Shown here: piece by piece, positions 1 through 64,000 of the stretch
How positions within the stretch are numbered: position 1 is the stretch's first letter
Layout of the letters: every line of letters starts with the position of its first letter
DNA from: Actinocorallia populi
GTDB lineage: Bacteria; Actinomycetota; Actinomycetes; Streptosporangiales; Streptosporangiaceae
Length of the DNA: 64,000 nt
Assembly: GCF_002995495.1 (NCBI RefSeq)
Contig: NZ_PVZV01000003.1
Coordinates: forward strand, 1 to 64,000
Direction of reading: 5' to 3'
Translations under genes and position numbers: made by a program
The notes under the pieces: generated by a model
What the model was told of the DNA's origin: nothing
The model's database searches: none
What the model saw: the letters and a program-made list of their open reading frames with translations, nothing else

Positions 1-344
1 AGCAGGCCGCCCGCGATGCAGCGGCCCTGGACCGCGGCGATCGACGGCTTGGGCACGTTGCGCCAGCGCAGCGAGTACTCCAGATACCGGCGCGACTCCT
101 CCCGGTAGATCCACTCCAGGGTGATCTTCTCGGGCCGCGTGGCGCCGCTTCTCAGGTCGTGTCCCGCGGAGAAGTGCCTGCCCTCCGCTCTCAGCACGAT
201 GACCTTGGCGTCCTCGTCCTGCGCCGCCTTCGTCCAGGCGGCGTCCAGCTCGTCGAGCAGCTCCTTGTTCTGGGCGTTGGCCGCCTCGGGGCGGTTGAGG
301 GTGATGGTCGCGATCCCGTCGGCGACCTCGTAGTCGATGTACAA
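1..344 (-). CDS. Enoyl-CoA hydratase/isomerase family protein (partial, 3' end outside window)
   Basis: N-terminal 114 or so residues of a crotonase-fold acyl-CoA enzyme; the rest lies beyond base 1. The usual start LYIDYEVADGIATITLNRP is visible, followed by the oxyanion-hole motif HFSAGHDL and the second conserved segment GRCIAGGLL. The start is a TTG at 342-344, chosen because GAGGAG lies just upstream and no in-frame ATG is nearby. It begins 10 bp after the stop of an acyl-CoA dehydrogenase, so it is the distal gene of the operon that starts at 6473. The role would be hydration or isomerisation of an unsaturated acyl-CoA made by the upstream dehydrogenases. Residues after GGLL, which hold the catalytic acids in true hydratases, are missing, so hydratase versus other crotonase activity cannot be decided. 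Confidence 0.85.
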   Translation of the reverse strand, partial: MYIDYEVADGIATITLNRPEAANAQNKELLDELDAAWTKAAQDEDAKVIVLRAEGRHFSAGHDLRSGATRPEKITLEWIYREESRRYLEYSLRWRNVPKPSIAAVQGRCIAGGL

Positions 345-354
345 GTCAGGCTCC

Positions 355-1527
355 TCATCCTCGGGGCAGGCCGAGCACCCGCTCGGCGATGACCGTGCGC
401 TGGATCTCGGAGGTGCCTCCGGCGATCGTGCCGCCGAAGCTCCGTGCGTAACGCTCGAACCAGCCGGTGATGAACACGTCGAGGTTCAGCGGGGCCTGCG
501 GGCCCGTGGGCGTGGGGTACAGGCCTTCGGCACCGTGGGCGTCCAGCATCCGTTCCGCCGCCTTCTGCGTCGCCTCGGAACCGAACAGCTTGAGCACCGA
601 CAACGCGGCGACGTCCTGCTCGCCCCGCGACGCCCGCGCCAGGGCGGCCGAACCCATCAGGCGCAGCGCCTGGGCGTCCATGACGAGCGTGGCGTACCAG
701 TCGCGATCGAGCACGGTCGCCGGTTGGAAGTCGCGGATCTGCTCCTCCAAACGGGTGGCGAAGTGCAGCCACAACATGTTGCGCTCGTGGCCGAGGGAGC
801 CGTTGGCGACCCGCCATCCGTCGTTCAGCGCGCCGACGAGGTTCTCGGCCGGCACCTTGACGTCCTCGAAGAAGACCTCGTTGAAGTCCAGGTCGTCGGG
901 GCCGACCAGGGAACCGAACGGGCGGCGGTTCACCCCGGGCAGGTCCGTCGGGACGATCAGCACGCTGATGCCCTTGTGCTTGGGCGCGTCCGGGTCGGTG
1001 CGCACGAAGGCGAGGATGAAGTCGGCGTCGTGGGCGCCGGACGTCCAGACCTTCTGCCCGTTCACCACGAAGTGGTCGCCCTGAAGGTCGGCACGGGTGC
1101 GCAGGGAGGCCAGGTCCGAACCCGCGCCGGGTTCGCTCATGCCCAGCGCGGCGGTGATCTCCGCGCGCAGGATCGGGACGGCCCAGCGGTGCTTCTGCTC
1201 CTCGGTGCCGAACGAAAGCAGCGAGGCCGCGATGATGCCCAGGCCCTGCGGGTTGAAGCTGTGATAGATCTTCCGCTTGGCCAGCTCCTCCAGGTGCACG
1301 TACTGCTGGAGCAGGCTCGCGTTCCGGCCGCCGAACTCCGGCGGGTTGGCCGGCAGCAGCCAGCCCTCCTCGAACAGCAGCCGCTGCCAGCGCCTCGCCC
1401 ACTCGGGGATGTGCGAGCTGGAGCGGGGCCGCTCCGCGGCCTCTTCCGCCGCGGGCGCGTGCTCGGCGAGGAACGCCGCGAACTCGGCGCGGAAGGCCTC
1501 GACATCGGGATCGAACGTCAGCTTCAT
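355..1527 (-). CDS. Acyl-CoA dehydrogenase (large-type subunit)
   Basis: A 390-residue flavoprotein of the acyl-CoA dehydrogenase family, which oxidises acyl-CoA to 2-enoyl-CoA with FAD. Visible family marks are the SEPGAGSDLASLRT flavin-binding segment, NGQKVWTSGAHDADF, and the C-terminal GGTSEIQRTVIAERVLGLPRG. Its start overlaps the stop of the next upstream acyl-CoA dehydrogenase gene by 4 bp (ATGA), implying translational coupling. Actinobacterial steroid catabolism uses heteromeric dehydrogenases encoded by adjacent gene pairs (FadE alpha2beta2 enzymes), and this pair has the same arrangement. The heteromer is inferred, and the acyl substrate is unknown. Confidence 0.93.
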   Translation of the reverse strand: MKLTFDPDVEAFRAEFAAFLAEHAPAAEEAAERPRSSSHIPEWARRWQRLLFEEGWLLPANPPEFGGRNASLLQQYVHLEELAKRKIYHSFNPQGLGIIAASLLSFGTEEQKHRWAVPILRAEITAALGMSEPGAGSDLASLRTRADLQGDHFVVNGQKVWTSGAHDADFILAFVRTDPDAPKHKGISVLIVPTDLPGVNRRPFGSLVGPDDLDFNEVFFEDVKVPAENLVGALNDGWRVANGSLGHERNMLWLHFATRLEEQIRDFQPATVLDRDWYATLVMDAQALRLMGSAALARASRGEQDVAALSVLKLFGSEATQKAAERMLDAHGAEGLYPTPTGPQAPLNLDVFITGWFERYARSFGGTIAGGTSEIQRTVIAERVLGLPRG

Positions 1528-2510
1528 GCGTACTCCTCGGCGATCAGCGCCCGGTGCTCCGCGGCGCCGCCGAGCAGCAGCTCACCCGCCTTGGCCCGCT
1601 TGAGCGCGAACTGCAGATCGTTCTCCCACGTGTAACCCATCCCCCCGAACAGCTGGAAGCCGCTCTGGAACACCAGGGACTGGCACTCGCCCGCGGCGGC
1701 CTTGGCCATCGAGGCGGCCAGACGGCGGCGCGGGTCGTCGGCGGCGATCGTCAGCGCCGCGTAATACGCCAGCGCCCGCGCCCGCTCGATCGCCACATGC
1801 ATGTCGGCGGCCTTGTGCTTGACCGCTTGGAACGAGCCGATGGGCACGCCGAACTGGTGCCGGGTGCGCACGTGCTCCAGTGTCAGGTCCAGGATGCGCT
1901 GGCAGGCGCCGACCATGGTCAGGGCCAGACCGGCGAGCGCCCGATGCCGAGCCCCCTCCAGATCCGCCGCGCTCCGGTCGTCGGCGGTGACCCGGACGCC
2001 GGTGAAAGAGACCTCCGCGACGTGCAGGAGCGGATCGAAGACCTGCTCGCGGGTGGCGGTGACCCGCGCGGCGGGGACGGTGAAGACGCCCTCGCCGGTG
2101 ACGACGGCCAGCCGGTCGGCGCGGTCGCCGTCCAGGACATGGCGGGCGGTCCCGTCCAGCGTCCATCCGTCTCCGTCGCGGCGGGCGGTGACGCCCTCGA
2201 ACACGGCGGTCCCGGACACGCCCTTCTCCACGGCCTCCGGGAAGAACGGGGCGAACTGCGTCATCGTCGCCAGGTAGGGGGTGGGATCGGTCGCCCGGCC
2301 CAGCTCCTCCAGCACGATCGCCAACTCCACCGCCTCACCGGAACCGGTCAACTCGGTCCAGCCGTGCCGGACGTAGGCCCTCCAGAGCGGCCCGGGGTCG
2401 ACGCCCTCGTCCACGACCCCGCGGACCAGCGCGGGCGGGCACTCCTTGGCGACGGCCTCGCGGACCGTCGCCTGCCACAGGCGCTGGTCCTCGTCGAATT
2501 CAAAGATCAT
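1524..2510 (-). CDS. Acyl-CoA dehydrogenase (short-type subunit)
   Basis: A 328-residue acyl-CoA dehydrogenase family protein, shorter than the usual 380 or so and with a weak N-terminal half. The C-terminal helical domain is clear: RHQFGVPIGSFQAVKHKAADM, then the FGGMGYTWENDLQFALKRAK segment. It overlaps its larger partner downstream by 4 bp. Short and long partners together probably form one flavoenzyme, as in the FadE heteromers of cholesterol catabolism. The ATG start at 2510 has a GGAAG-type ribosome site. It sits 72 bp after the amidohydrolase stop in the same operon. Confidence 0.9.
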   Translation of the reverse strand: MIFEFDEDQRLWQATVREAVAKECPPALVRGVVDEGVDPGPLWRAYVRHGWTELTGSGEAVELAIVLEELGRATDPTPYLATMTQFAPFFPEAVEKGVSGTAVFEGVTARRDGDGWTLDGTARHVLDGDRADRLAVVTGEGVFTVPAARVTATREQVFDPLLHVAEVSFTGVRVTADDRSAADLEGARHRALAGLALTMVGACQRILDLTLEHVRTRHQFGVPIGSFQAVKHKAADMHVAIERARALAYYAALTIAADDPRRRLAASMAKAAAGECQSLVFQSGFQLFGGMGYTWENDLQFALKRAKAGELLLGGAAEHRALIAEEYA

Positions 2511-2582
2511 TCCCGACTTCCCTCACACACGGTCTCCCAGCCCTTTCCCTACGAGGCGGTCCCTCAGGGACGGCGCCCCGCC

Positions 2583-3761
2583 TCATTTCGCGATCAGCCT
2601 GGCCAGGTTCCCGCCCATGATCAGCGCCTTGTGCTCCTCGCTGAGGCCCTCGAGCTCGTCGACGTAGGTGATCGGGTCGGCCAGGCCCTCGGGGTGGGGG
2701 TAGTCGGAGCCGAACAGCACCCGCTCCACGCCGATGAGGTCGGACAGCCTGGCCATGTCGTCCTCCCAGAAGGGGCTGACGTGGATGTTGCGCTTGACCG
2801 CGACCACCGGGTCCTCGGTGAACTCCTGCGGCATCTTCTTGTAGATGCCGGCGAGCTGGTCCAGCAGCGGCCCCACCCAGGAGGCGCCGTTCTCGATCAC
2901 GGCGATCTTCAGGTCGGGGAACCGCGACAGGGCGCCGTGGATGGCCAGCGCGGCCACGGTGTCCTGGATCGGCCGCCACTCGAAGATCATGCGGAAGGCG
3001 TTGGGCTTGAACGGCAGCATCTCGTTGCTGACGCCCTCCCAGTCGCTGATGTAGCGGCTGTAGCCGCTGTCGGAGGAGTGCAGCCCGACCAGGATGCCGT
3101 GGTCGACGACCCGCTGCCAGAACGGGTCGAACTCCGGCAGGCCGAACGAGCGGCTGCCCTTGTACCCGGGGACGGGGGCGGGGCGCACCAGGATCGCGCG
3201 GGCGCCGTTCGCCACGACCCAGTCGAGCTCCTCGATCGCCTTGTCGAGGATCGGCAGGGTGATGACCGGGGTGGTGAAGATGCGGTCCTGGTAGTTGAAG
3301 GTCCAGGTCTCCAGAAGCCACTGGTTGAGCGCGTGGATGACCGCGTGGGTCATCTCCAGGTCGTCCTTCATCCGCTCTTCGATGAGGCTGGCCAGCGTCG
3401 GGAACATCAGCGTCTGCTGGATGCCCAGCTCGTCCATGAGCTTCAGGCGCGGTTCGGGTTCGCGGAAGGCCGGGATGGACCGCATCGGCTCGCCGAAGAT
3501 CTGCCGGCGGTCCTTGCCCTCGGGGTTGCCGACGCGGAAGTACTCCTCCATCGCGCCGGGCCGGGCGACCACCTCGAAGGTGGGGTTGGGGATGTACTCG
3601 CTGATGTGGCCGCGCACGGCGATCTTCGTGCGGCCGTCGACCTGCACGTACTTGATCGCGTTCTTGTACTTCTCCGGGAGGTACTTGGTCAGCGCCTCCT
3701 GGGGCTCGTACAGGTGGTTGTCCGCGTCGAACAGCGGATAGGGCAGCTCGCGTGACGGCAT
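2583..3761 (-). CDS. Amidohydrolase family 2 protein
   Basis: A 392-residue TIM-barrel amidohydrolase (family 2, the ACMSD/decarboxylase-related branch). Marks are the N-terminal FDADNHLYEP metal-binding start, a central LHSSDSGYSRY segment, IENGASWVGPLL, and the C-terminal GSDYPHPEGL loop with the catalytic Asp and metal-binding His. Known relatives hydrolyse or decarboxylate cyclic acids, and the activity here is unknown. A longer frame opens 13 codons upstream, but the ATG at 3761 is preferred because AAGGAG sits 7 bp before it. It is one of five family paralogs in the window and lies mid-operon, 49 bp after the CoA-transferase gene. Confidence 0.92.
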   Translation of the reverse strand: MPSRELPYPLFDADNHLYEPQEALTKYLPEKYKNAIKYVQVDGRTKIAVRGHISEYIPNPTFEVVARPGAMEEYFRVGNPEGKDRRQIFGEPMRSIPAFREPEPRLKLMDELGIQQTLMFPTLASLIEERMKDDLEMTHAVIHALNQWLLETWTFNYQDRIFTTPVITLPILDKAIEELDWVVANGARAILVRPAPVPGYKGSRSFGLPEFDPFWQRVVDHGILVGLHSSDSGYSRYISDWEGVSNEMLPFKPNAFRMIFEWRPIQDTVAALAIHGALSRFPDLKIAVIENGASWVGPLLDQLAGIYKKMPQEFTEDPVVAVKRNIHVSPFWEDDMARLSDLIGVERVLFGSDYPHPEGLADPITYVDELEGLSEEHKALIMGGNLARLIAK

Positions 3762-3810
3762 GGGGGTCTCCTTCATGAGGTCTGCGGATCGGTCGGACAT
3801 GCCATGTCGC

Positions 3811-5022
3811 TCAGGTGACGGCGCCGGTCGTCTTGAGCTCGATGATGCGTTCCCAGGTGAGGCCGGACTCCAGGAGGACCTCCTCGGTCTGGGCCGCGAA
3901 ACCCGGGGCCGGGGCCGGCTCGTGGCCGCGGACGTCGAACTGCACGGGGCTCGCGGCCAGCTTCAGCCCGCCCGCCCGGACCATGTACTCGTTCGCCCGG
4001 ACCTGCGCGTCGTCGATCACCTGCAGGGAGTCCTGCACCGGCGCCCAGGGCCCGGACAGGGTGGCGAGGCGCTCGGCCCACTCGGCCAGCGTGCGGGTGG
4101 CGATCACCTCCCTGAGGATCTCGACGGCCTGCTCGGTGTTGGCCGCGATCAGCTCGCCGGTGGCGAAGCGCGGATCGTCGATCAGGTCGGGCCGGTCGAG
4201 GTGGCGGCAGACGTCGGCCCAGAACTTGGCGGCCTGCAGCATGACGAGCGACAGGTACCTCCCGTCGGACGTGCGGTAGAGCCCGACGAGGGGGTTGGCC
4301 GTTGAGCCGTGGGCCCCTGTCTCGGGCGCCTCCATCGGCTCGCCGAGGTGGGCCGACAGCGCGACGCCGTGGCCCAGCGACCACAGGCCGCTGCCGAGCA
4401 GGGAGACGTCCACGACGGACGGCTCGCCGGTGCGCCCGAGCCGGACCAGCGCCGCCGCGATGCCCCCGGCGAGGTTCGTGCCGGAGATGGTGTCGCCGTA
4501 GGCGGGCCCCGGCGGGCCGATCACCCCGTCGACGTCCGGCGGGGTGATGCTGGCGGCGGTCCCGGCCCGCGACCAGAAGGCCGTCATGTCGTAACCGCCG
4601 CGGGCGGCCTCCGGGCCGCGGGGACCCAGCGCGCTGCCCCGGGCATAGATGATCTTCGGGTTCACCGCGCGGATGTCATCGACGTCGATGCCGAACCTGC
4701 CGCGGTGTCCGGGCAGGAAGCTGGTCAGGAACACGTCGGACCGCTTGGCGAGCTCGTAGAGGACCTCGCGGCCCTCCGGGGCGGAGATGTCGAGGCCGAT
4801 GCTGCGCTTGCCGCGGTTGGCGTGCTCGAAGTTGGGGTTGGGATCGCCCTCGACCCGCATCCTGCCGGTCTGGCGGAGCCCGCGCTGCGGGTCTCCGTGG
4901 ACGGCGTGCTCGACCTTGACGACGTCCGCTCCCCAGTCGGCGAGCACCCCGCCCGCCGAAGGGACGAACCCGTACATCGCCACTTCGAGGACCCGGATGC
5001 CCTCGAGCGGCCCGCCCGTCAT
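3811..5022 (-). CDS. CaiB/BaiF family CoA-transferase
   Basis: A 403-residue family III CoA-transferase, moving CoA between acyl-CoA and a free acid through an aspartyl-CoA intermediate. The N-terminal motif GIRVLEVAMYGFVPSAGG, the ADWGADVVKVE Rossmann segment, and NRGKRSIGLDI are typical. The expected catalytic Asp is D145 in GGYDMTAFWSRAG. The ATG at 5022 overlaps the aldehyde dehydrogenase stop by 4 bp. Following an aldehyde dehydrogenase in one operon, it would activate the acid that enzyme makes. The reading frame stays open far upstream, but that part overlaps the aldehyde dehydrogenase in another frame and is not coding. Confidence 0.93.
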   Translation of the reverse strand: MTGGPLEGIRVLEVAMYGFVPSAGGVLADWGADVVKVEHAVHGDPQRGLRQTGRMRVEGDPNPNFEHANRGKRSIGLDISAPEGREVLYELAKRSDVFLTSFLPGHRGRFGIDVDDIRAVNPKIIYARGSALGPRGPEAARGGYDMTAFWSRAGTAASITPPDVDGVIGPPGPAYGDTISGTNLAGGIAAALVRLGRTGEPSVVDVSLLGSGLWSLGHGVALSAHLGEPMEAPETGAHGSTANPLVGLYRTSDGRYLSLVMLQAAKFWADVCRHLDRPDLIDDPRFATGELIAANTEQAVEILREVIATRTLAEWAERLATLSGPWAPVQDSLQVIDDAQVRANEYMVRAGGLKLAASPVQFDVRGHEPAPAPGFAAQTEEVLLESGLTWERIIELKTTGAVT

Positions 5023-6473
5023 CCGACCACCGTCGCGAGGGTCTTGCGCTCCAGGAACTCCTCGAAGCCCGGGACACCGCCCTCGCGGCCGATGCCCGAC
5101 TGCTTGTACCCGCCGAAGGACGCGTCGCCGCCGAAGTAGTAGCCGCCGTTGATGCTCAGCGTCCCGGCGCGGACGCGGCGGGCCACCGCGACGGCGCGCT
5201 CGTCGTCGGCGCTGAAGACCCCGCCGGAAAGGCCGTATATCGAGTCGTTGGCGATGCGCACCGCCTCGTCCTCGTCGTCGTAGGCGATGACCACGAGCAC
5301 CGGCCCGAAGACCTCCTCCTGGGCGATCTCGCTCGCCGGGTCGACACTGGTCAGCAGGGTCGGCCGGTAGAAGTAGCCGGGGTCGACCTTCTCGCCGCCG
5401 GTCACCAGCGTGGCCCCCGCCTCGACGGCGCGCAGGACCATGCCGTGCACCTTGTCGCGCTGCGCCTCGCTGATGAGCGGCCCCATGTAGGTGGCCGGGT
5501 CGGCGGGGTCGCCGTACTTCACCCCGGCCAGCATGGCGGCGGTCTGCTCGACGAACGCGTCGTGGTGCGCCCGCGGGACGAGCACCCGGGAGGTGATCGC
5601 GCAGCCCTGGCCCGCGTGGCTGCAGATCGTGAAGGCGGCGGCCATCGCGCACAGGCCGAGGTCGGCGTCGTCGAGCACGATCATCGCCGACTTGCCGCCG
5701 AGTTCCAGGAACACCTTCTTCACCGTCTGCCCCGCGGCCGCCATGATGCGCCGGCCGGTGGCGGTCGAGCCGGTGAAGGTGACCATGTCCACGCCGGGGT
5801 GGGTGGTGAGCACCTCGCCCACGGCCACGTCGGTCGACGACAGGACGTTGACCACGCCGGGCGGGATGTCGGTGTGCTCGGCGATCAGCTCGCCCAGCGC
5901 CTGCGTGATGAGGGGGGTGTCCGGCGCGCCCTTCAGCACGACGGTGCAGCCGGCGGCGAGCGCGGGCGCCAGCTTCGCCAGCGCGATCTGGACCGGGTAG
6001 TTGTACGGGGTGATCGCCGCGACGACGCCCGCGGCCTCCTTCTCCACCCAGCGCCGGTGGCGCCTGCCCCGTGCCTCGATCTCGCCGAGCTCCTCGGTCA
6101 TCGGGTAGGTCCGCAGCAGGTCCGCGTAGTAGCGGACGATCTCGATCGGCTCGTCGAGCTGGGTGCCGTACGTGATCATCCGCGGGGCGCCGGCCTCGGC
6201 GATCGTCAGCTCGCGCAGCTCCTCCTTGTGCTCGACCAGCGCCTGGTGGAACTGCTCGAGGCAGCGGACGCGCAGCTCCACGTCGTTCGCCCAGCCCGTC
6301 GTGTCGAAGGCGCGGCGCGCGGCCTCGACGGCGGCCTCGGCCTCGGCGACCGTGGCGTCGGGCGCGTACCCGACCACCTTCCCGGTCGCGGGGTCGAGCG
6401 ATGCGAACGTCTTGCCGGTCTCGAGGAGCCGCCCGTCCACGAGCAGCTTCGCGCGCCTTTCCTGTGTTCCCAC
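5019..6473 (-). CDS. NAD(P)-dependent aldehyde dehydrogenase
   Basis: A 484-residue aldehyde dehydrogenase, first gene of an operon of at least seven genes running to the left window edge. The catalytic Glu is E257 in FLELGGKSA and the nucleophile is C291 in HAGQGCAITSR. Cofactor motifs ITPYNYP and FTGSTATGRRI are present. The frame is open for another 83 codons upstream, but GTG at 6471-6473 is the likely start. It has an AGGAGG ribosome site directly before it, and the upstream extension is not protein-like. It faces the SDR gene at 6688 across a promoter region holding one copy of the cluster operator at 6516-6531. Confidence 0.94.
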   Translation of the reverse strand: MGTQERRAKLLVDGRLLETGKTFASLDPATGKVVGYAPDATVAEAEAAVEAARRAFDTTGWANDVELRVRCLEQFHQALVEHKEELRELTIAEAGAPRMITYGTQLDEPIEIVRYYADLLRTYPMTEELGEIEARGRRHRRWVEKEAAGVVAAITPYNYPVQIALAKLAPALAAGCTVVLKGAPDTPLITQALGELIAEHTDIPPGVVNVLSSTDVAVGEVLTTHPGVDMVTFTGSTATGRRIMAAAGQTVKKVFLELGGKSAMIVLDDADLGLCAMAAAFTICSHAGQGCAITSRVLVPRAHHDAFVEQTAAMLAGVKYGDPADPATYMGPLISEAQRDKVHGMVLRAVEAGATLVTGGEKVDPGYFYRPTLLTSVDPASEIAQEEVFGPVLVVIAYDDEDEAVRIANDSIYGLSGGVFSADDERAVAVARRVRAGTLSINGGYYFGGDASFGGYKQSGIGREGGVPGFEEFLERKTLATVVG

Positions 6474-6515
6474 CGGTCCTCCTCGTCCATGGGTCGGGAA
6501 CCACCCTAAATAAGT

Positions 6516-6531
6516 AAGTGAACACTCATCA
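6516..6531. promoter_or_regulatory. Cluster operator, site 1
   Basis: AAGTGAAC|ACTCATCA, a member of the recurring RAGTGARY|RYTCACTY family. It is 43 bp from the aldehyde dehydrogenase start and 157 bp from the SDR start in a divergent promoter region. An AAGT repeat lies on its left side, as at several other sites. Confidence 0.75.
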
Positions 6532-6586
6532 AGACTGGTATTCCCCTCCTGTTGAGAGTAAGGTTCTCTCGTTCGGAATTGGAGAT

Positions 6587-6598
6587 TTCGTAAACGAA
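6587..6598. promoter_or_regulatory. Short inverted repeat in divergent promoter
   Basis: TTCGT-AA-ACGAA, arms of 5 bp, lies in the AT-richer part of the promoter region between 6473 and 6688, nearer the SDR/ferredoxin/P450 operon. It is unlike the cluster operator and could be a second regulator's site or part of a promoter. Confidence 0.3.
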
Positions 6599-6687
6599 TA
6601 TCGCCATATTCAAGCAGACGGGCGGCCGGCAGCCCCCCGGCGCCCGGAGTACCCGCCAGCCCACCCGCCCCGAGCGAAGGAGCCACC

Positions 6688-7548
6688 ATGGGACGCGTTG
6701 AGGGAAAGGTCGCATTCATCACCGGAGCGGCGCGCGGTCAAGGCCGCAGCCACGCCGTCCGGCTGGCCGAGGAGGGCGCCGACATCATCGCGGTCGACCT
6801 CTGCCAGGACTACGAGACCGTCGACTACCCGATGGCGAGCCCGGACGACCTCAAGGAGACCGCGCGCCTGGTCGAGGCGCAGGGCCGGCGCATCGTGACC
6901 GCCCAGGCCGACGTCCGCGAGGCCGCCCAGCTCCGCGACGCCCTGGAGCGGGGCATCGCCGAGCTCGGCAAGGTCGACGTCGTCGTCGCGCAGGCCGGCA
7001 TCGCCCCGCTGCACGGCAACCCCCCGCTGCAGGCCTGGACCGACGTCGTCAACGTCAACCTGCTCGGCTCCATCAACGCGGTCCAGGCGTCCCTCCCGCA
7101 CCTGTCCGAGGGCGCCTCGGTCATCGCGGTCGCCTCCGCCGCCGCGCTCATGAGCCAGGGCATGGTGCAGAACCCCGGCACCAACCCCGGCGGCAGCGGC
7201 TACGCCTGGGCCAAGCGCGCCCTGTCGGACTACATGCACGAGCTGGGGCGGCAGCTCGCCCCCCGCTCGATCCGGGCCAACGTCGTGCACCCGACCAACG
7301 TCAACACCCAGATGCTGCAGAGCAAGCCCATGTACCGCTCCTTCCGCCCCGACCTGGCGGACCCCAAGCGCGAGGACGCCGAGCCGGCCTTCCGCGTGCA
7401 GCAGGCCATGCCGATCCCCTACATCGAAGCGGTGGACATCAGCAACGCCATCCTGTTCCTCGCCTCCGACGAGGCCCGCTACGTCACCGGCATGCAGCTG
7501 CGGGTCGACGCGGGCGGCTACCTCAAGTGGCACGACTTCCACGTCTGA
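6688..7548 (+). CDS. Mycofactocin-coupled SDR family oxidoreductase
   Basis: A 286-residue short-chain dehydrogenase. The glycine motif and its surroundings, TGAARGQGRSHAVRLAEEGA followed by IIAVDLC and a long insertion, match the SDR subfamily that works with mycofactocin instead of freely exchanging NAD. The active-site region is SGYAWAKRALSDY (Tyr/Lys pair). The role is alcohol oxidation, probably of the product of the P450 three genes downstream. GAAGGAG lies before the ATG. A ferredoxin gene follows after 15 bp, so SDR, ferredoxin and P450 form one operon. No mycofactocin synthesis genes are in this window. Confidence 0.9.
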   Translation: MGRVEGKVAFITGAARGQGRSHAVRLAEEGADIIAVDLCQDYETVDYPMASPDDLKETARLVEAQGRRIVTAQADVREAAQLRDALERGIAELGKVDVVVAQAGIAPLHGNPPLQAWTDVVNVNLLGSINAVQASLPHLSEGASVIAVASAAALMSQGMVQNPGTNPGGSGYAWAKRALSDYMHELGRQLAPRSIRANVVHPTNVNTQMLQSKPMYRSFRPDLADPKREDAEPAFRVQQAMPIPYIEAVDISNAILFLASDEARYVTGMQLRVDAGGYLKWHDFHV

Positions 7549-7563
7549 TCCGCAGGAGGAACC

Positions 7564-7764
7564 ATGAAGGTCAAGGTCGACCAGGCACTCTGCCAGGGCC
7601 ACACCCTCTGCGCCATGAAGGCCCCCGACGTCTTCGAGCTGGACGACGTCGACGGGCACTCCTCTCCGGTGAGCCCGGAGGTCCCGGCCGGCCTGGAGTC
7701 CCAGGTGGTCAGCGCCGTCAGGTCCTGCCCCGAGCGGGCGATCTCCGTGGAGGGCACAGCGTGA
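7564..7764 (+). CDS. 3Fe-4S ferredoxin (P450 redox partner)
   Basis: A 66-residue ferredoxin of the type that feeds electrons to actinobacterial P450s. Cluster ligands are CQGHTLC near residue 10 and SCPERAI near residue 55. The CxxHxxC...CP pattern, with His where a fourth Cys would be, indicates a 3Fe-4S or convertible cluster. AGGAGGAACC precedes the ATG. Its TGA stop overlaps the GTG start of the P450 (GTGA), so the two are translationally coupled and very likely functional partners. No ferredoxin reductase is adjacent. Confidence 0.93.
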   Translation: MKVKVDQALCQGHTLCAMKAPDVFELDDVDGHSSPVSPEVPAGLESQVVSAVRSCPERAISVEGTA

Positions 7765-9134
7765 GCACGCAAGACGCGATCGGCGACGAGGAACGCAAGA
7801 AGATCAAGTACCACTTCGACCGGCACGCGCCCGACTACCGCGAACGCTTCGAAGACATCACCCACGAGATGCACGCCAAGTGCCCCATCGCCTGGACCGA
7901 CACCCACGGCGGACACTGGGTCGCCGCCGGCAACCGCGAGGTGTTCGAACTCGCCGCCCGCTCCGCGGAGTTCTTGTCCAACGACCACGACGTCAACAAC
8001 GAGCGACGCGGCTACCAGGGCATCTCCATCCCCGCACCCGCACGCGGAAAAGGCCGCCGCGGCGGATTCCTGGAAATGGACCCACCCGAGCAGCGCTACT
8101 ACCGCCAGGCTCTCAATCCTTATCTGTCGCCTGCGGCCATCAGCCGGTGGATCCCGTGGATCGACGAACTGGTGCGCGCCTGCATCGACGACAGGATCGA
8201 GTCCGGGCGCATCGACTTCGTCGAAGACCTCGTCAACATCGTCCCGGCGGCGTTCACGCTGGCCATGATGGGCATCCCCATCAAGGACTGGACGGTCTAC
8301 TGCGAACCGGCGCACGCCGCCATCTACACGCCTTTGGACTCCCCCGACATCGAGCGGGTCGGCCAGCTCCACATGCAGATGGGCATGGAGCTGTTCAAGC
8401 AGTTCGCCCACATCAAGGAGAACCCCCGACCCGGCCTGGTCAACGCGCTCATCAACGCCGACATCAACGGGCAGAAGGCGCCCGACATGGAGCTGATGGG
8501 AGTGCTCGGGCTGCTCATCGGCGGCGGGTTCGACACCACCACCGCGCTCAGCTCCCACGCCATCGAGTGGCTGTCGGAGAACCCGGCGGAGCGTGAGCGG
8601 CTCAGCCGTGAGCGCGACACCCTCCTGGACTCGGCCACCGAGGAGTTCCTGCGCTTCTACACCCCCGCCGTCGGCGACGGACGCACCATCTCCGCCGACT
8701 GCGAGGTCGCGGGGGTGCGGTTCAAGGAGGGCGACCGCCTCTGGTTGTCGTGGGCGATGGCCAACCGCGACCCCGCCGTCTTCGAAGAACCCGACCAGGT
8801 CAAGATGGACCGCGAGGGCAACCGGCACGCCAGCTTCGGCCTCGGCATCCACCGCTGCATCGGCTCGAATGTGGCACGCACGCTGTTCAAGCGGATGATC
8901 CTCCAGGTCCTCGACCGCATGCCGGACTACGTGTGCGACCCCGAGGGAACCGTGCACTACGACACGATCTCCGTCATCAACGGCATGCGCTACCTGCCCG
9001 CCACCTTCACTCCGGGCCCCCGGCTCGGCCCCGGCCTCGAGGAGACCCTCGGCAAGCTCCAGAAGGTCTGCGACGAGCAGCGCCTCGCCGAACCCGTCAC
9101 CGTCCGCAAGAAGCGGGCCGAGATCGCCGGTTAG
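7761..9134 (+). CDS. Cytochrome P450
   Basis: A 457-residue soluble P450 monooxygenase. The haem-thiolate loop is FGLGIHRCIGSN with the ligand C366, the I-helix reads GGGFDTTT (Asp in the acid position instead of the common Glu), and the ExxR helix is EEFLRFYTPA. The GTG start at 7761 overlaps the ferredoxin stop, and the open frame upstream of it is not coding. A long C-terminal tail rich in Lys and Arg follows the usual end. It would hydroxylate a hydrophobic cluster substrate with electrons from the coupled ferredoxin, and the adjacent SDR could oxidise the alcohol formed. The subfamily was not assigned. Confidence 0.95.
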   Translation: MSTQDAIGDEERKKIKYHFDRHAPDYRERFEDITHEMHAKCPIAWTDTHGGHWVAAGNREVFELAARSAEFLSNDHDVNNERRGYQGISIPAPARGKGRRGGFLEMDPPEQRYYRQALNPYLSPAAISRWIPWIDELVRACIDDRIESGRIDFVEDLVNIVPAAFTLAMMGIPIKDWTVYCEPAHAAIYTPLDSPDIERVGQLHMQMGMELFKQFAHIKENPRPGLVNALINADINGQKAPDMELMGVLGLLIGGGFDTTTALSSHAIEWLSENPAERERLSRERDTLLDSATEEFLRFYTPAVGDGRTISADCEVAGVRFKEGDRLWLSWAMANRDPAVFEEPDQVKMDREGNRHASFGLGIHRCIGSNVARTLFKRMILQVLDRMPDYVCDPEGTVHYDTISVINGMRYLPATFTPGPRLGPGLEETLGKLQKVCDEQRLAEPVTVRKKRAEIAG

Positions 9135-9140
9135 CGAGCG

Positions 9141-9170
9141 GTCCGCCGGACGGCGTGCCGTCCGGCGGAC
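9141..9170 (+). terminator. Hairpin terminator after P450
   Basis: A perfect 13-bp stem, GTCCGCCGGACGG, with a 4-base CGTG loop, begins 7 bp after the P450 stop. There is no T-run, which is common for terminators in GC-rich actinobacteria. Confidence 0.7.
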
Positions 9171-9210
9171 ACCGCCTGCCTTGCCCTCATCGCCGCCGCG
9201 GGACTCCTCG

Positions 9211-9264
9211 CCGCTTTCCGGCGCCCCCGAGCGGAGGAAGCCGAGACGTCCGCTTTCCGGCGCC
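9211..9264. repeat. Short direct repeat
   Basis: CCGCTTTCCGGCGCC occurs twice, at 9211-9225 and 9250-9264, in the gap before the dehydrogenase gene at 9301. It may be a small tandem duplication, and no function is apparent. Confidence 0.5.
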
Positions 9265-9300
9265 GCTCCGCTCGCCCGCCTCTTCGAGAAAGAAGGACCG

Positions 9301-10119
9301 ATGCACGTCGGGTTCATCGGCCTGGGCAGCCAAGGCGCTCCCATGGCCCGCCGGATCATCGACGCCGGTTACGACACCACCCTGTGGGCACGACGGGCCG
9401 CCACCCTCGAAGCCTTCACCGACACCCCCGCCAAAACGGCCGGTACCCCCGCCGAACTGGCCGCCGCATGCGACATCGTCTGCGTCTGCGTCGTCAACGA
9501 CACCGACGTCGAAGAAGTCCTCACCGGCAAGAACGGCGTACTGGACGGGCTGCGGTCCGGCGGCGTCATCGCCATCCACAGCACCGTCCACCCCGACACC
9601 TGCCGCAAGCTCGCCGAACCCGCCGGGAAACAGGGCATCCGCCTCGTGGACGCACCCGTCAGCGGCGGAGGCGGCGCCGCCGCCGAAGGACGCCTGCTCG
9701 TCCTGGCCGGGGGCGACACCGAAGCCGTCGAACTCTGCCGCCCCGTCTTCGCCACCTACGCCTCACCCATCATCCACACCGGAGCACTGGGCAGCGCACA
9801 ACTCACCAAACTCCTCAACAACCTCCTGTTCACCGCCCACCTCGCCACCGCCGCCAGCACCCTCGCACTCGGCAGACAACTCGGCATCGACACCACCGCA
9901 CTCGCCCAAGCCATCACCCACGGCACCGGCACCAGCTTCGCCCTCACCCGCGTCACCGCCGCCGGAGGCACCCTCGACCGCATGGCACCCGTCGCCGGAC
10001 CACTCCTCCAAAAAGACGCCCGCCTCATCACCGAACTCGCCCGCACCCACCACGCCACCCCCGGCACCGTCCTCACCGCCGCCGACGACGCACTGGACCT
10101 CATGAACCACCGCAGATGA
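9301..10119 (+). CDS. NAD(P)-binding beta-hydroxyacid dehydrogenase (3-hydroxyisobutyrate dehydrogenase family)
   Basis: A 272-residue member of the 3-hydroxyisobutyrate/6-phosphogluconate-type dehydrogenases. The N-terminus MHVGFIGLGSQGAPMARRI is the dinucleotide fold. DAPVSGGGGAAAEGRL is the substrate-binding motif and GSAQLTKLLNN carries the catalytic Lys. It would oxidise a short branched hydroxy acid. AAGGA lies just before the ATG at 9301; the frame is open 40 codons further up but lacks a ribosome site there. The gene is unusually C-rich and G-poor on the coding strand compared with its neighbours, which is why its other frames also look long. Confidence 0.88.
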   Translation: MHVGFIGLGSQGAPMARRIIDAGYDTTLWARRAATLEAFTDTPAKTAGTPAELAAACDIVCVCVVNDTDVEEVLTGKNGVLDGLRSGGVIAIHSTVHPDTCRKLAEPAGKQGIRLVDAPVSGGGGAAAEGRLLVLAGGDTEAVELCRPVFATYASPIIHTGALGSAQLTKLLNNLLFTAHLATAASTLALGRQLGIDTTALAQAITHGTGTSFALTRVTAAGGTLDRMAPVAGPLLQKDARLITELARTHHATPGTVLTAADDALDLMNHRR

Positions 10120-10202
10120 CGGGCCGATCTGAGATCATCGGGTGACGCGGTGCGGGACGGGCGCGGCCTGGACCACGTCACCGCACCTACTACGATGAAA
10201 GT

Positions 10203-10218
10203 ATGTGCCCACTCACCT
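10203..10218. promoter_or_regulatory. Weak copy of the cluster operator before the TetR gene
   Basis: ATGTGCCC|ACTCACCT. The right half (AGGTGAGT read on the other strand) fits the RAGTGARY half-site well, and the left half only partly. It ends 31 bp before the TetR start, where an autoregulatory site would be expected. Weaker than the 14 main sites. Confidence 0.35.
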
Positions 10219-10249
10219 CCTGTGGAGGACTGGCCGCCAGGAGAAGCTC

Positions 10250-10945
10250 ATGACCAAGCCGGTAGCCCCTTCCCCTCCCGCGGAGGAGACGTCACGGCCC
10301 GCCGAGAACGCGCCGCGACGGCGGCGGCTCACCGCCGAGGCCCGCAAGAGCTCGATCCTGGCCGCCGCGAGGCGCGCGTTCATCGAGACCGGTGACATGA
10401 ACGGCACGACGATCAAGGTGATCGCCGAGCACAGCGGCATCAGCGAGGGCGTGATCTACCGCCACTTCGAGAGCAAGGACCAGCTGTTCTTCGAGGCCGT
10501 GGTGGAGCCGCTCAAGCAGGCCGTGGACGACCTCGTCGCCGCGACCGCGGCCGTCGACCTGGACCAGCCGCTCACCCCCGAACGGCAGCTGAAGGCGATG
10601 ACCGGCCTCTACCGGCAGCTCATCTCGACGCTGGAGGAGATCCTCCCGCTGCTGGGCCTGGTGCTCTTCGGCGACCCGCAGGTGGCCCGGCGGTTCTACC
10701 AGGAGAACTTCATGGTGGCCATGGACCGCCTCGCCGAGGCCTGGCGCGAGGTCGAGCACAGGTACGGCTACCCGTTCGAGTCCCCGGACATCTCGGCCCG
10801 CGCGGTGATGGGCATCGCGCTCGTCATGGCGCTGGAGAGCCATCACGGCAAGGGTTTCGACCGGCACCGCGCGATGACCCTGATCAGCGACGGCACGGTC
10901 AAGGGCTTCTTCCCGCCGCTGGAACCGGCGCGCCGGCGCCAGTGA
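10250..10945 (+). CDS. TetR/AcrR family transcriptional regulator (candidate cluster repressor)
   Basis: A 231-residue TetR-type repressor. The N-terminal helix-turn-helix is clear: ARKSSILAAARRAFIETG, then IKVIAEHSGISEGVIYRHF and ESKDQLFFEAV. The C-terminal ligand-binding domain is all-helical, without a recognised motif. The ATG at 10250 is favoured over an upstream one because CCAGGAGAAG lies 7 bp before it. It is the only TetR gene within the catabolic region and carries a partial copy of the cluster operator upstream. It is therefore the leading candidate for the protein that binds the repeated 16-bp sites, probably releasing DNA on binding a CoA thioester as KstR2 does. That assignment is inference. 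Confidence 0.9.
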   Translation: MTKPVAPSPPAEETSRPAENAPRRRRLTAEARKSSILAAARRAFIETGDMNGTTIKVIAEHSGISEGVIYRHFESKDQLFFEAVVEPLKQAVDDLVAATAAVDLDQPLTPERQLKAMTGLYRQLISTLEEILPLLGLVLFGDPQVARRFYQENFMVAMDRLAEAWREVEHRYGYPFESPDISARAVMGIALVMALESHHGKGFDRHRAMTLISDGTVKGFFPPLEPARRRQ

Positions 10946-10954
10946 CGCCGCGAA

Positions 10955-10985
10955 GGGGGGCGAGGCTCGTGCCTCGCCCCCCTTT
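10955..10985. terminator. Strong hairpin terminator between convergent TetR and thiolase genes
   Basis: A 12-bp perfect stem GGGGGGCGAGGC / GCCTCGCCCCCC with a TCGT loop and a short TTT after it. It lies 9 bp after the TetR stop and 24 bp from the thiolase stop, so it can serve both. Confidence 0.85.
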
Positions 10986-11009
10986 CCCGTCCCGGGAGCC
11001 GGTCTCCCG

Positions 11010-12197
11010 CTACGCGGGTGCGGGCACGTCGAGGACCAGGGCGGTGCCCATCCCGCCGCCCGCGCACATCGCGGCCACGGCGACGCCGCCGCCGCGGCGG
11101 CGCAGTTCGTGCACGAGGGTGAGGACCATCCGGGTGCCGGTCATCGCGACGGGGTGTCCCAGGCTGCAGCCGCTGCCCAGGACGTTCACGGTGTCCTCGT
11201 CGAGGCCGAGCGCCCGGGTGGCGGCGATGCTCACCGAGGCGAACGCCTCGTTGATCTCCCAGAGGTCGACGTCTCCCACCGACAGTCCGGCGCGGTCGAG
11301 CGCCTTGGGGATGGCCAGCTGCGGGGCCAGGCCCGTCTCGCCCGGCGGCACGCCGACCGAGGCCCAGGCCCGCACGGCCGCCAGCGGCTCCAGGCCCGAC
11401 GCCTCGGCGAACGCCCGGTCGGTGACGACCACCGCCGCCGCGCCGTCGTTCACTCCGGCCGAGTTCCCCGCGGTGATGCCGAATCCCTTGATCTCCGGGT
11501 GCAGCGGCTTCAGCGAGGCGAGCTTCTCCGGCGTCGAGCCCCGCCTGGGGTGCTCGTCGACCTCGAAGGTGAAGGCGGTCCCGTCGCGGCGGACGACCTC
11601 GAGGGGGAAGATCTCCTCGGTGAAGCTTCCGCCGTCGATTCCGGCGACGGCGCGCCGATGGGAGCGCAGCGCCCAGGCGTCCATGTCCTCCCGGCTGATA
11701 CCGGCCTTCACCGCGGCGTTCCACCCCACCGTGATGGTCATGTCCCGGATCGGCGCGTCGGGGGTCTCGCGGTGGCTGGGCGCCAGCCAGTCCTCCTCCC
11801 AGTCGTCGGTGCCCGGGACGCGCCGGTTCACCCTGGGCATCGTCGAGCTGGACTGCACGCCGCCCGCGACGACGACCCGGTCCATGCCCGCGATGACCGA
11901 CGCCGCGGCGCTCTGCAGGGTGGCCAGGCCCGAGGCGCAGTGCCGGTTGTGCGCGAGGCCGGGGGCGTTCACCAGCCCCGCCTCGATCGCCGCGTAGCGG
12001 CCGATGGCGCCGCCGCCGTAGAGGGACTCGCCCATGATGACGTCGTCGAAGAGCTCGGGCGGCACGCCCGAGCGCCGCACGGCCTCGGCCACCGCCCTCG
12101 TGCCGAGCTCCAGCGCGTCGACGCCGGCCAGCGAACCCCGGAACGCGGTCCCGACCGCGGTCCGCGCGCCCGAGACGATCACCGCCTCATGGCTCAT
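11010..12197 (-). CDS. Thiolase (acetyl-CoA acetyltransferase family)
   Basis: A 395-residue thiolase. All catalytic elements are present: the nucleophile C87 in NRHCASGL, the GFGITAGNSAGVNDGAAA segment, NEAFA, the GCSLGHPVAMTG His loop, and the second Cys in MCAGGGMGTA. It would carry out the thiolytic cleavage that ends a beta-oxidation round. GGGAG precedes the ATG. It is a single-gene unit, divergent from the alpha/beta hydrolase at 12264, with a cluster operator between the two starts. Confidence 0.95.
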   Translation of the reverse strand: MSHEAVIVSGARTAVGTAFRGSLAGVDALELGTRAVAEAVRRSGVPPELFDDVIMGESLYGGGAIGRYAAIEAGLVNAPGLAHNRHCASGLATLQSAAASVIAGMDRVVVAGGVQSSSTMPRVNRRVPGTDDWEEDWLAPSHRETPDAPIRDMTITVGWNAAVKAGISREDMDAWALRSHRRAVAGIDGGSFTEEIFPLEVVRRDGTAFTFEVDEHPRRGSTPEKLASLKPLHPEIKGFGITAGNSAGVNDGAAAVVVTDRAFAEASGLEPLAAVRAWASVGVPPGETGLAPQLAIPKALDRAGLSVGDVDLWEINEAFASVSIAATRALGLDEDTVNVLGSGCSLGHPVAMTGTRMVLTLVHELRRRGGGVAVAAMCAGGGMGTALVLDVPAPA

Positions 12198-12219
12198 CGT
12201 CCACTCCCGTCGAATAAGT

Positions 12220-12235
12220 AAGTAAGTATTCCCTC
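12220..12235. promoter_or_regulatory. Cluster operator, site 2
   Basis: AAGTAAGT|ATTCCCTC, extended to the left by a further AAGT repeat. It lies 22 bp from the thiolase start and 28 bp from the hydrolase start, so one bound protein could block both promoters. It is among the weaker matches to RAGTGARY|RYTCACTY. Confidence 0.6.
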
Positions 12236-12263
12236 ACATCCGTTCGGATAGTAACTTCGGGGC

Positions 12264-13142
12264 ATGGCGACGGCAAGGGTGAACGGCCTGAGGGTCGGCT
12301 ACGAGGTGATCGGCGAAGGACGCCCCTGGGTGCTCACGCCGGGCGGGCGGGACGGCAGGGACACCCCGGGCCTGCGGGAACTGGCGGTGGCGCTGGCCGA
12401 GCACGGCAACCGGGTGCTCGTCTGGGACCGCCCCAACACCGGGGAGTCGGACGTGTGCTTCGACGGGGACTCCGAGTCGGCGATGCAGGCCGACGTCCTG
12501 GCCGGGCTGCTGGAGCGGCTGGACATGGCGCCCGCCGTGATCGCGGGCGGCTCGGGAGGCTCCCGCGTGTCGCTGCTGACCGCGGCCCGCCACCGCGACG
12601 CCGCCGCGGGCCTCGCCCTGTGGTGGATCAGCGGCGGCGTCTTCGGGCTGCTGTCCGTCGGCCTCCACTACTGCGCCGGATCGGTCCAGGCGGCGTGGAG
12701 GGGCGGCATGGAAGCGGTCGCCGCGCTGCCGGAGTGGGCCGAGGTCATCGCCAGGAACCCCGCGAACCGGCAGCGGTTCCTCGACCAGGACCCGCGCCGG
12801 TTCATCGCGACGATGGAACGCTGGCTGGCCGTGCACTGCCCCTCGGACGAGATGCTGGTCCCCGGCCTGCCGAACGCGGACGCCCGCGCCCTCGACGTCC
12901 CCGCGCTGGTGTTCCGCAGCGGCGCGAGCGACATCCACCACCGGCGTGAGACGTCCGAGCAGGTGGCGCGGACGCTTCCGGACGCCCGGCTCGCCGAACC
13001 GCCGTGGGGGGACGGGGAATGGCACGAGCGGCAGGCGGCGCGCACGTCCGGCGAGGCGCCAGGCCTGTTCGTGCGCTGGCCCCTGCTCGCCCCCGCCCTG
13101 CAGAAATGGGCGGAGGACGTCCTGCCCCCGCACGAGGCATGA
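12264..13142 (+). CDS. Alpha/beta hydrolase
   Basis: A 292-residue alpha/beta-hydrolase fold enzyme. The strand and oxyanion region near residue 25 reads LTPGGRDGRD, VLVWDRPNTGESD is the usual second motif, and the nucleophile elbow is AGGSGGSR (Ser in GxSxG-like GGSGG). The acid is probably the Asp in RSGASDIHH, and a His-rich WGDGEWHERQ near residue 255 may supply the base. Such enzymes cleave esters, thioesters or C-C bonds (meta-cleavage products), and the sequence alone does not decide. It is divergent from the thiolase and shares its operator. The ribosome site is weak. Confidence 0.85.
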   Translation: MATARVNGLRVGYEVIGEGRPWVLTPGGRDGRDTPGLRELAVALAEHGNRVLVWDRPNTGESDVCFDGDSESAMQADVLAGLLERLDMAPAVIAGGSGGSRVSLLTAARHRDAAAGLALWWISGGVFGLLSVGLHYCAGSVQAAWRGGMEAVAALPEWAEVIARNPANRQRFLDQDPRRFIATMERWLAVHCPSDEMLVPGLPNADARALDVPALVFRSGASDIHHRRETSEQVARTLPDARLAEPPWGDGEWHERQAARTSGEAPGLFVRWPLLAPALQKWAEDVLPPHEA

Positions 13143-13178
13143 TCCGCCCTCGCCGTGCCCGCCGCCCGGAAGCCCGGC

Positions 13179-13214
13179 GCGGGGGCGGACCGGCCGTTCC
13201 GGGCCCGCCCCCGC
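13179..13214. terminator. Hairpin terminator between convergent genes
   Basis: A 10-bp stem GCGGGGGCGG / CCGCCCCCGC encloses a loop that itself holds CCGG...CCGG. It lies between the stops of the alpha/beta hydrolase (13142) and the D-aminoacylase-like gene (13221). Confidence 0.6.
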
Positions 13215-13220
13215 CGCGGC

Positions 13221-14927
13221 TCAGGACGGGGTGACCAGCCGGCCGGCCCGCGCTCCGGTCAGCTCGTCGTGGTCGACCAGCACCGCCCCGTTGACGAGGG
13301 TGTAGTCGTAGCCCCGGGCGCGCTGGGTGAAGCGGTTCGCCCCCAGGGGGAAGTCGGCGAGCATCCGCGGGGTGTCGAGGTGGAGGCCCTCCAGGTCCAG
13401 CACGTTGACGTCGGCGTAGGCTCCGGGGGTCAGGACGCCGCGGTCGGCGATGCCCCACAGGTCGGCGGCCTCCAGTGTCAGCTTCCTGACGGCCCTGCCC
13501 ACGTCCAGCAGCCCCTCCTCCCTGACCCAGTGCTTGAGGAAGTAGGTGGAGTTGCCCGCGTCCATCGTCAGCGCCACATGGGCTCCGGCGTCGGCCACGC
13601 CGATCACGACGTCGGGATTCGTGATCATTTGGGCCACGGCGTCCAGGTCCTGGTTGAGGACGGGGTAGTACAGCAGGCCCAGCCCCCGGGTCTCCAGGGT
13701 GTAGGCGAGGAAGGCCTCGGCGGGGCTCGTGCCGCGCCGTGCGGCCTCGGCGGCGAGGCTGTTGCGCGCGCTCACGTCGTAGTCGGCCGAGCCGGGGGGC
13801 ATGAGGTAGATCTTGGCGGGGTCCTTGGGCGCCAGCGGGCCCGACAGCTCCGACGGCCGCCCGGCCTCCTCGGCCAGGCGGGACCGCAGCCCCTCGTCGG
13901 ACAGCGCGGCCAGCCGGTCGGCGAAGGGCATGCCCATCAGCCCGGCCCAGGCGGGGAGGGCGTCGTAGGGGGTGCGGCCGACCAGCCCGTAGACGATGGC
14001 GCTGCCGCGCACCGCGGTCATGGGGCGGATGTCGGCGCCGCGGGAGCGGGCGGCGGCGGTCTCCTCCATCACCCAGGACCACAGGCCGGGGCGGCGGTCG
14101 CTCTGCATGATGGAGAAGGCCAGGGGGCGGCCCGAGGCCCGGCTCACCTCCTCCATCCACGCCATCTCGGAGACGGAGTTGCGGCGGTCGGCGCCGTCGC
14201 GCTCGCCGATGCGCGGCACCACCTGGAAGGTGCCGCGGCCGCGCGCGGCCATGGCCTGCGCGATGGCGGCGAGCTCGGCGGGCAGCGCGTACGTGCCGGG
14301 CACCGGGCGGCCGTCGGGGACGGTGTGCATGAAGCTGCGGGACGTCGAGAAGCCCAGCGCGCCGTCGCCGACGGCCTCCCCCACGATCGCGGCCATGGCC
14401 GCGATGTCGTCGTCCGTGGCGGGCGCCTCCTCCAGGCTCCGCTCGCCCATCACGTAGTGGCGCAGGGCGCAGTGCCCGATCAGGCCGCCCGCGTTCACGC
14501 CGAGCTCGCGGCGGCCCAGGGACTTCAGGTACTCGCCGTAGGTCTCCCAGTCCCAGTCGAGACCGGCCATGATCGTGTCGGCGGGGATGTCCTCGACCGA
14601 CTCCATCATCGCGGCGAGGTAGCCCTCCCGGCCGGGGCGGACCGGCGCGAAGGTGACGCCGCAGTTGCCCATCACCACCGTGGTGACGCCGTGGTGGCAG
14701 GAGGGAGTGGCGTCCGGGTCCCAGAACAGCTGGGCGTCGAGGTGGGTGTGCACGTCGATGAAGCCGGGCGTCACCAGCCTGCCGGCGGCGTCGATCTCGC
14801 GCCTGCCCCGCTCCCCGACCTCGCCCACGGCGGTGATCCGGTCGCCGTCCACGGCGACGTCGGCCCGTCTCGGGGGCGCGCCCGTCCCGTCGACCACCTC
14901 GCCGTGGCGGATCACGATGTCATGCAT
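13221..14927 (-). CDS. N-acyl-D-amino-acid deacylase family amidohydrolase
   Basis: A 568-residue D-aminoacylase-type metal hydrolase. Metal-site motifs are GFIDVHTHLDAQLFWDP near residue 55, GNCGVTFAP, the GFSTSR segment typical of this family, and the catalytic Asp in VADAGAHV. Family members remove the acyl group from N-acyl-D-amino acids, but many actinobacterial relatives sit in lipid or steroid clusters with unknown amide or lactam substrates. The ATG at 14927 is preferred to a TTG at 14933 because AAGGA is then 8 bp away. It is divergent from the SDR at 15072. A paralog lies at 42128-43768. Confidence 0.92.
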   Translation of the reverse strand: MHDIVIRHGEVVDGTGAPPRRADVAVDGDRITAVGEVGERGRREIDAAGRLVTPGFIDVHTHLDAQLFWDPDATPSCHHGVTTVVMGNCGVTFAPVRPGREGYLAAMMESVEDIPADTIMAGLDWDWETYGEYLKSLGRRELGVNAGGLIGHCALRHYVMGERSLEEAPATDDDIAAMAAIVGEAVGDGALGFSTSRSFMHTVPDGRPVPGTYALPAELAAIAQAMAARGRGTFQVVPRIGERDGADRRNSVSEMAWMEEVSRASGRPLAFSIMQSDRRPGLWSWVMEETAAARSRGADIRPMTAVRGSAIVYGLVGRTPYDALPAWAGLMGMPFADRLAALSDEGLRSRLAEEAGRPSELSGPLAPKDPAKIYLMPPGSADYDVSARNSLAAEAARRGTSPAEAFLAYTLETRGLGLLYYPVLNQDLDAVAQMITNPDVVIGVADAGAHVALTMDAGNSTYFLKHWVREEGLLDVGRAVRKLTLEAADLWGIADRGVLTPGAYADVNVLDLEGLHLDTPRMLADFPLGANRFTQRARGYDYTLVNGAVLVDHDELTGARAGRLVTPS

Positions 14928-14962
14928 GGTCAAGGTCCTTCCGGCAGCACGGGAAGCTAAAA

Positions 14963-14978
14963 AAGCGGGTACTCACTT
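14963..14978. promoter_or_regulatory. Cluster operator, site 3
   Basis: AAGCGGGT|ACTCACTT, with a perfect right half-site. It is 35 bp from the D-aminoacylase-like start on the minus strand and one of two copies in this divergent promoter region. Confidence 0.75.
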
Positions 14979-15009
14979 ACAATAACGCGCCACTCCTGGG
15001 AAAATAAGA

Positions 15010-15025
15010 GAGTATGCATTCACTT
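15010..15025. promoter_or_regulatory. Cluster operator, site 4
   Basis: GAGTATGC|ATTCACTT, with a right half-site of AAGTGAAT on the other strand. It is 46 bp before the SDR start at 15072. Its centre is 47 bp from that of site 3, so each divergent promoter has its own copy. Confidence 0.7.
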
Positions 15026-15071
15026 TGCTAGGCTGGCCGGTCCAGCCTCCGGCTCAGCTCAGGAGTTCTCT

Positions 15072-15887
15072 GTGGGATCGATGGACGGCCGCGTGGCGAT
15101 CGTCACCGGCGCGAGCCGCGGTATCGGACGGCACATCGCCGAGCGCATGGCGGCCGAGGGGGCGGCGATAGCCCTGGTGGCGCGGACGGTCACGCGGGGC
15201 TCGTCCGCGCTGCCCGGCTCCCTGGAGGAGGTGATGGAGGGCATCAGGGCACGGGGCGGCCGGGTCGAGGCGGTGCCCGCCGACCTCACCGTGCCCGAGC
15301 AGGTCGAGACGGTCGTGACCCGGGCCGAGGAGCTCTTGGGCCCGGCGGACACGCTGGTGAACAACGCCGGCGTCAACTTCTACGGGCCCGCCCTGGACAT
15401 CCGGCCCCGCCGCTACGCGCTGATGTTCCAGATGATGGTCCACGCCCCGTTCCGGCTGTGCCAGCTCGCGGTGCCCGGGATGATGGAACGCGGCCGCGGC
15501 TGGATCCTCAACATCACCTCCAAGCAGGCGCGGCACCCGGCGGGTCCGCCCTACCCCGACTGGGCGTCCGACGGCTGCGTGCCGTACGGGATGTGCAAGG
15601 CGGCGCTCGACCGCCTCACGACCGGGCTCGCCGCGGAGGTGCACGGCACGGGGGTGAGCGTCAACGCCCTCGGGACGTCCGGGCTCGTGATGACGCCGGG
15701 CGTGGCCGTGGTCTCCCCGCACACCCCCGACAACACCCCGGTCGAGGACGACGGCGCCATGGCGGACGCCGCCCTCGTGCTGTGCGGCGCCGATCCCGGC
15801 ACGGTGACCGGGCGGATCTCCTACAGCATGGACCTGCTCGGCCGCCCCTTCCCGGAGGGCCCGTGGGCCCTCTCGTCCACGTTCTGA
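15072..15887 (+). CDS. SDR family oxidoreductase
   Basis: A 271-residue short-chain dehydrogenase. The cofactor motif is TGASRGIGRHI, NNAGVNFYGP is the NNAG strand, the catalytic Ser is in NITSK, and the YxxxK motif is YGMCKAALDRL (about residue 175). The stretch between residues 155 and 175 contains a proline- and tryptophan-rich insert. The start is GTG at 15072, because AGGAG lies 7 bp before it; an ATG three codons later is also possible. It is the first gene of a two-gene operon with a 3Fe-4S ferredoxin. Confidence 0.9.
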   Translation: MGSMDGRVAIVTGASRGIGRHIAERMAAEGAAIALVARTVTRGSSALPGSLEEVMEGIRARGGRVEAVPADLTVPEQVETVVTRAEELLGPADTLVNNAGVNFYGPALDIRPRRYALMFQMMVHAPFRLCQLAVPGMMERGRGWILNITSKQARHPAGPPYPDWASDGCVPYGMCKAALDRLTTGLAAEVHGTGVSVNALGTSGLVMTPGVAVVSPHTPDNTPVEDDGAMADAALVLCGADPGTVTGRISYSMDLLGRPFPEGPWALSSTF

Positions 15888-15913
15888 ACCGCCCGCGACA
15901 AGGAGGACAGCCC

Positions 15914-16102
15914 GTGAAGGCCACCGTCGATCCGGACCGCTGCCAGGGACACGCCCGCTGCTGGGAGATCTCCCCCGAGGTGTTCGACCTCGACGAGGAG
16001 GGCCACGGGGTCGTCCTGACCGCCGAGGTCCCCGCCGGGTTCGAGGAGAACGCGCGCAAGGCGGCTCTCAACTGCCCCGAGCGCGCCATCACCGTGCGCT
16101 GA
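15914..16102 (+). CDS. 3Fe-4S ferredoxin
   Basis: A 62-residue P450-type ferredoxin, GTG start with AAGGAGG 7 bp upstream. Ligands are CQGHARC near residue 10 and the NCPERAI Cys near residue 54, the same CxxHxxC...CP pattern as the ferredoxin at 7564. No P450 follows; a strong terminator does. It must therefore serve an oxygenase encoded elsewhere, such as the P450s at 40904 or 53248 or the Rieske protein at 56167, which have no ferredoxin of their own nearby. Confidence 0.92.
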   Translation: MKATVDPDRCQGHARCWEISPEVFDLDEEGHGVVLTAEVPAGFEENARKAALNCPERAITVR

Positions 16103-16104
16103 AC

Positions 16105-16144
16105 CGCCGCGGCCCGCCCTCCTTCCGGAGGGCGGGCCGCGGCG
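16105..16144. terminator. Very strong hairpin terminator
   Basis: An 18-bp perfect stem starting CGCCGCGGCCCGCCCTCC with a TTCC loop, between the convergent ferredoxin (stop 16102) and amidohydrolase (stop 16153). It is the longest hairpin in the window. Confidence 0.85.
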
Positions 16145-16152
16145 TGCGCGGT

Positions 16153-17361
16153 TCAGGCGACCCTGATCGTGGCCGGGTCGGCCGGGGTGAAGCCGTAGAC
16201 CCGTGCCGCGTTGCCGACGGTGATCTTGTGCTGGACGTCCTCGGGCAGGTGCCCGAGCCACTTGCCGGCCATCTCGACGGTGTCGGGCCAGGTGGAGTCG
16301 GAGTGCGGGTAGTCGCACTCGAGCATCACGTTGTCCTCGCCGATGACGTCCAGCAGCCGCAGGCCCGCCTGGTCCTCGATGAACGTGCCGTAGACGTGGT
16401 CCTTGAACAGCTGCCGGATGTCGGTGTCCAGGTCGAAGCTCGCCGCGCCCTTCTGCTCGCCGCGGTCGTGCGCGGCGTTCATGTCGATGTCGAAGCGGGA
16501 CGCCCAGTGCTTCTGCTTGTCGACGACCTGCTCGGCCCGCTCCAGGAAGTAGGGGATCCAGCCGATCGAGCCCTCCGACAGGGCGATCTTCAGGTTGGCG
16601 AACCGGGGGAAGATGCCGCTGAAAAGCCAGTCCAGCAGGGTGCCCGCCTGGTTGACCGCCGCCGAGTAGGCCATGAAGGCCAGCGTCGGCATGTCGTCGG
16701 AGGTGCGCAGCAGGTTCGACGAGGAGCCCACGTGCATCGACACGACCATGCCGGTCTCGTCGCAGGCCCGCCAGACCGGGTCCCAGGCGCCGGTGTGGAC
16801 GGAGGGCAGCCCGAGCTTGGTCGGGTTCTCCGAGAAGGCGATCGACCTGGCGCCGAGGGCGGCGGTCCGCTCGATCTCGGCGGCGGCGGCGACCGGGTCC
16901 CAGAGCGGGATGATCATCATCGGGATGAACCGGCCCGGGTGGGCCGCGGCGAAGTCCTCGAGGATGAAGTCGTTCCAGGCGCGCACGCACAGGAGCGCGA
17001 GCTCCTTGTCCCTGGCCTCGTGGAAGACCTGGCCGCAGTAGCGGGGGAAGGACGGGAAGAGCATCGACGCCAGCACCCTCCCCTGGTTCATGTCCGCCAC
17101 CCGGGCGGCGGGGTCGTAGCAGCCGGGCCGCATCTCGTCGTAGGTGATCGGCTCGGGCGAGAACTCCTCCTTCCGCTTGCCCGCCACGGCGTTGAGGCCG
17201 GTGGTGACGATCTGGCGGTCCTCGTACACCCAGAACTCCGAGGCCCCGTCCCGCACGATCCGGGGTCCGGTGTCGCGCCACCGCGCGGGCAGCCGCTCCT
17301 GCCACAGCCCGGCGGGCTCGATGAGGTGGTCGTCGACGGAGATGAACCAGCTGAACGCCAT
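16153..17361 (-). CDS. Amidohydrolase family 2 protein
   Basis: A 402-residue TIM-barrel amidohydrolase, second of five paralogs here. Its start motif is ISVDDHLIEPAGLW; further marks are MHVGSSSNLL in the middle, SEGSIGWIPYFLE, and the C-terminal ECDYPHSDSTWP with the conserved Asp and His. The ATG at 17361 has GGGAG 8 bp upstream; 25 more codons are open beyond it, but they cross the promoter and operator. It stands alone between a terminator and its own operator (site 5), so it forms its own transcription unit. Function within the pathway is unknown; ring opening or decarboxylation are the usual reactions. Confidence 0.92.
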   Translation of the reverse strand: MAFSWFISVDDHLIEPAGLWQERLPARWRDTGPRIVRDGASEFWVYEDRQIVTTGLNAVAGKRKEEFSPEPITYDEMRPGCYDPAARVADMNQGRVLASMLFPSFPRYCGQVFHEARDKELALLCVRAWNDFILEDFAAAHPGRFIPMMIIPLWDPVAAAAEIERTAALGARSIAFSENPTKLGLPSVHTGAWDPVWRACDETGMVVSMHVGSSSNLLRTSDDMPTLAFMAYSAAVNQAGTLLDWLFSGIFPRFANLKIALSEGSIGWIPYFLERAEQVVDKQKHWASRFDIDMNAAHDRGEQKGAASFDLDTDIRQLFKDHVYGTFIEDQAGLRLLDVIGEDNVMLECDYPHSDSTWPDTVEMAGKWLGHLPEDVQHKITVGNAARVYGFTPADPATIRVA

Positions 17362-17422
17362 GTGGGGACTCCCGACTGCTCCCGCCGGCGAGCCGGGGAC
17401 CGGTACCGGCGAAGGAATAAGA

Positions 17423-17438
17423 AAGCGAACGCTCACAT
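17423..17438. promoter_or_regulatory. Cluster operator, site 5
   Basis: AAGCGAAC|GCTCACAT, a good match to RAGTGARY|RYTCACTY. It lies 61 bp upstream of the amidohydrolase start at 17361 and immediately after the stop of the upstream acyl-CoA dehydrogenase, so it marks a promoter inside a run of same-strand genes. Confidence 0.75.
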
Positions 17439-17439
17439 A

Positions 17440-18543
17440 CTAGCTCAGGCGTTCGCCCGCTCCCAGGCCGAAGGCGGGATATCTCCCGGCCAGACGCCTG
17501 CGGTGCGCAGCGGGCGAGCCGGACAGCGAACGGTTGAGCACGGCGCGCTTCAGGTAGACGTGGATGCCGCTCTCCCACGTGTAGCCCATGCCTCCGTGCA
17601 GCTGCATCGCCTTGCCCGCGACCTCCACCGCGGCCGCGCAGGCGTGGGACTTGGCCATGGACGCCGCGACGCCCGTGCCCCGCCCGCCGTCGACCTGGCC
17701 GCGCACCGCTCCCTCGACGAGCTTCCCGCTCACCTTCACCTGCACGAGCATGTCGGCGCACGCGTGCTTCACCGCCTGGAAGGAACCGATCGCCCGGCCG
17801 AACTGCTCCCGCACACCGGCATAGGCGACCGTCGCCTCCAGCATCGCCTCGCTCAACCCGAGGCTGTCGCAGGCCACGGCGATGGCGGCCCGTTCGTGCA
17901 ACCGGCGGACGGACGCCTCCGGGTCGCCGCGAAAGCGCCACACCGCGTCCGGCCCGGCTTCGACGCCGCGCGCGGTGACGAGACCGAACCGGCGCGTCTC
18001 GTCGACGACCGGCTGCTCGGTGACCTCCAGCCCGGGGGCGTCCGGTCCCGCCTCCACCACCACGGGCGTCCCGTCCGGGCCGAGAGCCGGGAGGAGGAGC
18101 CGGTCGGCGACGGGCGCCCCGGGCACGAAGGCGGCCGTGCCGTGCAGGAGCAGGCCGCGCCCGGTCCGTTCGAGGCGGAACGGCACACCCTCGACGGCCT
18201 CCCCCTCCAGCGCCGTCACCGGGACTGCGGCTCCGGCCACGGTCTCCCGGAACAGGCGGTCCCGGCCGGGAGAGGGCTCCAGCAGGCCGAGCGCTCCCAC
18301 TCCGAGGGCCGCCACCGCCGGGTACGGGCCGCGCGCCGCCGCGCGGCCCGCCTCCCGCAGGACGACGGCGACCTCGGCGAAGGTCGCGTCCGCGCCGTCC
18401 AGCGGCTCGGGCGCCTCGAGGCCGAGCCACCCGGAGCGGGCGATCGACCGCCAGTCGGGCGCGGCCCCGGAGGCGGCCTTGCCGAGCAGGCCGCGGGCGA
18501 GGACGCGCAGCTCCTCGTGGAACCCGGTGAGGTCGGCGGTCAT
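17440..18543 (-). CDS. Acyl-CoA dehydrogenase (short-type subunit)
   Basis: A 367-residue acyl-CoA dehydrogenase family protein, last of five genes that overlap one another by 4 bp. The N-terminal half is divergent. The C-terminal half has REQFGRAIGSFQAVKHACADM and MQLHGGMGYTWESGIHVYLKRA, as in the short partners of heteromeric FadE enzymes. Its start overlaps the stop of the larger dehydrogenase at 18540. The ATG at 18543 is fixed by that overlap; the upstream open frame belongs to the neighbour's other strand position. Confidence 0.9.
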   Translation of the reverse strand: MTADLTGFHEELRVLARGLLGKAASGAAPDWRSIARSGWLGLEAPEPLDGADATFAEVAVVLREAGRAAARGPYPAVAALGVGALGLLEPSPGRDRLFRETVAGAAVPVTALEGEAVEGVPFRLERTGRGLLLHGTAAFVPGAPVADRLLLPALGPDGTPVVVEAGPDAPGLEVTEQPVVDETRRFGLVTARGVEAGPDAVWRFRGDPEASVRRLHERAAIAVACDSLGLSEAMLEATVAYAGVREQFGRAIGSFQAVKHACADMLVQVKVSGKLVEGAVRGQVDGGRGTGVAASMAKSHACAAAVEVAGKAMQLHGGMGYTWESGIHVYLKRAVLNRSLSGSPAAHRRRLAGRYPAFGLGAGERLS

Positions 18544-19736
18544 CGGCTCCCCTTCGGTTCGCGGGGGAGGCCGAGGCCGCGCTCCCCGATGATGGAGCGC
18601 TGGATCTCGCTGCTCCCGCCCGGGATCGTCCACTCCCACGAGCCGATGAAGTCCAGGACCCAGGCCCCCGACTCCCATCCGCTCGACAGCGGTTTGCGCA
18701 GCTCGGCATGGGCGGCGAGCCCCGCGACCTCGGCGCCGAAGTCCGTCATCCGCTGCAGCAGCTCGCTGTAGTACAGCTTCACGATCGAGGCGTCCGCGGG
18801 ACCGGGGCTGTCGTTCTCCACCAGCTCCGCGCACAGCGCCCGCAGGCCGGTGAGCTCGGTCTCGAGCACGGCCAGCCGGTCCTGCACCCGCGCGTCGTCG
18901 ACCGGGCGCGCCCCTCCCGGGCCCGGCCTGCCGCACAGCTCCACGAGCCACCGGAAACCGCCGTTGCCCAGCCGCTCGGCCAGCTCCAGCATGGTCATGC
19001 CGCGTTCGGCTCCCAGCGTCTCCTGCGCCACCCGCCAGCCGTCGTTCTCCGGCCCGATGCGGCACCCCGCCGGGATGACGGCGTCGTCCAGGAAGATCTC
19101 GCAGAAGTGCGACTCGCCCGTCGCCTGGCGGATGGGGCGCACGTCGACGCCGGGTGTGCGCATGTCCATCAGGAAGTAGGAGATGCCGCGCCGCTTGGGG
19201 GCGTCCGGGTCCGTGCGGGCCAGCAGCAGGCACCAGTCGGCGTGCGCGGCGCCGCTCGCCCACACCTTCTGCCCGTTGACGACGTAGGAGCCGCCCTCCC
19301 TGCGGGCGGTCGTCCTGAGCGCCGCCAGGTCGGATCCCGCGTCGGGCTCGGAGAAGCCCTGGACCCAGATCTCGCCGTCGAGGATCGCCGGGAGGTGCCG
19401 CTCGCGCTGCTCCCGGGTGCCCGCGGCCAGCAGCGTGGACGCCGCGTGGTGGATCGAGACGAACGCCAGGACCAGCCGGGGCGCGTCATGGGCGGCGAGC
19501 TCCTGGTAGAGCACGGCCTGCCGTGCGACGGGCATCCCGCCGCCCCATTCCGCAGGCCAGTGCGGGACCGCGAAACCCGCGCGGCGCAGCTCCTGGAACC
19601 ACTCCTTCTGGAAGGCGACGAACTCCTCGTCCGGGACCCCCGTCTGCGCCCGGCGCCAGCCGTCCGGGATGTGCGTCCGGCACCAGTCGCGCACGTGGGC
19701 CCGGAAATCCGGGAGGTCCAGGGCCGCGCCCGTCAT
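18540..19736 (-). CDS. Acyl-CoA dehydrogenase (large-type subunit)
   Basis: A 398-residue acyl-CoA dehydrogenase. Flavin and substrate motifs FSEPDAGSDLAALRTTA and NGQKVWASGAAHADW are intact, and the C-terminus has PGGSSEIQRSIIGERGLGLPRE. It overlaps the crotonase gene upstream and the short dehydrogenase downstream by 4 bp each, so the dehydrogenase pair is likely co-translated. It should introduce a double bond into a CoA-activated cluster intermediate. Confidence 0.93.
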   Translation of the reverse strand: MTGAALDLPDFRAHVRDWCRTHIPDGWRRAQTGVPDEEFVAFQKEWFQELRRAGFAVPHWPAEWGGGMPVARQAVLYQELAAHDAPRLVLAFVSIHHAASTLLAAGTREQRERHLPAILDGEIWVQGFSEPDAGSDLAALRTTARREGGSYVVNGQKVWASGAAHADWCLLLARTDPDAPKRRGISYFLMDMRTPGVDVRPIRQATGESHFCEIFLDDAVIPAGCRIGPENDGWRVAQETLGAERGMTMLELAERLGNGGFRWLVELCGRPGPGGARPVDDARVQDRLAVLETELTGLRALCAELVENDSPGPADASIVKLYYSELLQRMTDFGAEVAGLAAHAELRKPLSSGWESGAWVLDFIGSWEWTIPGGSSEIQRSIIGERGLGLPREPKGSR

Positions 19737-20515
19737 GGCCGCGCCTTCTTCGCCAGGGCCAGCAGCCGCTCCCGGTGCTCGGCGGACCGCATGGTGACGG
19801 CTTCGGCCGCGAAACCCGCCTGCATCGCGCCGCTCAGCGCCTGCGACAGGTACGTGTTGGTCACCCGCTTGGTGCCCTGGAGCGCCTCGGCGGGCTGCTC
19901 GGCGAGGCGCAGGGCCAGCGTCCGCGCCTGTTCGGGCAGCTCCTCCGGCGGGACGGTGCGGGAGGCGAGGCCCAGTTCGACGGCGGTGGCCGCGGGGATG
20001 CGCGCGCCGGTGTAGAGGTACTCGCGCGAACGCAGGATCGGAGTGAGCAGCGGCCAGAAGGCGGCGCCGCCGTCCCCCGCCACCAGGCCCACGCTGACGT
20101 GCGGGTCGGCCAGGTGCGCGGTCTCGGACATCAGCACGATGTCGCAGAGCACCGCCAGGCTGCAGCCGAGGCCCACCGCCGGGCCGTTGACGGCGGCGAT
20201 CACCGGCAGCGGGAAGCGGAGCATCTCCTCGATGATCTGCGCGCCCTCGCGCAGGCTCTCGTCGCGGGCGGCCGGGTCGTCGAGGAAGGAGGTGATCCAC
20301 CCCAGGTCGCCGCCCGCGCTGAACGCCCGGCCCGCGCCGGTGAGGACGACCACCCTGGCCTCGCGGTCCTGGGACAGCAGCCGCCAGACGTTGGCGAGCG
20401 CCCAGTGCAGCGGCCGGTTGACGGCGTTGAGTTCCGTGGGCCGGTTGATGACGAGGGTGCGGATCGGCCCGTCGGCCTCGACGGCGAGCTCCTCGGGCAG
20501 GTCGTCGTACTTCAC
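19733..20515 (-). CDS. Enoyl-CoA hydratase/isomerase superfamily protein with atypical active site
   Basis: A 260-residue crotonase-fold protein. The oxyanion segments AGRAFSAGGDLGW and NGPAVGLGCSLAVLCDIV are present. In true enoyl-CoA hydratases the two catalytic acids fall in GGGCELA and QPE; here the matching positions are S119 (GLGCSLA) and H139 (ADPHVSVG), so ordinary hydration is doubtful. Isomerase, hydrolase or C-C cleaving activity, all known in the superfamily, are alternatives. The GTG at 20515 has GGAGG 7 bp before it and overlaps the upstream gene's stop. The neighbours are two acyl-CoA dehydrogenase pairs. Confidence 0.88.
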   Translation of the reverse strand: MKYDDLPEELAVEADGPIRTLVINRPTELNAVNRPLHWALANVWRLLSQDREARVVVLTGAGRAFSAGGDLGWITSFLDDPAARDESLREGAQIIEEMLRFPLPVIAAVNGPAVGLGCSLAVLCDIVLMSETAHLADPHVSVGLVAGDGGAAFWPLLTPILRSREYLYTGARIPAATAVELGLASRTVPPEELPEQARTLALRLAEQPAEALQGTKRVTNTYLSQALSGAMQAGFAAEAVTMRSAEHRERLLALAKKARP

Positions 20516-21459
20516 GCCGTCACCTCCGTGTCGCGGAACAGCCCGGTCAGGCCGCGCCGCCCGATCTGCCGGGTCAGCCTGTCGCGGGTCGCGGACGGTC
20601 CCCACGGCAGCCGCCGCAACGGCTGGCTGTAGCGGGACACCCAGGAGAGGGCCGTCTCGTCGCAGAATCCGACGGCGCCGTGCAGCAGGTGCGCGGTGCG
20701 GAACACCGCCTCGGCCGCCTCGACGGCCGCCAGCCGCAGGGCGAGGGCGTCGTCGAGCGCCTCGGGAAGGCCGGCCTGGACGCTCCAGAGCGTGTACCTG
20801 GCGAGCATCTCCACCCCGCTGCGCTCGACCTCGGCGTCGGTCAGCTGGAACTGGACGCCCTGCTGCTCGGCGAGCGGCTTGCCGAACTGCCTCCGGACGA
20901 GCACGTGCGCGCGGGTGAGGTCGATCGCCCGGTCGAGCATGCCCAGGAGCGTCCAGCAGGGCAGGACGAGGCCGAGTGCCACGTCCCGCGCGCCGTCCTC
21001 GTCGATCGGCCGCAGGTCGAGTCCCGTGACGAAGGCCGAGGTGCGCGGCGGCGCGTCCGGCGGCCGGGCGACGGCGTCGCTGCGCCGGCCGTCCGCCGTC
21101 ACCGCCGCCCAGCGCAGGCCGAGTCCGGCCACCGCGGCCTCGGGAGCGGTGTCGTCGACGACGAGCAGGCCGTCGGCGTCGAGGCCGGCGGGACGTGCGA
21201 GGCGTTCGGCCACCGGGTAGGCGACCGCCCAGTAGCCGGCGCTCCGGCACAGCGCCGCAGCGGCCTCCAGGTCGTCGGCGTCCTCGCGGGGCGCGAGCTC
21301 CCACGCGCCGATCTCGCGCAGGACGGGGGCGAGGACCTTCTCGCGGCTCCAGGGCGCCTCCTCGGCCCGCTGGACGAGCCTGTCGCCGCCCGCCGCCTCC
21401 AGCGCGCGCAGCGCCTCCCGCCCGTACTCGGCGGCCTCCGGGCTCAGGTCGATGTTCAT
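20512..21459 (-). CDS. Acyl-CoA dehydrogenase-like protein (short-type subunit)
   Basis: A 315-residue divergent member of the acyl-CoA dehydrogenase family, at the short end of the size range. The recognisable part is the C-terminal domain: VRRQFGKPLAEQQGVQFQLTD, then TAHLLHGAVGFCDETALSWVSR. It lacks the usual GGMGYTWE segment in that form. It overlaps both neighbours by 4 bp and pairs with the large dehydrogenase at 21456-22604, probably as a non-identical subunit. Confidence 0.85.
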   Translation of the reverse strand: MNIDLSPEAAEYGREALRALEAAGGDRLVQRAEEAPWSREKVLAPVLREIGAWELAPREDADDLEAAAALCRSAGYWAVAYPVAERLARPAGLDADGLLVVDDTAPEAAVAGLGLRWAAVTADGRRSDAVARPPDAPPRTSAFVTGLDLRPIDEDGARDVALGLVLPCWTLLGMLDRAIDLTRAHVLVRRQFGKPLAEQQGVQFQLTDAEVERSGVEMLARYTLWSVQAGLPEALDDALALRLAAVEAAEAVFRTAHLLHGAVGFCDETALSWVSRYSQPLRRLPWGPSATRDRLTRQIGRRGLTGLFRDTEVTA

Positions 21460-22604
21460 GAGGCTCCCAGCAGTGCGCGGGCCAGCAGGATCCGCTGGAC
21501 GTCGATGCTCCCCGAGGCGACGGTGGAGGCGTGCGAGTAGCGCCAGTGGTCGGCCACCTCGGCGCGGAACCGGCGCGCGGCCTCGCCCTCCCTCGGGACC
21601 GAGGCGGCGATGTCCATGAGCACCTCGGCGCTCTCCTGGTCGAGCCGGGTGACCGCGATCCGGTACGCCGCGGCGTCGCCCGGCCTCACCCGGCCCTCGT
21701 CCTGCAGCGCCACCACCCGGTAGGCCAGCAGCCGGGCGCGGCGGCAGTGCACCAGCATCCGCGCCCACCGCACGCGCAGCTCTCCGGGCAGCCTCTCCCA
21801 GGCGTCGCCCAGGACCTCCGGCGCGGCCTGGAGGAGGTGCTCGCAGCGGGCGTACCGCGCGATGCCGACGCGTTCGAAGGCCAGGACCTCCTGGACGACC
21901 TTCCAGCCCTGGTCGACCGTGCCGAGGACGTCCGCCTCGGTGACCCTCAGATCGTCGAAGAAGACCTCGTTGAGGTGGTGGGGGCCCATCAGGCAGCCGA
22001 GCGGGCGGACCTCGACGGCGGGGTCGTCCATCGGCACGAGGAAGATCGTCAGCCCTTGCTGCCTGCGCTCGCCCCGGGAGGTGCGGGCCAGCAGGAAGCA
22101 CCACTGCGCCATGGTGGCGTAGGACGTCCAGACCTTCTGCCCGGAGACCAGCCAGCCCCCGCCGTCGCGCCGGGCGGCCGTGCGCAGCGACGCCAGGTCG
22201 GAGCCCGCGTCGGGCTCGCTGAAGCCCTGGCACCAGATCACCTCCCCGCGGGCGATCGGCGGGAGGTGCCTGCGCCGCTGCTCGCCGGTGCCGTGCCGCA
22301 TGATCGTCGGCCCGACCCAGTTGACCCCCATGTACTGGGCGCCGCGCGGCTCGTGCGCCGCCCACATCTCCTCGCGGACGGCGGTCTGCTCCCACACCGA
22401 GGCGCCGCGCCCGCCGTACTCCTCGGGCCAGGCCGGGCAGAGCAGGCCCCGTTCGGCCAGGATCCGGCAGAACTCCTGCGCGGTCTCCAGATCCGCCGGA
22501 TCGTCGGTGAACGCCCCCAGGTACTCCGGAGGGACGTGCTGCGCCACCAGGCCTCGCAGCTCGCCGCGGAGCTCCGTGGCGGCCGCGCCCATCGTGAAGT
22601 CCAT
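21456..22604 (-). CDS. Acyl-CoA dehydrogenase (large-type subunit)
   Basis: A 382-residue acyl-CoA dehydrogenase and first gene of a five-gene operon ending at 17440. Motifs include FSEPDAGSDLASLRTAARRD, SGQKVWTSYATMAQW and the C-terminal STVASGSIDVQRILLARALLG. The start is taken as ATG at 22604; another in-frame ATG at 22592 is possible, and neither has a strong ribosome site. The promoter region is shared with the divergent GntR gene and contains a perfect palindrome at 22620-22635 instead of a clear cluster operator, so this operon may answer to GntR. Confidence 0.92.
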   Translation of the reverse strand: MDFTMGAAATELRGELRGLVAQHVPPEYLGAFTDDPADLETAQEFCRILAERGLLCPAWPEEYGGRGASVWEQTAVREEMWAAHEPRGAQYMGVNWVGPTIMRHGTGEQRRRHLPPIARGEVIWCQGFSEPDAGSDLASLRTAARRDGGGWLVSGQKVWTSYATMAQWCFLLARTSRGERRQQGLTIFLVPMDDPAVEVRPLGCLMGPHHLNEVFFDDLRVTEADVLGTVDQGWKVVQEVLAFERVGIARYARCEHLLQAAPEVLGDAWERLPGELRVRWARMLVHCRRARLLAYRVVALQDEGRVRPGDAAAYRIAVTRLDQESAEVLMDIAASVPREGEAARRFRAEVADHWRYSHASTVASGSIDVQRILLARALLGAS

Positions 22605-22619
22605 GAAGAGAAGGTAAGT

Positions 22620-22635
22620 AATCCTTATAAGGATT
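22620..22635. promoter_or_regulatory. Perfect 16-bp palindrome between acyl-CoA dehydrogenase operon and GntR gene
   Basis: AATCCTTA|TAAGGATT, fully symmetric, 16 bp from the dehydrogenase start and 75 bp from the GntR start. The likely ligand is the adjacent GntR protein. A half-site-like AAGTAATC overlaps its left edge. Confidence 0.6.
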
Positions 22636-22677
22636 TCAATTCTTGCTGTGTATCTGCCCGGCCGGTAGAATCCGCGC

Positions 22678-22713
22678 ATGACTCCCGAGCCGTGCAGGAA
22701 ACCGACCGCGTGA
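22678..22713 (+). other. Possible 11-codon leader ORF overlapping the GntR start
   Basis: ATG at 22678 opens an 11-codon frame (MTPEPCRKPTA) whose TGA at 22711 overlaps the GTG start of the GntR gene. It could couple translation or be chance; no ribosome site is evident before it. Confidence 0.25.
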
Positions 22714-23516
22714 CCACCGCCCGCCCCCGCCGCGTGCCCCAGCGCCGCATCGCCGAGACCGTCGCGGCCGAGCTGCGCACCCGCATCCTGGCCGGTGAGG
22801 ACGGCTACCGGCTGCCCACCCAGGAGCAGCTGGTGCAGGAGTTCGGCGTCAGCTACCCCTCGATCCGGGAGGCGCTGCGGATCCTGGAGACGGAGGGGCT
22901 GGTGACGGTACGGCGCGGCAGCGTCGGCGGGGCCGAGGCGCACCGCCCCGACGAGGCGTCGGCCGCCTACCACCTCGGCCTCGTCCTGCAGGGCGGCCGG
23001 GTCACGCTGCGCGACCTCGCCGAGGGCCTGCGGATGCTGGAGCCGATGTGCGCCGCCGAGTGCGCGCGCCGACAGGACCGCCTCGAGGAGGTCGTGCCCG
23101 CGCTCGCCGCCAACGTCGAGGCGTCCGCCGCCCTCGTCGCGGACGGCGTGGCCTTCACCCGCACCGCCCGGGAGTTCCACGACCTCCTCGTCTCGTTCAC
23201 CCCGAACGCCACGGTCCGCTACATGGTCAGCAGCCTGGTCGCCCTGTGGTCGGCGCAGGAGGAGTCCTGGGCGGAGGTCCTCACCCGGCGCGGCGAGTAC
23301 CCCTCCCCCGCCGAGGCGGAGAGCGCCGTCCGCGTCCACCGGCGCATCCTCGACGAGATCGCCGCGGGCCGCGCGCCGGAGGCCGAGCGGGTGTACCGCT
23401 CCCACCTCGCCGCGACCCAGCGGCTGCTGCTGGACCACTTCGACGACGGCGTCGTGAACGCCTCCTCCGCCGGCGCCCGCCAGGCCGTGCGGTCCGCCCG
23501 CGGCACCCGGATCTGA
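22710..23516 (+). CDS. GntR family transcriptional regulator (FadR-type, FCD domain)
   Basis: A 268-residue regulator. The winged helix-turn-helix covers roughly residues 10-75: RRIAETVAAELRTRILAG, LPTQEQLVQEFGVSYPSIREALRILETEGLV, then a GSVGGA wing. The rest is a helical FCD-type ligand domain with ARRQDRLEEV, FHDLLVSF and VHRRILDEIAAG, consistent with binding a small carboxylate or CoA-linked effector. The GTG at 22710 is chosen because the frame upstream is antisense to the dehydrogenase gene; CAGGAAA is the only ribosome-site candidate. It is divergent from the five-gene operon and probably controls it. Confidence 0.9.
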   Translation: MTTARPRRVPQRRIAETVAAELRTRILAGEDGYRLPTQEQLVQEFGVSYPSIREALRILETEGLVTVRRGSVGGAEAHRPDEASAAYHLGLVLQGGRVTLRDLAEGLRMLEPMCAAECARRQDRLEEVVPALAANVEASAALVADGVAFTRTAREFHDLLVSFTPNATVRYMVSSLVALWSAQEESWAEVLTRRGEYPSPAEAESAVRVHRRILDEIAAGRAPEAERVYRSHLAATQRLLLDHFDDGVVNASSAGARQAVRSARGTRI

Positions 23517-23525
23517 GCCGCCGCC

Positions 23526-24305
23526 TCAGCGGGCGGTCCAGCCCCCGTCGACGACGATCGTCTGGCCCGTCACGTAGCGGCCCGCGTCGCCGGCGAGCCA
23601 CAGGACGGCTCCGGCGAAGTCCTCCGGGACCCCCTCGGCGGGCAGCGGCGTGTTGCGGCGCAACCAGGCCAGGGAGCGCTCGTCCTCGTACATCCCGTCG
23701 GTGATCTCGCTGCGGAAGAAGCCCGGGGCGAGCGTGTTCACGCGGATGGAGTGGCGCGCCCACTGGACGGCCAGCTCGGAGGTGAGCCCGGACAGCCCCA
23801 GCTTGGCGGCGGCGTAGGAGGCCTGGGGGATGCCGGGGACGCCGACGTGCCCGCTGATCGAGGAGACGTTGACGATCGCGCCGCGGCCTGCGGCGGCCAT
23901 GTGCGGGAAGGCCGCCTGGGCCAGGCGGAACGGGGCGACCAGGTTGAGGTCCAGGGTGCGGCGGATGTCCTCGGGGGACTCGTGCTCGGCCCGTTCGCGG
24001 CTGAAGATCATGCCGGCGGCGTTCACCAGGATCTCCGGACCGCCCAGCTCCGCGGCGACGGCGGGCACCACCTCGTCCACCTGGCCGGGGTCGAGCAGGT
24101 CGCAGCCGACCGCCAGCCCCCCGATCTGCTCGGCGAGCTTCACCAGGCGGTCGCGGCGGCGTGCCACGACCGCGACCCGCGCCCCGGCCGAGGCCAGCGC
24201 CCGGGCCATGGCCTCGCCCAGGCCCGAGGACGCCCCGGTCACCACGGCCACCCGGCCGTCGAGGCGGAACGCCCGCAGCGCGTCGGGCAGGTCGGAATCG
24301 GGCAT
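23526..24305 (-). CDS. SDR family oxidoreductase
   Basis: A 259-residue classical short-chain dehydrogenase. Visible motifs are TGASSGLGEAMARAL (cofactor), NAAGMIF, the catalytic NVSSIS, and YAAAKLGLSGL with the Tyr/Lys pair; the C-terminus is GQTIVVDGGWTAR. It oxidises or reduces a hydroxy/keto intermediate, probably as a hydroxyacyl-CoA dehydrogenase. It is the third gene after an amidohydrolase and a zinc alcohol dehydrogenase on the same strand, 28 bp after the latter, and its stop is 9 bp from the convergent GntR gene. Confidence 0.92.
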   Translation of the reverse strand: MPDSDLPDALRAFRLDGRVAVVTGASSGLGEAMARALASAGARVAVVARRRDRLVKLAEQIGGLAVGCDLLDPGQVDEVVPAVAAELGGPEILVNAAGMIFSRERAEHESPEDIRRTLDLNLVAPFRLAQAAFPHMAAAGRGAIVNVSSISGHVGVPGIPQASYAAAKLGLSGLTSELAVQWARHSIRVNTLAPGFFRSEITDGMYEDERSLAWLRRNTPLPAEGVPEDFAGAVLWLAGDAGRYVTGQTIVVDGGWTAR

Positions 24306-24333
24306 GGCGGCCTCTTCTCAGGTTCGCTGGTTG

Positions 24334-25410
24334 TCAGATGACGACGGTGCGGACGCCTTCGGCGCGGGACACCAGGTCGATGCCGCGGGCGATCTCGTCG
24401 AGCCCGACGCGCTGGGAGACCATCGAGCCGAGGTCCAGCCGTCCGGACTCGGCGAGGCGGATGAACCGCGGGAAGTCGCGCAGGATCTGGGCGCCGCCGA
24501 GGGCGGAGCCGGCCAGCCGTTTGCCCGAGAACACCGCCTGGATCGCGGGGATCGCCAGGACCGAGCCGACCGGGGGCATGCCGACCAGCGTCACCGTGCC
24601 GTGGCCGCGCGCCATCTCGAAGGCCTGGACCATGAGCTCGGGGCGGCCGACCGCCTCGAAGGTGTAGTCGGCGCCCCGGCCGCCGGTCAGTTCCCGCACC
24701 CGCGCCACCGGGTCGCCCCCGGCCGGGTCGACGGCGTGGGTCGCGCCGGCCAGGAGGGCCGCCTCCCGCCGTCCGGGCGCGGGGTCGACGGCGATGATGA
24801 CCGCGGCTCCGGCGATGCGGGCGCCCTGGACCGCCGCCTGCCCGACCCCGCCGCAGCCGATCACCGCGACGCTGGAGCCCGGGGTGACGGCGGCGGTGTT
24901 GAACACCGCGCCCAGGCCCGTGGTGACGCCGCAGCCGAGGAGGGCGAGCTGCTCGTCGGGCAGGTCGGTCTCGACGGGGACGACCGAGGCCTCGTGGACG
25001 ACCATCGCCTCGGCGAACGTCCCGCAGCCGCAGACCGCGGCGGCCCGCCCGCCGTCCGGGAGGTCGAAGCGCGGCGCCGCCTTCACCAGCGGGTTGAGCT
25101 CGCACTGGTTGGACATGCCGTTGACGCACTGCCAGCAGGTGCCGCAGGCGGGAGCCACCGACGCCAGGACGCGGTCTCCGACCCTGGCGCGCCGCACCTC
25201 GGGGCCGACCTCCTCGACGGTCCCGCAGCCCTCGTGGCCCAGCGCGATCGGCAGCGGCAGCGCCGACCTGCCTTCGAGCACGTTGAGGTCGGTGTGGCAG
25301 ATGCCGCTCGCGGCGATCCGCACCAGGACGTCCCGCGGGCCGACGGCCGGTACGGGCAGGTCCTCCACCACGGGCGGTGCGCCCGCCTCGTAGGCGATGG
25401 CCACTTTCAC
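24334..25410 (-). CDS. Zinc-dependent alcohol dehydrogenase
   Basis: A 358-residue medium-chain dehydrogenase. Catalytic zinc ligands are in SGICHTD and GHEGCG, and the structural zinc site is the four-Cys stretch ACGTCWQCVNGMSNQC. The nucleotide fold is GCGGVGQAAVQGA with a following Asp in AVDPAP, which favours NAD. It would oxidise a primary or secondary alcohol in the pathway, upstream of one of the aldehyde dehydrogenases. The GTG start at 25410 is 1 bp after the amidohydrolase stop, so the two are closely coupled. Confidence 0.94.
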   Translation of the reverse strand: MKVAIAYEAGAPPVVEDLPVPAVGPRDVLVRIAASGICHTDLNVLEGRSALPLPIALGHEGCGTVEEVGPEVRRARVGDRVLASVAPACGTCWQCVNGMSNQCELNPLVKAAPRFDLPDGGRAAAVCGCGTFAEAMVVHEASVVPVETDLPDEQLALLGCGVTTGLGAVFNTAAVTPGSSVAVIGCGGVGQAAVQGARIAGAAVIIAVDPAPGRREAALLAGATHAVDPAGGDPVARVRELTGGRGADYTFEAVGRPELMVQAFEMARGHGTVTLVGMPPVGSVLAIPAIQAVFSGKRLAGSALGGAQILRDFPRFIRLAESGRLDLGSMVSQRVGLDEIARGIDLVSRAEGVRTVVI

Positions 25411-25411
25411 G

Positions 25412-26608
25412 TCACGCCCCCACCGGGGAGTGGTCGCGCAGCCCGAGCAGCCCGGCGGTGTTGCCGCGCAGCACCTTGCGCGCGACCTCCGGCGGGCAGC
25501 CGTCCAGCCGGGGAACGTAGTCGCGCGGCTCCCGGAGCCCTTCGGGGTGGGGGTAGTCCGAGCCGAACAGGACGTGGTCGGGCCCGATGAGCCCGAGGAG
25601 CTCGTGCACGTCGTCCTCGGGGAACGGGCAGATCCACAGGTGCTCGGCCAGCGCCTCGCTGGGGCGGTCCGGGAGCCGTCCGCCGATCATGGGGCCGCGC
25701 CGTCCCAGCGCCGCCGCCTTGTCGACGGTCTTCATCAGGTGCCTCAGCCAGTTCGACCCGTTCTCGATGGAGAGGATCTTCACCTCGGGGTGGCGGCCGA
25801 AGAGGTTGTGCAGCGCCAGCGCGGTGAGGGTGTCCACCAGCGGGCGCTCGGTGTTGCACAGCGCCCACTGCAGCGGGGACTGCCGGTGCGAGGGGTTGGC
25901 GGGGTCCTCCGACCACAGCCTGCCGTAGAAGTGCTGGTAGCCGCTGTTGGAGACGTGGAAGACGACCGGGATCCCGGCCTGGGACACCGTGTCCCAGAAC
26001 GGGTCGAAGACCGGGTCCGCGGGCGACCTGCCGCCGGTCGGTCCCGGGCACAGGTGGACCAGGCGCGCGCCCGCGCCGATCACCCGGAGCAGCTCGGCCA
26101 CGGCATGCTCGACGTCCAGGAGCGAGAGCATGGGCACCGCGAAGATCCGTCCGTCGTCCCCGTAGCCCCAGTCCTCCTCCAGCCAGCGGTTGAACGCGCG
26201 CAGGCTCGCATACGTCAGCTCGACGTCGTCGCGCATGTCGTTCTCCACGGCGACGCCCATGGTGGGGAGCATGACGGTCGCCTCGACGCCCTGCTCGTCC
26301 ATCAGCGCCAGGCGGGCGCCCCGCTCGGTGAACTCCGGGTGGTCCCGGGCGTTGATGACCTCGCGGTGGGTGAACCCGTCGGACACCCCGCCCACGAACA
26401 GGCCCTGCAGCGCGCCGGGGGCCGAGGCGTGGTCCCCCGGCATCACGCTCATGAACGTGCGCCCCTCCCGCAGGAAGATCCGGCCGAGCCCGTCGGGCCC
26501 CCGCCTGACCCGCACCGTCTCGTCCCGGAAACGCGGCTCGATGTGGCGGGTGAAGCAGTCGTCGGGCTCGTAGTAGTGCCCATCGGCATCGATCAACGGG
26601 TAATCCAT
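25412..26608 (-). CDS. Amidohydrolase family 2 protein
   Basis: A 398-residue TIM-barrel amidohydrolase, third of five paralogs. The N-terminal motif is LIDADGHYYEPDDCF, the centre has FHVSNSGYQHFYGR and IENGSNWLRHL, and the C-terminus has GSDYPHPEGLREP. It most resembles the copy at 2583-3761 in these motifs. It leads a three-gene operon with a zinc alcohol dehydrogenase and an SDR, with GGAGG 10 bp before the ATG and a cluster operator 45 bp upstream. Confidence 0.92.
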   Translation of the reverse strand: MDYPLIDADGHYYEPDDCFTRHIEPRFRDETVRVRRGPDGLGRIFLREGRTFMSVMPGDHASAPGALQGLFVGGVSDGFTHREVINARDHPEFTERGARLALMDEQGVEATVMLPTMGVAVENDMRDDVELTYASLRAFNRWLEEDWGYGDDGRIFAVPMLSLLDVEHAVAELLRVIGAGARLVHLCPGPTGGRSPADPVFDPFWDTVSQAGIPVVFHVSNSGYQHFYGRLWSEDPANPSHRQSPLQWALCNTERPLVDTLTALALHNLFGRHPEVKILSIENGSNWLRHLMKTVDKAAALGRRGPMIGGRLPDRPSEALAEHLWICPFPEDDVHELLGLIGPDHVLFGSDYPHPEGLREPRDYVPRLDGCPPEVARKVLRGNTAGLLGLRDHSPVGA

Positions 26609-26653
26609 CGCCGTGCAACCTCCGGACCGTCCACTGCCGAGATCGAATTAAGT

Positions 26654-26669
26654 AAGTGAGTAACCATTT
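26654..26669. promoter_or_regulatory. Cluster operator, site 6
   Basis: AAGTGAGT|AACCATTT. The left half-site is perfect and the right one degenerate. It is 45 bp before the amidohydrolase start at 26608, in the gap after the NTF2-like gene. Confidence 0.7.
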
Positions 26670-26697
26670 ACTATGGTCCATCGTGCCCGTCCGCCTG

Positions 26698-27108
26698 TCA
26701 AGAACGCGGCGGCCCGTCCAGGGTGGCCAGCAGGGCGTGGGTGTCCTGCTGGAACACCCGGATCTCCCGGATGAGGCCGTCGGCGGCGGTGAACAGCTCG
26801 ACGACGTCGACCGTGGCCGAGCGGCCCGTGGCCTTGGCCGTCCAGGTCTGGGTGGTGACCTGGACGGCCTGCTCGCCGCCGTCCAGGACGCGGGGGCCGG
26901 TGATCGTGCGGTCCCAGTGGCGGGCGAAGAGCACGCCCATCTCGGCCATGCCCGCACGGCCGTGGTGCCAGCCGCCGTGCGGCAGCGAGGCGGGCTGCTG
27001 GATGCGGAAGTCCGGGTGCAGCAGGGCGAAGGCCGCCTCGAGATCGCCGGCCGTGAAGCGGCCGTTCATCTCGCGGACCAGCCCGGCCGCGTCCTTCGCC
27101 CCGTTCAC
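26698..27108 (-). CDS. SnoaL/NTF2-like fold protein
   Basis: A 136-residue cone-fold protein of the SnoaL/NTF2-like superfamily. The N-terminal helix pattern VREMNGRFTAGDLEAAFALL followed by HPDFRI and later VDVVELFTAADGLIREIRVF is typical. Members include isomerases, hydratases and polyketide cyclases acting on steroid- or polyketide-like rings; catalytic residues cannot be assigned here. The GTG at 27108 overlaps the double CoA-transferase stop by 4 bp and has GAGGAG upstream. Confidence 0.82.
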   Translation of the reverse strand: MNGAKDAAGLVREMNGRFTAGDLEAAFALLHPDFRIQQPASLPHGGWHHGRAGMAEMGVLFARHWDRTITGPRVLDGGEQAVQVTTQTWTAKATGRSATVDVVELFTAADGLIREIRVFQQDTHALLATLDGPPRS

Positions 27109-29393
27109 GGCCGCTCCTCGTCCAGTTGCCGGGCGGCCTTGGCCGCCAGTATCGCCTCGGTCTCCCAGCGGGACAGGCCCAGTTCGGCGAGGACCTCCAC
27201 GGTGTGCTCGCCGACGCGCGGAAGCATCGGCCTCGGGCCTTCCGCCGGGCCGGGTCCGTAGCGCAGGAGCGGACCGATCTGTTCGAAGCGGCCCCAGTCC
27301 GCGGTCTCGTAGGCGATGACCCGGCCGATCCGGCGGTTCACGGGATCGTCGAGGACCGTCCGGCGGAACCCGTCGCGGTCCAGGGGCTCGATGGGCTCGA
27401 CGAGCAGGCCGAGACCGCGCAGCCGGTCGGTCCACACGGCCGCGGGCTCGGCGGCGAAGGCCGCCTCCAGGACGGCTTCCGCCTCGCGGGCGGCGGCGTC
27501 GGCGGCTCCGCCGCGCAGCGGCGCGTACGTCTCCGGGAGTTCGCCGACCTCCGACCCCAGCCGCCGCCAGCCGTCCGCGTCCGGGACGACCAGCGCGAAC
27601 CAGGCGCCGTCACCGGCTTCGTAGATGCGGTAGCCGGGTCCGTATCCCGTCTGCTCCGCGTCGAGCCCGGGGCCGGGCACCGGCTCGCCGTCCCTGATGA
27701 AGACGCCGCTGTGCGTCAGCATCCCGGCTCCGAGCAGGCTCGTCACCACGCGGCGGCCCCGGCCGTCGGCGGCTCTGGCGTACAGCCCGGCCATGATGCC
27801 CGCCGCCGCCGTCCACCCGCCCGCCATGTCGACGGGGATCCAGGTGGCGGCGATCGGGTCGTTGCCCTCACCGCCGACCGCCCGCTCGAACCCGGTGACG
27901 GCCTGCATGAGCGCGTCGTTGGCGGGGAGGCGGGCGCGGGGGCCGGTGTCGCCGAAGGCGCTGGCGTGGCAGTACACCGCGCCCGGGTTCAGCCGGGCGA
28001 CGTCCTGCGCGCCGATGCCCAGCCGTTCGGCCACGCCGACCCGGAAGTTGTGCACCACGACGTCGGCCCACGCCAGCAGCTTCTCCACCACGGGCCGCGC
28101 CTCGGGTGCTCCGATGTCGAGAGCCAGGCTGCGTTTGCCGCGCTGGCACGCCGCGATGGCGTAGGCGGCGGCCCGCATGGCCTCGCCTCCGGGCGGTTCG
28201 ATCTTGACGACGTCCGCGCCGAGGTCGGCGAGGACCTCGGCGGCCAGCGGGCCCGCGACGAACGCCGAGAAGTCGGCGACGCGCAGACCCGACAGCAGTC
28301 CCCGCTCTCCGCCGGTCGTCCGGCGCCCGGCGGGCTTCTCCTCGCTGAGGGAGGTGAGGGAGATCGGTGAGCCGAGGACGGTGTCGTGGTGCTTGCCGTC
28401 GGTGCGGTCGACGGCCAGCCCGATCTCCTTCAGGTGCGGGTCCGCCAGCGCCTCGCCGGGGCCGAAGACCGGCTCGCACGCCACTCCGGCCTCGCGGAGC
28501 TCGGCGATCCACGCGTCGCGTGGCTTCTTCGCGAACAGGGAGACCCACCGCTCGGCGCGGACGCCGAGCCTCCCGGTCATCTGGTCGGTGTAGTAGCCCT
28601 CCTCGCTGGGCTCGTCCCCGAGCACCCCGATGAGCGCGGCGTACATGCCCTTGCCGCCGAACCACACCTGGACGAGCTCGCCGTCGGCGCAGCGGTAGAG
28701 GAAGTTGGGGAAGGTGGAGCCCTTCTCCCAGTACCCCTCGATCTCGGGTGCCGCCCGCTCCGACCGGCCGATCATGCAGCCGAGCGTGGCGAGCATCCCG
28801 TCGTACAGGGAGGTCTCGGCCCAGCCGCCCTCGCCCTTCAGCACACGCCGTCGCAGCAGCCCGAGCACCGAGACCGTCAGCAGGGACGCCGCGCCGATGC
28901 CGGGCGCCCGCACGTCGACGAAGACCGGGCCCGGCCGGTGCCCGTCGAGCTGGGTGCAGAATCCGGCGGCGGCCTCGACCAGGAGCCCGTAGTCGGCCGT
29001 CGTGCCCTTGGCCGTACGGCCGGACCGGCACCGCGCGTACACCAGCGTCGGGTTCGCCTCCGCCAGGTCGCGGTAGCCCAGGCCGCGCCGTTCCACGAGT
29101 TCCTCCGGGCCGTAGACCAGCGCCACGTCGGCTGTGCGCAGCAGCGCGAGGATCTCGTCCGGGTCGTCGGTGGCGACGATCCGCTTGTCGCGGTGCCAGG
29201 CCCGGCCCCAGGGCACGTCGGCGTCGATGGGCGCGGGACGCGTGCCCGTCACGCGCGTCACCCGGGCGCCGAGGTCGGCGAGCAGCAGGCCCGGCACTCC
29301 CCCGGCGAGACCGAGTCCCAGGTCGCTGACACCGGCGGCCACCTCGACGACGGACAGTCCCGTACACGGGCGTGCGGCGGAAGGAGCGTTCAC
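27105..29393 (-). CDS. Tandem-fused CaiB/BaiF CoA-transferase (two domains)
   Basis: A 762-residue protein, about twice the usual 380-400, made of two family III CoA-transferase modules. The first spans about residues 10-360 and the second begins at GLRVADFSAFVAGPLAAE near residue 369. In the second, D493 in NDALMQAVTG sits where the catalytic Asp is expected. In the first, the aligned position is G136 in DYGLLVEAAAG, so that module may be structural, unless the neighbouring D134 substitutes. The natural enzymes are intertwined dimers, so a fusion with one active half is plausible. GTG start. The LLM-class gene precedes it by 4 bp and the NTF2-like gene follows by overlap. Confidence 0.9.
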   Translation of the reverse strand: MNAPSAARPCTGLSVVEVAAGVSDLGLGLAGGVPGLLLADLGARVTRVTGTRPAPIDADVPWGRAWHRDKRIVATDDPDEILALLRTADVALVYGPEELVERRGLGYRDLAEANPTLVYARCRSGRTAKGTTADYGLLVEAAAGFCTQLDGHRPGPVFVDVRAPGIGAASLLTVSVLGLLRRRVLKGEGGWAETSLYDGMLATLGCMIGRSERAAPEIEGYWEKGSTFPNFLYRCADGELVQVWFGGKGMYAALIGVLGDEPSEEGYYTDQMTGRLGVRAERWVSLFAKKPRDAWIAELREAGVACEPVFGPGEALADPHLKEIGLAVDRTDGKHHDTVLGSPISLTSLSEEKPAGRRTTGGERGLLSGLRVADFSAFVAGPLAAEVLADLGADVVKIEPPGGEAMRAAAYAIAACQRGKRSLALDIGAPEARPVVEKLLAWADVVVHNFRVGVAERLGIGAQDVARLNPGAVYCHASAFGDTGPRARLPANDALMQAVTGFERAVGGEGNDPIAATWIPVDMAGGWTAAAGIMAGLYARAADGRGRRVVTSLLGAGMLTHSGVFIRDGEPVPGPGLDAEQTGYGPGYRIYEAGDGAWFALVVPDADGWRRLGSEVGELPETYAPLRGGAADAAAREAEAVLEAAFAAEPAAVWTDRLRGLGLLVEPIEPLDRDGFRRTVLDDPVNRRIGRVIAYETADWGRFEQIGPLLRYGPGPAEGPRPMLPRVGEHTVEVLAELGLSRWETEAILAAKAARQLDEERP

Positions 29394-29397
29394 GACA

Positions 29398-30354
29398 TCA
29401 CCTCACCGAAGCGGGGACGGACAGGCGCGGGAGGACCTCTTCGGCGGCGAGCCTGACGACTTCGAGGGTGTTCTCGTGGGCCGCCGGGGAGATGACGATG
29501 TGCCGGGCGCCCGCGTCGACGTAGGCCTGGAGGCGCGCGGCCACCTCCTCGGGAGTGCCGGCGGGGGCGATCCTGTCGAGCATGGCACCGGGCTTGTCGC
29601 CGTAGGCGGAGCCGAGGAAGCCGACGACGTCGTCGCGGGCCCGGTCGCCGTCGGCGCGGATGGAGCAGTAGACGTACGCCATCCATGCGAAGTCCGCCAG
29701 GTCCCGGCCGACCGTGCGCGCCTCCTCCTCGATGGTCTGCACGGAGCGGGCGTAGGCGTCCGGGGAGACGAGGTAGGGCATCCAGCCGTCGCCGAGGCGG
29801 GCGGCACGGCGCATGGCGGGTGCCTTGCGGCCGGAGACGACGAGCGGCGGGCCGCCCGGTCGCATCGCGGATGCCGGTGCTCCCGGCGGGCGCACCGGGC
29901 GTAGTTCCAGGTCGTCGAAGGAGTGGAACCTGCCGTGGTGGCTTACCGGGCCGCCTTTCCAGAGCTTGCGCAGGATCGCCATCCCCTCGTCGGTGCGGGC
30001 GCCGCGCTCGCTCACGGGCACGCCGACGGCCTCGAACTCGTGGCGGAACTCCCCGCCGACGCCCACGCCCACGGTGACCCGGCCGCCGGAGCGGGAGTCG
30101 AGGTCGGCGAGCTGCTTGGCGGCGAGCACCGGCTGGTAGAGGGGCAGGAGGAGGACGGCGGTGCCCACCCGCACCCGCTCGGTCCAGGCGGTCAGCAGGG
30201 CGAGCCGGGTGATCGCCTCGCCGGTCCCGCTCGGCGGCAGGACGTGGCCGCCCTGCCAGACCGACGCGACCGGGAGCCGCTCGACCGCCGCCAGCCAGTC
30301 GCGGTCGGGTTCGGGGATCGCCGCCGCCCCGAGGGTGATGCGATCGCCTGGCAC
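29398..30354 (-). CDS. LLM-class (F420-type) oxidoreductase
   Basis: A 318-residue luciferase-like TIM-barrel oxidoreductase. RVRVGTAVLLLPLYQPVLAAKQ, the SGGRVTVGVGVGGEFRHEF segment and RRAARLGDGWMPYL are characteristic of the F420-dependent branch, although FMN use cannot be excluded. Such enzymes reduce or oxidise C=C or alcohol groups of hydrophobic substrates. The GTG start at 30354 has AAGGAG upstream. It is the first gene of a three-gene operon (with the fused CoA-transferase and the NTF2-like protein), divergent from the DUF35 operon. Confidence 0.9.
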   Translation of the reverse strand: MPGDRITLGAAAIPEPDRDWLAAVERLPVASVWQGGHVLPPSGTGEAITRLALLTAWTERVRVGTAVLLLPLYQPVLAAKQLADLDSRSGGRVTVGVGVGGEFRHEFEAVGVPVSERGARTDEGMAILRKLWKGGPVSHHGRFHSFDDLELRPVRPPGAPASAMRPGGPPLVVSGRKAPAMRRAARLGDGWMPYLVSPDAYARSVQTIEEEARTVGRDLADFAWMAYVYCSIRADGDRARDDVVGFLGSAYGDKPGAMLDRIAPAGTPEEVAARLQAYVDAGARHIVISPAAHENTLEVVRLAAEEVLPRLSVPASVR

Positions 30355-30410
30355 CGCGTCTCCTTAGGCCTCCCGGCGTCCGGTCCGCTCCGGCCGCACC
30401 GACCCGAAGA

Positions 30411-30426
30411 TAGCAAACGCTCACTT
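30411..30426. promoter_or_regulatory. Cluster operator, site 7
   Basis: TAGCAAAC|GCTCACTT, with a perfect right half. It lies 56 bp from the LLM gene start and 53 bp from the DUF35 gene start, midway in the divergent promoter region. Confidence 0.75.
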
Positions 30427-30442
30427 TTTTATGTAGTAGTAA

Positions 30443-30457
30443 GAGAATGACATTCTC
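30443..30457. promoter_or_regulatory. Perfect 7-1-7 inverted repeat
   Basis: GAGAATG-A-CATTCTC lies 16 bp downstream of operator site 7 and 22 bp before the DUF35 start. Its sequence differs from the cluster operator. It may be a second regulator's site or an mRNA leader hairpin. Confidence 0.4.
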
Positions 30458-30479
30458 CCCCACCGGAGGCCGAACGTAC

Positions 30480-30890
30480 ATGGACGCGACGACCGGGATA
30501 CCGCCCGCCGTCACCGAGGAGACCGAGCCGTTCTGGACCGCGGCGCGGGAGGGCCGCCTGCTCGTCGAGCACTGCCCGGCCTGCGGCGCCGAGTCGTTCC
30601 CGCCGCGCGGGATCTGCCGCTCGTGCCGGTCCAGGGACACCGGGTTCCGCGAGGTCACCGGCCGCGGCGAGGTCTACAGCCTCACCGTCAACCACCAGCG
30701 CTGGCTCCCCGGCCTCGAGGTGCCCTACGCCGTCGTCCTCGTGGAGTTCCCCGGCCGTCCCGGCGTGCGGGTGGCCGGACGGCTGCGGGGCTGCCCGCCC
30801 GAGGACGCCGCCGTCGGCATGGCCGTCGAGATCGGCTTCGAGCCGGGCCCCGGCGGCTTCGCCGTCCCCAGCTTCATCGCCGCGAGCTGA
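30480..30890 (+). CDS. DUF35 OB-fold/zinc-ribbon protein (thiolase/aldolase partner)
   Basis: A 136-residue acyl-CoA-associated OB-fold protein. The zinc-ribbon pair CPACGAESFPPRGICRSC occupies about residues 33-50, and the OB domain VTGRGEVYSLTVNHQRW follows. Proteins of this kind bind next to thiolase-like subunits, for example ChsH2-DUF35 with Ltp2 in steroid side-chain retro-aldol cleavage. The gene 15 bp downstream encodes just such a thiolase-like protein. The ATG at 30480 has GGAGG upstream; an in-frame ATG at 30447 lies inside an inverted repeat and lacks a ribosome site. Confidence 0.9.
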   Translation: MDATTGIPPAVTEETEPFWTAAREGRLLVEHCPACGAESFPPRGICRSCRSRDTGFREVTGRGEVYSLTVNHQRWLPGLEVPYAVVLVEFPGRPGVRVAGRLRGCPPEDAAVGMAVEIGFEPGPGGFAVPSFIAAS

Positions 30891-30905
30891 ACGGAGACTC
30901 CCCTC

Positions 30906-32087
30906 TTGGGCACCGACCTCTTCGAACGCCGGGTCGTGATCTCCGGTGTCGGCCAGTCCGCGATCGGCCGCCAGGTCGACCGGTCCGGCTTCCAGCTCAC
31001 GCTCGACGCCGTCCTCGCGGCGGTCGCCGACGCGGGTCTGGCCGTCGACGACATCGACGGCCTCGCCATGTTCCCCGGCGGCGGCGCGGCCAACCTGCCC
31101 GGTTACGCCAACGGCAACCTCTACGAGGTCCAGGACGCGCTGCGGATCACGACGACCTGGCGGCAGGGCCTCAACGAGGGCATGGCGCTGCCCTTCTACG
31201 GCCCCGCGCAGGCGGTGGCCACCGGGCAGGCCCGCCACGCCGTCATCTGGCGGACGGTGAAGGAGGGCAGCGCCGCCCGCAACGCCGGCGGCCGTCCGGC
31301 ATACGGGTCGACCAAGCCCGTCGCGGAGGGTCCGCTGGCCTGGCTGCTGCCCGTCGGCATGCTGTCGCCCGTCTGCCAGATCGCCCCCTACGCCACCCGC
31401 TACATGCACGAGTACGGGGTCACCCGCGAGCAGCTCGCTTGGATCCCGGTGACGCAGCGGGCGCACGCCGCCCTCAACCCGGACGCCGTCTACCGGTCGC
31501 CGCTGTCCGTCGAGGACTACCTCGCCGCGCGCATGATCTCGACGCCGATGTGCCTGTACGACTGCGACGTGCCCGCCGACGGGGCCACCGCCGTCGTCGT
31601 CTCCGCGGCCGAGACCGCGCCCGACCTGCGCGCCCCCGTCCGCGTCGAGGCGATGGCCGGAGTCGTGGAGGGGCGTCCGTCATGGGAGCAGTGGGAGGAC
31701 ATGGGGCGGGTCGGGTACGGCGCGGCGGCGGCGATGTGGGCGCGCACCGACCTGCGTCCCGGTGACGTGGACACCGCCCAGCTCTACGACGGTTTCACCA
31801 TCGAGGCCGTCTGGTGGCTGGAGGCCATGGGCTTCTGCGGGCCGGGCGAGGCCGGGGCTTTCGTGGAGGGCGGCAAGCGCATCTCCCTCGGTGGAGAGCT
31901 GCCGCTCAACACCTGGGGCGGCCAGCTGTCCGGCGGCCGCCTGCACGCGGCCTTCGGGCACACCGCCGAGGCGGTGCGGCAGTTGCGCGGCGAGGCGGGC
32001 GCGAGGCAGGTCGAGGGCGCCGAGGTCGCCGCGGTGACCAGCGTCGGCGGCATCGAGGCGGGCGCGGCGCTGCTGACGCGCTGGTAG
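30906..32087 (+). CDS. Thiolase-like protein, probable Ltp2-type retro-aldolase
   Basis: A 393-residue thiolase-fold protein without the thiolase nucleophile: where thiolases have the HCASG Cys, this one reads WRQGLNEGMALP. Retained family segments include QLYDGFTIEAVWWLE, LNTWGGQLSGGRLHAAFGH and VTSVGGIEAGAAL. Losing the Cys while pairing with a DUF35 protein is what is seen in Ltp2/SCP-x-type aldolases, which split beta-hydroxyacyl-CoA side chains. By analogy, this gene and the previous one may form a retro-aldolase. The start is TTG at 30906, with GGAG 9 bp upstream. An SDR gene follows after 31 bp. Confidence 0.85.
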   Translation: MGTDLFERRVVISGVGQSAIGRQVDRSGFQLTLDAVLAAVADAGLAVDDIDGLAMFPGGGAANLPGYANGNLYEVQDALRITTTWRQGLNEGMALPFYGPAQAVATGQARHAVIWRTVKEGSAARNAGGRPAYGSTKPVAEGPLAWLLPVGMLSPVCQIAPYATRYMHEYGVTREQLAWIPVTQRAHAALNPDAVYRSPLSVEDYLAARMISTPMCLYDCDVPADGATAVVVSAAETAPDLRAPVRVEAMAGVVEGRPSWEQWEDMGRVGYGAAAAMWARTDLRPGDVDTAQLYDGFTIEAVWWLEAMGFCGPGEAGAFVEGGKRISLGGELPLNTWGGQLSGGRLHAAFGHTAEAVRQLRGEAGARQVEGAEVAAVTSVGGIEAGAALLTRW

Positions 32088-32118
32088 CAGGACTCATCAC
32101 ACGAGCGAAAGGGATTCC

Positions 32119-32961
32119 ATGGTGGAGCGCAGAGGCCGGGTCGAGGGCAAGGCCGCGATCGTGACGGGGGCGGGTTCGACGCCCGGCCCGGGGATCGGCA
32201 CGGGGAAGGCGACGGCGGTCGTGCTGGCCCGGGAGGGCGCGAGCGTGCTGCTCGTCGACCTGTACGCCGAGCGCGCCGAGGAGACGCGCAAGCTCATCGA
32301 GGCGGAGGGCGGCCGGGCCGAGGTCTTCTCCGGCGACGTCTCCCTGTCCGCCGACTGCGAGGAGATGGTCGCCGTGGCCGTCGAGGCGTTCGGGACGGTC
32401 GACATCCTGGTCAACAACATCGGCCGCGCCGCGCTGGGGACGGTCGTCGACACCTCCGAGGAGGACTGGGACCGGGCTTTCGACATCAACCTGCGCACCG
32501 CGTTCCTGGCCTCCAAGCACGCCGTGCCGGTGATGGCCGCCCAGGGGGCGGGCTCGATCGTCAACATCTCGTCGATCTCGGCCCTGCGCGGCGACGGCAC
32601 GGTCGCCTACTCGGCGGCCAAGGGCGGTCTGATCGCCATGACCGTCGACATGGCGTACGCGCACGGCCGCCAGGGCGTCCGGGTCAACGCCGTCGCACCC
32701 GGGCACATCACCACGCCGATGGTCATGTCGGTCTCCGCGCCGGGCCCGCGCGCGGAGTTCATGAACACGATGCGCAGCGAGGCGGGCCTGCTGGGGACGC
32801 CCGGCGACGGCTGGGACGTCGGCTGGGCCGCCGCCTTCCTGGCGAGCGACGAGGCGCGGTGGATCACGGGTGCCGTCCTGCCGGTGGACTCCGGGGTGCT
32901 CAGCGTGACACCGCTGATGATGGCCCCGCATCTGCGCGGCGTCCCCGACCCGCAGGCCTGA
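32119..32961 (+). CDS. SDR family oxidoreductase
   Basis: A 280-residue short-chain dehydrogenase. The cofactor loop TGAGSTPGPGIGTGKATAV is longer than usual. NNIGRAALG replaces the common NNAG, NISSIS carries the catalytic Ser, and YSAAKGGLIAM carries the Tyr/Lys pair. It is the third gene of the DUF35 operon. A hydroxyacyl-CoA or hydroxy-ring dehydrogenase role fits, producing the keto or aldehyde partner for the adjacent aldolase-like enzyme. It ends just before operator site 8. Confidence 0.9.
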   Translation: MVERRGRVEGKAAIVTGAGSTPGPGIGTGKATAVVLAREGASVLLVDLYAERAEETRKLIEAEGGRAEVFSGDVSLSADCEEMVAVAVEAFGTVDILVNNIGRAALGTVVDTSEEDWDRAFDINLRTAFLASKHAVPVMAAQGAGSIVNISSISALRGDGTVAYSAAKGGLIAMTVDMAYAHGRQGVRVNAVAPGHITTPMVMSVSAPGPRAEFMNTMRSEAGLLGTPGDGWDVGWAAAFLASDEARWITGAVLPVDSGVLSVTPLMMAPHLRGVPDPQA

Positions 32962-32994
32962 CCCGTTGCGCGCGCGCAGCCTCGAGCCTAATGT

Positions 32995-33010
32995 AAGTGA
33001 GCACACACTC
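32995..33010. promoter_or_regulatory. Cluster operator, site 8
   Basis: AAGTGAGC|ACACACTC, with a perfect left half. It is 31 bp before the amidohydrolase start at 33042 and 33 bp after the SDR stop, so the amidohydrolase has its own regulated promoter. Confidence 0.72.
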
Positions 33011-33041
33011 TCTTAGTCGGACGCAGAAGGAGCCCCCGCGC

Positions 33042-34247
33042 ATGGCCGACCAGGACGCGACCGAGACCGCGCTGTGCGAGCGTTACGCGGTCGCCGACGT
33101 CGACTCCCACATCATCGAACCCGCCGACCTGTGGACGTCCCGCATCCCGACGTCCAGGTGGGGCGACCTCGTCCCGCACGTGCGGTTCCACGAGCGGCGG
33201 CAGGAGGACGTCTGGTACATCGGCGACCACAAGCTGTACGGCGTGGGCGCCTTCGCCCAGGCGGGCTGGGCCGAGTTCCCCCCATCGCACCCCAAGCGCC
33301 TGTCGGAGGCGCTGCCCGCCGCGATCGACCCCAAGGAGCGCCTGGCCTACAACGACCGGGTGGGCGTCCACTACCAGGTGATGTATCCGAACATCGTCGG
33401 CTTCCACAGCCACCGGTTCCTCAACCAGATGCCGCGCGAACTGGCGACCCTGTGCGTCAAGGCCTACAACGACTGGGTCACCGAGTTCTGCTCCGCCGAC
33501 CCCAAGCGCCTCATCCCCATGATGATGCTCCCGTTCTGGGACATCGACGAGTCCGTCGCCGAGATGAAGCGCGCCCACGAGATGGGCCACAAGGGCGTCC
33601 TGTTCGCCGCCCGCTACGACAAGGTCGGCCTCCCCCGCCTCATCGACGACTACTGGGAGCCGCTGCTGGGCCAGGCCCAGGAGATGAACCTCAGCATGAA
33701 CTTCCACGTCGGCTTCCTCGCCAGCGACGAGGACCTCAAGGGCGCCGTCGACCAGTCCAAGAAGGAGGACTTCACCCGCGAGAGCTCCCTCGTCCTGCTC
33801 GGCAACGCCCAGAACATCGCCGAAGTGGTCCTGACCGGCGTCTGCCACCGCTACCCGGACCTGAAGTTCGTCTCCGTCGAGAACGGCGCCGGCTGGCTCC
33901 CGTTCTTCAGCGAGACCATGGACTGGCAGTGGCTGAACGTCGGCGCCCACAAGGACTACCCCGACCGCCTCCTGCCCAGCGAGTACATGAAGCGCCAGAT
34001 CTACGGCATGTTCTGGTTCGAACGCCAGTCCGTCCGCTCCGTCATCGACCAGCTCGGCGACAACCTCATGTTCGAGACCGACTTCCCCCACGCCACCAGC
34101 CTCTCCCCCGGCCCCGCCTCCGAGTCCCCCAGCCCCCGCGACGTCATGGAAACCGCCCTCGGCGGCCTCCCGGAGGACACCATCGGCAAGGTCCTCCAGC
34201 ACACGGCGACAAAGCTCTACAACCTGGAACCCCCGGTCCGAGGCTGA
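33042..34247 (+). CDS. Amidohydrolase family 2 protein
   Basis: A 401-residue TIM-barrel amidohydrolase, fourth of five paralogs. Marks are VADVDSHIIEPADLW at the start, MNFHVGFLASDED in the middle, VENGAGWLPFFSE, and FETDFPHATSLSPGP near the C-terminus. It shares the FETDFPH ending with the copy at 57427. The ATG at 33042 has AAGGAG 9 bp upstream; 15 further codons are open but lie over the operator. It is a single-gene unit and the last catabolic gene before the first unrelated island. Confidence 0.92.
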   Translation: MADQDATETALCERYAVADVDSHIIEPADLWTSRIPTSRWGDLVPHVRFHERRQEDVWYIGDHKLYGVGAFAQAGWAEFPPSHPKRLSEALPAAIDPKERLAYNDRVGVHYQVMYPNIVGFHSHRFLNQMPRELATLCVKAYNDWVTEFCSADPKRLIPMMMLPFWDIDESVAEMKRAHEMGHKGVLFAARYDKVGLPRLIDDYWEPLLGQAQEMNLSMNFHVGFLASDEDLKGAVDQSKKEDFTRESSLVLLGNAQNIAEVVLTGVCHRYPDLKFVSVENGAGWLPFFSETMDWQWLNVGAHKDYPDRLLPSEYMKRQIYGMFWFERQSVRSVIDQLGDNLMFETDFPHATSLSPGPASESPSPRDVMETALGGLPEDTIGKVLQHTATKLYNLEPPVRG

Positions 34248-34268
34248 CTCCGAAGGCGCTCCCCAGGC

Positions 34269-36143
34269 TTACGAGAGTCCGAGCAACGCCAGTGAGAGAG
34301 CACGAAGACGATCGTCGTCGGGGACGAGGGAGGTCGAGAAACACGGTTCGTCTTCGACGGTGCGACGCCGGGAATGCGCCCACTCATCGAGATGGGGGCG
34401 GATTCCCTCGGAAACAACCTCGGTCTCCAGCAGCCCCTCCAGCGCACGTATGCCGACCGGCGAGGGACCGGCCAACCCGGTCAGGACCGGGACGGCACAG
34501 GCGTGTGGGTCGCCGGTGATCCTGCGGTGCGCGTCGGCGGCGTGCAGGCGAGCCCACTCGTAGGAATGACCGAGGAACCTTTCGACACGTGGCAGGAGGG
34601 GTGCTCCGGCGGGACCGAGAAGCGCGGTGTCCTCCAGGAACCGGTGATTCGTGGAGAGGGCCAGCCGCTCCTCCAGCAGAACGATGGCCGGTTCCACGGG
34701 CCCGCCCGAGCGGGCCGCCGCGACCGCCGCGGCGACCGCGAGTTCCTCGGCACCGTCCCGGGCGATCTCGCCGAGCAGTACGGCGAGTTCGGCGTCCACC
34801 ACGCCCCAGCCGCCGAATCGTCTGACGGTCCGGGCGGAGACGCGGCGGGCGCGCAGCAGTTCCTTGAGCTCGGGCAGCAGCACGGCGACCGCTTCAGGCG
34901 TGAGCACGGCCAGGACCGCGTCCAGCTGGTCTCCCTCCCAGATCGGGCTCCACGGCACGTGCGCGCCGGGGACGGCCGCGCGGAGGGCGATCCGCTGGTG
35001 ATCGAGCCGGCCGGTACGGGCGGCGAGGACGGCCAGTGCGGCGGGGCGCGGGGCGGGCACTTCGGTGAGCAGGCGCTCGTCGCCCAAACCGCCGAGGGCG
35101 AACTGGGCCACGTGAGCCGCTTCCCCGTCCTCGCTGCGGGAGTACGCGAGCAGGACGTCGGCCAGCGCGGTGCGCGGTGGCCGGACGGTGCGCGGTGTCC
35201 AGCGCGCCAGCGTCTTCAGTGTCCGCGAATCCGCCCTCCGTTCCAGGGCCAGGCCGAGGAGTTCCACGGCCTCGTCCTCCCGGTCCCGCCACATGGCGGC
35301 GAGCCGCCCGGCCATGTCGGAGCCGCAGCCGTCGTGATCGCCTTCGTCTATCCACCGGCGTGCCACCGCCAGCGTGCTGTCGGGGTCTTCGTCGAGCACC
35401 TCGTCCATGCGGTCCCGGATGAAGCCGAGCCCGGGGAACGGCCCCCGATCCCACACCGTTCCGGAATGGCTTCCCGCCTCGGCCAAGACCTCCACGAGCG
35501 CCGGGGTATGCGGTGCGCCCTCCTTCTCCAGCAGCGTCAGCGCCGCCACAGCGCGTACGGCGGGCGACGGGTCGTCCAAGGCCTCGTGCAGGAGGCGGCC
35601 GACCTCTGGGTAGAAGCCGAGGCAGGTCAGCGCCAGCAGCACATCCGCACGGATCTCGGCCACCGGATCCGCCGCGTACCGACCAGCCAACGACTCCAGC
35701 ACGATCGGCACGGCATCACCGGCCGTCATCGACGCGAGGCGGATGACGGCGCGCCGAACGTCGGCGTCATCGTCGTGCAGGAACGGCAACAGTGCCGGCA
35801 TGGCGGACCCCACCAGAGCACGCCCCATCTCCTCGTATCCGCCGCACGCAGGCTCGCCTTCCCCGGCCGCTCCCGCAAGCATCCCCAGCACCTCCGCCCG
35901 CCGGTACGGAACGTGCACGGCGACATGCACCAGGAAGGGCACGGCCTCAACGGTGGCCGGATAGACCGATCCCTGATGCAGAAGGGCGGATTCCAGCTCG
36001 TCGAGGGCCTTGTCGTAGCGCCCCGGATCACCGGTGTACAGCTCTCGAAGCAGATCCGGAACGCCGCCCGCGTCGCCGTACGCGTGCCAGTGCGCCGCCC
36101 AGTCGACGGCCTCGAGTTCGTCAGGTGATCTCACGGTCAGCAC
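34269..36143 (-). CDS. HEAT-repeat protein
   Basis: A 624-residue helical-repeat protein, with no signal peptide or membrane segment. Repeats are visible as MPALLPFLHDDDADVRRAVIRLA, then IRADVLLALTCLGFYPEVG and VRAVAALTLLEKEG at about 40-residue spacing. Such scaffolds mediate protein-protein contact; no catalytic motif is seen. The GTG at 36143 has GAGGAGG 8 bp upstream and is preferred to the TTG seven codons earlier. GC at the third codon position is somewhat lower than in the catabolic genes. It is convergent with the amidohydrolase and has no cluster operator, so it is probably unrelated to the pathway. Confidence 0.85.
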   Translation of the reverse strand: MLTVRSPDELEAVDWAAHWHAYGDAGGVPDLLRELYTGDPGRYDKALDELESALLHQGSVYPATVEAVPFLVHVAVHVPYRRAEVLGMLAGAAGEGEPACGGYEEMGRALVGSAMPALLPFLHDDDADVRRAVIRLASMTAGDAVPIVLESLAGRYAADPVAEIRADVLLALTCLGFYPEVGRLLHEALDDPSPAVRAVAALTLLEKEGAPHTPALVEVLAEAGSHSGTVWDRGPFPGLGFIRDRMDEVLDEDPDSTLAVARRWIDEGDHDGCGSDMAGRLAAMWRDREDEAVELLGLALERRADSRTLKTLARWTPRTVRPPRTALADVLLAYSRSEDGEAAHVAQFALGGLGDERLLTEVPAPRPAALAVLAARTGRLDHQRIALRAAVPGAHVPWSPIWEGDQLDAVLAVLTPEAVAVLLPELKELLRARRVSARTVRRFGGWGVVDAELAVLLGEIARDGAEELAVAAAVAAARSGGPVEPAIVLLEERLALSTNHRFLEDTALLGPAGAPLLPRVERFLGHSYEWARLHAADAHRRITGDPHACAVPVLTGLAGPSPVGIRALEGLLETEVVSEGIRPHLDEWAHSRRRTVEDEPCFSTSLVPDDDRLRALSLALLGLS

Positions 36144-36208
36144 GGTAACCGCCTCCTCTGACAACGCCCGGCCCGTGCTTGGGAGGTGCGGCCTTCCGGG
36201 CGGTGTGG

Positions 36209-36301
36209 TCAGCGGTGGCGGCCGGAGCAGTAGAGGTCATGGAGTGCGGCGACGAGGACGGCGATCAGGAGGACGGTGCCGATGACGCCCAGGGAGGTCA
36301 C
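36209..36301 (-). CDS. Possible 30-residue membrane peptide
   Basis: A GTG at 36301 opens a 30-codon frame beginning VTSLGVIGTVLLIAVLVAAL, which is a single hydrophobic helix, and ending in a basic CSGRHR tail. Its start overlaps the stop of the frame at 36298 by the GTGA pattern common in this genome, which gives some support. It is too short to be sure. Confidence 0.35.
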   Translation of the reverse strand: MTSLGVIGTVLLIAVLVAALHDLYCSGRHR

Positions 36302-36594
36302 AGGGCCTCCTCGATCTCGGTCTGGGCGGCCAGGGCTTCGGCGAGGAGTTCGCAGGTGTCCTCGATGAGGGTCATGGCCGGGCCCGCGGTCAGTTCCTCG
36401 GGGGTGAGGTGGGAGCGGCCGAGGCGGGTGGCGATGAGGGCGGTGCCCTGTGTCGTGGGGCGGATCAGCCAGGACGGGTGGAGGGTGCGGAGCGTTTCCC
36501 ACTGCCGGTTCGTGTGCGGGTCCTCTGGTCGCGGGTCGGGTTCGTCGCGACCAGGGTGCGGGCGGGCGGTGGTCTGCCGGCTCTTTCCGAACGG
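36298..36594 (-). pseudogene. Possible small ORF or gene remnant without a start codon
   Basis: An uninterrupted frame with protein-like composition, including RQWETLRTLHPSWLIRP and LTPEELTAGPAMTLIEDT, runs from the preceding stop at 36595 to TGA at 36298. The only ATG is at 36375, too late to include the plausible part, and no GTG or TTG lies upstream. It may be a decayed gene or part of the disrupted gene to its right. No family was recognised. Confidence 0.3.
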
Positions 36595-37399
36595 TCAGCA
36601 GCCGGGCGGGACGGTGGTGTCGGCGCTCATGGTGATCCCGGTCCCGGGTTTCGGGTCGAAACGGGGCTGGACGGTGGCGGGGTCGGGGATCACAGGGGCG
36701 GGGACGGGAACGCCGAAGTCGGTGTAGGTGATGAGGGTGTCGGACGTCAGTCCGGCTGCGACGCGTGTGGTGGGGCCGGTGTGGAGGGGGCGCAGGTCAT
36801 AGCGGAGCAGGGTGCCGGTGGTCTCGTCGAGGTACAGGTCGATCACGAGGGTGGCGGCGGGGCAGTGGGGGTCCGGCATGCGGGCGATGGTCTGCTTGCG
36901 GAACATGTCGACCAGGCCGGTGAACCTGCCGGCGGGACGTCCGCGCACGGTGGTCGTGCCTTCGTCGTGGACGTAGGTGAGCGCGCGCTCGTAGCTCGTC
37001 CAGGTGATCCATTCCACGGCGTCCAGGACCCGCCACGGCTGCCGGGAGTCAGGCGGATGGTCGGGGTGTACTGGTCGTCGCCGTTCAGGACGGTCTCGAT
37101 CCGTGAGGTCCGCAGGGTGCCGTCGCCGCCGCGGTCGGCGCTGGTCCCGGTGATCCGGCCGATCCTGGCGCGGTAGTCCATCAGCCCGGTCGTCTCCCGG
37201 CTCTTCAGCGTCCTGTGCTCGTCGCGCACCTCGGTCCTCTGCTCCTGGCGGGTGCTCGTACGGTTCCCCGTCCAGCCGTGGAAGGCGGCGAGCGCCTTCC
37301 TTTCGCGTTCGCTCGCCGCCGGAAGAACGGTGTGCTCGGACCGGCAGGCGTTCCCAACGCCAGCAGCATGACCATCAGAACACAGCGGATCCGCGACAT
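36595..37399 (-). pseudogene. Frameshifted secreted/lipoprotein-like gene
   Basis: Three overlapping minus-strand frames look like one protein broken twice. The first, from ATG at 37399, is a signal sequence (MSRIRCVLMVMLLALG). A shift near 37350 moves to GNACRSEHTVLPAASERERK, which would supply a lipobox-like Cys. The second frame continues through TLRTSRIETVLNGDD to LTPGSR. A second shift near 37035-37045 leads to QPWRVLDAVEWITWTSYERA and on to the TGA at 36595. Reconstructed length is about 265 residues. It resembles actinobacterial secreted proteins of unknown function. Either the gene is decaying or the sequence has two indel errors. Confidence 0.6.
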
Positions 37400-37706
37400 G
37401 TCCACCCTTCAGCCGACACACAACGAAAGGATAATTTCAGACCGGATAGTTCACCGTTCCGCCGATTCACCTGAGGGCGATCAGGCCCGTTTGCCAAGAA
37501 CGGGCCCTTTTCTCTTTGCCGTTCTCCCGTTTCGCGACTTCCGCGAAGCAATGCATGGCCAAGGGCAAGGACTCCTGGTGGCGTGTCATCAAGCGAAACT
37601 CGAACCGTTCAGGGGTTCTGACATGGCGCTTCCGCCGATGGCCGCGGGAGAAGCAGCGATCGACGCCGAACAGTCGACCGATGTCTCTCATCCGGACGGC
37701 GCACGC
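37400..37706. other. Non-coding interval between pseudogene and STAND ATPase
   Basis: No convincing gene is seen. The stretch is less GC-rich than the rest. A hairpin at 37484-37506 (GGCCCGTT, 7-base loop, AACGGGCC) is followed on the plus strand by CTTTTCTCTTT. It looks like a rho-independent terminator pointing right, although no plus-strand gene ends here. Confidence 0.4.
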
Positions 37707-40094
37707 TCAAGGCGGTCCCTCTGCCTGGTCGATTCGCGAGCGCACTTCTGCGGCCAGGGGCGAAGCGACGTCCTCCAGCAGAACGAGGGCACGCCGCAGA
37801 TGAAGGACTCCTTCGTCCCGCCGGCCGAGCTCGAGGGAGAGGTCTCCCAGAGCTCTTTCGGTATCGGCTTCCTTGCGCTTGTCTCCGAGCGTTCTGTACA
37901 CGTCCAGGCAGTTCTCCAGATGGGAAAGAGCCGTGGACTCCTGGCCGGTCTCTACGTACGCGACTCCCAAGCTGTACAGCGCGTCGGCCTCCCCCAGCCG
38001 GTCTCCCAGCTCGCGGTAGGTAAGAAGAATCCCTTGCAGATCCTCTAGAGCTCGAGCTCCGAGACCGGACATGACCCGAACGTCCGCGATACCGTGCAGC
38101 ACGCGTGCTTCACCCACCGCGTCACCCAGTTCGCGGTAGACCGGAAGGACGGCCTGGTAATGGTCCACGGCTTCCGGCCCGCGGCCGGAGAGACGGTGCG
38201 TGTCCGCGATGCTGTGCCTGGCGCGTGCCTCTGCGAGGCGGTTGCCCGCGCCCTGGTAGGAGGCGAGGGCCTGCTCGTAGATGTCTATGGCGGTGCCATA
38301 GCGCAGCTGCATGCGCTCCAGATCACCGATGGAGTGCAGGACTCTCGCCTCGTGGTGCGCGTCGTCGAGTTCCCTGTAGATGTTCAACGCCTGCTGATAG
38401 AGCGTCAACGCCTTCTCGTGGTCGCAGGTGAGCCGGGCGATGTCGCCCTCGAGGAACCTCATGTCGGCGCCGCAGGCTCGGTCCCCGAGTTCATCGCACC
38501 ATCGCGCCGCTCTGTGACACAGTTCCGCTGCGTCGGTCCAGTATCCCTTGAGCCGCAGGAAGTAGGCCATGGCGCGGGCCAGACGGGCGGCGCGTGCTCC
38601 TTCACCGGCGTTCACCGCAAGTTCCACGCAGGCGTGCACGGTGGGCCGCTCGTTCTCCAACCATGCGACGGCCTCCGTGTGGTCGGAGAACGACGGCAGG
38701 ACCGCCGGACTCATATCGACCGCGTCCTCCATGTCCCGGAAGCCGAGAAGGTTGATGATCCTGTCGACCCGGATCGTCATCACCGTGTAGTAATCGATGA
38801 GCCGGTTCCTGGCTGCGATGATCTCGCCGGGTGTGTCCTCGCCCGCGCGGTGCCTCGCGTACTCCCGTACGAGGTCGTGCAGTTGGTAGCGCCGGTACAT
38901 GGGTTCTTCGAGCAGGTTCTGGTCGACGAGAGCGTCCAGCCGCCCGGCGGCCTCGGCGACCGTCGCACCGTCGAGCGCGGCGGCGGCATGGACTCCGAAG
39001 TCATGGTCGGGGTGAAGCGCCAGCCTGCGCAGGAAACGTCTCTGCTCCTGATCGAGCGATTCATATGAAAGGTCGAAAGCAGACATCAGCACTTCATGCC
39101 CCATTAGCACCGCTTCACGCCCAAATCGGTCGGCAGTCAGCTCTGCGAGCAGATCCTGGACGCTCCAGGCGGGGTGGAGGACGAACTGCCTGGCGACGAG
39201 CCGCAGAGCCAAAGGCAGGTGACCGCAACGAGAGGCGATGTCCTGCAGTTCGTTTGCGGCGCCCGCCACTCGTTCCCGGTCCGTGGACCGGGTCAGGAGC
39301 CTGATGGCGTCGCGGTCGTCGAAAGTACCCAGCACTATGGTGCAGCCCCCGTCCACGACCATGCGGCGGCGGCTTGTGACGATCACCGTGCTCGGGCCGG
39401 AGGGAAGGAGAGCCAGCACCTGGTCGGCATCGGCGGCGTTGTCGAGAAGAAGCAGGATCCGGGAATCCGCGGTCTCCGAGCGCCACAGCGAAGCCCGCTC
39501 CTCCAGAGTCTCGGGAATCTGCCGGGCCGGGATGCCCAGCGCGCCCAACAGCGCCTCCAGCGCTCGTTCCACTGTTACCGGCGGTCGATCCGTGCTACAT
39601 GCGTGCAGGTTGAGGAAATACCTGCCGTCCGGGTGCGCACCCGCGATCCGGTGTGCGGCCCGCACCGCGAGCACGGTCTTGCCGACTCCCGCCATTCCAC
39701 TGATCGTGCAGACGGCGGGCGGGCCGGAACCCGTATGCCGTGGGCTGCCTTCTATCCGCGCCAGTTCTTCTTCCCGGTCGACGAAGTCCATGAGGTCGGA
39801 GGGAAGGCCGTGCCGTATCCGCACGGGGATGGCGGAGGCGATCTGCGCCGCTTGGGCCGGCCCGAGCAGTTGTTCACCCCTGACACCGGCGATCTCCCGC
39901 TGAGAACGCTGCGCCTGCGACAGGCCCACCGCCGCCACGACCAGACCGGCCGTTCCCATGAAAGCACCCACCACGCTGCCGAGCTGGTCCGCCGTTTCCA
40001 GGCCCAGGTATACGACCAGCGTGCCGAACCCAGTCACCGACAGCCCTATGGCCACCACCGACAGAACGATGACGATCCGACGCCGTATGGACAC
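37707..40094 (-). CDS. Membrane-anchored NB-ARC/TPR STAND ATPase
   Basis: A 795-residue signal-transduction NTPase. Two hydrophobic segments (about residues 7-30 and 37-59) place the N-terminus in the membrane. The P-loop GMAGVGKT is at 133-140, the Walker B strand is RILLLLDNAAD, the sensor is TVIVTSRRR, and the GLPL-like motif is CGHLPLALRL. A winged-helix region (YQLHDLVREYAR) follows, and about six tetratricopeptide repeats fill residues 520-780 (for example EARVLHSIGDLERM and EARARHSIADTHRL). GTG at 40094, with GGAAG 8 bp before it, is preferred to an upstream TTG. Soluble relatives are SARP-type regulators or defence ATPases; this one lacks a DNA-binding or effector domain, so its output is unclear. 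Confidence 0.88.
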   Translation of the reverse strand: MSIRRRIVIVLSVVAIGLSVTGFGTLVVYLGLETADQLGSVVGAFMGTAGLVVAAVGLSQAQRSQREIAGVRGEQLLGPAQAAQIASAIPVRIRHGLPSDLMDFVDREEELARIEGSPRHTGSGPPAVCTISGMAGVGKTVLAVRAAHRIAGAHPDGRYFLNLHACSTDRPPVTVERALEALLGALGIPARQIPETLEERASLWRSETADSRILLLLDNAADADQVLALLPSGPSTVIVTSRRRMVVDGGCTIVLGTFDDRDAIRLLTRSTDRERVAGAANELQDIASRCGHLPLALRLVARQFVLHPAWSVQDLLAELTADRFGREAVLMGHEVLMSAFDLSYESLDQEQRRFLRRLALHPDHDFGVHAAAALDGATVAEAAGRLDALVDQNLLEEPMYRRYQLHDLVREYARHRAGEDTPGEIIAARNRLIDYYTVMTIRVDRIINLLGFRDMEDAVDMSPAVLPSFSDHTEAVAWLENERPTVHACVELAVNAGEGARAARLARAMAYFLRLKGYWTDAAELCHRAARWCDELGDRACGADMRFLEGDIARLTCDHEKALTLYQQALNIYRELDDAHHEARVLHSIGDLERMQLRYGTAIDIYEQALASYQGAGNRLAEARARHSIADTHRLSGRGPEAVDHYQAVLPVYRELGDAVGEARVLHGIADVRVMSGLGARALEDLQGILLTYRELGDRLGEADALYSLGVAYVETGQESTALSHLENCLDVYRTLGDKRKEADTERALGDLSLELGRRDEGVLHLRRALVLLEDVASPLAAEVRSRIDQAEGPP

Positions 40095-40174
40095 CGCGCA
40101 ATCTTCCGCCCCCGCCAAACCGGAAGGGAACAAGGTCCGGCAAAAAGTCCACAACCGGCAATATTTTCCTTTAC

Positions 40175-40187
40175 CCTTGGTCCAAGG
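40175..40187. promoter_or_regulatory. Inverted repeat upstream of the STAND ATPase
   Basis: CCTTGG-T-CCAAGG, a perfect 6-1-6 repeat, 80 bp upstream of the ATPase start and 97 bp before the divergent small gene at 40285. A possible operator. Confidence 0.35.
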
Positions 40188-40284
40188 TGTATCGGCCGTC
40201 GCGCACCTCGACTTCTGCTTCTTTCACGACCGCCCGCGAAGTGGCGGCAGAGCCCATGACAGGGGCTCCCAGGAGGGGCCGGTC

Positions 40285-40548
40285 ATGCGGAGCACGATTT
40301 TCGGAGAAGGCGGAACATTCGTCCGGCTGTGGGGGCACCTCAGCGACACCGGCCATGCGCCGATCCTGCTGCCCGGATTCCCCGAGTACCGCGAGCGAGA
40401 GCCGGGAGCCGAATCCATCAAGCTGTTCTGCGGACTGCTTCTGAACGGCCTGTTCCAGACCCCGGACACGATCCAAACGATCATGCAGATGGTCAACGAA
40501 CCCTCGACCGCCGCAGAGCAGACGACCGAAAGGCTGGATTCGCCGTAA
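40285..40548 (+). CDS. Small protein of unknown function, upstream of DUF397 gene
   Basis: An 87-residue protein with no recognised family. Its start MRSTIFGEGGTFVRLWGHL has AGGAGG 8 bp upstream, and third codon positions are mostly G or C, both supporting a real gene. A 101-residue frame on the opposite strand (40171-40476) has no ribosome site and was judged a shadow. It lies 76 bp before a DUF397 gene. DUF397 genes usually follow a helix-turn-helix regulator of about 280 residues, which is absent here. Confidence 0.55.
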   Translation: MRSTIFGEGGTFVRLWGHLSDTGHAPILLPGFPEYREREPGAESIKLFCGLLLNGLFQTPDTIQTIMQMVNEPSTAAEQTTERLDSP

Positions 40549-40624
40549 CGTTTGACCTGATTCAAGGCTACGCCCTACGGGAAAGCGACTCCCTTGTCTT
40601 GATCAGGACCGTGTTGGAGGAACT

Positions 40625-40825
40625 ATGAGGCAGAGCTCTGAGCCGCAGTGGCGCAAGAGCAGCCGCAGCAGCCACGAGGGGGGCAACTGCGTAGAGGTCG
40701 CAGAGCTGTCCGGCAAGATCGGCGTACGCGACTCCAAAAACCCTTCCACACACATGCACGCGTTCGAAAGAACCGCTTTTCGAGCCTTCCTGCACGCGGT
40801 CAGGACAGGCCGCCGCCACGGGTAA
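40625..40825 (+). CDS. DUF397 domain protein
   Basis: A 66-residue member of the DUF397 family: WRKSSRSSHEGGNCVEVAEL, then IGVRDSKNP and FRAFLHAVRTGR. These small proteins are common in Streptomyces and Streptosporangiales, where they usually pair with an XRE-type regulator as in the BldB/WhiJ-like systems. GGAGG lies before the ATG. No XRE partner is adjacent in this window. The presence of the family supports the taxonomic placement. Confidence 0.93.
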   Translation: MRQSSEPQWRKSSRSSHEGGNCVEVAELSGKIGVRDSKNPSTHMHAFERTAFRAFLHAVRTGRRHG

Positions 40826-40872
40826 GTCCGCTTACCTGCGAGCCCGTCCTCACACGTTCCTGAAAGAAGGGC

Positions 40873-40889
40873 AGGCTTCTCGAGAGCCT
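40873..40889. terminator. Weak hairpin between convergent DUF397 and P450 genes
   Basis: AGGCT...AGCCT with a short loop, followed by TTCCTT, between stops at 40825 and 40904. A modest stem only. Confidence 0.35.
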
Positions 40890-40903
40890 TTCCTTCGAAC
40901 GGT

Positions 40904-42088
40904 TCAGGGGAGGCGGACCGGGAGGGTTGCCCAGCCTCGGACGGTGGAGGTGGGGGCGAGTTCGGCGGCGGCGGTGTCGACCTCCCATTCGGGGAAGCGC
41001 TTGAGGATCTCCTCCAGGACTATGCGGCCCTCGAGGCGGGCGAGGGCGGCGCCGAGGCAGAAGTGGGCGCCCTTGCCGAAGGTGAGGGTCTGGCCGGGTC
41101 TGCGGTGGATGTCGAAGGTGTCGCCGTCGGGGAAGCGGCGGTCGTCGCGGTTGGCGGAGCCGGTCAGGAAGAGCATGGAGCTGCCCGCGGGGACGACCTG
41201 GCCGTGGAGTTCCACGTCCCGGGTCATGTAGCGGGCCATGTGGTGGGCGGGGGGCTCGTAGCGCAGGAGCTCCTCGATGGCGGCCGGGATGAGGGCGGGG
41301 TCGGCGGCGAGTTCGCGGCGCTGGGCGGGGTGGTCGGCCAGGACCTTGCCGGTCCAGCCGATGAGGCGGTTGGTGGTCTCGTTGCCGGCGCCGGCGACCA
41401 CGGTGACGTAGGTGAGGATCTCCTCGCGGGTCAGCCTTCGGCGGGTACCGGTCTCGTCCTCGAACTCGGCCTGGAGCAGGTCGGTCATGATGTCGTCGGA
41501 GGGGTTGTCGGCGCGCCAGTCGATGTACTGGCCGAAGGCCTCGCCCGCCAGGAAGTCGAGGTCGAGTTCCATGGGCTTGCCCTCCTCGGTGCGGAGGTTG
41601 TCGTCGACCCGGTCGCGGATGGCCTCCTGGTCGGCCTCGGGGATGCCCAGGAGCATGCCGATCGTGCGCATGGGGACCTGGGCGCCGAGGTCGGCGATGA
41701 AGTCGAAGCCGTCGGCTCCGGTCAGGCGGTCCAGGCTGCGGGCGCAGAAGTCGCGGATCTTCGGCTCCAGGGCGAGCACCTTGCGGGGGGTGAAGATGCC
41801 GGAGAGCAGTTTGCGGTGGACGGTGTGCAGCGGCGGGTCCTCGAAGATGATCACGCCGGGCGGGAACTCCATGTCCGCCTTGATCAGCTCGAGGATCGCG
41901 CCCCGGCCCGAGATGAAGGTCCTCGTGTCGTTCAGGCCCGCCTCGGCGTCGTCGAACCGGCTGACCGCGTAGAAGCCGTGCTTCTCGTTGTAGTACAGGG
42001 GCGCCTCCTCCCGCAGCCTCCGGTACACCGGGTACGGGTCGGCGTCGATCCCGACGTCATATGGGTCGTAGTAGACGTCGTCGGCCAT
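40904..42088 (-). CDS. Cytochrome P450
   Basis: A 394-residue P450. The haem loop is FGKGAHFCLGAALAR with C344, the I-helix is VAGAGNETTNRL with the normal Glu/Thr pair, and the ExxR helix is EELLRYEPPAHH. The N-terminal DPYPVYRRLREEAPLYYN is typical of soluble bacterial P450s. GAGGAG precedes the ATG. It is the second gene of an operon with the D-aminoacylase-like gene (40 bp gap) and has no ferredoxin beside it, so it may use the orphan ferredoxin at 15914 or another. Confidence 0.95.
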   Translation of the reverse strand: MADDVYYDPYDVGIDADPYPVYRRLREEAPLYYNEKHGFYAVSRFDDAEAGLNDTRTFISGRGAILELIKADMEFPPGVIIFEDPPLHTVHRKLLSGIFTPRKVLALEPKIRDFCARSLDRLTGADGFDFIADLGAQVPMRTIGMLLGIPEADQEAIRDRVDDNLRTEEGKPMELDLDFLAGEAFGQYIDWRADNPSDDIMTDLLQAEFEDETGTRRRLTREEILTYVTVVAGAGNETTNRLIGWTGKVLADHPAQRRELAADPALIPAAIEELLRYEPPAHHMARYMTRDVELHGQVVPAGSSMLFLTGSANRDDRRFPDGDTFDIHRRPGQTLTFGKGAHFCLGAALARLEGRIVLEEILKRFPEWEVDTAAAELAPTSTVRGWATLPVRLP

Positions 42089-42127
42089 GGGGGTCTCCTC
42101 TTCGGGGCGGGTGGTGCCGGTTCTGTC

Positions 42128-43768
42128 TCAGCCGCGGACGAGGCGGCCCGGGGCGACGTCGGCGATCTCCTCGCCGCCGGTCCGGGTGGCCACTCCGTTG
42201 ACCCACATGTGCTCGACGCCGGTGCTGCGCACGACGAGGCGGTCGGCGCCGCCGGGCTGGTCGTGGACGCGTTCGACGGGGGTGGTGCCGACGGTCGCGG
42301 GGTCGAACGCGACGAGGTCGGCGTGGAAGCCCTCCCTGACCAGGCCGCGCCCGGCGATGCGGAACGCCTGGTGGGGGTGGCCGGTCAGCCGCCAGACGGC
42401 GTCCTCCAGGCTGAGCGCGCCGCGTTCGCGCACCCAGTGTCCGAGCAGGTGGGTGGAGTAGCAGGCGTCGCACAGCTGGGTGGCGTGCGCTCCGGCGTCG
42501 GAGAGGCCCAGCAGGGTGCGCTTGTCGGCCAGGAGCCGGCCGACCTCGTCGTCGCCGTCGTTGTCCAGGACGATACGGAAGCGGGTGGCCATGCCGTCGG
42601 ACAGGGCGAGGTCGAGCATCAGGTCGAAGGGCGTGGTGCCCCGCTCCCCGGCCAGCCGGTCGAGGGGGACGCCGACCGCGTCGTGGTGGATGCCCGTCTC
42701 CTCGACGCTGGTCTTGGGCCAGCGGTGGCTCCAGGCCTTGAGCGTCGCCTCGCGGGCGCGCTCCCGCCACGCGGCGTCCCGGTAGAGGCCGGCCCGTTCG
42801 GCGCGGGGCAGGGCCAGTGCCTCCTTCCACTCGTCGATCTCGGCGAGCGGGACGGGGTCGGCCATGCCGATCTGCATGACGATCGGGCGGCAGGCGATCT
42901 GCGGGTAGACCTCGCCGGGCAGGGCCGCGCCGCGCTCCACCGCGCGCAGCGCGGCGCCGGGCTTGTCGGCGCGCGCCACCAGTGCGGTCCAGGTGACGGG
43001 GATGCCGTGGCGGGTGGCGATCTCGGAGAACTGGTCGATGAACATCCCCGGGCCGATCGACACCTGCAGGACGCCCTTGCCGAGCGAGCCCATGACCGAG
43101 GCGATCGCCTCCACCTCGTCGGTCTCGGCGAAGCGGCTGGGCACCGGACGGCCGAAGGCGCCCTGGTGGGCGGGCTGCCGCGAGGTCGAGAAGCCGATCG
43201 CCCCGGCTTCCAGGGCCTCGCGCACGAGGCCCTTCATGGTCTCGACCTCCTCCGCCGTGGCGGGGCGCTCCTCTCCCCCGGTCACGAACAGGCGCAGCGG
43301 GGTGTGGCCGAGGAAGGCGCCGACGTTGAGGCGCTTGCGCCGCGCGTCGATGGCGGCCAGGTACTCGGGGAAGGTCTCGAAGCACCAGTCGATGCCGGCG
43401 TCGAGCGCCTCCATCGACATGCCTTCGACGTTCTCCAGCGTGCGGACGATGATCTCGCGGTGCTCCGGGAGCGTGGGGGCGACGCCGAAGCCGCAGTTGC
43501 CCATGACGACGCTGGTCACGCCGTGCCAGCTGGAGGGCGTGAGGTCGGCGTCCCAGAGGATCTGCGCGTCGTAGTGGGTGTGGACGTCGATGAAGCCGGG
43601 CGCCAGCACGAGCCCGTCCAGGTCGACGACCTCGGTGCCCGGTCCCGGGACGAGTTCGCCGGGGTCGCGCACCGCGGTGATGCGGTCCCCTTCGACGGCG
43701 ACGTCGGCGGGCCGGGCCGGTGCCCCCGTCCCGTCGACCAGCGAGGCCCCGCGCAGCAGCAGATCCAT
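42128..43768 (-). CDS. N-acyl-D-amino-acid deacylase family amidohydrolase
   Basis: A 546-residue D-aminoacylase-type hydrolase and paralog of the gene at 13221. GFIDVHTHYDAQILWD supplies the first metal ligands, GNCGFGVAPT follows, GFSTSRQPAHQG is the family segment, and LGLSDAGAHATQ contains the catalytic Asp. The ATG at 43768 has GGAGAG upstream; 20 more codons are open but cross two operators. It is divergent from the aldehyde dehydrogenase at 43869. Presence with a P450 and aldehyde dehydrogenase suggests a substrate with an amide, lactam or similar bond, but this is inference. Confidence 0.92.
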   Translation of the reverse strand: MDLLLRGASLVDGTGAPARPADVAVEGDRITAVRDPGELVPGPGTEVVDLDGLVLAPGFIDVHTHYDAQILWDADLTPSSWHGVTSVVMGNCGFGVAPTLPEHREIIVRTLENVEGMSMEALDAGIDWCFETFPEYLAAIDARRKRLNVGAFLGHTPLRLFVTGGEERPATAEEVETMKGLVREALEAGAIGFSTSRQPAHQGAFGRPVPSRFAETDEVEAIASVMGSLGKGVLQVSIGPGMFIDQFSEIATRHGIPVTWTALVARADKPGAALRAVERGAALPGEVYPQIACRPIVMQIGMADPVPLAEIDEWKEALALPRAERAGLYRDAAWRERAREATLKAWSHRWPKTSVEETGIHHDAVGVPLDRLAGERGTTPFDLMLDLALSDGMATRFRIVLDNDGDDEVGRLLADKRTLLGLSDAGAHATQLCDACYSTHLLGHWVRERGALSLEDAVWRLTGHPHQAFRIAGRGLVREGFHADLVAFDPATVGTTPVERVHDQPGGADRLVVRSTGVEHMWVNGVATRTGGEEIADVAPGRLVRG

Positions 43769-43783
43769 CGGCTCTCCACTAAC

Positions 43784-43799
43784 AAGTGAGTACTCACCT
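43784..43799. promoter_or_regulatory. Cluster operator, site 9
   Basis: AAGTGAGT|ACTCACCT, the most symmetric copy, with a perfect GTGAGTACTCAC core. Only 15 bp from the D-aminoacylase-like start, so a bound repressor would cover the transcription start. Confidence 0.82.
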
Positions 43800-43814
43800 A
43801 CTTTTGGCCTACAA

Positions 43815-43830
43815 TAGCGGGCGTTCACTC
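43815..43830. promoter_or_regulatory. Cluster operator, site 10
   Basis: TAGCGGGC|GTTCACTC, 38 bp before the aldehyde dehydrogenase start. Its centre is 31 bp (about three helical turns) from site 9, so two bound dimers would lie on the same DNA face. Confidence 0.72.
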
Positions 43831-43868
43831 ACCAAGCTAGGCTCCGGATCCTGATCGCGGGAGGGCAC

Positions 43869-45335
43869 GTGGACGACCGGCTCATGTACCGGCGGGAGTT
43901 CTTCATCGGGGGCTCCTGGACGGCGCCCGCGGGCGGCGACCGCCTCGGCGTCGTCTCCCCGTCCACCGAGGAGGTCGTCGGCGAGGTGCCCGTCGCCGTC
44001 GCCGCCGACGCCGACCGCGCGGTGGACGCGGCGCGCACGGCGTTCGACACGGGACCGTGGCCCCGCATGACGCCGGACGAGCGCGCCGACGTCCTCAAGC
44101 GGGCCGCCGTCATCCTGCGCAAGCGCGAAGCCGACATCGCGGGCATCACCGTCGACGAGATGGGCTGCGCCGTCAGCCAGGCGCCCCGCGCCCAGACCGG
44201 GATGGTCGCTCCCCTTTTCGACTACTACGCCGACCTCATCCGCACCTACGAGTTCGAACGCGAGGTGGCCGCCGGAGACCGCGCCGGTCTGGTGACCGGC
44301 GAACCCGTCGGAGTCGCTGCGGTGATCGTCCCGTGGAACGCGCCCGTGACGCTCGCCGCCTGGAAGACCGCACCGGCGCTGGCCGCCGGATGCAGCGTCG
44401 TCGTCAAGCCGCCGCCCGAGGCCCCGCTCAGCGGGTACGTCCTGGCCGAGGCCCTCGCCGAGGCGGGAGTCCCGGACGGCGTGGTCAACCTGCTCCCCGG
44501 CGGACGCGAGGCCGGCGAGCACCTGGTGCGCCACCCCGGCACCGACAAGATCGCGTTCACCGGTTCGACGGCGGCGGGCAAGCGGATCATGAGCCTGTGC
44601 GGCGAGCAGGTCAAACGGGTCTCCCTGGAGCTCGGCGGCAAGTCCGCGTCCGTCGTCCTCGACGACACCGACATCGCCGCGGTCGTCCCGGCGCTCGTCG
44701 CCGGAGCCATGCACCTGTCGGGCCAGGTCTGCGGCGCCCACACCAGGGTCCTGCTGCCCCGCTCCCGCTACGCCGAGGCCGTCGAGGCCGCCGCCGCGGC
44801 GGCGGCCTCCGTCCCCGTCGGCGACCCCCGCGACCCGGCGACCGTGGTCGGCCCGCTCGTCGCCGAACGCCAGCGCACCCGCGTCGAGGGCTACATCGCC
44901 CTGGCCCGCGAGGCGGGCGCCCGGATCGCGGCGGGCGGCCGCCGCCCCGGGCACCTCCCCCGAGGCTGGTACGTCGAACCCACGGTCCTGGCCGACGTGG
45001 ACAACTCCATGCGCGTGGCCCGCGAGGAGATCTTCGGCCCGGTGCTCTGCCTCATCCCCTACGACGACGAGGACGACGCCGTCCGCATCGCCGACGACTC
45101 CCCCTACGGCCTGGCGGGCGGCGTCTGGTCCGCCGACCCCGCCCGCGCCCTGCGGGTCGCCCGCCGCCTGCGCACCGGAAGCATCGCCGTCAACGGCCAC
45201 TACCCGCCGTTCCCCCACGTTCCCTTCGGCGGCTTCAGGGAGTCCGGCCTGGGCCGCGAACTCGGCCCCGAAGGCCTCCGGAGCTTCCTGGAACCCCGCA
45301 GCATCGGCCTCCCCCCGGAGCTGCACCCGGCCTGA
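43869..45335 (+). CDS. NAD(P)-dependent aldehyde dehydrogenase
   Basis: A 488-residue aldehyde dehydrogenase. The catalytic Glu is E254 in SLELGGKSA and the nucleophile is C288 in LSGQVCGAHTR; VPWNAPV and FTGSTAAGKRI form the cofactor site. GGGAGG lies before the GTG start at 43869. It is a single-gene unit, divergent from the D-aminoacylase/P450 operon, with operator site 10 upstream. It is the second of three aldehyde dehydrogenases under the same type of operator, and probably removes an aldehyde produced by the P450 pathway. Confidence 0.94.
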   Translation: MDDRLMYRREFFIGGSWTAPAGGDRLGVVSPSTEEVVGEVPVAVAADADRAVDAARTAFDTGPWPRMTPDERADVLKRAAVILRKREADIAGITVDEMGCAVSQAPRAQTGMVAPLFDYYADLIRTYEFEREVAAGDRAGLVTGEPVGVAAVIVPWNAPVTLAAWKTAPALAAGCSVVVKPPPEAPLSGYVLAEALAEAGVPDGVVNLLPGGREAGEHLVRHPGTDKIAFTGSTAAGKRIMSLCGEQVKRVSLELGGKSASVVLDDTDIAAVVPALVAGAMHLSGQVCGAHTRVLLPRSRYAEAVEAAAAAAASVPVGDPRDPATVVGPLVAERQRTRVEGYIALAREAGARIAAGGRRPGHLPRGWYVEPTVLADVDNSMRVAREEIFGPVLCLIPYDDEDDAVRIADDSPYGLAGGVWSADPARALRVARRLRTGSIAVNGHYPPFPHVPFGGFRESGLGRELGPEGLRSFLEPRSIGLPPELHPA

Positions 45336-45348
45336 GCCCGCCCCGGCT

Positions 45349-45669
45349 TCACTCCAGGAGTTCGTAGAGCGCGATCGACGGCGGCGGGTCGAGCTGGAGG
45401 ACGTCGCTCATCCCGATCCGGCCGGAGGCGGAACGGGCGCGAAGCTCCTGGAGCGGCGAGTTCAGATCGTCGGCTTCGAGCTCGTAGACGGCCAGGTAGG
45501 CGTGCCGGGACGGGTCGCTCCCGTCGACCACCCTGTACCGGCGCGCGCCGACGATCCCCGGCACCTCGCAGACCTCGGGCAGGTGCGCGGTGCCGTACCA
45601 CTCGTTGTACTCGTCCTCCCGCGAGGGATCGGACGGACGGGAGTGCACGACCATGATGCCCTTCGGCAT
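45349..45669 (-). CDS. Small dimeric alpha/beta-barrel protein (copy 1)
   Basis: A 106-residue protein beginning MPKGIMVVHSRPSDPSREDE, with YNEWYGTAHLPEVCEVPGI and a C-terminal ALYELLE. The NEWY...HLPE pattern is typical of ferredoxin-like dimeric alpha/beta-barrel (EthD/DUF4286-type) proteins seen beside degradative genes. Role unknown. GGAGG precedes the ATG. It is a close paralog of 47544-47849, including a 33-bp stretch of identical DNA. It converges with the aldehyde dehydrogenase, 13 bp apart. Confidence 0.85.
   Translation of the reverse strand: MPKGIMVVHSRPSDPSREDEYNEWYGTAHLPEVCEVPGIVGARRYRVVDGSDPSRHAYLAVYELEADDLNSPLQELRARSASGRIGMSDVLQLDPPPSIALYELLE
45604..45636. repeat. Direct repeat, copy 1 of 2
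   Basis: 33 bp identical to 47784-47816 in the same orientation, inside the paralogous small genes. A second shared block covers the start region (45649-45672 and 47829-47852). Recombination between the copies would remove the MerR/GNAT block. Confidence 0.8.
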
Positions 45670-45844
45670 GGAACCTCCTGCTTGCCACTTGCTCCCGATC
45701 GTTCCCCCGAGTCGAAGTGGCTTCTTCCCTCACGGAAATGGATTAACACCCAAAGAGAAGAGGATTCTCACCGCTCGATCCGGTTGACTCTCACCCCGCG
45801 TGAGACATGACCGTGGACGAACCAGATGATGACGGGAGTCGGCG

Positions 45845-46684
45845 ATGGAACGGCTTGTGCCGATCGGGATGTTCTCGGCCATGACCCGGCTGTCGGTCAG
45901 GGCATTGCGCCTCTACGACGAGCTGGGCCTGTTGCGGCCGACGAAGGTCGACGCCTCCAGCGGTTACCGCTACTACGCGCTCGGCCAGGCGGGCGAGGCG
46001 GAATCGATCCGCAGGCTGCGGGCACTCGACATGCCGATAGAGGAGATCAGGCGGGTACTGGCCGCGTCCCCGGCGGACGTCACCGCCCTGCTGTCCGCGC
46101 ACCGGCAACGCCTCCAGGCCGAACGTGACCGCCACGACCACATGCTGGCCGTCATCACCCGATTGATCAACGGCGAGGAGAACCTCATGAACCACACGAT
46201 CACTGTCGAAGTCCTCCCCACGCGGACCGTGGCCTCGGTACGTCGCCACACCGATCTCGCCGGCACCGGCGCAGCCGTCGCCGACGGCTTCGGCACCCTC
46301 ATCGGGGCTCTCACACAGGCCGGTCGGCACCCGGTCGACGCCCCCTTCCTCGTGTTCCACGACGTCATCGACGCGGACAACGCCGGAGAGATCGAGGTGT
46401 GCATACCGATCGGAGCCCCCATCGCCGCGACCTCTTCGGTGCAGGTCGGCGAGATGGCCGAGACCACCGCCGCGGTCACCGTCCACCAGGGCCCCCATGC
46501 CGGGATCGCTCCCGCCTATCACAGCCTGACCGGCTGGATCACCGAGCAGGGGCACGAGATCGCCGGTCCGCCCCGGGAGATCTACCTCAACGACCCCGCC
46601 GTGACCGCCGAGGCCGACCTGCTCACCAAGGTGGCCTGGCCGATCCGGCCGGCGGCGACCAGACGTGGGGGGTCGTGGTGGTGA
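45845..46684 (+). CDS. MerR family regulator with GyrI-like effector domain
   Basis: A 279-residue regulator. The MerR winged helix (FSAMTRLSVRALRLYDELGLL, then GYRYYALGQ) occupies residues 8-75. A helical linker with QRLQAERDRHDHM follows, and the GyrI/BmrR-like ligand domain begins at TITVEVLPTRTVASVRRHT near residue 118. This arrangement binds hydrophobic or cationic drugs and activates efflux or resistance genes. GGGAG lies 6 bp before the ATG. The likely target is its own promoter or an unseen gene. Its last 62 bp overlap the convergent GNAT gene. Confidence 0.92.
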   Translation: MERLVPIGMFSAMTRLSVRALRLYDELGLLRPTKVDASSGYRYYALGQAGEAESIRRLRALDMPIEEIRRVLAASPADVTALLSAHRQRLQAERDRHDHMLAVITRLINGEENLMNHTITVEVLPTRTVASVRRHTDLAGTGAAVADGFGTLIGALTQAGRHPVDAPFLVFHDVIDADNAGEIEVCIPIGAPIAATSSVQVGEMAETTAAVTVHQGPHAGIAPAYHSLTGWITEQGHEIAGPPREIYLNDPAVTAEADLLTKVAWPIRPAATRRGGSWW

Positions 46685-47414
46685 CGGCCTCGAAGCCGAG
46701 GCGTTCCAGGATGGGGCGGCTGTCCCCCGAGGCGTCGACCTGCAGGTACCGGTAGCCGCGCTCGGCGGCCAGTCCGGCCCGGGCGGCCACGAGCGCCCGG
46801 TAGACGCCGCGGCCCCGCCACTCCCGCAGTGTCGATCCGCCCCACAGGGACGCGAAGGTGCCGTCCTCGCGCAACGCCATCCAGCCCGCCGCGACGACCC
46901 GGCCGGCGGCCTCCGCCGTGAAGATCGCCAGCCGGTCGGGGGCCGCGGCCAGGTTCCCGGCCAGACGGTCGCCGACGAAGGAGCAGTCGTGCCCCCACAC
47001 CCGCGACTCCAGCTCCACGATCGCCGGGATCGCCTCACCGCCGACCCGGCGGACCACCACGCCGTCCAGGGCGGGCGGCGCGGTCGCAAGACCGGAGATC
47101 CGCCCGATCATGACCGTCTCGACGGGCTCGGCGACGAACCCCGCGGCCCGCAACCGTTCGGGCAGGTCGCCGGGCAGGTCGTGCCCGTGGGTCTTCCACT
47201 CCACGGCCTCACCGCGCGCCCCGAAGAAAGCGGTCTGCGCGGCGATGAGGGCGTCGACGTCGTGGCCGGACAGGTCTCTCGGACCGATGACGAGCCCCCG
47301 GTGCTCCCCCACGACCCTCAGCACCGGCCCGTCCCGTTCGGTCCGGGCCCCGGGGGAGGGCAGGCCCGCCCCCCGCAGATGCTCGTCATAGGCCGCCAGG
47401 AGATCTTCACTCAT
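46623..47414 (-). CDS. GNAT family N-acetyltransferase
   Basis: A 263-residue acetyltransferase with its catalytic GNAT domain in the C-terminal half. Motif A is REWRGRGVYRALVAARAGLA, where RGRGVY matches R/QxxGxG/A for acetyl-CoA binding, followed by YLQVDASGDSRPILERLGF. The N-terminal 120 residues form a second, weaker GNAT-like module (VIGPRDLSGHDV onward). The substrate is unknown. It is unrelated to the operator regulon and overlaps MerR tail to tail. The ribosome site is weak. Confidence 0.85.
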   Translation of the reverse strand: MSEDLLAAYDEHLRGAGLPSPGARTERDGPVLRVVGEHRGLVIGPRDLSGHDVDALIAAQTAFFGARGEAVEWKTHGHDLPGDLPERLRAAGFVAEPVETVMIGRISGLATAPPALDGVVVRRVGGEAIPAIVELESRVWGHDCSFVGDRLAGNLAAAPDRLAIFTAEAAGRVVAAGWMALREDGTFASLWGGSTLREWRGRGVYRALVAARAGLAAERGYRYLQVDASGDSRPILERLGFEAVTTTTPHVWSPPAGSARPPW

Positions 47415-47543
47415 CCAGCGAAACTAACGCCATCCGGCTCCGGACGGCGAAGGCTTTTCATCGCGCTGTGGTGCTTCCGGGAAGCCCGACACCCCCGAAC
47501 TCCTCACCACCGCGAAGGCCGCCCTGCGTTCGCCCGGCCGGGT

Positions 47544-47849
47544 TCAGTCGAGGAGTTCGTAGATGGTCGCGATCGGGGGCGGACCCAGCGGAGGCAGGTC
47601 GTTCTTGCTCGTGCCCCGGGCGCGGAGCTCCTTGACGGGGGCGGTGAGGTCGTCGGCTTCCAGCTCGTAGACGGCCAGGTAGGTGTGGCCTTCCGGGCCT
47701 CCGCCGAGCACCTTGTAGCGGCGGGCTGAGACGAAGCCCGGGACCGCGAGGACCTCGGGCAGGTGGGTGTCGGTGTACCAGGCGTTGTACTCGTCCTCCC
47801 GCGAGGGATCGGACGGGCTGGACTGGACGACCATGATGCCCTTCGGCAT
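47544..47849 (-). CDS. Small dimeric alpha/beta-barrel protein (copy 2)
   Basis: A 101-residue paralog of 45349-45669, starting MPKGIMVVQSSPSDPSREDE, with YNAWYTDTHLPEVLAVPGF and ending IYELLD. AAGGAGG before the ATG at 47849 fixes the start. It lies 20 bp after an EthD-domain gene and is the last gene of the operon headed by the P450 at 54480, which links this protein type to the pathway, perhaps as a ring isomerase or degradation accessory. No catalytic residue is obvious. Confidence 0.85.
   Translation of the reverse strand: MPKGIMVVQSSPSDPSREDEYNAWYTDTHLPEVLAVPGFVSARRYKVLGGGPEGHTYLAVYELEADDLTAPVKELRARGTSKNDLPPLGPPPIATIYELLD
47784..47816. repeat. Direct repeat, copy 2 of 2
   Basis: Identical over 33 bp to 45604-45636, 2180 bp away and in the same orientation. 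Confidence 0.8.
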
Positions 47850-47869
47850 GGGCGACCTCCTTGTCGGCG

Positions 47870-48586
47870 TTATGGAAGCGGGACGACCTCTTCCCGGACG
47901 GCGAGGAACGCGGACCGGCCGAAGAGGCCGGGGTCCGCGCCGTCGGGGACGTTCTCGGCGAACCAGGCGATGCGGGTCCGCAGTCCTGCGAGGTCGTCGA
48001 AGTAGACCTCGTTGACCGCGTCGTAGGCCCACTCGCCCGCCTTGCGCACGTACGGGTGGCTCTGCACGTAGGCCTGGCCGCGCACCGCCTCGGGGATGGG
48101 CGTCTGCCTCTCCGCGCCCGGTCCGCGGACCCGGCCCGCGTGGTCGCGCCAGCGGGCGGAGAACTCGGCGGAGGTCAGGTCCGCGGCCCGGACGGCGACG
48201 GCCATGTGCTTGAACCGCACGCCGCCCGCCCGCCACCGCCGGTCCAGCCATGCGGCGCCGCGCAGCACCGCCTCCTCCGCGACGACCACCGGGCTCGCGT
48301 CGGAGTCGACGACCCGGTCGAGCCGGCTCAGCACCGCCCCTCCTCTGGGCGTGCCGACCCAGCCCCGGAACCTGCGCAGGTGGTCCGCGTCGGCGAACCA
48401 GCCGATCTCGACCCCGTCATGGACGGGGTCGGGGAGGCCGGGCAGGGTCGTGCACAGCACGATGCGGGAGGGTCGGACGTCCGGCGGCGCCTGTGCGACC
48501 GCCGCGACCGCGGTCGGCCAGACCTGCGCGAGTTCCCCGGGCGTGGCGCCCGCACGCCTGGTGACGAACCGGATCCCTTTGATCAT
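47870..48586 (-). CDS. EthD-domain protein
   Basis: A 238-residue protein with two tandem alpha/beta-barrel units. The second contains FKHMAVAVRAADLTSAEFSA and RWRDHAGRV, matching the EthD pattern; the first (MIKGIRFVTRRAGATPGEL) is a degenerate copy. EthD proteins accompany oxygenase systems, for example the EthB P450 for alkyl ethers, but their chemistry is not established. The ATG at 48586 overlaps the stop of the oxidoreductase upstream by 4 bp. Confidence 0.85.
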   Translation of the reverse strand: MIKGIRFVTRRAGATPGELAQVWPTAVAAVAQAPPDVRPSRIVLCTTLPGLPDPVHDGVEIGWFADADHLRRFRGWVGTPRGGAVLSRLDRVVDSDASPVVVAEEAVLRGAAWLDRRWRAGGVRFKHMAVAVRAADLTSAEFSARWRDHAGRVRGPGAERQTPIPEAVRGQAYVQSHPYVRKAGEWAYDAVNEVYFDDLAGLRTRIAWFAENVPDGADPGLFGRSAFLAVREEVVPLP

Positions 48587-51500
48587 GCGGGCGGTCCGGT
48601 GAGTGCGGCGGCCCGTGCCCGCCAGGCGGCCGCGGCCTGCTCCTTGATCCCGGCGTAGCCCCTGACCGGCATGACGGACGACGCGAGCTCCACGAGCGTG
48701 TCGTACGGCAGTCCTGCCCGGAGGCTCTCGCCGACCAGCCGCTCGTACTCCGCGATGAGCGCCCGTTCGAGGCGCCGGTCCGGGTCCAGGCCGAAGACGT
48801 CCAAGGGTGTTCCCCGGAGGCGCCTCATCCGGCGCAGTACGCGAAATGCCAGCTCGTACGGTCTGCCCATCGGCAGTTTCCGCTTCATCCCCAGACGGCG
48901 CAGGGTGGGCGGGTGGAGGTGGAACGTCACCGTGTACGGGCCCTCGATGCCGAGGTCGCTCGCGATCCGGTCGTAGTCGGCCTTCAGGTGCAGGCGGGCC
49001 ACCTCGTACTCGTCCTTGTAGGTGAGGAGCCTGAACCATGCCTCGGCCACGGCCCGGGTGAGCGCCCAGCCGCGGTCGGCGCCGTCGTGCGCCGCCGCGC
49101 GCTCCACCAGGTCGAGGAACCGGGCGGCCCTCGCCGTGTCCTGGTAGTCGACGGCCTGCGCGGCCCGCCGGACGAGGACGTCGCGCAGTTCGTCCGGCAG
49201 GTCCCTGCCGTCCAGCAGCGGGGCGGCCGCCGCGAGTGCGCCGGGTGAAGGGTCGAAGAGGGTGCTCACGCTCCCGGCCCCGTCCAAAGCGGCTTCGACG
49301 GCCGCCGGGTCGTGTGCCGCCCAGCGCCCCCAGGCGAACGCCGCCAGGTTGGCCTCAGCCGCGCGGCCTCTCCTCATCGCCTTCTCGAGTTCGGCGAACG
49401 GGACCGGCAGGCCGCCGAGCTGGAACGCCGCGCCGAGCAGCACGACGTTCGCGAGCAGGTGGTCGGCGAAGACGTTCTCGGCGATGCGCCGCGAGTCGAC
49501 GAAGGCGGTGTTCTCCTTGCCGACGCGTTCGGTGATCTCCTTTTCGAGGTCCGCGAGACCGGGCGGGGCGAGGCCGCTCTGCAGCATGGCCGCGGTGGGG
49601 GTGAGCCGGGAGTCGATGACGGCGACCGTGCGGCCGGGGCGGACCTTCGCGAGGTGGTTCGCGGCGGCGGCCTGCAGGATGTCGCCGGACAGGTAGAGGT
49701 CGGCCCCGCCGGAGCCGACGGCCGCCGCGCCCAGGGCATCCAGGTCGATGGCCAGGTGGAGGTGGGAGACGACCGCGCCGGCCTTCTGGGAGAGCCCGGT
49801 CTGGTCCATGCCGCCGACCGCCAGCCCCGCGGACTCGGCGGAGGAGGCGATGAGCCGGTTCGCGGTGATGACGCCCGTGCCGCCGATGCCCGTGAAGTAG
49901 ACGCCGTACCGGCCGTCGATGGCGGGCGTGCGAGGCTCGGGGAGCGTGCCGGTCGGCGGTGTCGGCCGTACCTCGGTCCGCTTCCGCGATCTGCGCCGTC
50001 CGCGTTTCTTCGGCTTCAGGGTCACGAACGAAGGGCAGTCGCCTTCGAGGCAGGTGTAATCGCGGTTGCAGGACGGGTCGTGGATCTGCCGTTTGTCGCC
50101 GAACTCCGTCTCGACCGGCAGCACCGACAGGCAGTTGCTCTTGGTGCCGCAGTCCCCGCATCCCTCGCACACCGCCTCGTTGATGACCACCCGTCGCGGT
50201 GGCTCGGGCAACAAGCCGCGTTTGCGCAGCCGCCGGGCCTCCGCCGCGCACCGCTGGTCGTAAATGATCACCGTGACGCCCGGCACCGACCGCAGCCGCT
50301 CCTGGGCCTCGTCGAGCCGGTCGCGGCCCAGCACCTCCACGCTCCGCGCCCAGCGCGCCCGCCGTCCGTACCGCTCGGGATCCTCCGCGCACACGACGAT
50401 CCTCCCGACGCCCTCGGCCTCCAGGGCTCGGGTCATCGCCGGGACGTCCATCAGCCCGGTGACGTCCTGGCCGCCGGTCATGGCCACGGCCGCGTTGTAG
50501 AGGATCTTGAAGGTGATGTCCGCTCCGGCGGCCACGCTCGCCCGGATGGCGAGGGTCCCGGAGTGGCTGAGCGTGCCGTCGCCGAGGTTCTGGATGAGGT
50601 GCGGTTCGGCGACGAACGGCGACAGACCGATCCACGGCACGCCCTCGGCGCCCATCGGCGTCGGCGGCAGGCTCCGCGTGCCCTGGTGGCGCGCCTCGAA
50701 GTACATGATCCCGTGGCAGCCCACTCCCCCGCCCGCCAGCGCCCCGTCCGGCAGGACGGTCGAGCGGTTGTGCGGGCACCCACTGCAGTAGCCCGGAGCG
50801 CGAGAAGCGACGGGCAGCAGCGGCAGCCGGGCCCGCCGCGGCTCCTCCGGGCGGGCGAGCCCGGGGAGAAGCCGCGCAAGGACCTTCGCCACCGAGGACG
50901 GATCCAGTTCACCGGCGGACGACGTGAGCGGCCTCCCCGCCCTGTCCCGCTTCCCGTTCGCGGGAACCGGACTCCCCGCCTCGTGCAGGATGCTCCGCAA
51001 CTGCGTCTCGACGAACGGCCGCTTCTCCTCGACGACGGCGAGTTCCTCAACGGAGGCCGCGAACTCCAGGACGGTCTCCTCGACCAGCGGGTAGGTCATG
51101 CCGAGCCGCAGGATCCGCACGCCGGCCGCTTCCGGTGACGTCCCGAGGTCAGTGAGCGCCTGGAGCACGTCGAAGTACGTCCGCCCCGCGCACACCACCC
51201 CCAGACGCGCGCCCGGCCCGGCCCCCGTCACGCGGTCGAGCCCGTTGTGGCGCGCGTAGGCGCGGGCGGCGCGCAGCCGGTGCTCCGACACCAGCGCCTC
51301 CTGTCCGGGCACGGCATGCGGCCCGATCCTCCCCAGAGGCCGGTGGCGCCACGGTTCCCCGTCGATGACGACGCCCTCGGGATCGCGCGGGGCGTGCCGC
51401 CCGGGATCGAGGTCGACGGTCCCGATCCCGTCGGCGACCGCGGTGACGATCTTCATTCCCGCCCACGTTCCCGCGTACCGGGAGAGGCGGAAGGCGTGCA

Positions 51501-52005
51501 CCCCGAGGTCGAGCACGTCCTGCTGGTCACCGGGAACGAGCACGGGGACGCACATGTCCTCGAAGGTGTACTGGCTGTCGCAGGCCAGCGTGGACGACTT
51601 CGACGCCGGGTCGTCGCCGCAGAACATGACGACGCCGCCGTTCGGCCCCGCGCCCATCGCGTTCGCGTGCTTGACCGCGTCCCCGCTGCGGTCGAGGCCG
51701 GGCCCCTTGCCGTACCAGGCGCCCGCGACGCCGTCGACGCCGTCGTAGTCCACGACCGCGCCCATCTGGCTGCCCCAGACGACGGCGGCGGCGAGCTCCT
51801 CATTGAGGCCGGGGCGGTGGACGATCCGGTTCTCGGCGAGCGCGTCGCCCAACCGGTCGAGGGCCAGGTCGAAGCCGCCCAGCGGCGAGCCCGGGTATCC
51901 GGAGACCATCGTGGCCGTCCTCAGCCCGTCCCTCTCGTCGAGGTGCCGCCGCAGGACCAGCAGGCGGACGAGCGTGTCGACCCCCGACAGCACCTCGGCC
52001 GTCAC
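48583..52005 (-). CDS. Fused indolepyruvate:ferredoxin oxidoreductase-type 2-oxoacid oxidoreductase
   Basis: A 1140-residue protein joining the alpha (TPP-binding) and gamma parts. The thiamine region is PHLIQNLGDGTLSHSGTLAI, preceded by SGYPGSPLGG of the pyrimidine domain. The iron-sulfur centre has CEGCGDCGTKSNC and later CNRDYTCLEGDC, and the gamma domain begins GIGGTGVITANRLI. It oxidatively decarboxylates an aryl- or branched 2-oxoacid to acyl-CoA with ferredoxin as acceptor. GTG at 52005 with GGAGG upstream. It sits in an operon with a P450 and an amidohydrolase and could feed electrons to a ferredoxin used by the P450. Confidence 0.92.
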   Translation of the reverse strand: MTAEVLSGVDTLVRLLVLRRHLDERDGLRTATMVSGYPGSPLGGFDLALDRLGDALAENRIVHRPGLNEELAAAVVWGSQMGAVVDYDGVDGVAGAWYGKGPGLDRSGDAVKHANAMGAGPNGGVVMFCGDDPASKSSTLACDSQYTFEDMCVPVLVPGDQQDVLDLGVHAFRLSRYAGTWAGMKIVTAVADGIGTVDLDPGRHAPRDPEGVVIDGEPWRHRPLGRIGPHAVPGQEALVSEHRLRAARAYARHNGLDRVTGAGPGARLGVVCAGRTYFDVLQALTDLGTSPEAAGVRILRLGMTYPLVEETVLEFAASVEELAVVEEKRPFVETQLRSILHEAGSPVPANGKRDRAGRPLTSSAGELDPSSVAKVLARLLPGLARPEEPRRARLPLLPVASRAPGYCSGCPHNRSTVLPDGALAGGGVGCHGIMYFEARHQGTRSLPPTPMGAEGVPWIGLSPFVAEPHLIQNLGDGTLSHSGTLAIRASVAAGADITFKILYNAAVAMTGGQDVTGLMDVPAMTRALEAEGVGRIVVCAEDPERYGRRARWARSVEVLGRDRLDEAQERLRSVPGVTVIIYDQRCAAEARRLRKRGLLPEPPRRVVINEAVCEGCGDCGTKSNCLSVLPVETEFGDKRQIHDPSCNRDYTCLEGDCPSFVTLKPKKRGRRRSRKRTEVRPTPPTGTLPEPRTPAIDGRYGVYFTGIGGTGVITANRLIASSAESAGLAVGGMDQTGLSQKAGAVVSHLHLAIDLDALGAAAVGSGGADLYLSGDILQAAAANHLAKVRPGRTVAVIDSRLTPTAAMLQSGLAPPGLADLEKEITERVGKENTAFVDSRRIAENVFADHLLANVVLLGAAFQLGGLPVPFAELEKAMRRGRAAEANLAAFAWGRWAAHDPAAVEAALDGAGSVSTLFDPSPGALAAAAPLLDGRDLPDELRDVLVRRAAQAVDYQDTARAARFLDLVERAAAHDGADRGWALTRAVAEAWFRLLTYKDEYEVARLHLKADYDRIASDLGIEGPYTVTFHLHPPTLRRLGMKRKLPMGRPYELAFRVLRRMRRLRGTPLDVFGLDPDRRLERALIAEYERLVGESLRAGLPYDTLVELASSVMPVRGYAGIKEQAAAAWRARAAALTGPPA

Positions 52006-53243
52006 GGATAGACCTCCGGGTTGACGTACGCGAACTTCCCGCCCTTCATGACGGCCCGCCGCAGCGCGGGGTCGAGCAGCACCGACACGTCCGCGCTCGG
52101 GTCGCCGTCGACGACGAGGAGGTCCGCGAGGAGGCCTTCGCGGACCTGCCCGGTGTCGAGCCCCGCGGCCGGCCCCGTGTTCCGGGTGGCGGTGTGGATC
52201 GCCTCGACCGGGGTCATGCCCGCGAGCTCGACGTACCGCTGCAGTTCCGCGGCGTAGGTGCCGTGGCGCGTCCACTGGTGCCCGAAGTCGCCGCCGGAGA
52301 GGATCTTGATCCCGGACTCTCTCAGCCGGTGCATCCCCTCGATCTGGGAGCGCAGCTCCAGCGGGTATCCCGCCGCCTCGATCCGCTCGGGCGTCATGCC
52401 GTACGGCTCGGCGTGGCCGCTGACCATCGCGTACAGGTAGTGCAGGCCGGGGCACACCCAGATGTCGTCGCGCCGTGCCTCCAGGGCCTTGAGCGCCGCG
52501 TCGTCGAGGAAGCACGCGTGGTGGACGATCCGCACGCCGGTGCGCGCCGCCATCGCCACGCTCGCCGACCCCCGCGCGTGGACGGTGAGGAACGCGCCGT
52601 GCCTGTCGGCCTCCTCCACGGCGGCCGAGAGCATCTCGTCGTTCATGTAGACGTCGTCGGACGGGAACTCCGGCACGACCCCGTCGCCGGAGATGAACAG
52701 CTTGAGCGCGCGCACGCCCAGGTCGCACTGGCGGGCGACGATCTCGCGCAGGCTCTCGGCGTCGGAGGCGACCTCCATCATCTCGCCGTCGCCGCCGAGG
52801 CCGTCGACCTCGGCGATCATCGGCCCGCTGGGGACGATGCGCGGCCCGGGGACGAGCCCCCGGTCGATCGCGTCCTTGGCGTGCAGGTCGTCGAGCGGCT
52901 GGGTGGTTCCGGCGCCGATGACGGTGGTGTAGCCGGACTCCAGGAACGTGCGGGTCACCGCGGCGACGTCGAGCATGTGCGGGCCGGGGTCGGCGGCCGC
53001 CACGGCGGCGTGGTCGAACACGAAGTCCAGCGGCCAGCTGAGGTGCACGTGCGCGTCGCCGAGGCCGGGCAGGACGGTGGCGCCGCGCAGGTCGACGATC
53101 CGGGCGGAGTCCGTCCCGATCCCGGGCGCGACCGCGGCGACGCGCTCGCCCTCGATGAGGACGTCGGCCTCGAGCGGCTTCTCGTGCGGGCCGCCGGAGC
53201 AGGTCAGGACGCGGGCGTTCGTCAGGAGCGTGCGTTCGGCCAT
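52002..53243 (-). CDS. Amidohydrolase (imidazolonepropionase/prolidase-like)
   Basis: A 413-residue metal-dependent hydrolase of the amidohydrolase superfamily, distinct from the family 2 copies. Metal ligands are in LGDAHVHLSWPLDF, the centre has KLFISGDGVVPEF and LTVHARGSASVAMAARTGV, and the C-terminal SGGDFGHQWTRHG contains the likely catalytic Asp. The family hydrolyses cyclic amides and dipeptides. It starts 4 bp after the P450 stop, and its own TGA overlaps the GTG of the oxidoreductase. Substrate unknown. Confidence 0.9.
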   Translation of the reverse strand: MAERTLLTNARVLTCSGGPHEKPLEADVLIEGERVAAVAPGIGTDSARIVDLRGATVLPGLGDAHVHLSWPLDFVFDHAAVAAADPGPHMLDVAAVTRTFLESGYTTVIGAGTTQPLDDLHAKDAIDRGLVPGPRIVPSGPMIAEVDGLGGDGEMMEVASDAESLREIVARQCDLGVRALKLFISGDGVVPEFPSDDVYMNDEMLSAAVEEADRHGAFLTVHARGSASVAMAARTGVRIVHHACFLDDAALKALEARRDDIWVCPGLHYLYAMVSGHAEPYGMTPERIEAAGYPLELRSQIEGMHRLRESGIKILSGGDFGHQWTRHGTYAAELQRYVELAGMTPVEAIHTATRNTGPAAGLDTGQVREGLLADLLVVDGDPSADVSVLLDPALRRAVMKGGKFAYVNPEVYP

Positions 53244-53247
53244 GGCG

Positions 53248-54480
53248 TCACACCGCTTTCGGGAAGCGGCGCGGTCCGGGGGTGAAGGTGATCGGCAGGG
53301 TGTCGGGCGAGCGGGTCAGGCCGCGGTGGTACTCCACGGTCGCGCCCTCCTGGAGCCTGATGCCGTCCAGGCGGCCGAGCAGCTCCTCCAGGGCCACCCT
53401 GAGGTTGAGGCGGGCGAGGTTCGACCCGGCGCAGCGGTGCGGGCCCGCGCCGAAGGCCAGGTGCCGGTTGCGCTCGCGGTCCGGGTCGAAGGCGTCGGCG
53501 TCCGCGAACTCGGCGGCGTCCCGGTTGGCCGAGGCCCAGTGGATCAGCACCTTGTCCCCCGCCTTGACCTGCCGCCCGCCGAGCTCGGCGTCCCGCACGG
53601 CGGTGCGGCCGACGGCGACGAACGAGCCGTCGAGCCGGAGCAGCTCCGTGACGGCGGACGGGATCAGCTCGGGCCGGGCGCGCAGCCGGGCGGGGATCTC
53701 GGGATGGGCGCAGAACCGCTCCAGCATCTGCCCGAGGGTGCCGGCGGTCGTCTCCAGGCCGCCGAGGATGAGCAGCTGGACGGTGCCGATCACCTCCTCC
53801 TCGGTGATCGGGCGGCCGTCGATCTCCGCGTGCACCACGGCGTCGACGACGTCGCCGCGCGGGGGTTCGGCGCGCCGCCGCCGGGTGAAGTCCCTGATCC
53901 ACTCGTACAGGCCCCGCCAGCACTCGCGCGCTTCGGGGTCGTCGGGCGTGGAGGACTTGGAGGCCAGGTACGCGACCTTCTCCAGGTCCTCGGCCGGGGC
54001 GTTGATGGCGAGCTGGAAGAAGGTGAGGCTGGGGAACGGCCGGGCGAAGGCGTCCATGAACTCGCAGGAGCCCGACTCGACGAACTCGTCGATGAGGCGG
54101 CCGGCCAGCTCCCGGGTCGCCTGCTCCCACGGGGCGACGGCGGCGGGGGTGAAGAAGGGGTTGATGAGGCGCTTGTAGATCCGCTGCTCCGGCGGGTCCG
54201 CCTGGACGGGGAGGTTGCGGATGACCGTCGGGGCGCTGGAGATGCCCAGGCCGTGCGCGGAGCTGAACACCTCCCAGTCCTGGGCGACGGCGAGCGCCTC
54301 GTCGTAGGTGCTCACGACCCAGAACCCGCCGTGCTCCTCGCTGCGCGCCACGGGGCACAGCTCGCGCATGCGGGCCATGGTCGCGGGCATCGTCGCGGCC
54401 AGTTCCGGGGAGAGGTGGTCGAAGTGCCGCCGGCACCACTCGTCGGACATGGAGTCGGCGTTCGGGGTGGGCTTCTCCAT
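53248..54480 (-). CDS. Cytochrome P450
   Basis: A 410-residue P450. The haem loop is FGAGPHRCAGSNLAR with C350, the I-helix is ILGGLETTAGTL, and the ExxR helix is TELLRLDGSFV. It starts with ATG at 54480, 15 bp from operator site 11. A longer frame (38 more codons) is open but crosses two operators and is unlikely. No ribosome site is clear, so the mRNA may be short-leadered. It is the first gene of a five-gene operon with an amidohydrolase, the 2-oxoacid oxidoreductase, an EthD protein and the second small barrel protein. Confidence 0.92.
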   Translation of the reverse strand: MEKPTPNADSMSDEWCRRHFDHLSPELAATMPATMARMRELCPVARSEEHGGFWVVSTYDEALAVAQDWEVFSSAHGLGISSAPTVIRNLPVQADPPEQRIYKRLINPFFTPAAVAPWEQATRELAGRLIDEFVESGSCEFMDAFARPFPSLTFFQLAINAPAEDLEKVAYLASKSSTPDDPEARECWRGLYEWIRDFTRRRRAEPPRGDVVDAVVHAEIDGRPITEEEVIGTVQLLILGGLETTAGTLGQMLERFCAHPEIPARLRARPELIPSAVTELLRLDGSFVAVGRTAVRDAELGGRQVKAGDKVLIHWASANRDAAEFADADAFDPDRERNRHLAFGAGPHRCAGSNLARLNLRVALEELLGRLDGIRLQEGATVEYHRGLTRSPDTLPITFTPGPRRFPKAV

Positions 54481-54495
54481 GGGCACAACGTAACA

Positions 54496-54511
54496 GGGTG
54501 AGTAATCACTT
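54496..54511. promoter_or_regulatory. Cluster operator, site 11
   Basis: GGGTGAGT|AATCACTT, a good copy 15 bp from the P450 start at 54480. It is one of two copies in the divergent promoter region. Confidence 0.78.
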
Positions 54512-54576
54512 TCTAGAGCCTCTGCTCGCCTGCCGCCCTGAGCTCTGGCGCCGGGCGGTTCGAGGCTGTATTTAGT

Positions 54577-54592
54577 AAGTGAGCGTTCTTTC
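54577..54592. promoter_or_regulatory. Cluster operator, site 12
   Basis: AAGTGAGC|GTTCTTTC, with a perfect left half, 39 bp before the aldehyde dehydrogenase start. It has the TTAGT extension on the left seen at several sites. Confidence 0.72.
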
Positions 54593-54631
54593 ATCTACCG
54601 GCCCGCCCGTGTACCGCCCGAAGGAGCTTCC

Positions 54632-56128
54632 ATGCCGGCACCTCCCCGCACCGACACGTCCGCCCTCCTCGACGGCCGCCCCCGGCGGTTGCTGATCGGC
54701 GGCCGCTGGGTGGACGCCGCGTCCGGCAGGACGTTCCCGAGCGTCAACCCGTCGAACGGCGAGGTGATCGCCGAGCTGGCCCGCGCGGACGCCCGCGACG
54801 CCGGCCGCGCGGTCGCGGCGGCCCGGGAGGCCTTCGAGGGGCCGTGGAGCCGCGCGAAGCCGCGCGAGCGCCAGGCGCTCCTGCTCGCGCTCGCCGACGT
54901 GGTGGACGAGCACTACGACGAGCTCCGGCACCTGGAGTCGCTCGACATGGGCCTGCCGATCGGGCGGCCGCGCTCCGGCAGGACCCCCGCCTGGGAGGCG
55001 GAGATCCTGCGCTACTTCGCCGGGTGGGCGACGAAGATCCACGGAGAGACCATCCCCAACTCGGTGCCGGGCTCGGTCTTCAGCTACACGCTCAAGGAGC
55101 CGATGGGCGTCGTCGCCGCGATCGTCCCCTGGAACCGCCCCGTCAGCAACGCCGTCTGGAAGATCGCGCCGGTGCTCGCCACCGGCTGCACGATGGTGCT
55201 CAAGCCCGCCGAGGAGGCGGGCCTCGTCGCCGTTCGCCTGGGCGAACTGCTGGCCGAGGCCGGTGTCCCCGACGGCGTCGTGAACGTCCTGACCGGTTTC
55301 GGCGAGGAGGCCGGCGCGGCCCTCGTCGCGCATCCGGGCGTCGACAAGGTGGCCTTCACGGGGTCCACCGCGGTGGGCCAGGAGATCGTCCGCGCCTCCG
55401 CAGGCAACCTGAAGCGGCTGTCCCTGGAGCTCGGCGGCAAGTCGCCCGACATCGTGTTCGCCGACGCCGACCTGTCGCGCGCCGTCCCCGGAGCGGCCAT
55501 GGGCGTGTTCTACAACTCGGGCCAGGTGTGCTGCGCGGGCACCCGCATCTACGTGGAGCGGCCCGTCTACGACGAGTTCGTCGAAGGGGTCTCGCGGTTC
55601 GCCGAGAAGCTCAAGGTCGGCGACAGCATGGACCCGCAGACCAAGATCGGGCCGCTGGTGTCGGCCGAGCAGCTCGACCGCGTCGCCGGGTACCTGGACC
55701 TGGGGCCCAAGGAGGGCGTGCGCACCGCCTTCGGCGGCCGCCGGATCGAGACCGGGGAGCTGGCGAACGGCTACTTCGTGCAGCCCACCGTCTTCGCCGA
55801 CGTGCAGGACACCATGCGAATAGCCCGGGAGGAGATCTTCGGGCCGGTCGCGTGCGTGCTGCCGTTCGACACCCCCGAGGAGGCCGTCACCCGGGCGAAC
55901 GACACCTCCTACGGGCTCGCCGGGGGCGTCTGGACGCGCGACGTGGGCAAGGCGCACCGGATGGCGCGCGAACTGCGGGCCGGGACGGTCTGGGTGAACT
56001 CGATGCTGCTCATGGACCCCGCCGTCCCGTTCGGCGGCTACAAGATGAGCGGCTGGGGCCGCGAGATGGGGCAGCACGCGCTGGACGAGTACCTCGACGT
56101 CAAGTCCGTGTGGATCGACACGGACTGA
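54632..56128 (+). CDS. NAD(P)-dependent aldehyde dehydrogenase
   Basis: A 498-residue aldehyde dehydrogenase. E266 in SLELGGKSPDIVF is the general base and C300 in NSGQVCCAGTR the nucleophile, with VPWNRPV and FTGSTAVGQEI at the cofactor site. AAGGAG lies 7 bp before the ATG. It is a single-gene unit divergent from the P450 operon, ended by a strong hairpin. It probably oxidises the aldehyde released by that P450 pathway, and is the third such enzyme under the same operator. Confidence 0.94.
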   Translation: MPAPPRTDTSALLDGRPRRLLIGGRWVDAASGRTFPSVNPSNGEVIAELARADARDAGRAVAAAREAFEGPWSRAKPRERQALLLALADVVDEHYDELRHLESLDMGLPIGRPRSGRTPAWEAEILRYFAGWATKIHGETIPNSVPGSVFSYTLKEPMGVVAAIVPWNRPVSNAVWKIAPVLATGCTMVLKPAEEAGLVAVRLGELLAEAGVPDGVVNVLTGFGEEAGAALVAHPGVDKVAFTGSTAVGQEIVRASAGNLKRLSLELGGKSPDIVFADADLSRAVPGAAMGVFYNSGQVCCAGTRIYVERPVYDEFVEGVSRFAEKLKVGDSMDPQTKIGPLVSAEQLDRVAGYLDLGPKEGVRTAFGGRRIETGELANGYFVQPTVFADVQDTMRIAREEIFGPVACVLPFDTPEEAVTRANDTSYGLAGGVWTRDVGKAHRMARELRAGTVWVNSMLLMDPAVPFGGYKMSGWGREMGQHALDEYLDVKSVWIDTD

Positions 56129-56138
56129 CCGGCAGGGG

Positions 56139-56165
56139 CGCGCGGCCGGACGGGCCGGCCGCGCG
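56139..56165. terminator. Strong hairpin terminator between convergent genes
   Basis: An 11-bp stem CGCGCGGCCGG / CCGGCCGCGCG with a 5-base loop, 10 bp after the aldehyde dehydrogenase stop and 1 bp before the Rieske gene stop; it can serve both strands. Confidence 0.8.
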
Positions 56166-56166
56166 T

Positions 56167-57327
56167 TCAGCGGTGCTCCCGCGCCTCCCGGAGGGCGGCT
56201 TCGAACCCCCGGTGCAGGTGCTGGGGCGCCGGTTCGTTGCGGCCGAAGACGACCGTGTCGAGCAGGCCCGTCCGGACGCCGGGCTCGGTGCGCCCGGCGA
56301 CCCAGAAGTCCTCCCCGTCCACGACCGTCTCGCAGATCCAGGGCGCCATCTCCGTGGCCTTGGCCAGCTCCGCCTCGCTGAGGCCGGGCCGGAAGTAGGA
56401 GGTGTGCAGCACCTCGGAGGTTCTCTCGTCGACGGGCACGATCTGCCACAGCTCGATGTGCCGGCTGTCCAGGGTCAGGTTGGTGTTGGGGAAGAGCGCG
56501 TACTGGTAGCTGAAGTGCTGCGCCACGTCGCCCCACTCCTGCTCCGGGACGTCCTTCAACGCGTCGATGGAACGCAGCGCCGAGCAGTTGCGCAGGTGGC
56601 GCCCGAACGGGTCGAAGGTCAGCACGCCGCCGTGGGCGTAGGTGGCCAGCGTCTTGCTGTGCAGGAAGTCGAAGTGGTAGTTCTCGCGGAAGGTGTCGAG
56701 TGTGACCTTCCAGTTCGCCCGGACCCGGTGGACGTGCGGCTCGCCGTGGATCCGCCAGTCCGCGAAGTCGAACATGGCGAGCTCGTCCGCGAGGCCGGGG
56801 CCGAGGAAGGCGTCGACGTCGGGGGCGGGGCCGGGCCGCAGGCGGCCGATGATCAGCCCGTACCCCTCGGCCACCGGCAGCTCGACGAGCCCCTTGTCCT
56901 CCTTGCACATGCCCTCGAACGCGCGCGCGGCGGGCATGCGCAGCAGGTCGCCCCTGACGCCGTAGGTCCAGGCGTGGAAGGGGCAGGTGAACCTGGTGCC
57001 CTCGCCCGCGCCGTCGACGACGCGCACGCCGCGGTGGCGGCAGGCGTTCACCAGCGCGCGGACCTTCCCGTCCCCGTCGCGGGTCAGCAGGACCGGCGTG
57101 CCCATCAGGTCCACGGTCCGGTAGGTCCGCGGGGCCGGCAGGGCGCCCGAAAGGCACAGGACCAGCGGCAGGTCGCGGAACAGGACCTCGGACTCCTCCT
57201 CGTGGCGCGCCCTCGAGTAGACGTCGGTCGGCAGCTCCATCACGTCGTCGGCGAGATCGGTCGTGCGGTGCTCGATGTGGTCCAGCAACCGGCGTGCGAG
57301 ACCGCGCTCCAGGGCTTCCCTATCCAC
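56167..57327 (-). CDS. Rieske aromatic ring-hydroxylating oxygenase, alpha-subunit-like
   Basis: A 386-residue Rieske non-haem iron oxygenase. The 2Fe-2S site is NACRHRGVRVV and TCPFHAWTYG, that is CxH with CxxH. The mononuclear iron region is RENYHFDFLHSKT, with two His ligands. There is no separate beta subunit, as in KshA/GbcA-type oxygenases. It would dihydroxylate, hydroxylate or demethylate a ring or amine, using electrons from a ferredoxin. The GTG at 57327 has no ribosome site and starts 14 bp from operator site 13, so translation may be leaderless. It is divergent from the amidohydrolase at 57427. Confidence 0.93.
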   Translation of the reverse strand: MDREALERGLARRLLDHIEHRTTDLADDVMELPTDVYSRARHEEESEVLFRDLPLVLCLSGALPAPRTYRTVDLMGTPVLLTRDGDGKVRALVNACRHRGVRVVDGAGEGTRFTCPFHAWTYGVRGDLLRMPAARAFEGMCKEDKGLVELPVAEGYGLIIGRLRPGPAPDVDAFLGPGLADELAMFDFADWRIHGEPHVHRVRANWKVTLDTFRENYHFDFLHSKTLATYAHGGVLTFDPFGRHLRNCSALRSIDALKDVPEQEWGDVAQHFSYQYALFPNTNLTLDSRHIELWQIVPVDERTSEVLHTSYFRPGLSEAELAKATEMAPWICETVVDGEDFWVAGRTEPGVRTGLLDTVVFGRNEPAPQHLHRGFEAALREAREHR

Positions 57328-57341
57328 GGCCAGAGGCTAAC

Positions 57342-57357
57342 AAGTAATCGCTCACTC
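57342..57357. promoter_or_regulatory. Cluster operator, site 13
   Basis: AAGTAATC|GCTCACTC, 14 bp from the Rieske oxygenase start on the minus strand. Confidence 0.74.
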
Positions 57358-57379
57358 TACAAGGAATGCCGATGTTTGA

Positions 57380-57395
57380 GAGTGAACACTTGCTT
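57380..57395. promoter_or_regulatory. Cluster operator, site 14
   Basis: GAGTGAAC|ACTTGCTT, 31 bp before the amidohydrolase start. Its right half, AAGCAAGT read in reverse, is identical to the KstR2 half-site core. Confidence 0.74.
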
Positions 57396-57426
57396 CTTAC
57401 AGGCGGAGAACCTTACTTTCGTGTAC

Positions 57427-58587
57427 ATGACGGAGACAGACTTTGTAGTGGACGCCGACTCCCACTGGTGCGAACGCCCCGACCTGTTCACCAGCCTCGC
57501 CCCTCCCGAGTACCGCGACCGGGTGCCCCAGGTGCGCGAGGTCGACGGCCAGCTCATGTGGGTCTTCGACGGCGTTCCTTCCGGCAGGTTCAGCGCCGGG
57601 GGCGTCGTGGCGCGCGACGGCTCCAAGGAGGAGTCGGAGATCGCGCTGCACACCTGGACCATCGACCAGATCCACGAGGGCGCCTACGACCCGGACGCCC
57701 GCCTCCAGGTGATGGACGACTGCGGCATCGACGCCCAGGTCGTCTTCCCCAGCACGATCGGCCTCGGCGGCCAGGGCCTGGCCCAGGTCACCGACGAGAA
57801 GCTCCGCCGCCTGACCTTCGAGCTCTACAACGACCGGCAGGCCCAGATCCAGCGGGACTCCGGCAACCGGCTGCTGCCCCTGCCCCTGATGCCGGCCTGG
57901 AGCGTCCAGGAGTGCGTCCGCGAGGCCGGGCGGGTGGCCGCGCTGGGCGCGCGCGGCGTCAACATGACCTCCGACCCCCAGGACCTGGGCGGCCCCGACC
58001 TGGCCAGCCGGGAGTGGGACCCGTTCTGGGAGGCCTGCACCGAGGCCCGGCTGCCGGTGCACTTCCACATCGGCGCCAGCGTCACCGGCATGACCTTCTA
58101 CGGCAAGTACCCCTGGGCGTCCCACCCGCCGAGCACCCGGCTGGCCATCGGCGGCACGCTGCTGTTCATCGGCAACGCCCGCGTCGTGGCCAACCTGCTC
58201 GTCTCCGGCATCTTCAGCCGCCACCCCGACCTCAAGGTGGTCTCGGTGGAGAGCGGCTGCGGCTGGGTGCCCTTCATCCTCGAGGCCCTGGACTACGAGA
58301 TGGCCGAGAACGCGCCCAGCGACCTGGCCAAACTCGGCAAACTGCCTTCGGAGTTCTTCCGCAGCAACATCTACGCCACCTACTGGTTCGAGACCAACCG
58401 GGGCAAGCTGGCTTCCCTGGTGGACTCCGTCGGCGAGGACAACATCCTCTTCGAGACCGACTTCCCGCACCCGACGTGCCTGTACCCCGACCCCGTCGAG
58501 CGGGCGAAGGAGACCATGAAGCCCCTCTCCGACACCGCGCGCCGCAAGATCCTCGGCGAGAACGCCCGCAAGCTCTACCGGCTCTGA
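57427..58587 (+). CDS. Amidohydrolase family 2 protein
   Basis: A 386-residue TIM-barrel amidohydrolase, fifth paralog. DFVVDADSHWCERPDLF is the start motif, VHFHIGASVTGMT the central His strand, VESGCGWVPFILEALD the next marker, and FETDFPHPTCLYPDP the C-terminal metal loop. The start is uncertain: ATG at 57427 lacks a close ribosome site, GTG at 57421 has GGAG 12 bp away, and leaderless initiation is possible. It is divergent from the Rieske gene and shares a promoter region with two operators. Its last 13 bp overlap the convergent exporter gene. Confidence 0.9.
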   Translation: MTETDFVVDADSHWCERPDLFTSLAPPEYRDRVPQVREVDGQLMWVFDGVPSGRFSAGGVVARDGSKEESEIALHTWTIDQIHEGAYDPDARLQVMDDCGIDAQVVFPSTIGLGGQGLAQVTDEKLRRLTFELYNDRQAQIQRDSGNRLLPLPLMPAWSVQECVREAGRVAALGARGVNMTSDPQDLGGPDLASREWDPFWEACTEARLPVHFHIGASVTGMTFYGKYPWASHPPSTRLAIGGTLLFIGNARVVANLLVSGIFSRHPDLKVVSVESGCGWVPFILEALDYEMAENAPSDLAKLGKLPSEFFRSNIYATYWFETNRGKLASLVDSVGEDNILFETDFPHPTCLYPDPVERAKETMKPLSDTARRKILGENARKLYRL

Positions 58588-60125
58588 CCGCCGGGCCTGG
58601 CGACGGTCGTGCGCAGCTCCCGTTCGGGGATCAGCCAGACGGCCAGCAGGGTCACCAGGCCCAGCGCCGCGCCGGCCAGGAAGACCACGCCGATGGCGTC
58701 GGCGTGGGCGTCGCGCACGACGGACAGGGCGGGCCCGGACAGGCCGGACAGGTCGAAGCCGTCCGGCCCGGCCTGTCCGGTGAGATCCGCGGCGGCCAGC
58801 CCCTCGCGGGTCCGGTCGGCGACCTGGACGGCCAGGATCGCGCCGAGCACCGTGATGCCCATGGTGCCGCCCAGGGACCGGAAGAAGGAGACGACGCCGC
58901 CGGCCGCGCCGACGTCGGGGAGGTCGACGGTGTTCTGCACGACGAGCACCAGGTTCTGCAGCAGCACGCCGGTGCCCAGGCCCATGAGCACCATGTAGGC
59001 GCCCGCGAGCCAGACGGGCGTCGTGTGGTCCAGGGTGCCCATCAGGGCCAGGCCCGCGACCAGCAGCGCCGCCCCGGCCAGCAGGTACCGCTTCCAGGCT
59101 CCCGTCCTGGTGATGAGCCTTCCGGAGACGGTCGAGCCGAGCAGGTTGCCCACGATCGCCGGCAGCATGAGCAGGCCCGCGGCGGTCGGCGAGAACCCGC
59201 GGGCGATCTGGAAGTACTGGCTGAGGAAGACCGGCCCGCCGAACTGCGAGACGCCGACGGCGACACTCGCGAGGACGGCCAGCAGTGTGGTGCGTTCCAG
59301 GATGACGCGCGGCGGGACCACGGGCTCGGGGTGGCGGCGCTCGACGAGCACCGCGAGCACCAGGGCGGCCAGCGTCCCGGACAGGAACAGCGCGGAGGCG
59401 CCCGACACCCAGGGGAAGTCCTCGCCCGCGAACGACACCCACACCAGCGGCAGGGCCGCCGCGACCGAGATGAACAGCGCGCCCCACCCGTCGACGCGCG
59501 CCTCGCGGTGCAGCGGCTCCAGCCGCAGGAAGCGCTGGATCAGCGCGAGCCCGGCCACCGAGAACGGGAGGATGGCGAAGAAGCACCAGCGCCAGCCCGC
59601 CGTGTCCACCAGGAGGCCGCCGATCAGCGGCCCCGAGACCGTCGACACGGCCATGGCCGAGGCCAGGTAGCCGTTGTAGCGGCCGCGTTCGCGCGGCGAG
59701 ATGATCGCGGCCATGACCGACTGGGTCAGCGCCGTCAGCCCGCCCACGCCCAGCCCCTGCAGCGCGCGGGCCGCCAGCAGTTCGGGCACGTCGCGGGCGA
59801 GCCCGGCCCACAGCGAGCCGAGCAGGAAGACCACTCCCGCCAGCTGCAGGACGCGCTTCTTGTCGTAGAGGTCGGAGAGCTTGGCCCACAGCGGCACGGT
59901 GACGGTCATCGCCAGCAGCGTGGCGGTGAACACCCAGGTGTAGGCGCGCTGGGAGCCGCCGAGGTCGCCGATGATCGTCGGCAGCGCGGTGCTCACGATG
60001 CTCGAGCTGACCATCGCCGTGAAGAGCATCGCCACCAGGCCGAGCACGACCTCGACGATCTGGCGGTGGGTCAGGGGGGCGGCCGCCGGGGGCGCCGGAC
60101 GCGGCGGGCCGGAGATCTCGGTCAC
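58575..60125 (-). CDS. MFS transporter, DHA2 family (EmrB/QacA-like)
   Basis: A 516-residue multidrug exporter with about 14 hydrophobic segments, the number typical of the DHA2 family. Landmarks are SSSIVSTALPTIIGDLGG (motif near helix 1), LSDLYDKKRVLQLAG (loop 2-3), RALQGLGVGGLTALTQSVM, and GGLLVDTAGWRWCFF (antiporter motif C region). It would expel hydrophobic compounds by proton exchange. The GTG start has GGAGG 7 bp upstream. It follows the TetR gene on the same strand after 55 bp, so TetR probably controls it. No cluster operator is present. Confidence 0.94.
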   Translation of the reverse strand: MTEISGPPRPAPPAAAPLTHRQIVEVVLGLVAMLFTAMVSSSIVSTALPTIIGDLGGSQRAYTWVFTATLLAMTVTVPLWAKLSDLYDKKRVLQLAGVVFLLGSLWAGLARDVPELLAARALQGLGVGGLTALTQSVMAAIISPRERGRYNGYLASAMAVSTVSGPLIGGLLVDTAGWRWCFFAILPFSVAGLALIQRFLRLEPLHREARVDGWGALFISVAAALPLVWVSFAGEDFPWVSGASALFLSGTLAALVLAVLVERRHPEPVVPPRVILERTTLLAVLASVAVGVSQFGGPVFLSQYFQIARGFSPTAAGLLMLPAIVGNLLGSTVSGRLITRTGAWKRYLLAGAALLVAGLALMGTLDHTTPVWLAGAYMVLMGLGTGVLLQNLVLVVQNTVDLPDVGAAGGVVSFFRSLGGTMGITVLGAILAVQVADRTREGLAAADLTGQAGPDGFDLSGLSGPALSVVRDAHADAIGVVFLAGAALGLVTLLAVWLIPERELRTTVARPGGQSR

Positions 60126-60180
60126 GGGTCTGCCTCCGCGGTCCTGCGGCCGGTGGTACGGAAAAAAGATACCAGCCGGT

Positions 60181-60867
60181 CTAGTTTTCCGCCGGGGCGG
60201 CCTCCGGCCCCGGGGACCGCCCCGGCGCGGTGAGGCGGTCGACCAGGTCCCGCCAGCCGTCCTCCAGGCGCTCGAGGGTCATGCCGCGCTCGCTGAGCAG
60301 GTGGTGGACGAGCACGGTGTCGAGGTATCCCAGCAGGGTCTGGCCGAGCAGCTCGACGTCACCGCCGGCCCCCGCCTGGCGCAGCAGCAGGGCGACATGG
60401 ACGAACCGCGCGCCGTGGACGGGCCCGGTGTAGCGGTGGACCAGGTCCGCGTTGATGGCGGCGTACAGGTCGTGCCGGTCGAGCTCGTGGCGCAGCACGG
60501 CGGGCCCGAAGGCCTTCAGCCGCTCGACGGGAGGGGCGCCGGGGCCCAGCGGGGGCGGGCCGGAGATGAACGCCCCCTGGAGCCGCCGCTCGTGGTGGTC
60601 CAGCAGGGCATGCAGCAGGCCCATGCGGTTGCCGAAGCGCCGGGAGACGGTGCCCTTGCCGACCTGGGCGGCGGCCGCGACGGCCTCCATGGTGATGCTC
60701 GCCACGCCGCCCTCCTCCAGCAGGCGGGCGGCCTCCTCCAGCAGGCGGGTGCGGTTGCGCGCCGCGTCCGCCCTCAGCCGGGACGGGCCGCCGACCGGGG
60801 CGAGGACGGCCTCCCGCCGCACGATCGCGGAAAGGGGGGACGCCGAGGGCGGAGGGGTGGCGCTCAT
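60181..60867 (-). CDS. TetR/AcrR family transcriptional regulator
   Basis: A 228-residue repressor. After a disordered proline-rich N-terminus, the helix-turn-helix is RTRLLEEAARLLEEGG, ITMEAVAAAAQVGKGTVSRRF and GNRMGLLHALLDHHE. The C-terminal domain is unlike that of the TetR at 10250. It is divergent from an FMN reductase gene across two strong palindromes, and precedes the MFS exporter on its own strand, so it likely represses both the exporter and the reductase in response to a toxic or redox-active compound. Confidence 0.92.
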   Translation of the reverse strand: MSATPPPSASPLSAIVRREAVLAPVGGPSRLRADAARNRTRLLEEAARLLEEGGVASITMEAVAAAAQVGKGTVSRRFGNRMGLLHALLDHHERRLQGAFISGPPPLGPGAPPVERLKAFGPAVLRHELDRHDLYAAINADLVHRYTGPVHGARFVHVALLLRQAGAGGDVELLGQTLLGYLDTVLVHHLLSERGMTLERLEDGWRDLVDRLTAPGRSPGPEAAPAEN

Positions 60868-60890
60868 ACGGAGAGACTAGCGCCCGCGGA

Positions 60891-60914
60891 ATAACCGGGA
60901 CGCGTCCCGGTTAT
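60891..60914. promoter_or_regulatory. TetR operator, palindrome 1
   Basis: A perfect 24-bp palindrome whose core is GGGACG|CGTCCC, flanked by ATAACC and GGTTAT. It lies 23 bp from the TetR start and overlaps its promoter. Confidence 0.8.
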
Positions 60915-60928
60915 AGTGTCACGAGAAA

Positions 60929-60942
60929 CGGGACGCGTCCCG
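60929..60942. promoter_or_regulatory. TetR operator, palindrome 2
   Basis: CGGGACG|CGTCCCG, the same core as palindrome 1. The centres are 33 bp apart, about three helical turns, and this copy ends 27 bp before the FMN reductase start. Confidence 0.8.
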
Positions 60943-60969
60943 CTTAACTTGCCACCAAGGAGTCTCCCC

Positions 60970-61530
60970 ATGTCCGTCCGTGTCCTCGCCCTCGTCGGCA
61001 GCCTCCGCGCCGGCTCGCACAACCTCCAGCTCGCCCACCTCGCCGCCCGGCTCTCCCCCGAGGGCACCGAGATCAGCGTGTACGAGGGGCTGGGCGACCT
61101 GCCCTTCTACAACGAGGACATCGACCGCGAGGGCCTCCTGCCCGACGCCGCCGCGCGCCTGCGCCGGGCCGCCGCGGAGGCGGACACGCTCGTGCTGTTC
61201 ACGCCCGAGTACAACGGCACGATGCCCGCCGTGCTGAAGAACGCGATCGACTGGCTGTCCCGCCCGTTCGGGGCCGGTGCGCTGACCGGAAAGCCCGTCG
61301 CCGTGATCGGCACCGCCTACGGCCAGTACGGCGGCGTCTGGGCCCACGACGAGGCGCGCAAGGCCGTGCGGATCGCGGGCGCGACCCCGCTGGAGGACAT
61401 CACCCTGTCCATCCCCGGCTCGGTGGAGCGCTTCGCCGACATCCACCCCGGCGACGACCCCGAGGTCGTCGAGCGCCTCACCGACGTCATCACCCGCCTC
61501 GCCGAGGCCACGGCCCCGCAGGCCGCCTGA
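60970..61530 (+). CDS. NAD(P)H-dependent FMN reductase/quinone reductase family protein
   Basis: A 186-residue flavodoxin-fold reductase of the NADPH-dependent FMN reductase family, which also includes chromate and azo/quinone reductases. The flavin phosphate loop is LVGSLRAGSHNLQLA; TPEYNGTMPAVLKNAIDWLSR is the family's signature with the conserved Tyr-Asn-Gly; and GTAYGQYGGVWAHDEAR follows. The ATG at 60970 has AAGGAG upstream; the frame opens earlier but crosses the operator. It is divergent from the TetR gene. Confidence 0.93.
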   Translation: MSVRVLALVGSLRAGSHNLQLAHLAARLSPEGTEISVYEGLGDLPFYNEDIDREGLLPDAAARLRRAAAEADTLVLFTPEYNGTMPAVLKNAIDWLSRPFGAGALTGKPVAVIGTAYGQYGGVWAHDEARKAVRIAGATPLEDITLSIPGSVERFADIHPGDDPEVVERLTDVITRLAEATAPQAA

Positions 61531-61627
61531 CCGCCGTCCGCGCCGTCCGAGCCTCCGGAGGGTCCGCGGCCCCGCGACCTGTCCGCTGAGGTCCGCCGGG
61601 TGCTCAGCCTGGCTTCACCCGGCGTTC

Positions 61628-63190
61628 GTGCCGGTCATCTGCACTGGCACCGTGGAGACAACGCGAAGAGGCGTCATTGCGGCGGGTGGACTGAGCGCCC
61701 TGGGACTGGTCTGCGGGCCCACCGGCCCCGCGTCGGCGGCCGCGCCCGACCCGTTCCGGCTGGGGATCGCCTCCGGCGACCCCCGGCCGGACGGGATGGT
61801 GCTGTGGACGAGGCTCGCACCCCGCCCGCTCGCCGAAGACGGCCTCGGCGGGATGGGTTCCGGGAGCGTCGAGGTGCGGTGGCAGATCGCCTCCGACGAA
61901 CGGTTCCGGCGGATCGTCCGGCAGGGGACGGCCACCGCGCGGGCCTCCGGCGGGTTCGCGGTGCACGTCGAGCCGCGCGGGCTCCAGCCGGGGCGGGAGT
62001 ACTTCTACCGGTTCCGCGCCCGGGGCCACCTGTCCCCCGCCGGCCGGACGCGCACCGCCCCGGCGCGCGGCGCGCTGACGCCGATGACGTTCGCGGCGGC
62101 GTCCTGCTCGCACTACGAGCACGGGTACTTCACCGCCTACCGGCGGATGGCCGAGCAGGACCCCGACCTGGTCCTGCACCTCGGCGACTACATGTACGAG
62201 TACGCGCCCGGCTCGTACGGCGGCTCGAACGGCGTCGTGCGCAGGCACACCGGCGGCAAGTGCCAGACGCTCACCGACTACCGGCGGCGGCACGCCCAGT
62301 ACAAGAGCGACCCCGACCTGCGCGCCGCGCACGCCGCCGCGCCCTGGGCCGTCATCTGGGACGACCACGAACTGGAGGACAACTGGGCCGGGGGCAATCC
62401 CGGCTCGGGCGTCCCGGGGTTCACCGCACGCAAGAGGGCCGCGATGCGCGCCTATTACGAGAACATGCCGCTGCGCGCGTCGTCCCGCCCGTCCGGGACG
62501 ACGATGCAGTTGTTCCGCAGGCTCTCGTGGGGCGCGCTCGCCTCCTTCCACCTGCTCGACACCCGCCAGTACCGCACCGACCAGCCCTGCGACGACTGGC
62601 TGCGGACCGGCTGCGACTCGCGGACGAACCCGTCGCACCGGGTCCTCGGCTCCCGGCAGCTGAAGTGGCTGGAGTCCGGCCTGCGCGCCTCGGGCGCCCG
62701 GTGGGACGTCCTCGGCCAGCAGATCTTCCTCGCCCAGCGGGACTTCGCGCTCGGCCCCGCCGTCAAGTCCGGCATGGACTCCTGGGACGGCTACACCGCC
62801 GAACGCGACCGCCTTTTCGACGCCGTCCAGCGCTCGGGCGCACGCAACCCCGTCGTCCTCACCGGCGACGTCCACACCGCCTTCGCCGGCGACCTGCTCC
62901 GCGACTTCGACGACCCGTCCTCCGCCCGCATCGGCGTCGAACTCGTCGCCACCTCGATCGCCAGCGACGGCGACGGCTACCGCGACCGGGGCGTCAACGC
63001 CGCCCTCCTGGCGGAGAACCCGCACTTCGCCTTCGTCGACCAGCGCCGCGGCTACGTCCTCGGCAGGCTCGCCCCCGAGGCCCTCACCGCCGACTTCCAC
63101 ACCCTGGAGTACGTCTCGCGGCGCGGCGCCCCCGCCCGCCGCGCCGCCCGCTTCACCGTCCCGGACGGCGCCCGCTCCCTGGCCCGCTGA
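61628..63190 (+). CDS. PhoD-like alkaline phosphatase, Tat-exported
   Basis: A 520-residue secreted phosphodiesterase/phosphomonoesterase of the PhoD family. The signal peptide has the twin-Arg motif TTRRGVIAAGG followed by a hydrophobic run and an A-S-A cleavage site near residue 37. Metal-site motifs are AAASCSHYEHGYF, LHLGDYMYEYAPG, WAVIWDDHELEDNW and LTGDVHTAFAGD, the Fe/Ca centre of PhoD. The first GTG is at 61628; a GTG at 61652, closer to the Arg pair, is an equally good start, and neither has a clear ribosome site. Its role is phosphate scavenging from esters outside the cell. Confidence 0.93.
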   Translation: MPVICTGTVETTRRGVIAAGGLSALGLVCGPTGPASAAAPDPFRLGIASGDPRPDGMVLWTRLAPRPLAEDGLGGMGSGSVEVRWQIASDERFRRIVRQGTATARASGGFAVHVEPRGLQPGREYFYRFRARGHLSPAGRTRTAPARGALTPMTFAAASCSHYEHGYFTAYRRMAEQDPDLVLHLGDYMYEYAPGSYGGSNGVVRRHTGGKCQTLTDYRRRHAQYKSDPDLRAAHAAAPWAVIWDDHELEDNWAGGNPGSGVPGFTARKRAAMRAYYENMPLRASSRPSGTTMQLFRRLSWGALASFHLLDTRQYRTDQPCDDWLRTGCDSRTNPSHRVLGSRQLKWLESGLRASGARWDVLGQQIFLAQRDFALGPAVKSGMDSWDGYTAERDRLFDAVQRSGARNPVVLTGDVHTAFAGDLLRDFDDPSSARIGVELVATSIASDGDGYRDRGVNAALLAENPHFAFVDQRRGYVLGRLAPEALTADFHTLEYVSRRGAPARRAARFTVPDGARSLAR

Positions 63191-63209
63191 ACCACCCGGC
63201 GGAAAGCCC

Positions 63210-63240
63210 GACGCCCCGGCCTCGCCGGGGCGTCTTCGGT
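63210..63240. terminator. Hairpin terminator between convergent PhoD and FG-GAP genes
   Basis: An 11-bp stem GACGCCCCGGC / GCCGGGGCGTC with a CTC loop, followed by TTCGGT, 19 bp after the phosphatase stop. Confidence 0.75.
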
Positions 63241-63259
63241 TCTCCGGGAGGGGGCGGCC

Positions 63260-64000
63260 TCAGCCGAAGGAGAAGCCGGTCAGACCCCGGCCTTCGAGCG
63301 GGAGCCTGGTGCGGCTCCGGTAGACGCCGCCGGTGAAACCGCCGTCGCCGGGGGCCCCGACCGTCAGGACGCCGCCGGCGATCTTCAGCGCGTTGCCGTA
63401 GTGGGCCGCGGCGCCGAGGCCGGAGGTGACGAGTTCCGCCTTGCGCGCGGTCAGGCCGTGCCGTCTGCGGCCCCGGAGGATCTGGACGGAGCCGGAACCG
63501 GGGATGCCGACCGCGAGGTCGGCGGTCCCGTCCCCGTTCAGGTCGCCCGCCGCCAGGGCCGCGCCGAACAGGTCGTTGCGGCGGGCGTTCCCGGCCAGGC
63601 CTCCGGTGAGCCGGTTCCACATCGGGCCCTCCTCCTTGAAGGACGGCCCGTACAGGACGTGGACGGCGCCCTCGCCGAAGCCCCGGTTCTTGTCGGTGAG
63701 CGCCTCGCCGGGAACGCCGACCGCCAGGTCGTCCCGCCCGTCGGCGTCGAAGTCGGCGGCCGCGAGGGCGCTGCCGAACCCGTCGTTGCGTTCGGGGGAG
63801 CCGCGCAGCCTGCCCGCCTGGGAGATGTTGCGGCCCGTGGAGCGGACGGCGTCCAGGATCGTCACCGAGCCCTCGCCCCGGTGCCCGTCGCCGGGCAGGC
63901 CGACCGCGAGCTCGTCGCGCCCCCTGCCGTCGAAGTTCCCGGCGGCGAGGACCGCCCCGAACGCGTCCGTCTGCGCCTTGCGCCTGCCCTTCCGCCCGAT
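63260..64000 (-). CDS. FG-GAP repeat (integrin alpha-like) protein (partial, 5' end outside window)
   Basis: C-terminal part of a beta-propeller protein; the frame is open to base 64000, so the N-terminus, probably with a signal peptide, is missing. At least three FG-GAP repeats are visible: DAFGAVLAAGNFDGRGRDELAVG, DGFGSALAAADFDADGRDDLAVG and DLFGAALAAGDLNGDGTADLAVG. Each carries a Ca-binding DxDxDG-like loop and is followed by a PG turn. A shortened fourth repeat ends the protein. Streptomyces and relatives encode many such secreted proteins of unknown function. An internal GTG at 63865 lies mid-repeat and is not the start. Confidence 0.88.
   Translation of the reverse strand: MGRKGRRKAQTDAFGAVLAAGNFDGRGRDELAVGLPGDGHRGEGSVTILDAVRSTGRNISQAGRLRGSPERNDGFGSALAAADFDADGRDDLAVGVPGEALTDKNRGFGEGAVHVLYGPSFKEEGPMWNRLTGGLAGNARRNDLFGAALAAGDLNGDGTADLAVGIPGSGSVQILRGRRRHGLTARKAELVTSGLGAAAHYGNALKIAGGVLTVGAPGDGGFTGGVYRSRTRLPLEGRGLTGFSFG

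Follow-up and report, generated by a model that had tools for sequence, protein, structure and literature searches.

Gene content of the locus and its candidate operators

The window (the whole 64,000-nt stretch of DNA analysed) holds a catabolic gene cluster that encodes five amidohydrolase-fold proteins (PF04909 paralogues), P450s, a Rieske oxygenase and beta-oxidation enzymes. Genes for an Rv0768-like aldehyde dehydrogenase, an SDR, a P450 and a hydroxyisobutyrate-dehydrogenase-like protein adjoin the gene of a TetR-family regulator. DitZ was the best PDB match in two of the three PF04909 paralogues checked (of five), and AH2_2 matched both DitZ (8uyr, E = 1e-69) and PtmU3 of the platensimycin pathway (E = 1e-33); the PDB molecule name DitZ is the basis for linking the cluster to dit. 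As described for the dit cluster (PMC13063091), a P450 and a Rieske-type oxygenase are present, whereas CoA-transferases, an F420-type LLM enzyme and the five PF04909 paralogues set the window cluster apart from the dit and PtmU3 systems. The 292-aa protein encoded beside the site at 12220 has the look of an alpha/beta hydrolase by eye, with no Pfam match at 1e-5. The initial annotation suspected an undescribed catabolic supercluster, and this is supported: the cluster is conserved, and among the papers listed by our literature searches none described it, the TetR regulator or the operator.

The same annotation had proposed 14 near-palindromic sites of the form RAGTGARY|RYTCACTY in promoter regions, before nearly every catabolic operon. 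All 14 are present where it placed them, over 51 kb (Table 1), with 13–15 of 16 positions fitting the consensus, though none is a perfect palindrome. A fifteenth site, which it had missed, lies at 10199, 35 bp upstream of the ATG of the TetR gene at 10250. With start codons refined, the cores of all 15 are wholly non-coding, and the distance from core to start codon is 15–61 bp in 15 of 18 gene-facing cases. Between the 5-kb and 58.6-kb marks, a site occurs in 11 of the 12 promoter regions counted, a count from which we excluded the MerR and MFS/TetR2 promoters as well as two unrelated islands, and in which operon limits were inferred from gene order. 'Nearly every' catabolic operon is therefore correct. 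The family is real, but the proposed 16-bp length is too short: the conserved element spans about 24–26 bp, TAAGWAAGTGAGYRYTCACTTWCTTA. Its TTA flanks were at first read as a –10 element beside the operator, a reading we rejected. TANNNT occurs on the gene side in 6 of 18 cases and on the non-gene side in 4 of 12, and because these counts are alike we treat the flanks as part of the operator.

Table 1. Predicted operators and regulators in the window. LOO, leave-one-out matrix score; PWM, matrix score.
Feature	Position	Strand	Adjoining genes (gene strand)	Remarks
Predicted operator	6516..6531		ALDH1-CaiB_1-AH2_1-ACAD operon (-) / SDR1-P450_1-HIBDH operon (+)	LOO 22.5; gene starts 6440, 6688
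Predicted operator, 15th	10199..10214		TetR gene promoter	PWM 20.8 out of sample; conserved in L001, L002, L003, L008
TetR-family regulator, 231 aa, predicted binder	10250..10945	+		PF00440 6.1e-14; orthologues with operators
Predicted operator	12220..12235		thiolase (-) / 292-aa protein (+)	LOO 28.9; site adjoins thiolase orthologue in several loci
Predicted operator	14963..14978		YtcJ-like amidohydrolase 1 (-)	LOO 31.2; aligned in window + 11 loci
Predicted operator	15010..15025		SDR2 (+)	LOO 28.7; aligned in window + 11 loci
Predicted operator	17423..17438		AH2_2, DitZ-like PF04909 (-), start 17361	LOO 28.0; many loci have a site at the AH2_2 orthologue
Separate palindrome AATCCTTATAAGGATT, predicted GntR site	22620..22635			CTTATAAKGAT core in the same interval of L014, L016, L108, L112
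GntR/FCD regulator, second regulator in the cluster	22692..23516	+	divergent from acyl-CoA dehydrogenase operon	PF00392, PF07729; orthologues in several loci
Predicted operator	26654..26669		AH2_3-ADH-SDR3 operon (-)	LOO 32.8
Predicted operator	30411..30426		LLM-CaiB_2 (-) / OB-fold/thiolase-like/SDR4 (+)	LOO 29.5
Predicted operator	32995..33010		AH2_4 (+)	LOO 31.6
Predicted operator	43784..43799		YtcJ2-P450_2 (-)	LOO 29.3; contains GTGAGTACTCAC, the SlmA 12-mer given in PMC3116907
Predicted operator	43815..43830		ALDH2 (+)	LOO 19.4, lowest of 14
Predicted operator	54496..54511		P450_3-AH1-IOR operon (-)	LOO 28.6
Predicted operator	54577..54592		ALDH3 (+)	LOO 27.1
Predicted operator	57342..57357		Rieske oxygenase (-)	LOO 20.5
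Predicted operator	57380..57395		AH2_5 (+)	LOO 24.3

The sites form one family, confined to the locus in the sequence searched

Non-coding 16-mers make up 8.6% of the window total. The window contains 10 places with at least 14 of 16 consensus matches and 9 with 13, and three mononucleotide shuffles of the window combined gave one place at 14 of 16 and six at 13. We trained a weight matrix (PWM) on the 14 sites, leaving 10199 outside the training set. Leave-one-out scores of the 14 ranged from 19.4 to 32.8, and full-matrix scores of all 15, in the registers of Table 1, from 20.8 to 35.1; site 6516 scores 25.4 in that register and 31.5 with the register moved 4 bp leftward. Because an AT-rich motif in a genome of 72% GC is expected to show promoter bias, we considered chance or such bias as the source of the matches, and regard it as close to negligible: shuffled non-coding segments (n = 300) gave a mean of 0.01 and never more than one match at 18 or above, against 14 observed, and 78 stretches from elsewhere in this genome, promoters included (1.56 of 8.25 Mb), contained four places above 18 and none above 20.

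A search model of 26 positions built from the 15 sites and run over the 8.25-Mb genome returned 21 strand-matches at E ≤ 10, every one inside the window, with 150 of 490 first-look candidates scored; of the 15 sites it missed four (10199, 43815, 57342 and 57380) and picked up the other 11. The strict pattern AGTGAVNNBTCACT matched none of the window sites and had a single match elsewhere (C2:868615). The searches support a single predicted operator family that, in the sequence covered, is restricted to this locus.

The sites co-occur with orthologues of the TetR gene

Orthologues of the window TetR, 71–92% identical and with near-invariant DNA-binding helices, are found in Thermomonospora, Actinomadura, Amycolatopsis, Nocardia, Parafrankia and others. 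A site with a PWM score of at least 18 lies within 300 bp upstream of tetR at 24 of 29 orthologue loci (14 of 18 from named genomes and 10 of 11 from a class search); two class-search loci duplicate named loci by sequence, which leaves 22 of 27 distinct loci with an upstream site. The five loci without one at this score are L003 (15.0), L015 (13.2), L036 (15.4) and L017 and L018, where the tetR gene match is partial. At some loci a divergent Rieske or YtcJ1 gene shares the interval upstream of tetR, and the best site in it is then not necessarily tetR's own. Around distant tetR homologues (27–36% identity), none of eight loci, one of them a duplicate row, reaches a PWM score of 10. Beyond tetR itself, the sites precede orthologues of many of the same neighbour genes in other genera, and the pair of operators in the YtcJ1/SDR2 promoter aligns across loci (Table 1).

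Co-occurrence also holds at the level of whole genomes. A model match (E ≤ 1.5) was present in 9 of 12 genomes with a close TetR orthologue versus 52 of 284 without (Fisher p = 5e-5), and in 8 of 11 when the query genome was excluded (p = 2e-4). In the three orthologue-bearing genomes that had no model match at this threshold, matrix sites precede tetR, and in genome G241 all eight matches listed fell on the tetR contig. The 52 matching genomes that have no orthologue imply that similar palindromes serve other regulators. Together, the site in the gene's own promoter, the co-conservation across genera and the absence of sites at distant homologues support the earlier suspicion that the TetR protein at 10250 is the binder: judged from sequence, it is very probably an autoregulated local repressor. 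With good confidence we take this TetR-family protein, encoded at 10250–10945, to be a repressor that has the sites as its operators.

Other candidate readers of the sites

The initial annotation also likened the layout to that of KstR2. KstR2 is a TetR-type repressor that acts locally on a cluster for degradation of the cholesterol rings, and its operator AAGCAAG-NN-CTTGCTT has the same 7-2-7 palindromic layout, with a half-site that differs from AAGTGAG at two of seven bases. Scored over the 14 outer core positions, the KstR2 consensus reaches 16.3, which falls in the range of the window sites (12.9–20.2) and above the best of 20,000 random 16-mers (15.9). The resemblance of the cores is real, but kinship of the window TetR to KstR2 is unsupported by fold rank: KstR2 (4w1u) ranked 15th at 22% identity, with many TetR proteins scoring similarly, and the low-confidence structure model (mean pLDDT 63) makes such ranks weak. 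KstR2 was also absent among the best 60 of 80 PDB sequence matches. The core score does lend something to the idea that another regulator binds the sites, be it a KstR2-like protein elsewhere in the genome or GntR (22692), TetR2 (60181) or MerR (45845), the last three being regulators encoded in the window and GntR being conserved in several loci. We consider this improbable, since a threshold of E ≤ 1e-30 gave no match to TetR2 or MerR across the stretches compared, which cover part of each cluster, GntR adjoins a different palindrome, and the operator precedes orthologues of the 10250 gene across genera. The neighbours of the window TetR gene, with the Rv0768-like aldehyde dehydrogenase, SDR, P450 and hydroxyisobutyrate-dehydrogenase-like gene, bring to mind the Rv0767c 'motif X' regulon of phytosterol-induced Mycobacterium genes, in which 14 operons carry a palindrome, P450s and aldehyde dehydrogenase are among the products, and a site lies near the start codon of the TetR regulator (PMC6593523); a motif is listed for Rv0767c (PMC4482099). 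We searched 16 of 29 loci around Rv0768 homologues for a protein with the expected string and found it in 12. Of these Rv0767c-like genes, 10 gave any blastp match (E ≤ 10) to the window TetR, at best E = 0.001, and tblastn of the window TetR at 1e-3 found nothing in the 29 loci. The palindrome beside them is GGACANNTGTCC in 11 of 12, with L078 one base off, and no window-type site above 14 occurs in the 29 loci, L086 alone exceeding 12 (13.6). In the genome under study the gene above the Rv0768 cut-off is located elsewhere, at C7:426031. We reject membership of the motif X regulon, which we rate as very unlikely, on a regulator that is not orthologous and an operator that differs.

The closest likeness is to the binding site (SBS) of E. 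coli SlmA, with core GTGAGYRYTCAC, flanks AAGTA...TTAC and consensus oligo AAGTAAGTGAGCGCTCACTTACGT. On the same 14 outer positions its consensus core scores 24.0 of a possible 24.5, nearer than KstR2. Under the window matrix, SBScons scores 33.0 (possible maximum 44.2), SBS17 28.3 and SBS12 12.4, and the consensus oligo beats all of 3000 random 24-mers, which reach at most 19.6. SlmA is itself a TetR-family reader and has YRHFxSK in common with the window TetR. One alternative is that an actinobacterial counterpart of SlmA uses the sites for nucleoid occlusion and that they are not transcriptional operators, but we think this highly improbable. SlmA acts in cell division, and its sites are described as spread across much of the E. 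coli chromosome, mostly in coding regions (PMC3116907), whereas the window sites lie in promoters of one catabolic locus as far as searched, 15 of 15 non-coding. The two proteins are alike only in the helix-turn-helix, where identity is 36% over 45 residues, and other TetRs of the genome do no worse. The window TetR scores 31 bits against a family cut-off of 120, seventh of 14 matches, and the cut-off is reached by no match in the genome among the 150 of 187 candidates scored. Because the window TetR is not the genome's best match to the SlmA model, helix-turn-helix resemblance alone is not evidence. We reject an SlmA function for it on site distribution and family score; the resemblance of the sites stands, and suggests that a division protein of one phylum and a catabolic repressor of another use almost the same palindrome.

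A proposed mechanism of repression and its scope

Under regulation by the TetR protein at 10250, the repressor would, when no inducer is present, occupy the extended palindrome (about 24 bp) in 11 promoter regions, that of its own gene among them, and block RNA polymerase. Two dimers may sit on each site, which seems likely because the half-site has a second AAGT step and fits the extended SlmA site. A pathway intermediate, perhaps a CoA thioester or an acid, would then release TetR, and some 30 genes would be switched on together. Our guess at the substrate is a polycyclic terpenoid. A fuller picture, which we offer tentatively and hold to be somewhat less probable than its converse, is that an unstudied actinobacterial TetR reads SlmA's extended site, probably as a dimer pair, and controls an undescribed polycyclic-terpenoid supercluster with several DitZ/PtmU3-like amidohydrolase-fold oxygenases. 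On this view cluster and operators alike are common to Thermomonosporaceae, Nocardia, Amycolatopsis and Frankia relatives, with gene order reshuffled.

With a probable regulator and a precisely defined operator assigned to this large conserved catabolic cluster, the substrate becomes searchable. The operator would mark the pathway membership of genes across these genera, and a reporter placed on one such promoter would reveal the inducer.

The only counted catabolic promoter region without a site is that of the acyl-CoA dehydrogenase operon, which begins at 22604. The GntR-type regulator encoded divergently from it, beside a different palindrome (Table 1), probably serves this main acyl-CoA dehydrogenase operon, and the cluster would therefore not be under a single regulator.

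Operator sites and their predicted targets

The initial annotation had described fourteen near-palindromic sites of the family RAGTGARY|RYTCACTY in the window. These sites are real and non-random, matching the 16-bp consensus at 13-15 positions and scoring 19.4 to 32.8 with leave-one-out matrices. The matrix built from the 14 found a fifteenth strong site in the promoter of tetR (20.8, with 10199 excluded from the matrix), and all 15 sites score 20.8-35.1 in their assigned registers. When aligned with their flanks, the sites form a palindrome longer than 16 bp, TAAGWAAGTGAGYRYTCACTTWCTTA; because the flanking TANNNT is equally common on the sides away from and facing the genes, we take the flank as part of the operator. 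Every core is non-coding (15/15, versus 8.6% of 16-mers in the window), and among the 18 gene-facing core-to-start-codon distances 15 measure 15-61 bp.

Operators and other features of the window. Gene calls rest on codon-position GC and Pfam; operon limits are inferred.
Feature	Position	Genes
Operator	6516	ALDH1-CoA-transferase-PF04909-acyl-CoA dehydrogenase operon; divergent SDR1-P450_1-HIBDH operon
Operator	10199-10214	tetR
tetR gene	10250-10945 (+)	TetR-family protein, 231 aa
Operator	12220	thiolase; gene for 292-aa protein
Operators	14963, 15010	YtcJ1 and SDR2
Operator	17423	AH2_2
GntR/FCD gene	22692-23516 (+)	divergent from acyl-CoA dehydrogenase operon
Palindrome AATCCTTATAAGGATT	22620-22635	between GntR/FCD gene and acyl-CoA dehydrogenase operon
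Operator	26654	AH2_3-ADH-SDR3
Operator	30411	LLM-CoA-transferase and OB-fold/thiolase-like/SDR4
Operator	32995	AH2_4
Operator-free island	34269-40548	HEAT-repeat protein; NB-ARC/TPR protein
Operators	43784, 43815	YtcJ2-P450_2 and ALDH2
POR/DUF6537 gene	48583-52005	1140-aa protein, inside P450_3-AH1 operon
Operators	54496, 54577	P450_3-AH1-IOR and ALDH3
Operators	57342, 57380	Rieske and AH2_5
TetR2 gene	60181-60867	adjoins MFS exporter and FMN reductase; no operators nearby

Nearly every catabolic operon does carry a site: among the 12 promoter regions counted as catabolic or regulon members, 11 have one, the exception being the operon that starts at 22604 (acyl-CoA dehydrogenase and enoyl-CoA hydratase). 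In this genome, 78 stretches beyond the window (1.56 Mb) scanned with the matrix gave no place above 20 and four above 18, and a sequence-only covariance model made from the 15 sites, searched over all 8.25 Mb with 150 of 490 candidates scored, gave matches at E<=10 in the window only, where 21 strand-matches cover 11 of the 15 sites. The strict pattern AGTGAVNNBTCACT has a sole place in the genome, G000:C2:868615-868628, which did not exceed 12 when its stretch was scanned with the matrix. GC at third codon positions is lower in the operator-free island than in the catabolic genes.

The predicted regulator

Comparison across genomes supports the earlier proposal of the window TetR as binder, which is now very probable. 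At E<=1e-15 a class search of 296 genomes gave matches in 17; close orthologues (74% or more) are present in 12 of these, the query included, and the remaining matches are at 27-36%. A matrix whose training set was the window's 14 sites alone placed a site scoring at least 18 within 300 bp upstream of tetR at 14 of 18 loci from a scan of genome contigs with the TetR protein and at 10 of 11 class-search loci. Two of the 11 duplicate others in the count, which leaves 22 of 27 distinct loci. Such a site was absent at L003, L015 and L036 and at the partial matches L017 and L018, and none of eight distant-homologue loci (one row a duplicate) reached a score of 10. In part of the loci tetR and a divergent Rieske or YtcJ1 gene have this upstream interval in common. 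Operators precede the same neighbour genes in many loci despite differing gene order, and both operators of the YtcJ1/SDR2 promoter align between the window and 11 loci. Of the 12 genomes holding a close orthologue, 9 have a covariance-model match (E<=1.5), versus 52 of the 284 that lack one (p 5e-5); leaving out the query gives 8 of 11 (p 2e-4). Both p-values are optimistic because the genomes are related.

The acyl-CoA dehydrogenase operon divergent from the GntR/FCD gene is preceded by a different palindrome, and a similar core, CTTATAAKGAT, recurs in the equivalent interval of all four loci inspected (L014, L016, L108, L112). The TetR2 and MerR proteins matched nothing at E<=1e-30 in the stretches that were compared.

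Relatives of the operator

The resemblance to the KstR2 site noted initially holds up at the core. Over the 14 outer core positions, the KstR2 consensus scores 16.3, within the range of the window sites (12.9-20.2) and above 20000 random 16-mers (at most 15.9), and its core is therefore a true look-alike. The SlmA consensus scores 24.0 of 24.5. Excerpts of two papers give the SlmA consensus oligo as AAGTAAGTGAGCGCTCACTTACGT (PMC4423959) and a SlmA 12-mer as GTGAGTACTCAC (PMC3116907). With the full window matrix, on which 3000 random 24-mers reach at most 19.6, the oligo scores 33.0, SBS17 28.3 and a third SlmA site, SBS12, just 12.4. Similarity between the window TetR and SlmA is confined to the helix-turn-helix (36% over 45 residues, E 1e-5). 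With 150 of 187 candidates scored, the query genome gave 14 weak SlmA-model matches, none reaching the model's cut-off, with the window TetR seventh. The SlmA site is the nearest relative of the operator among those found; the operator is SlmA-like and the window TetR is not SlmA. SlmA binds as two dimers. In three other actinobacterial genomes, loci without a TetR orthologue (L103, L104, L105) each have one very strong TGAGTGAGYGCTCACTCA site, that of L105 near an apparent ABC exporter gene (judged by eye); a different regulator may read a SlmA-like site there.

Gene content around the window TetR had suggested a link to Rv0767c, whose orthologue G155_05115 in a phytosterol-degrading Mycobacterium is described together with motif X in PMC6593523. 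This lead was rejected. At the 12 loci where an Rv0767c-like protein was identified beside an Rv0768 homologue, 11 of the 12 genes have GGACANNTGTCC instead, and the proteins are not orthologous to the window TetR. We take the compared genes to be Rv0767c orthologues from their position adjoining Rv0768 and, as a second basis, from a family match of the neighbour. GGACANNTGTCC is consistent with the enrichment of GAC and GTC at Rv0767c sites given in an excerpt of PMC10312376.

Pathway and proposed regulation

The P450s, the Rieske oxygenase, the acyl-CoA dehydrogenase pairs (one partner with the C-terminal Pfam domain only) and the OB-fold/thiolase-like pair indicate that the cluster likely degrades a ring compound via CoA esters; that the substrate is a terpenoid is a guess. 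The cluster encodes five PF04909 proteins, of which AH2_1, AH2_2 and AH2_4 were compared. AH2_2 and AH2_4 match best a protein called DitZ from its PDB molecule name alone (E 1e-69 and 5e-31) and AH2_1 the uncharacterised hydrolase 4dzi, with PtmU3 second in each case. Excerpts place PtmU3, together with AibH2, among the amidohydrolase-related dinuclear oxygenases (PMC10811679) and call PtmU3 a dinuclear hydroxylase of the amidohydrolase superfamily (PMC10401708); the dit cluster figures in excerpts of PMC13063091 and PMC10710418.

The most likely mechanism is derepression, for which we infer binding, repression and ligand alike. The TetR protein would occupy the promoter sites, its own included, and would leave them when bound by a pathway intermediate.

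The POR (pyruvate ferredoxin oxidoreductase)/DUF6537 protein has relatives in several related clusters, and looks out of place where rings are degraded aerobically.
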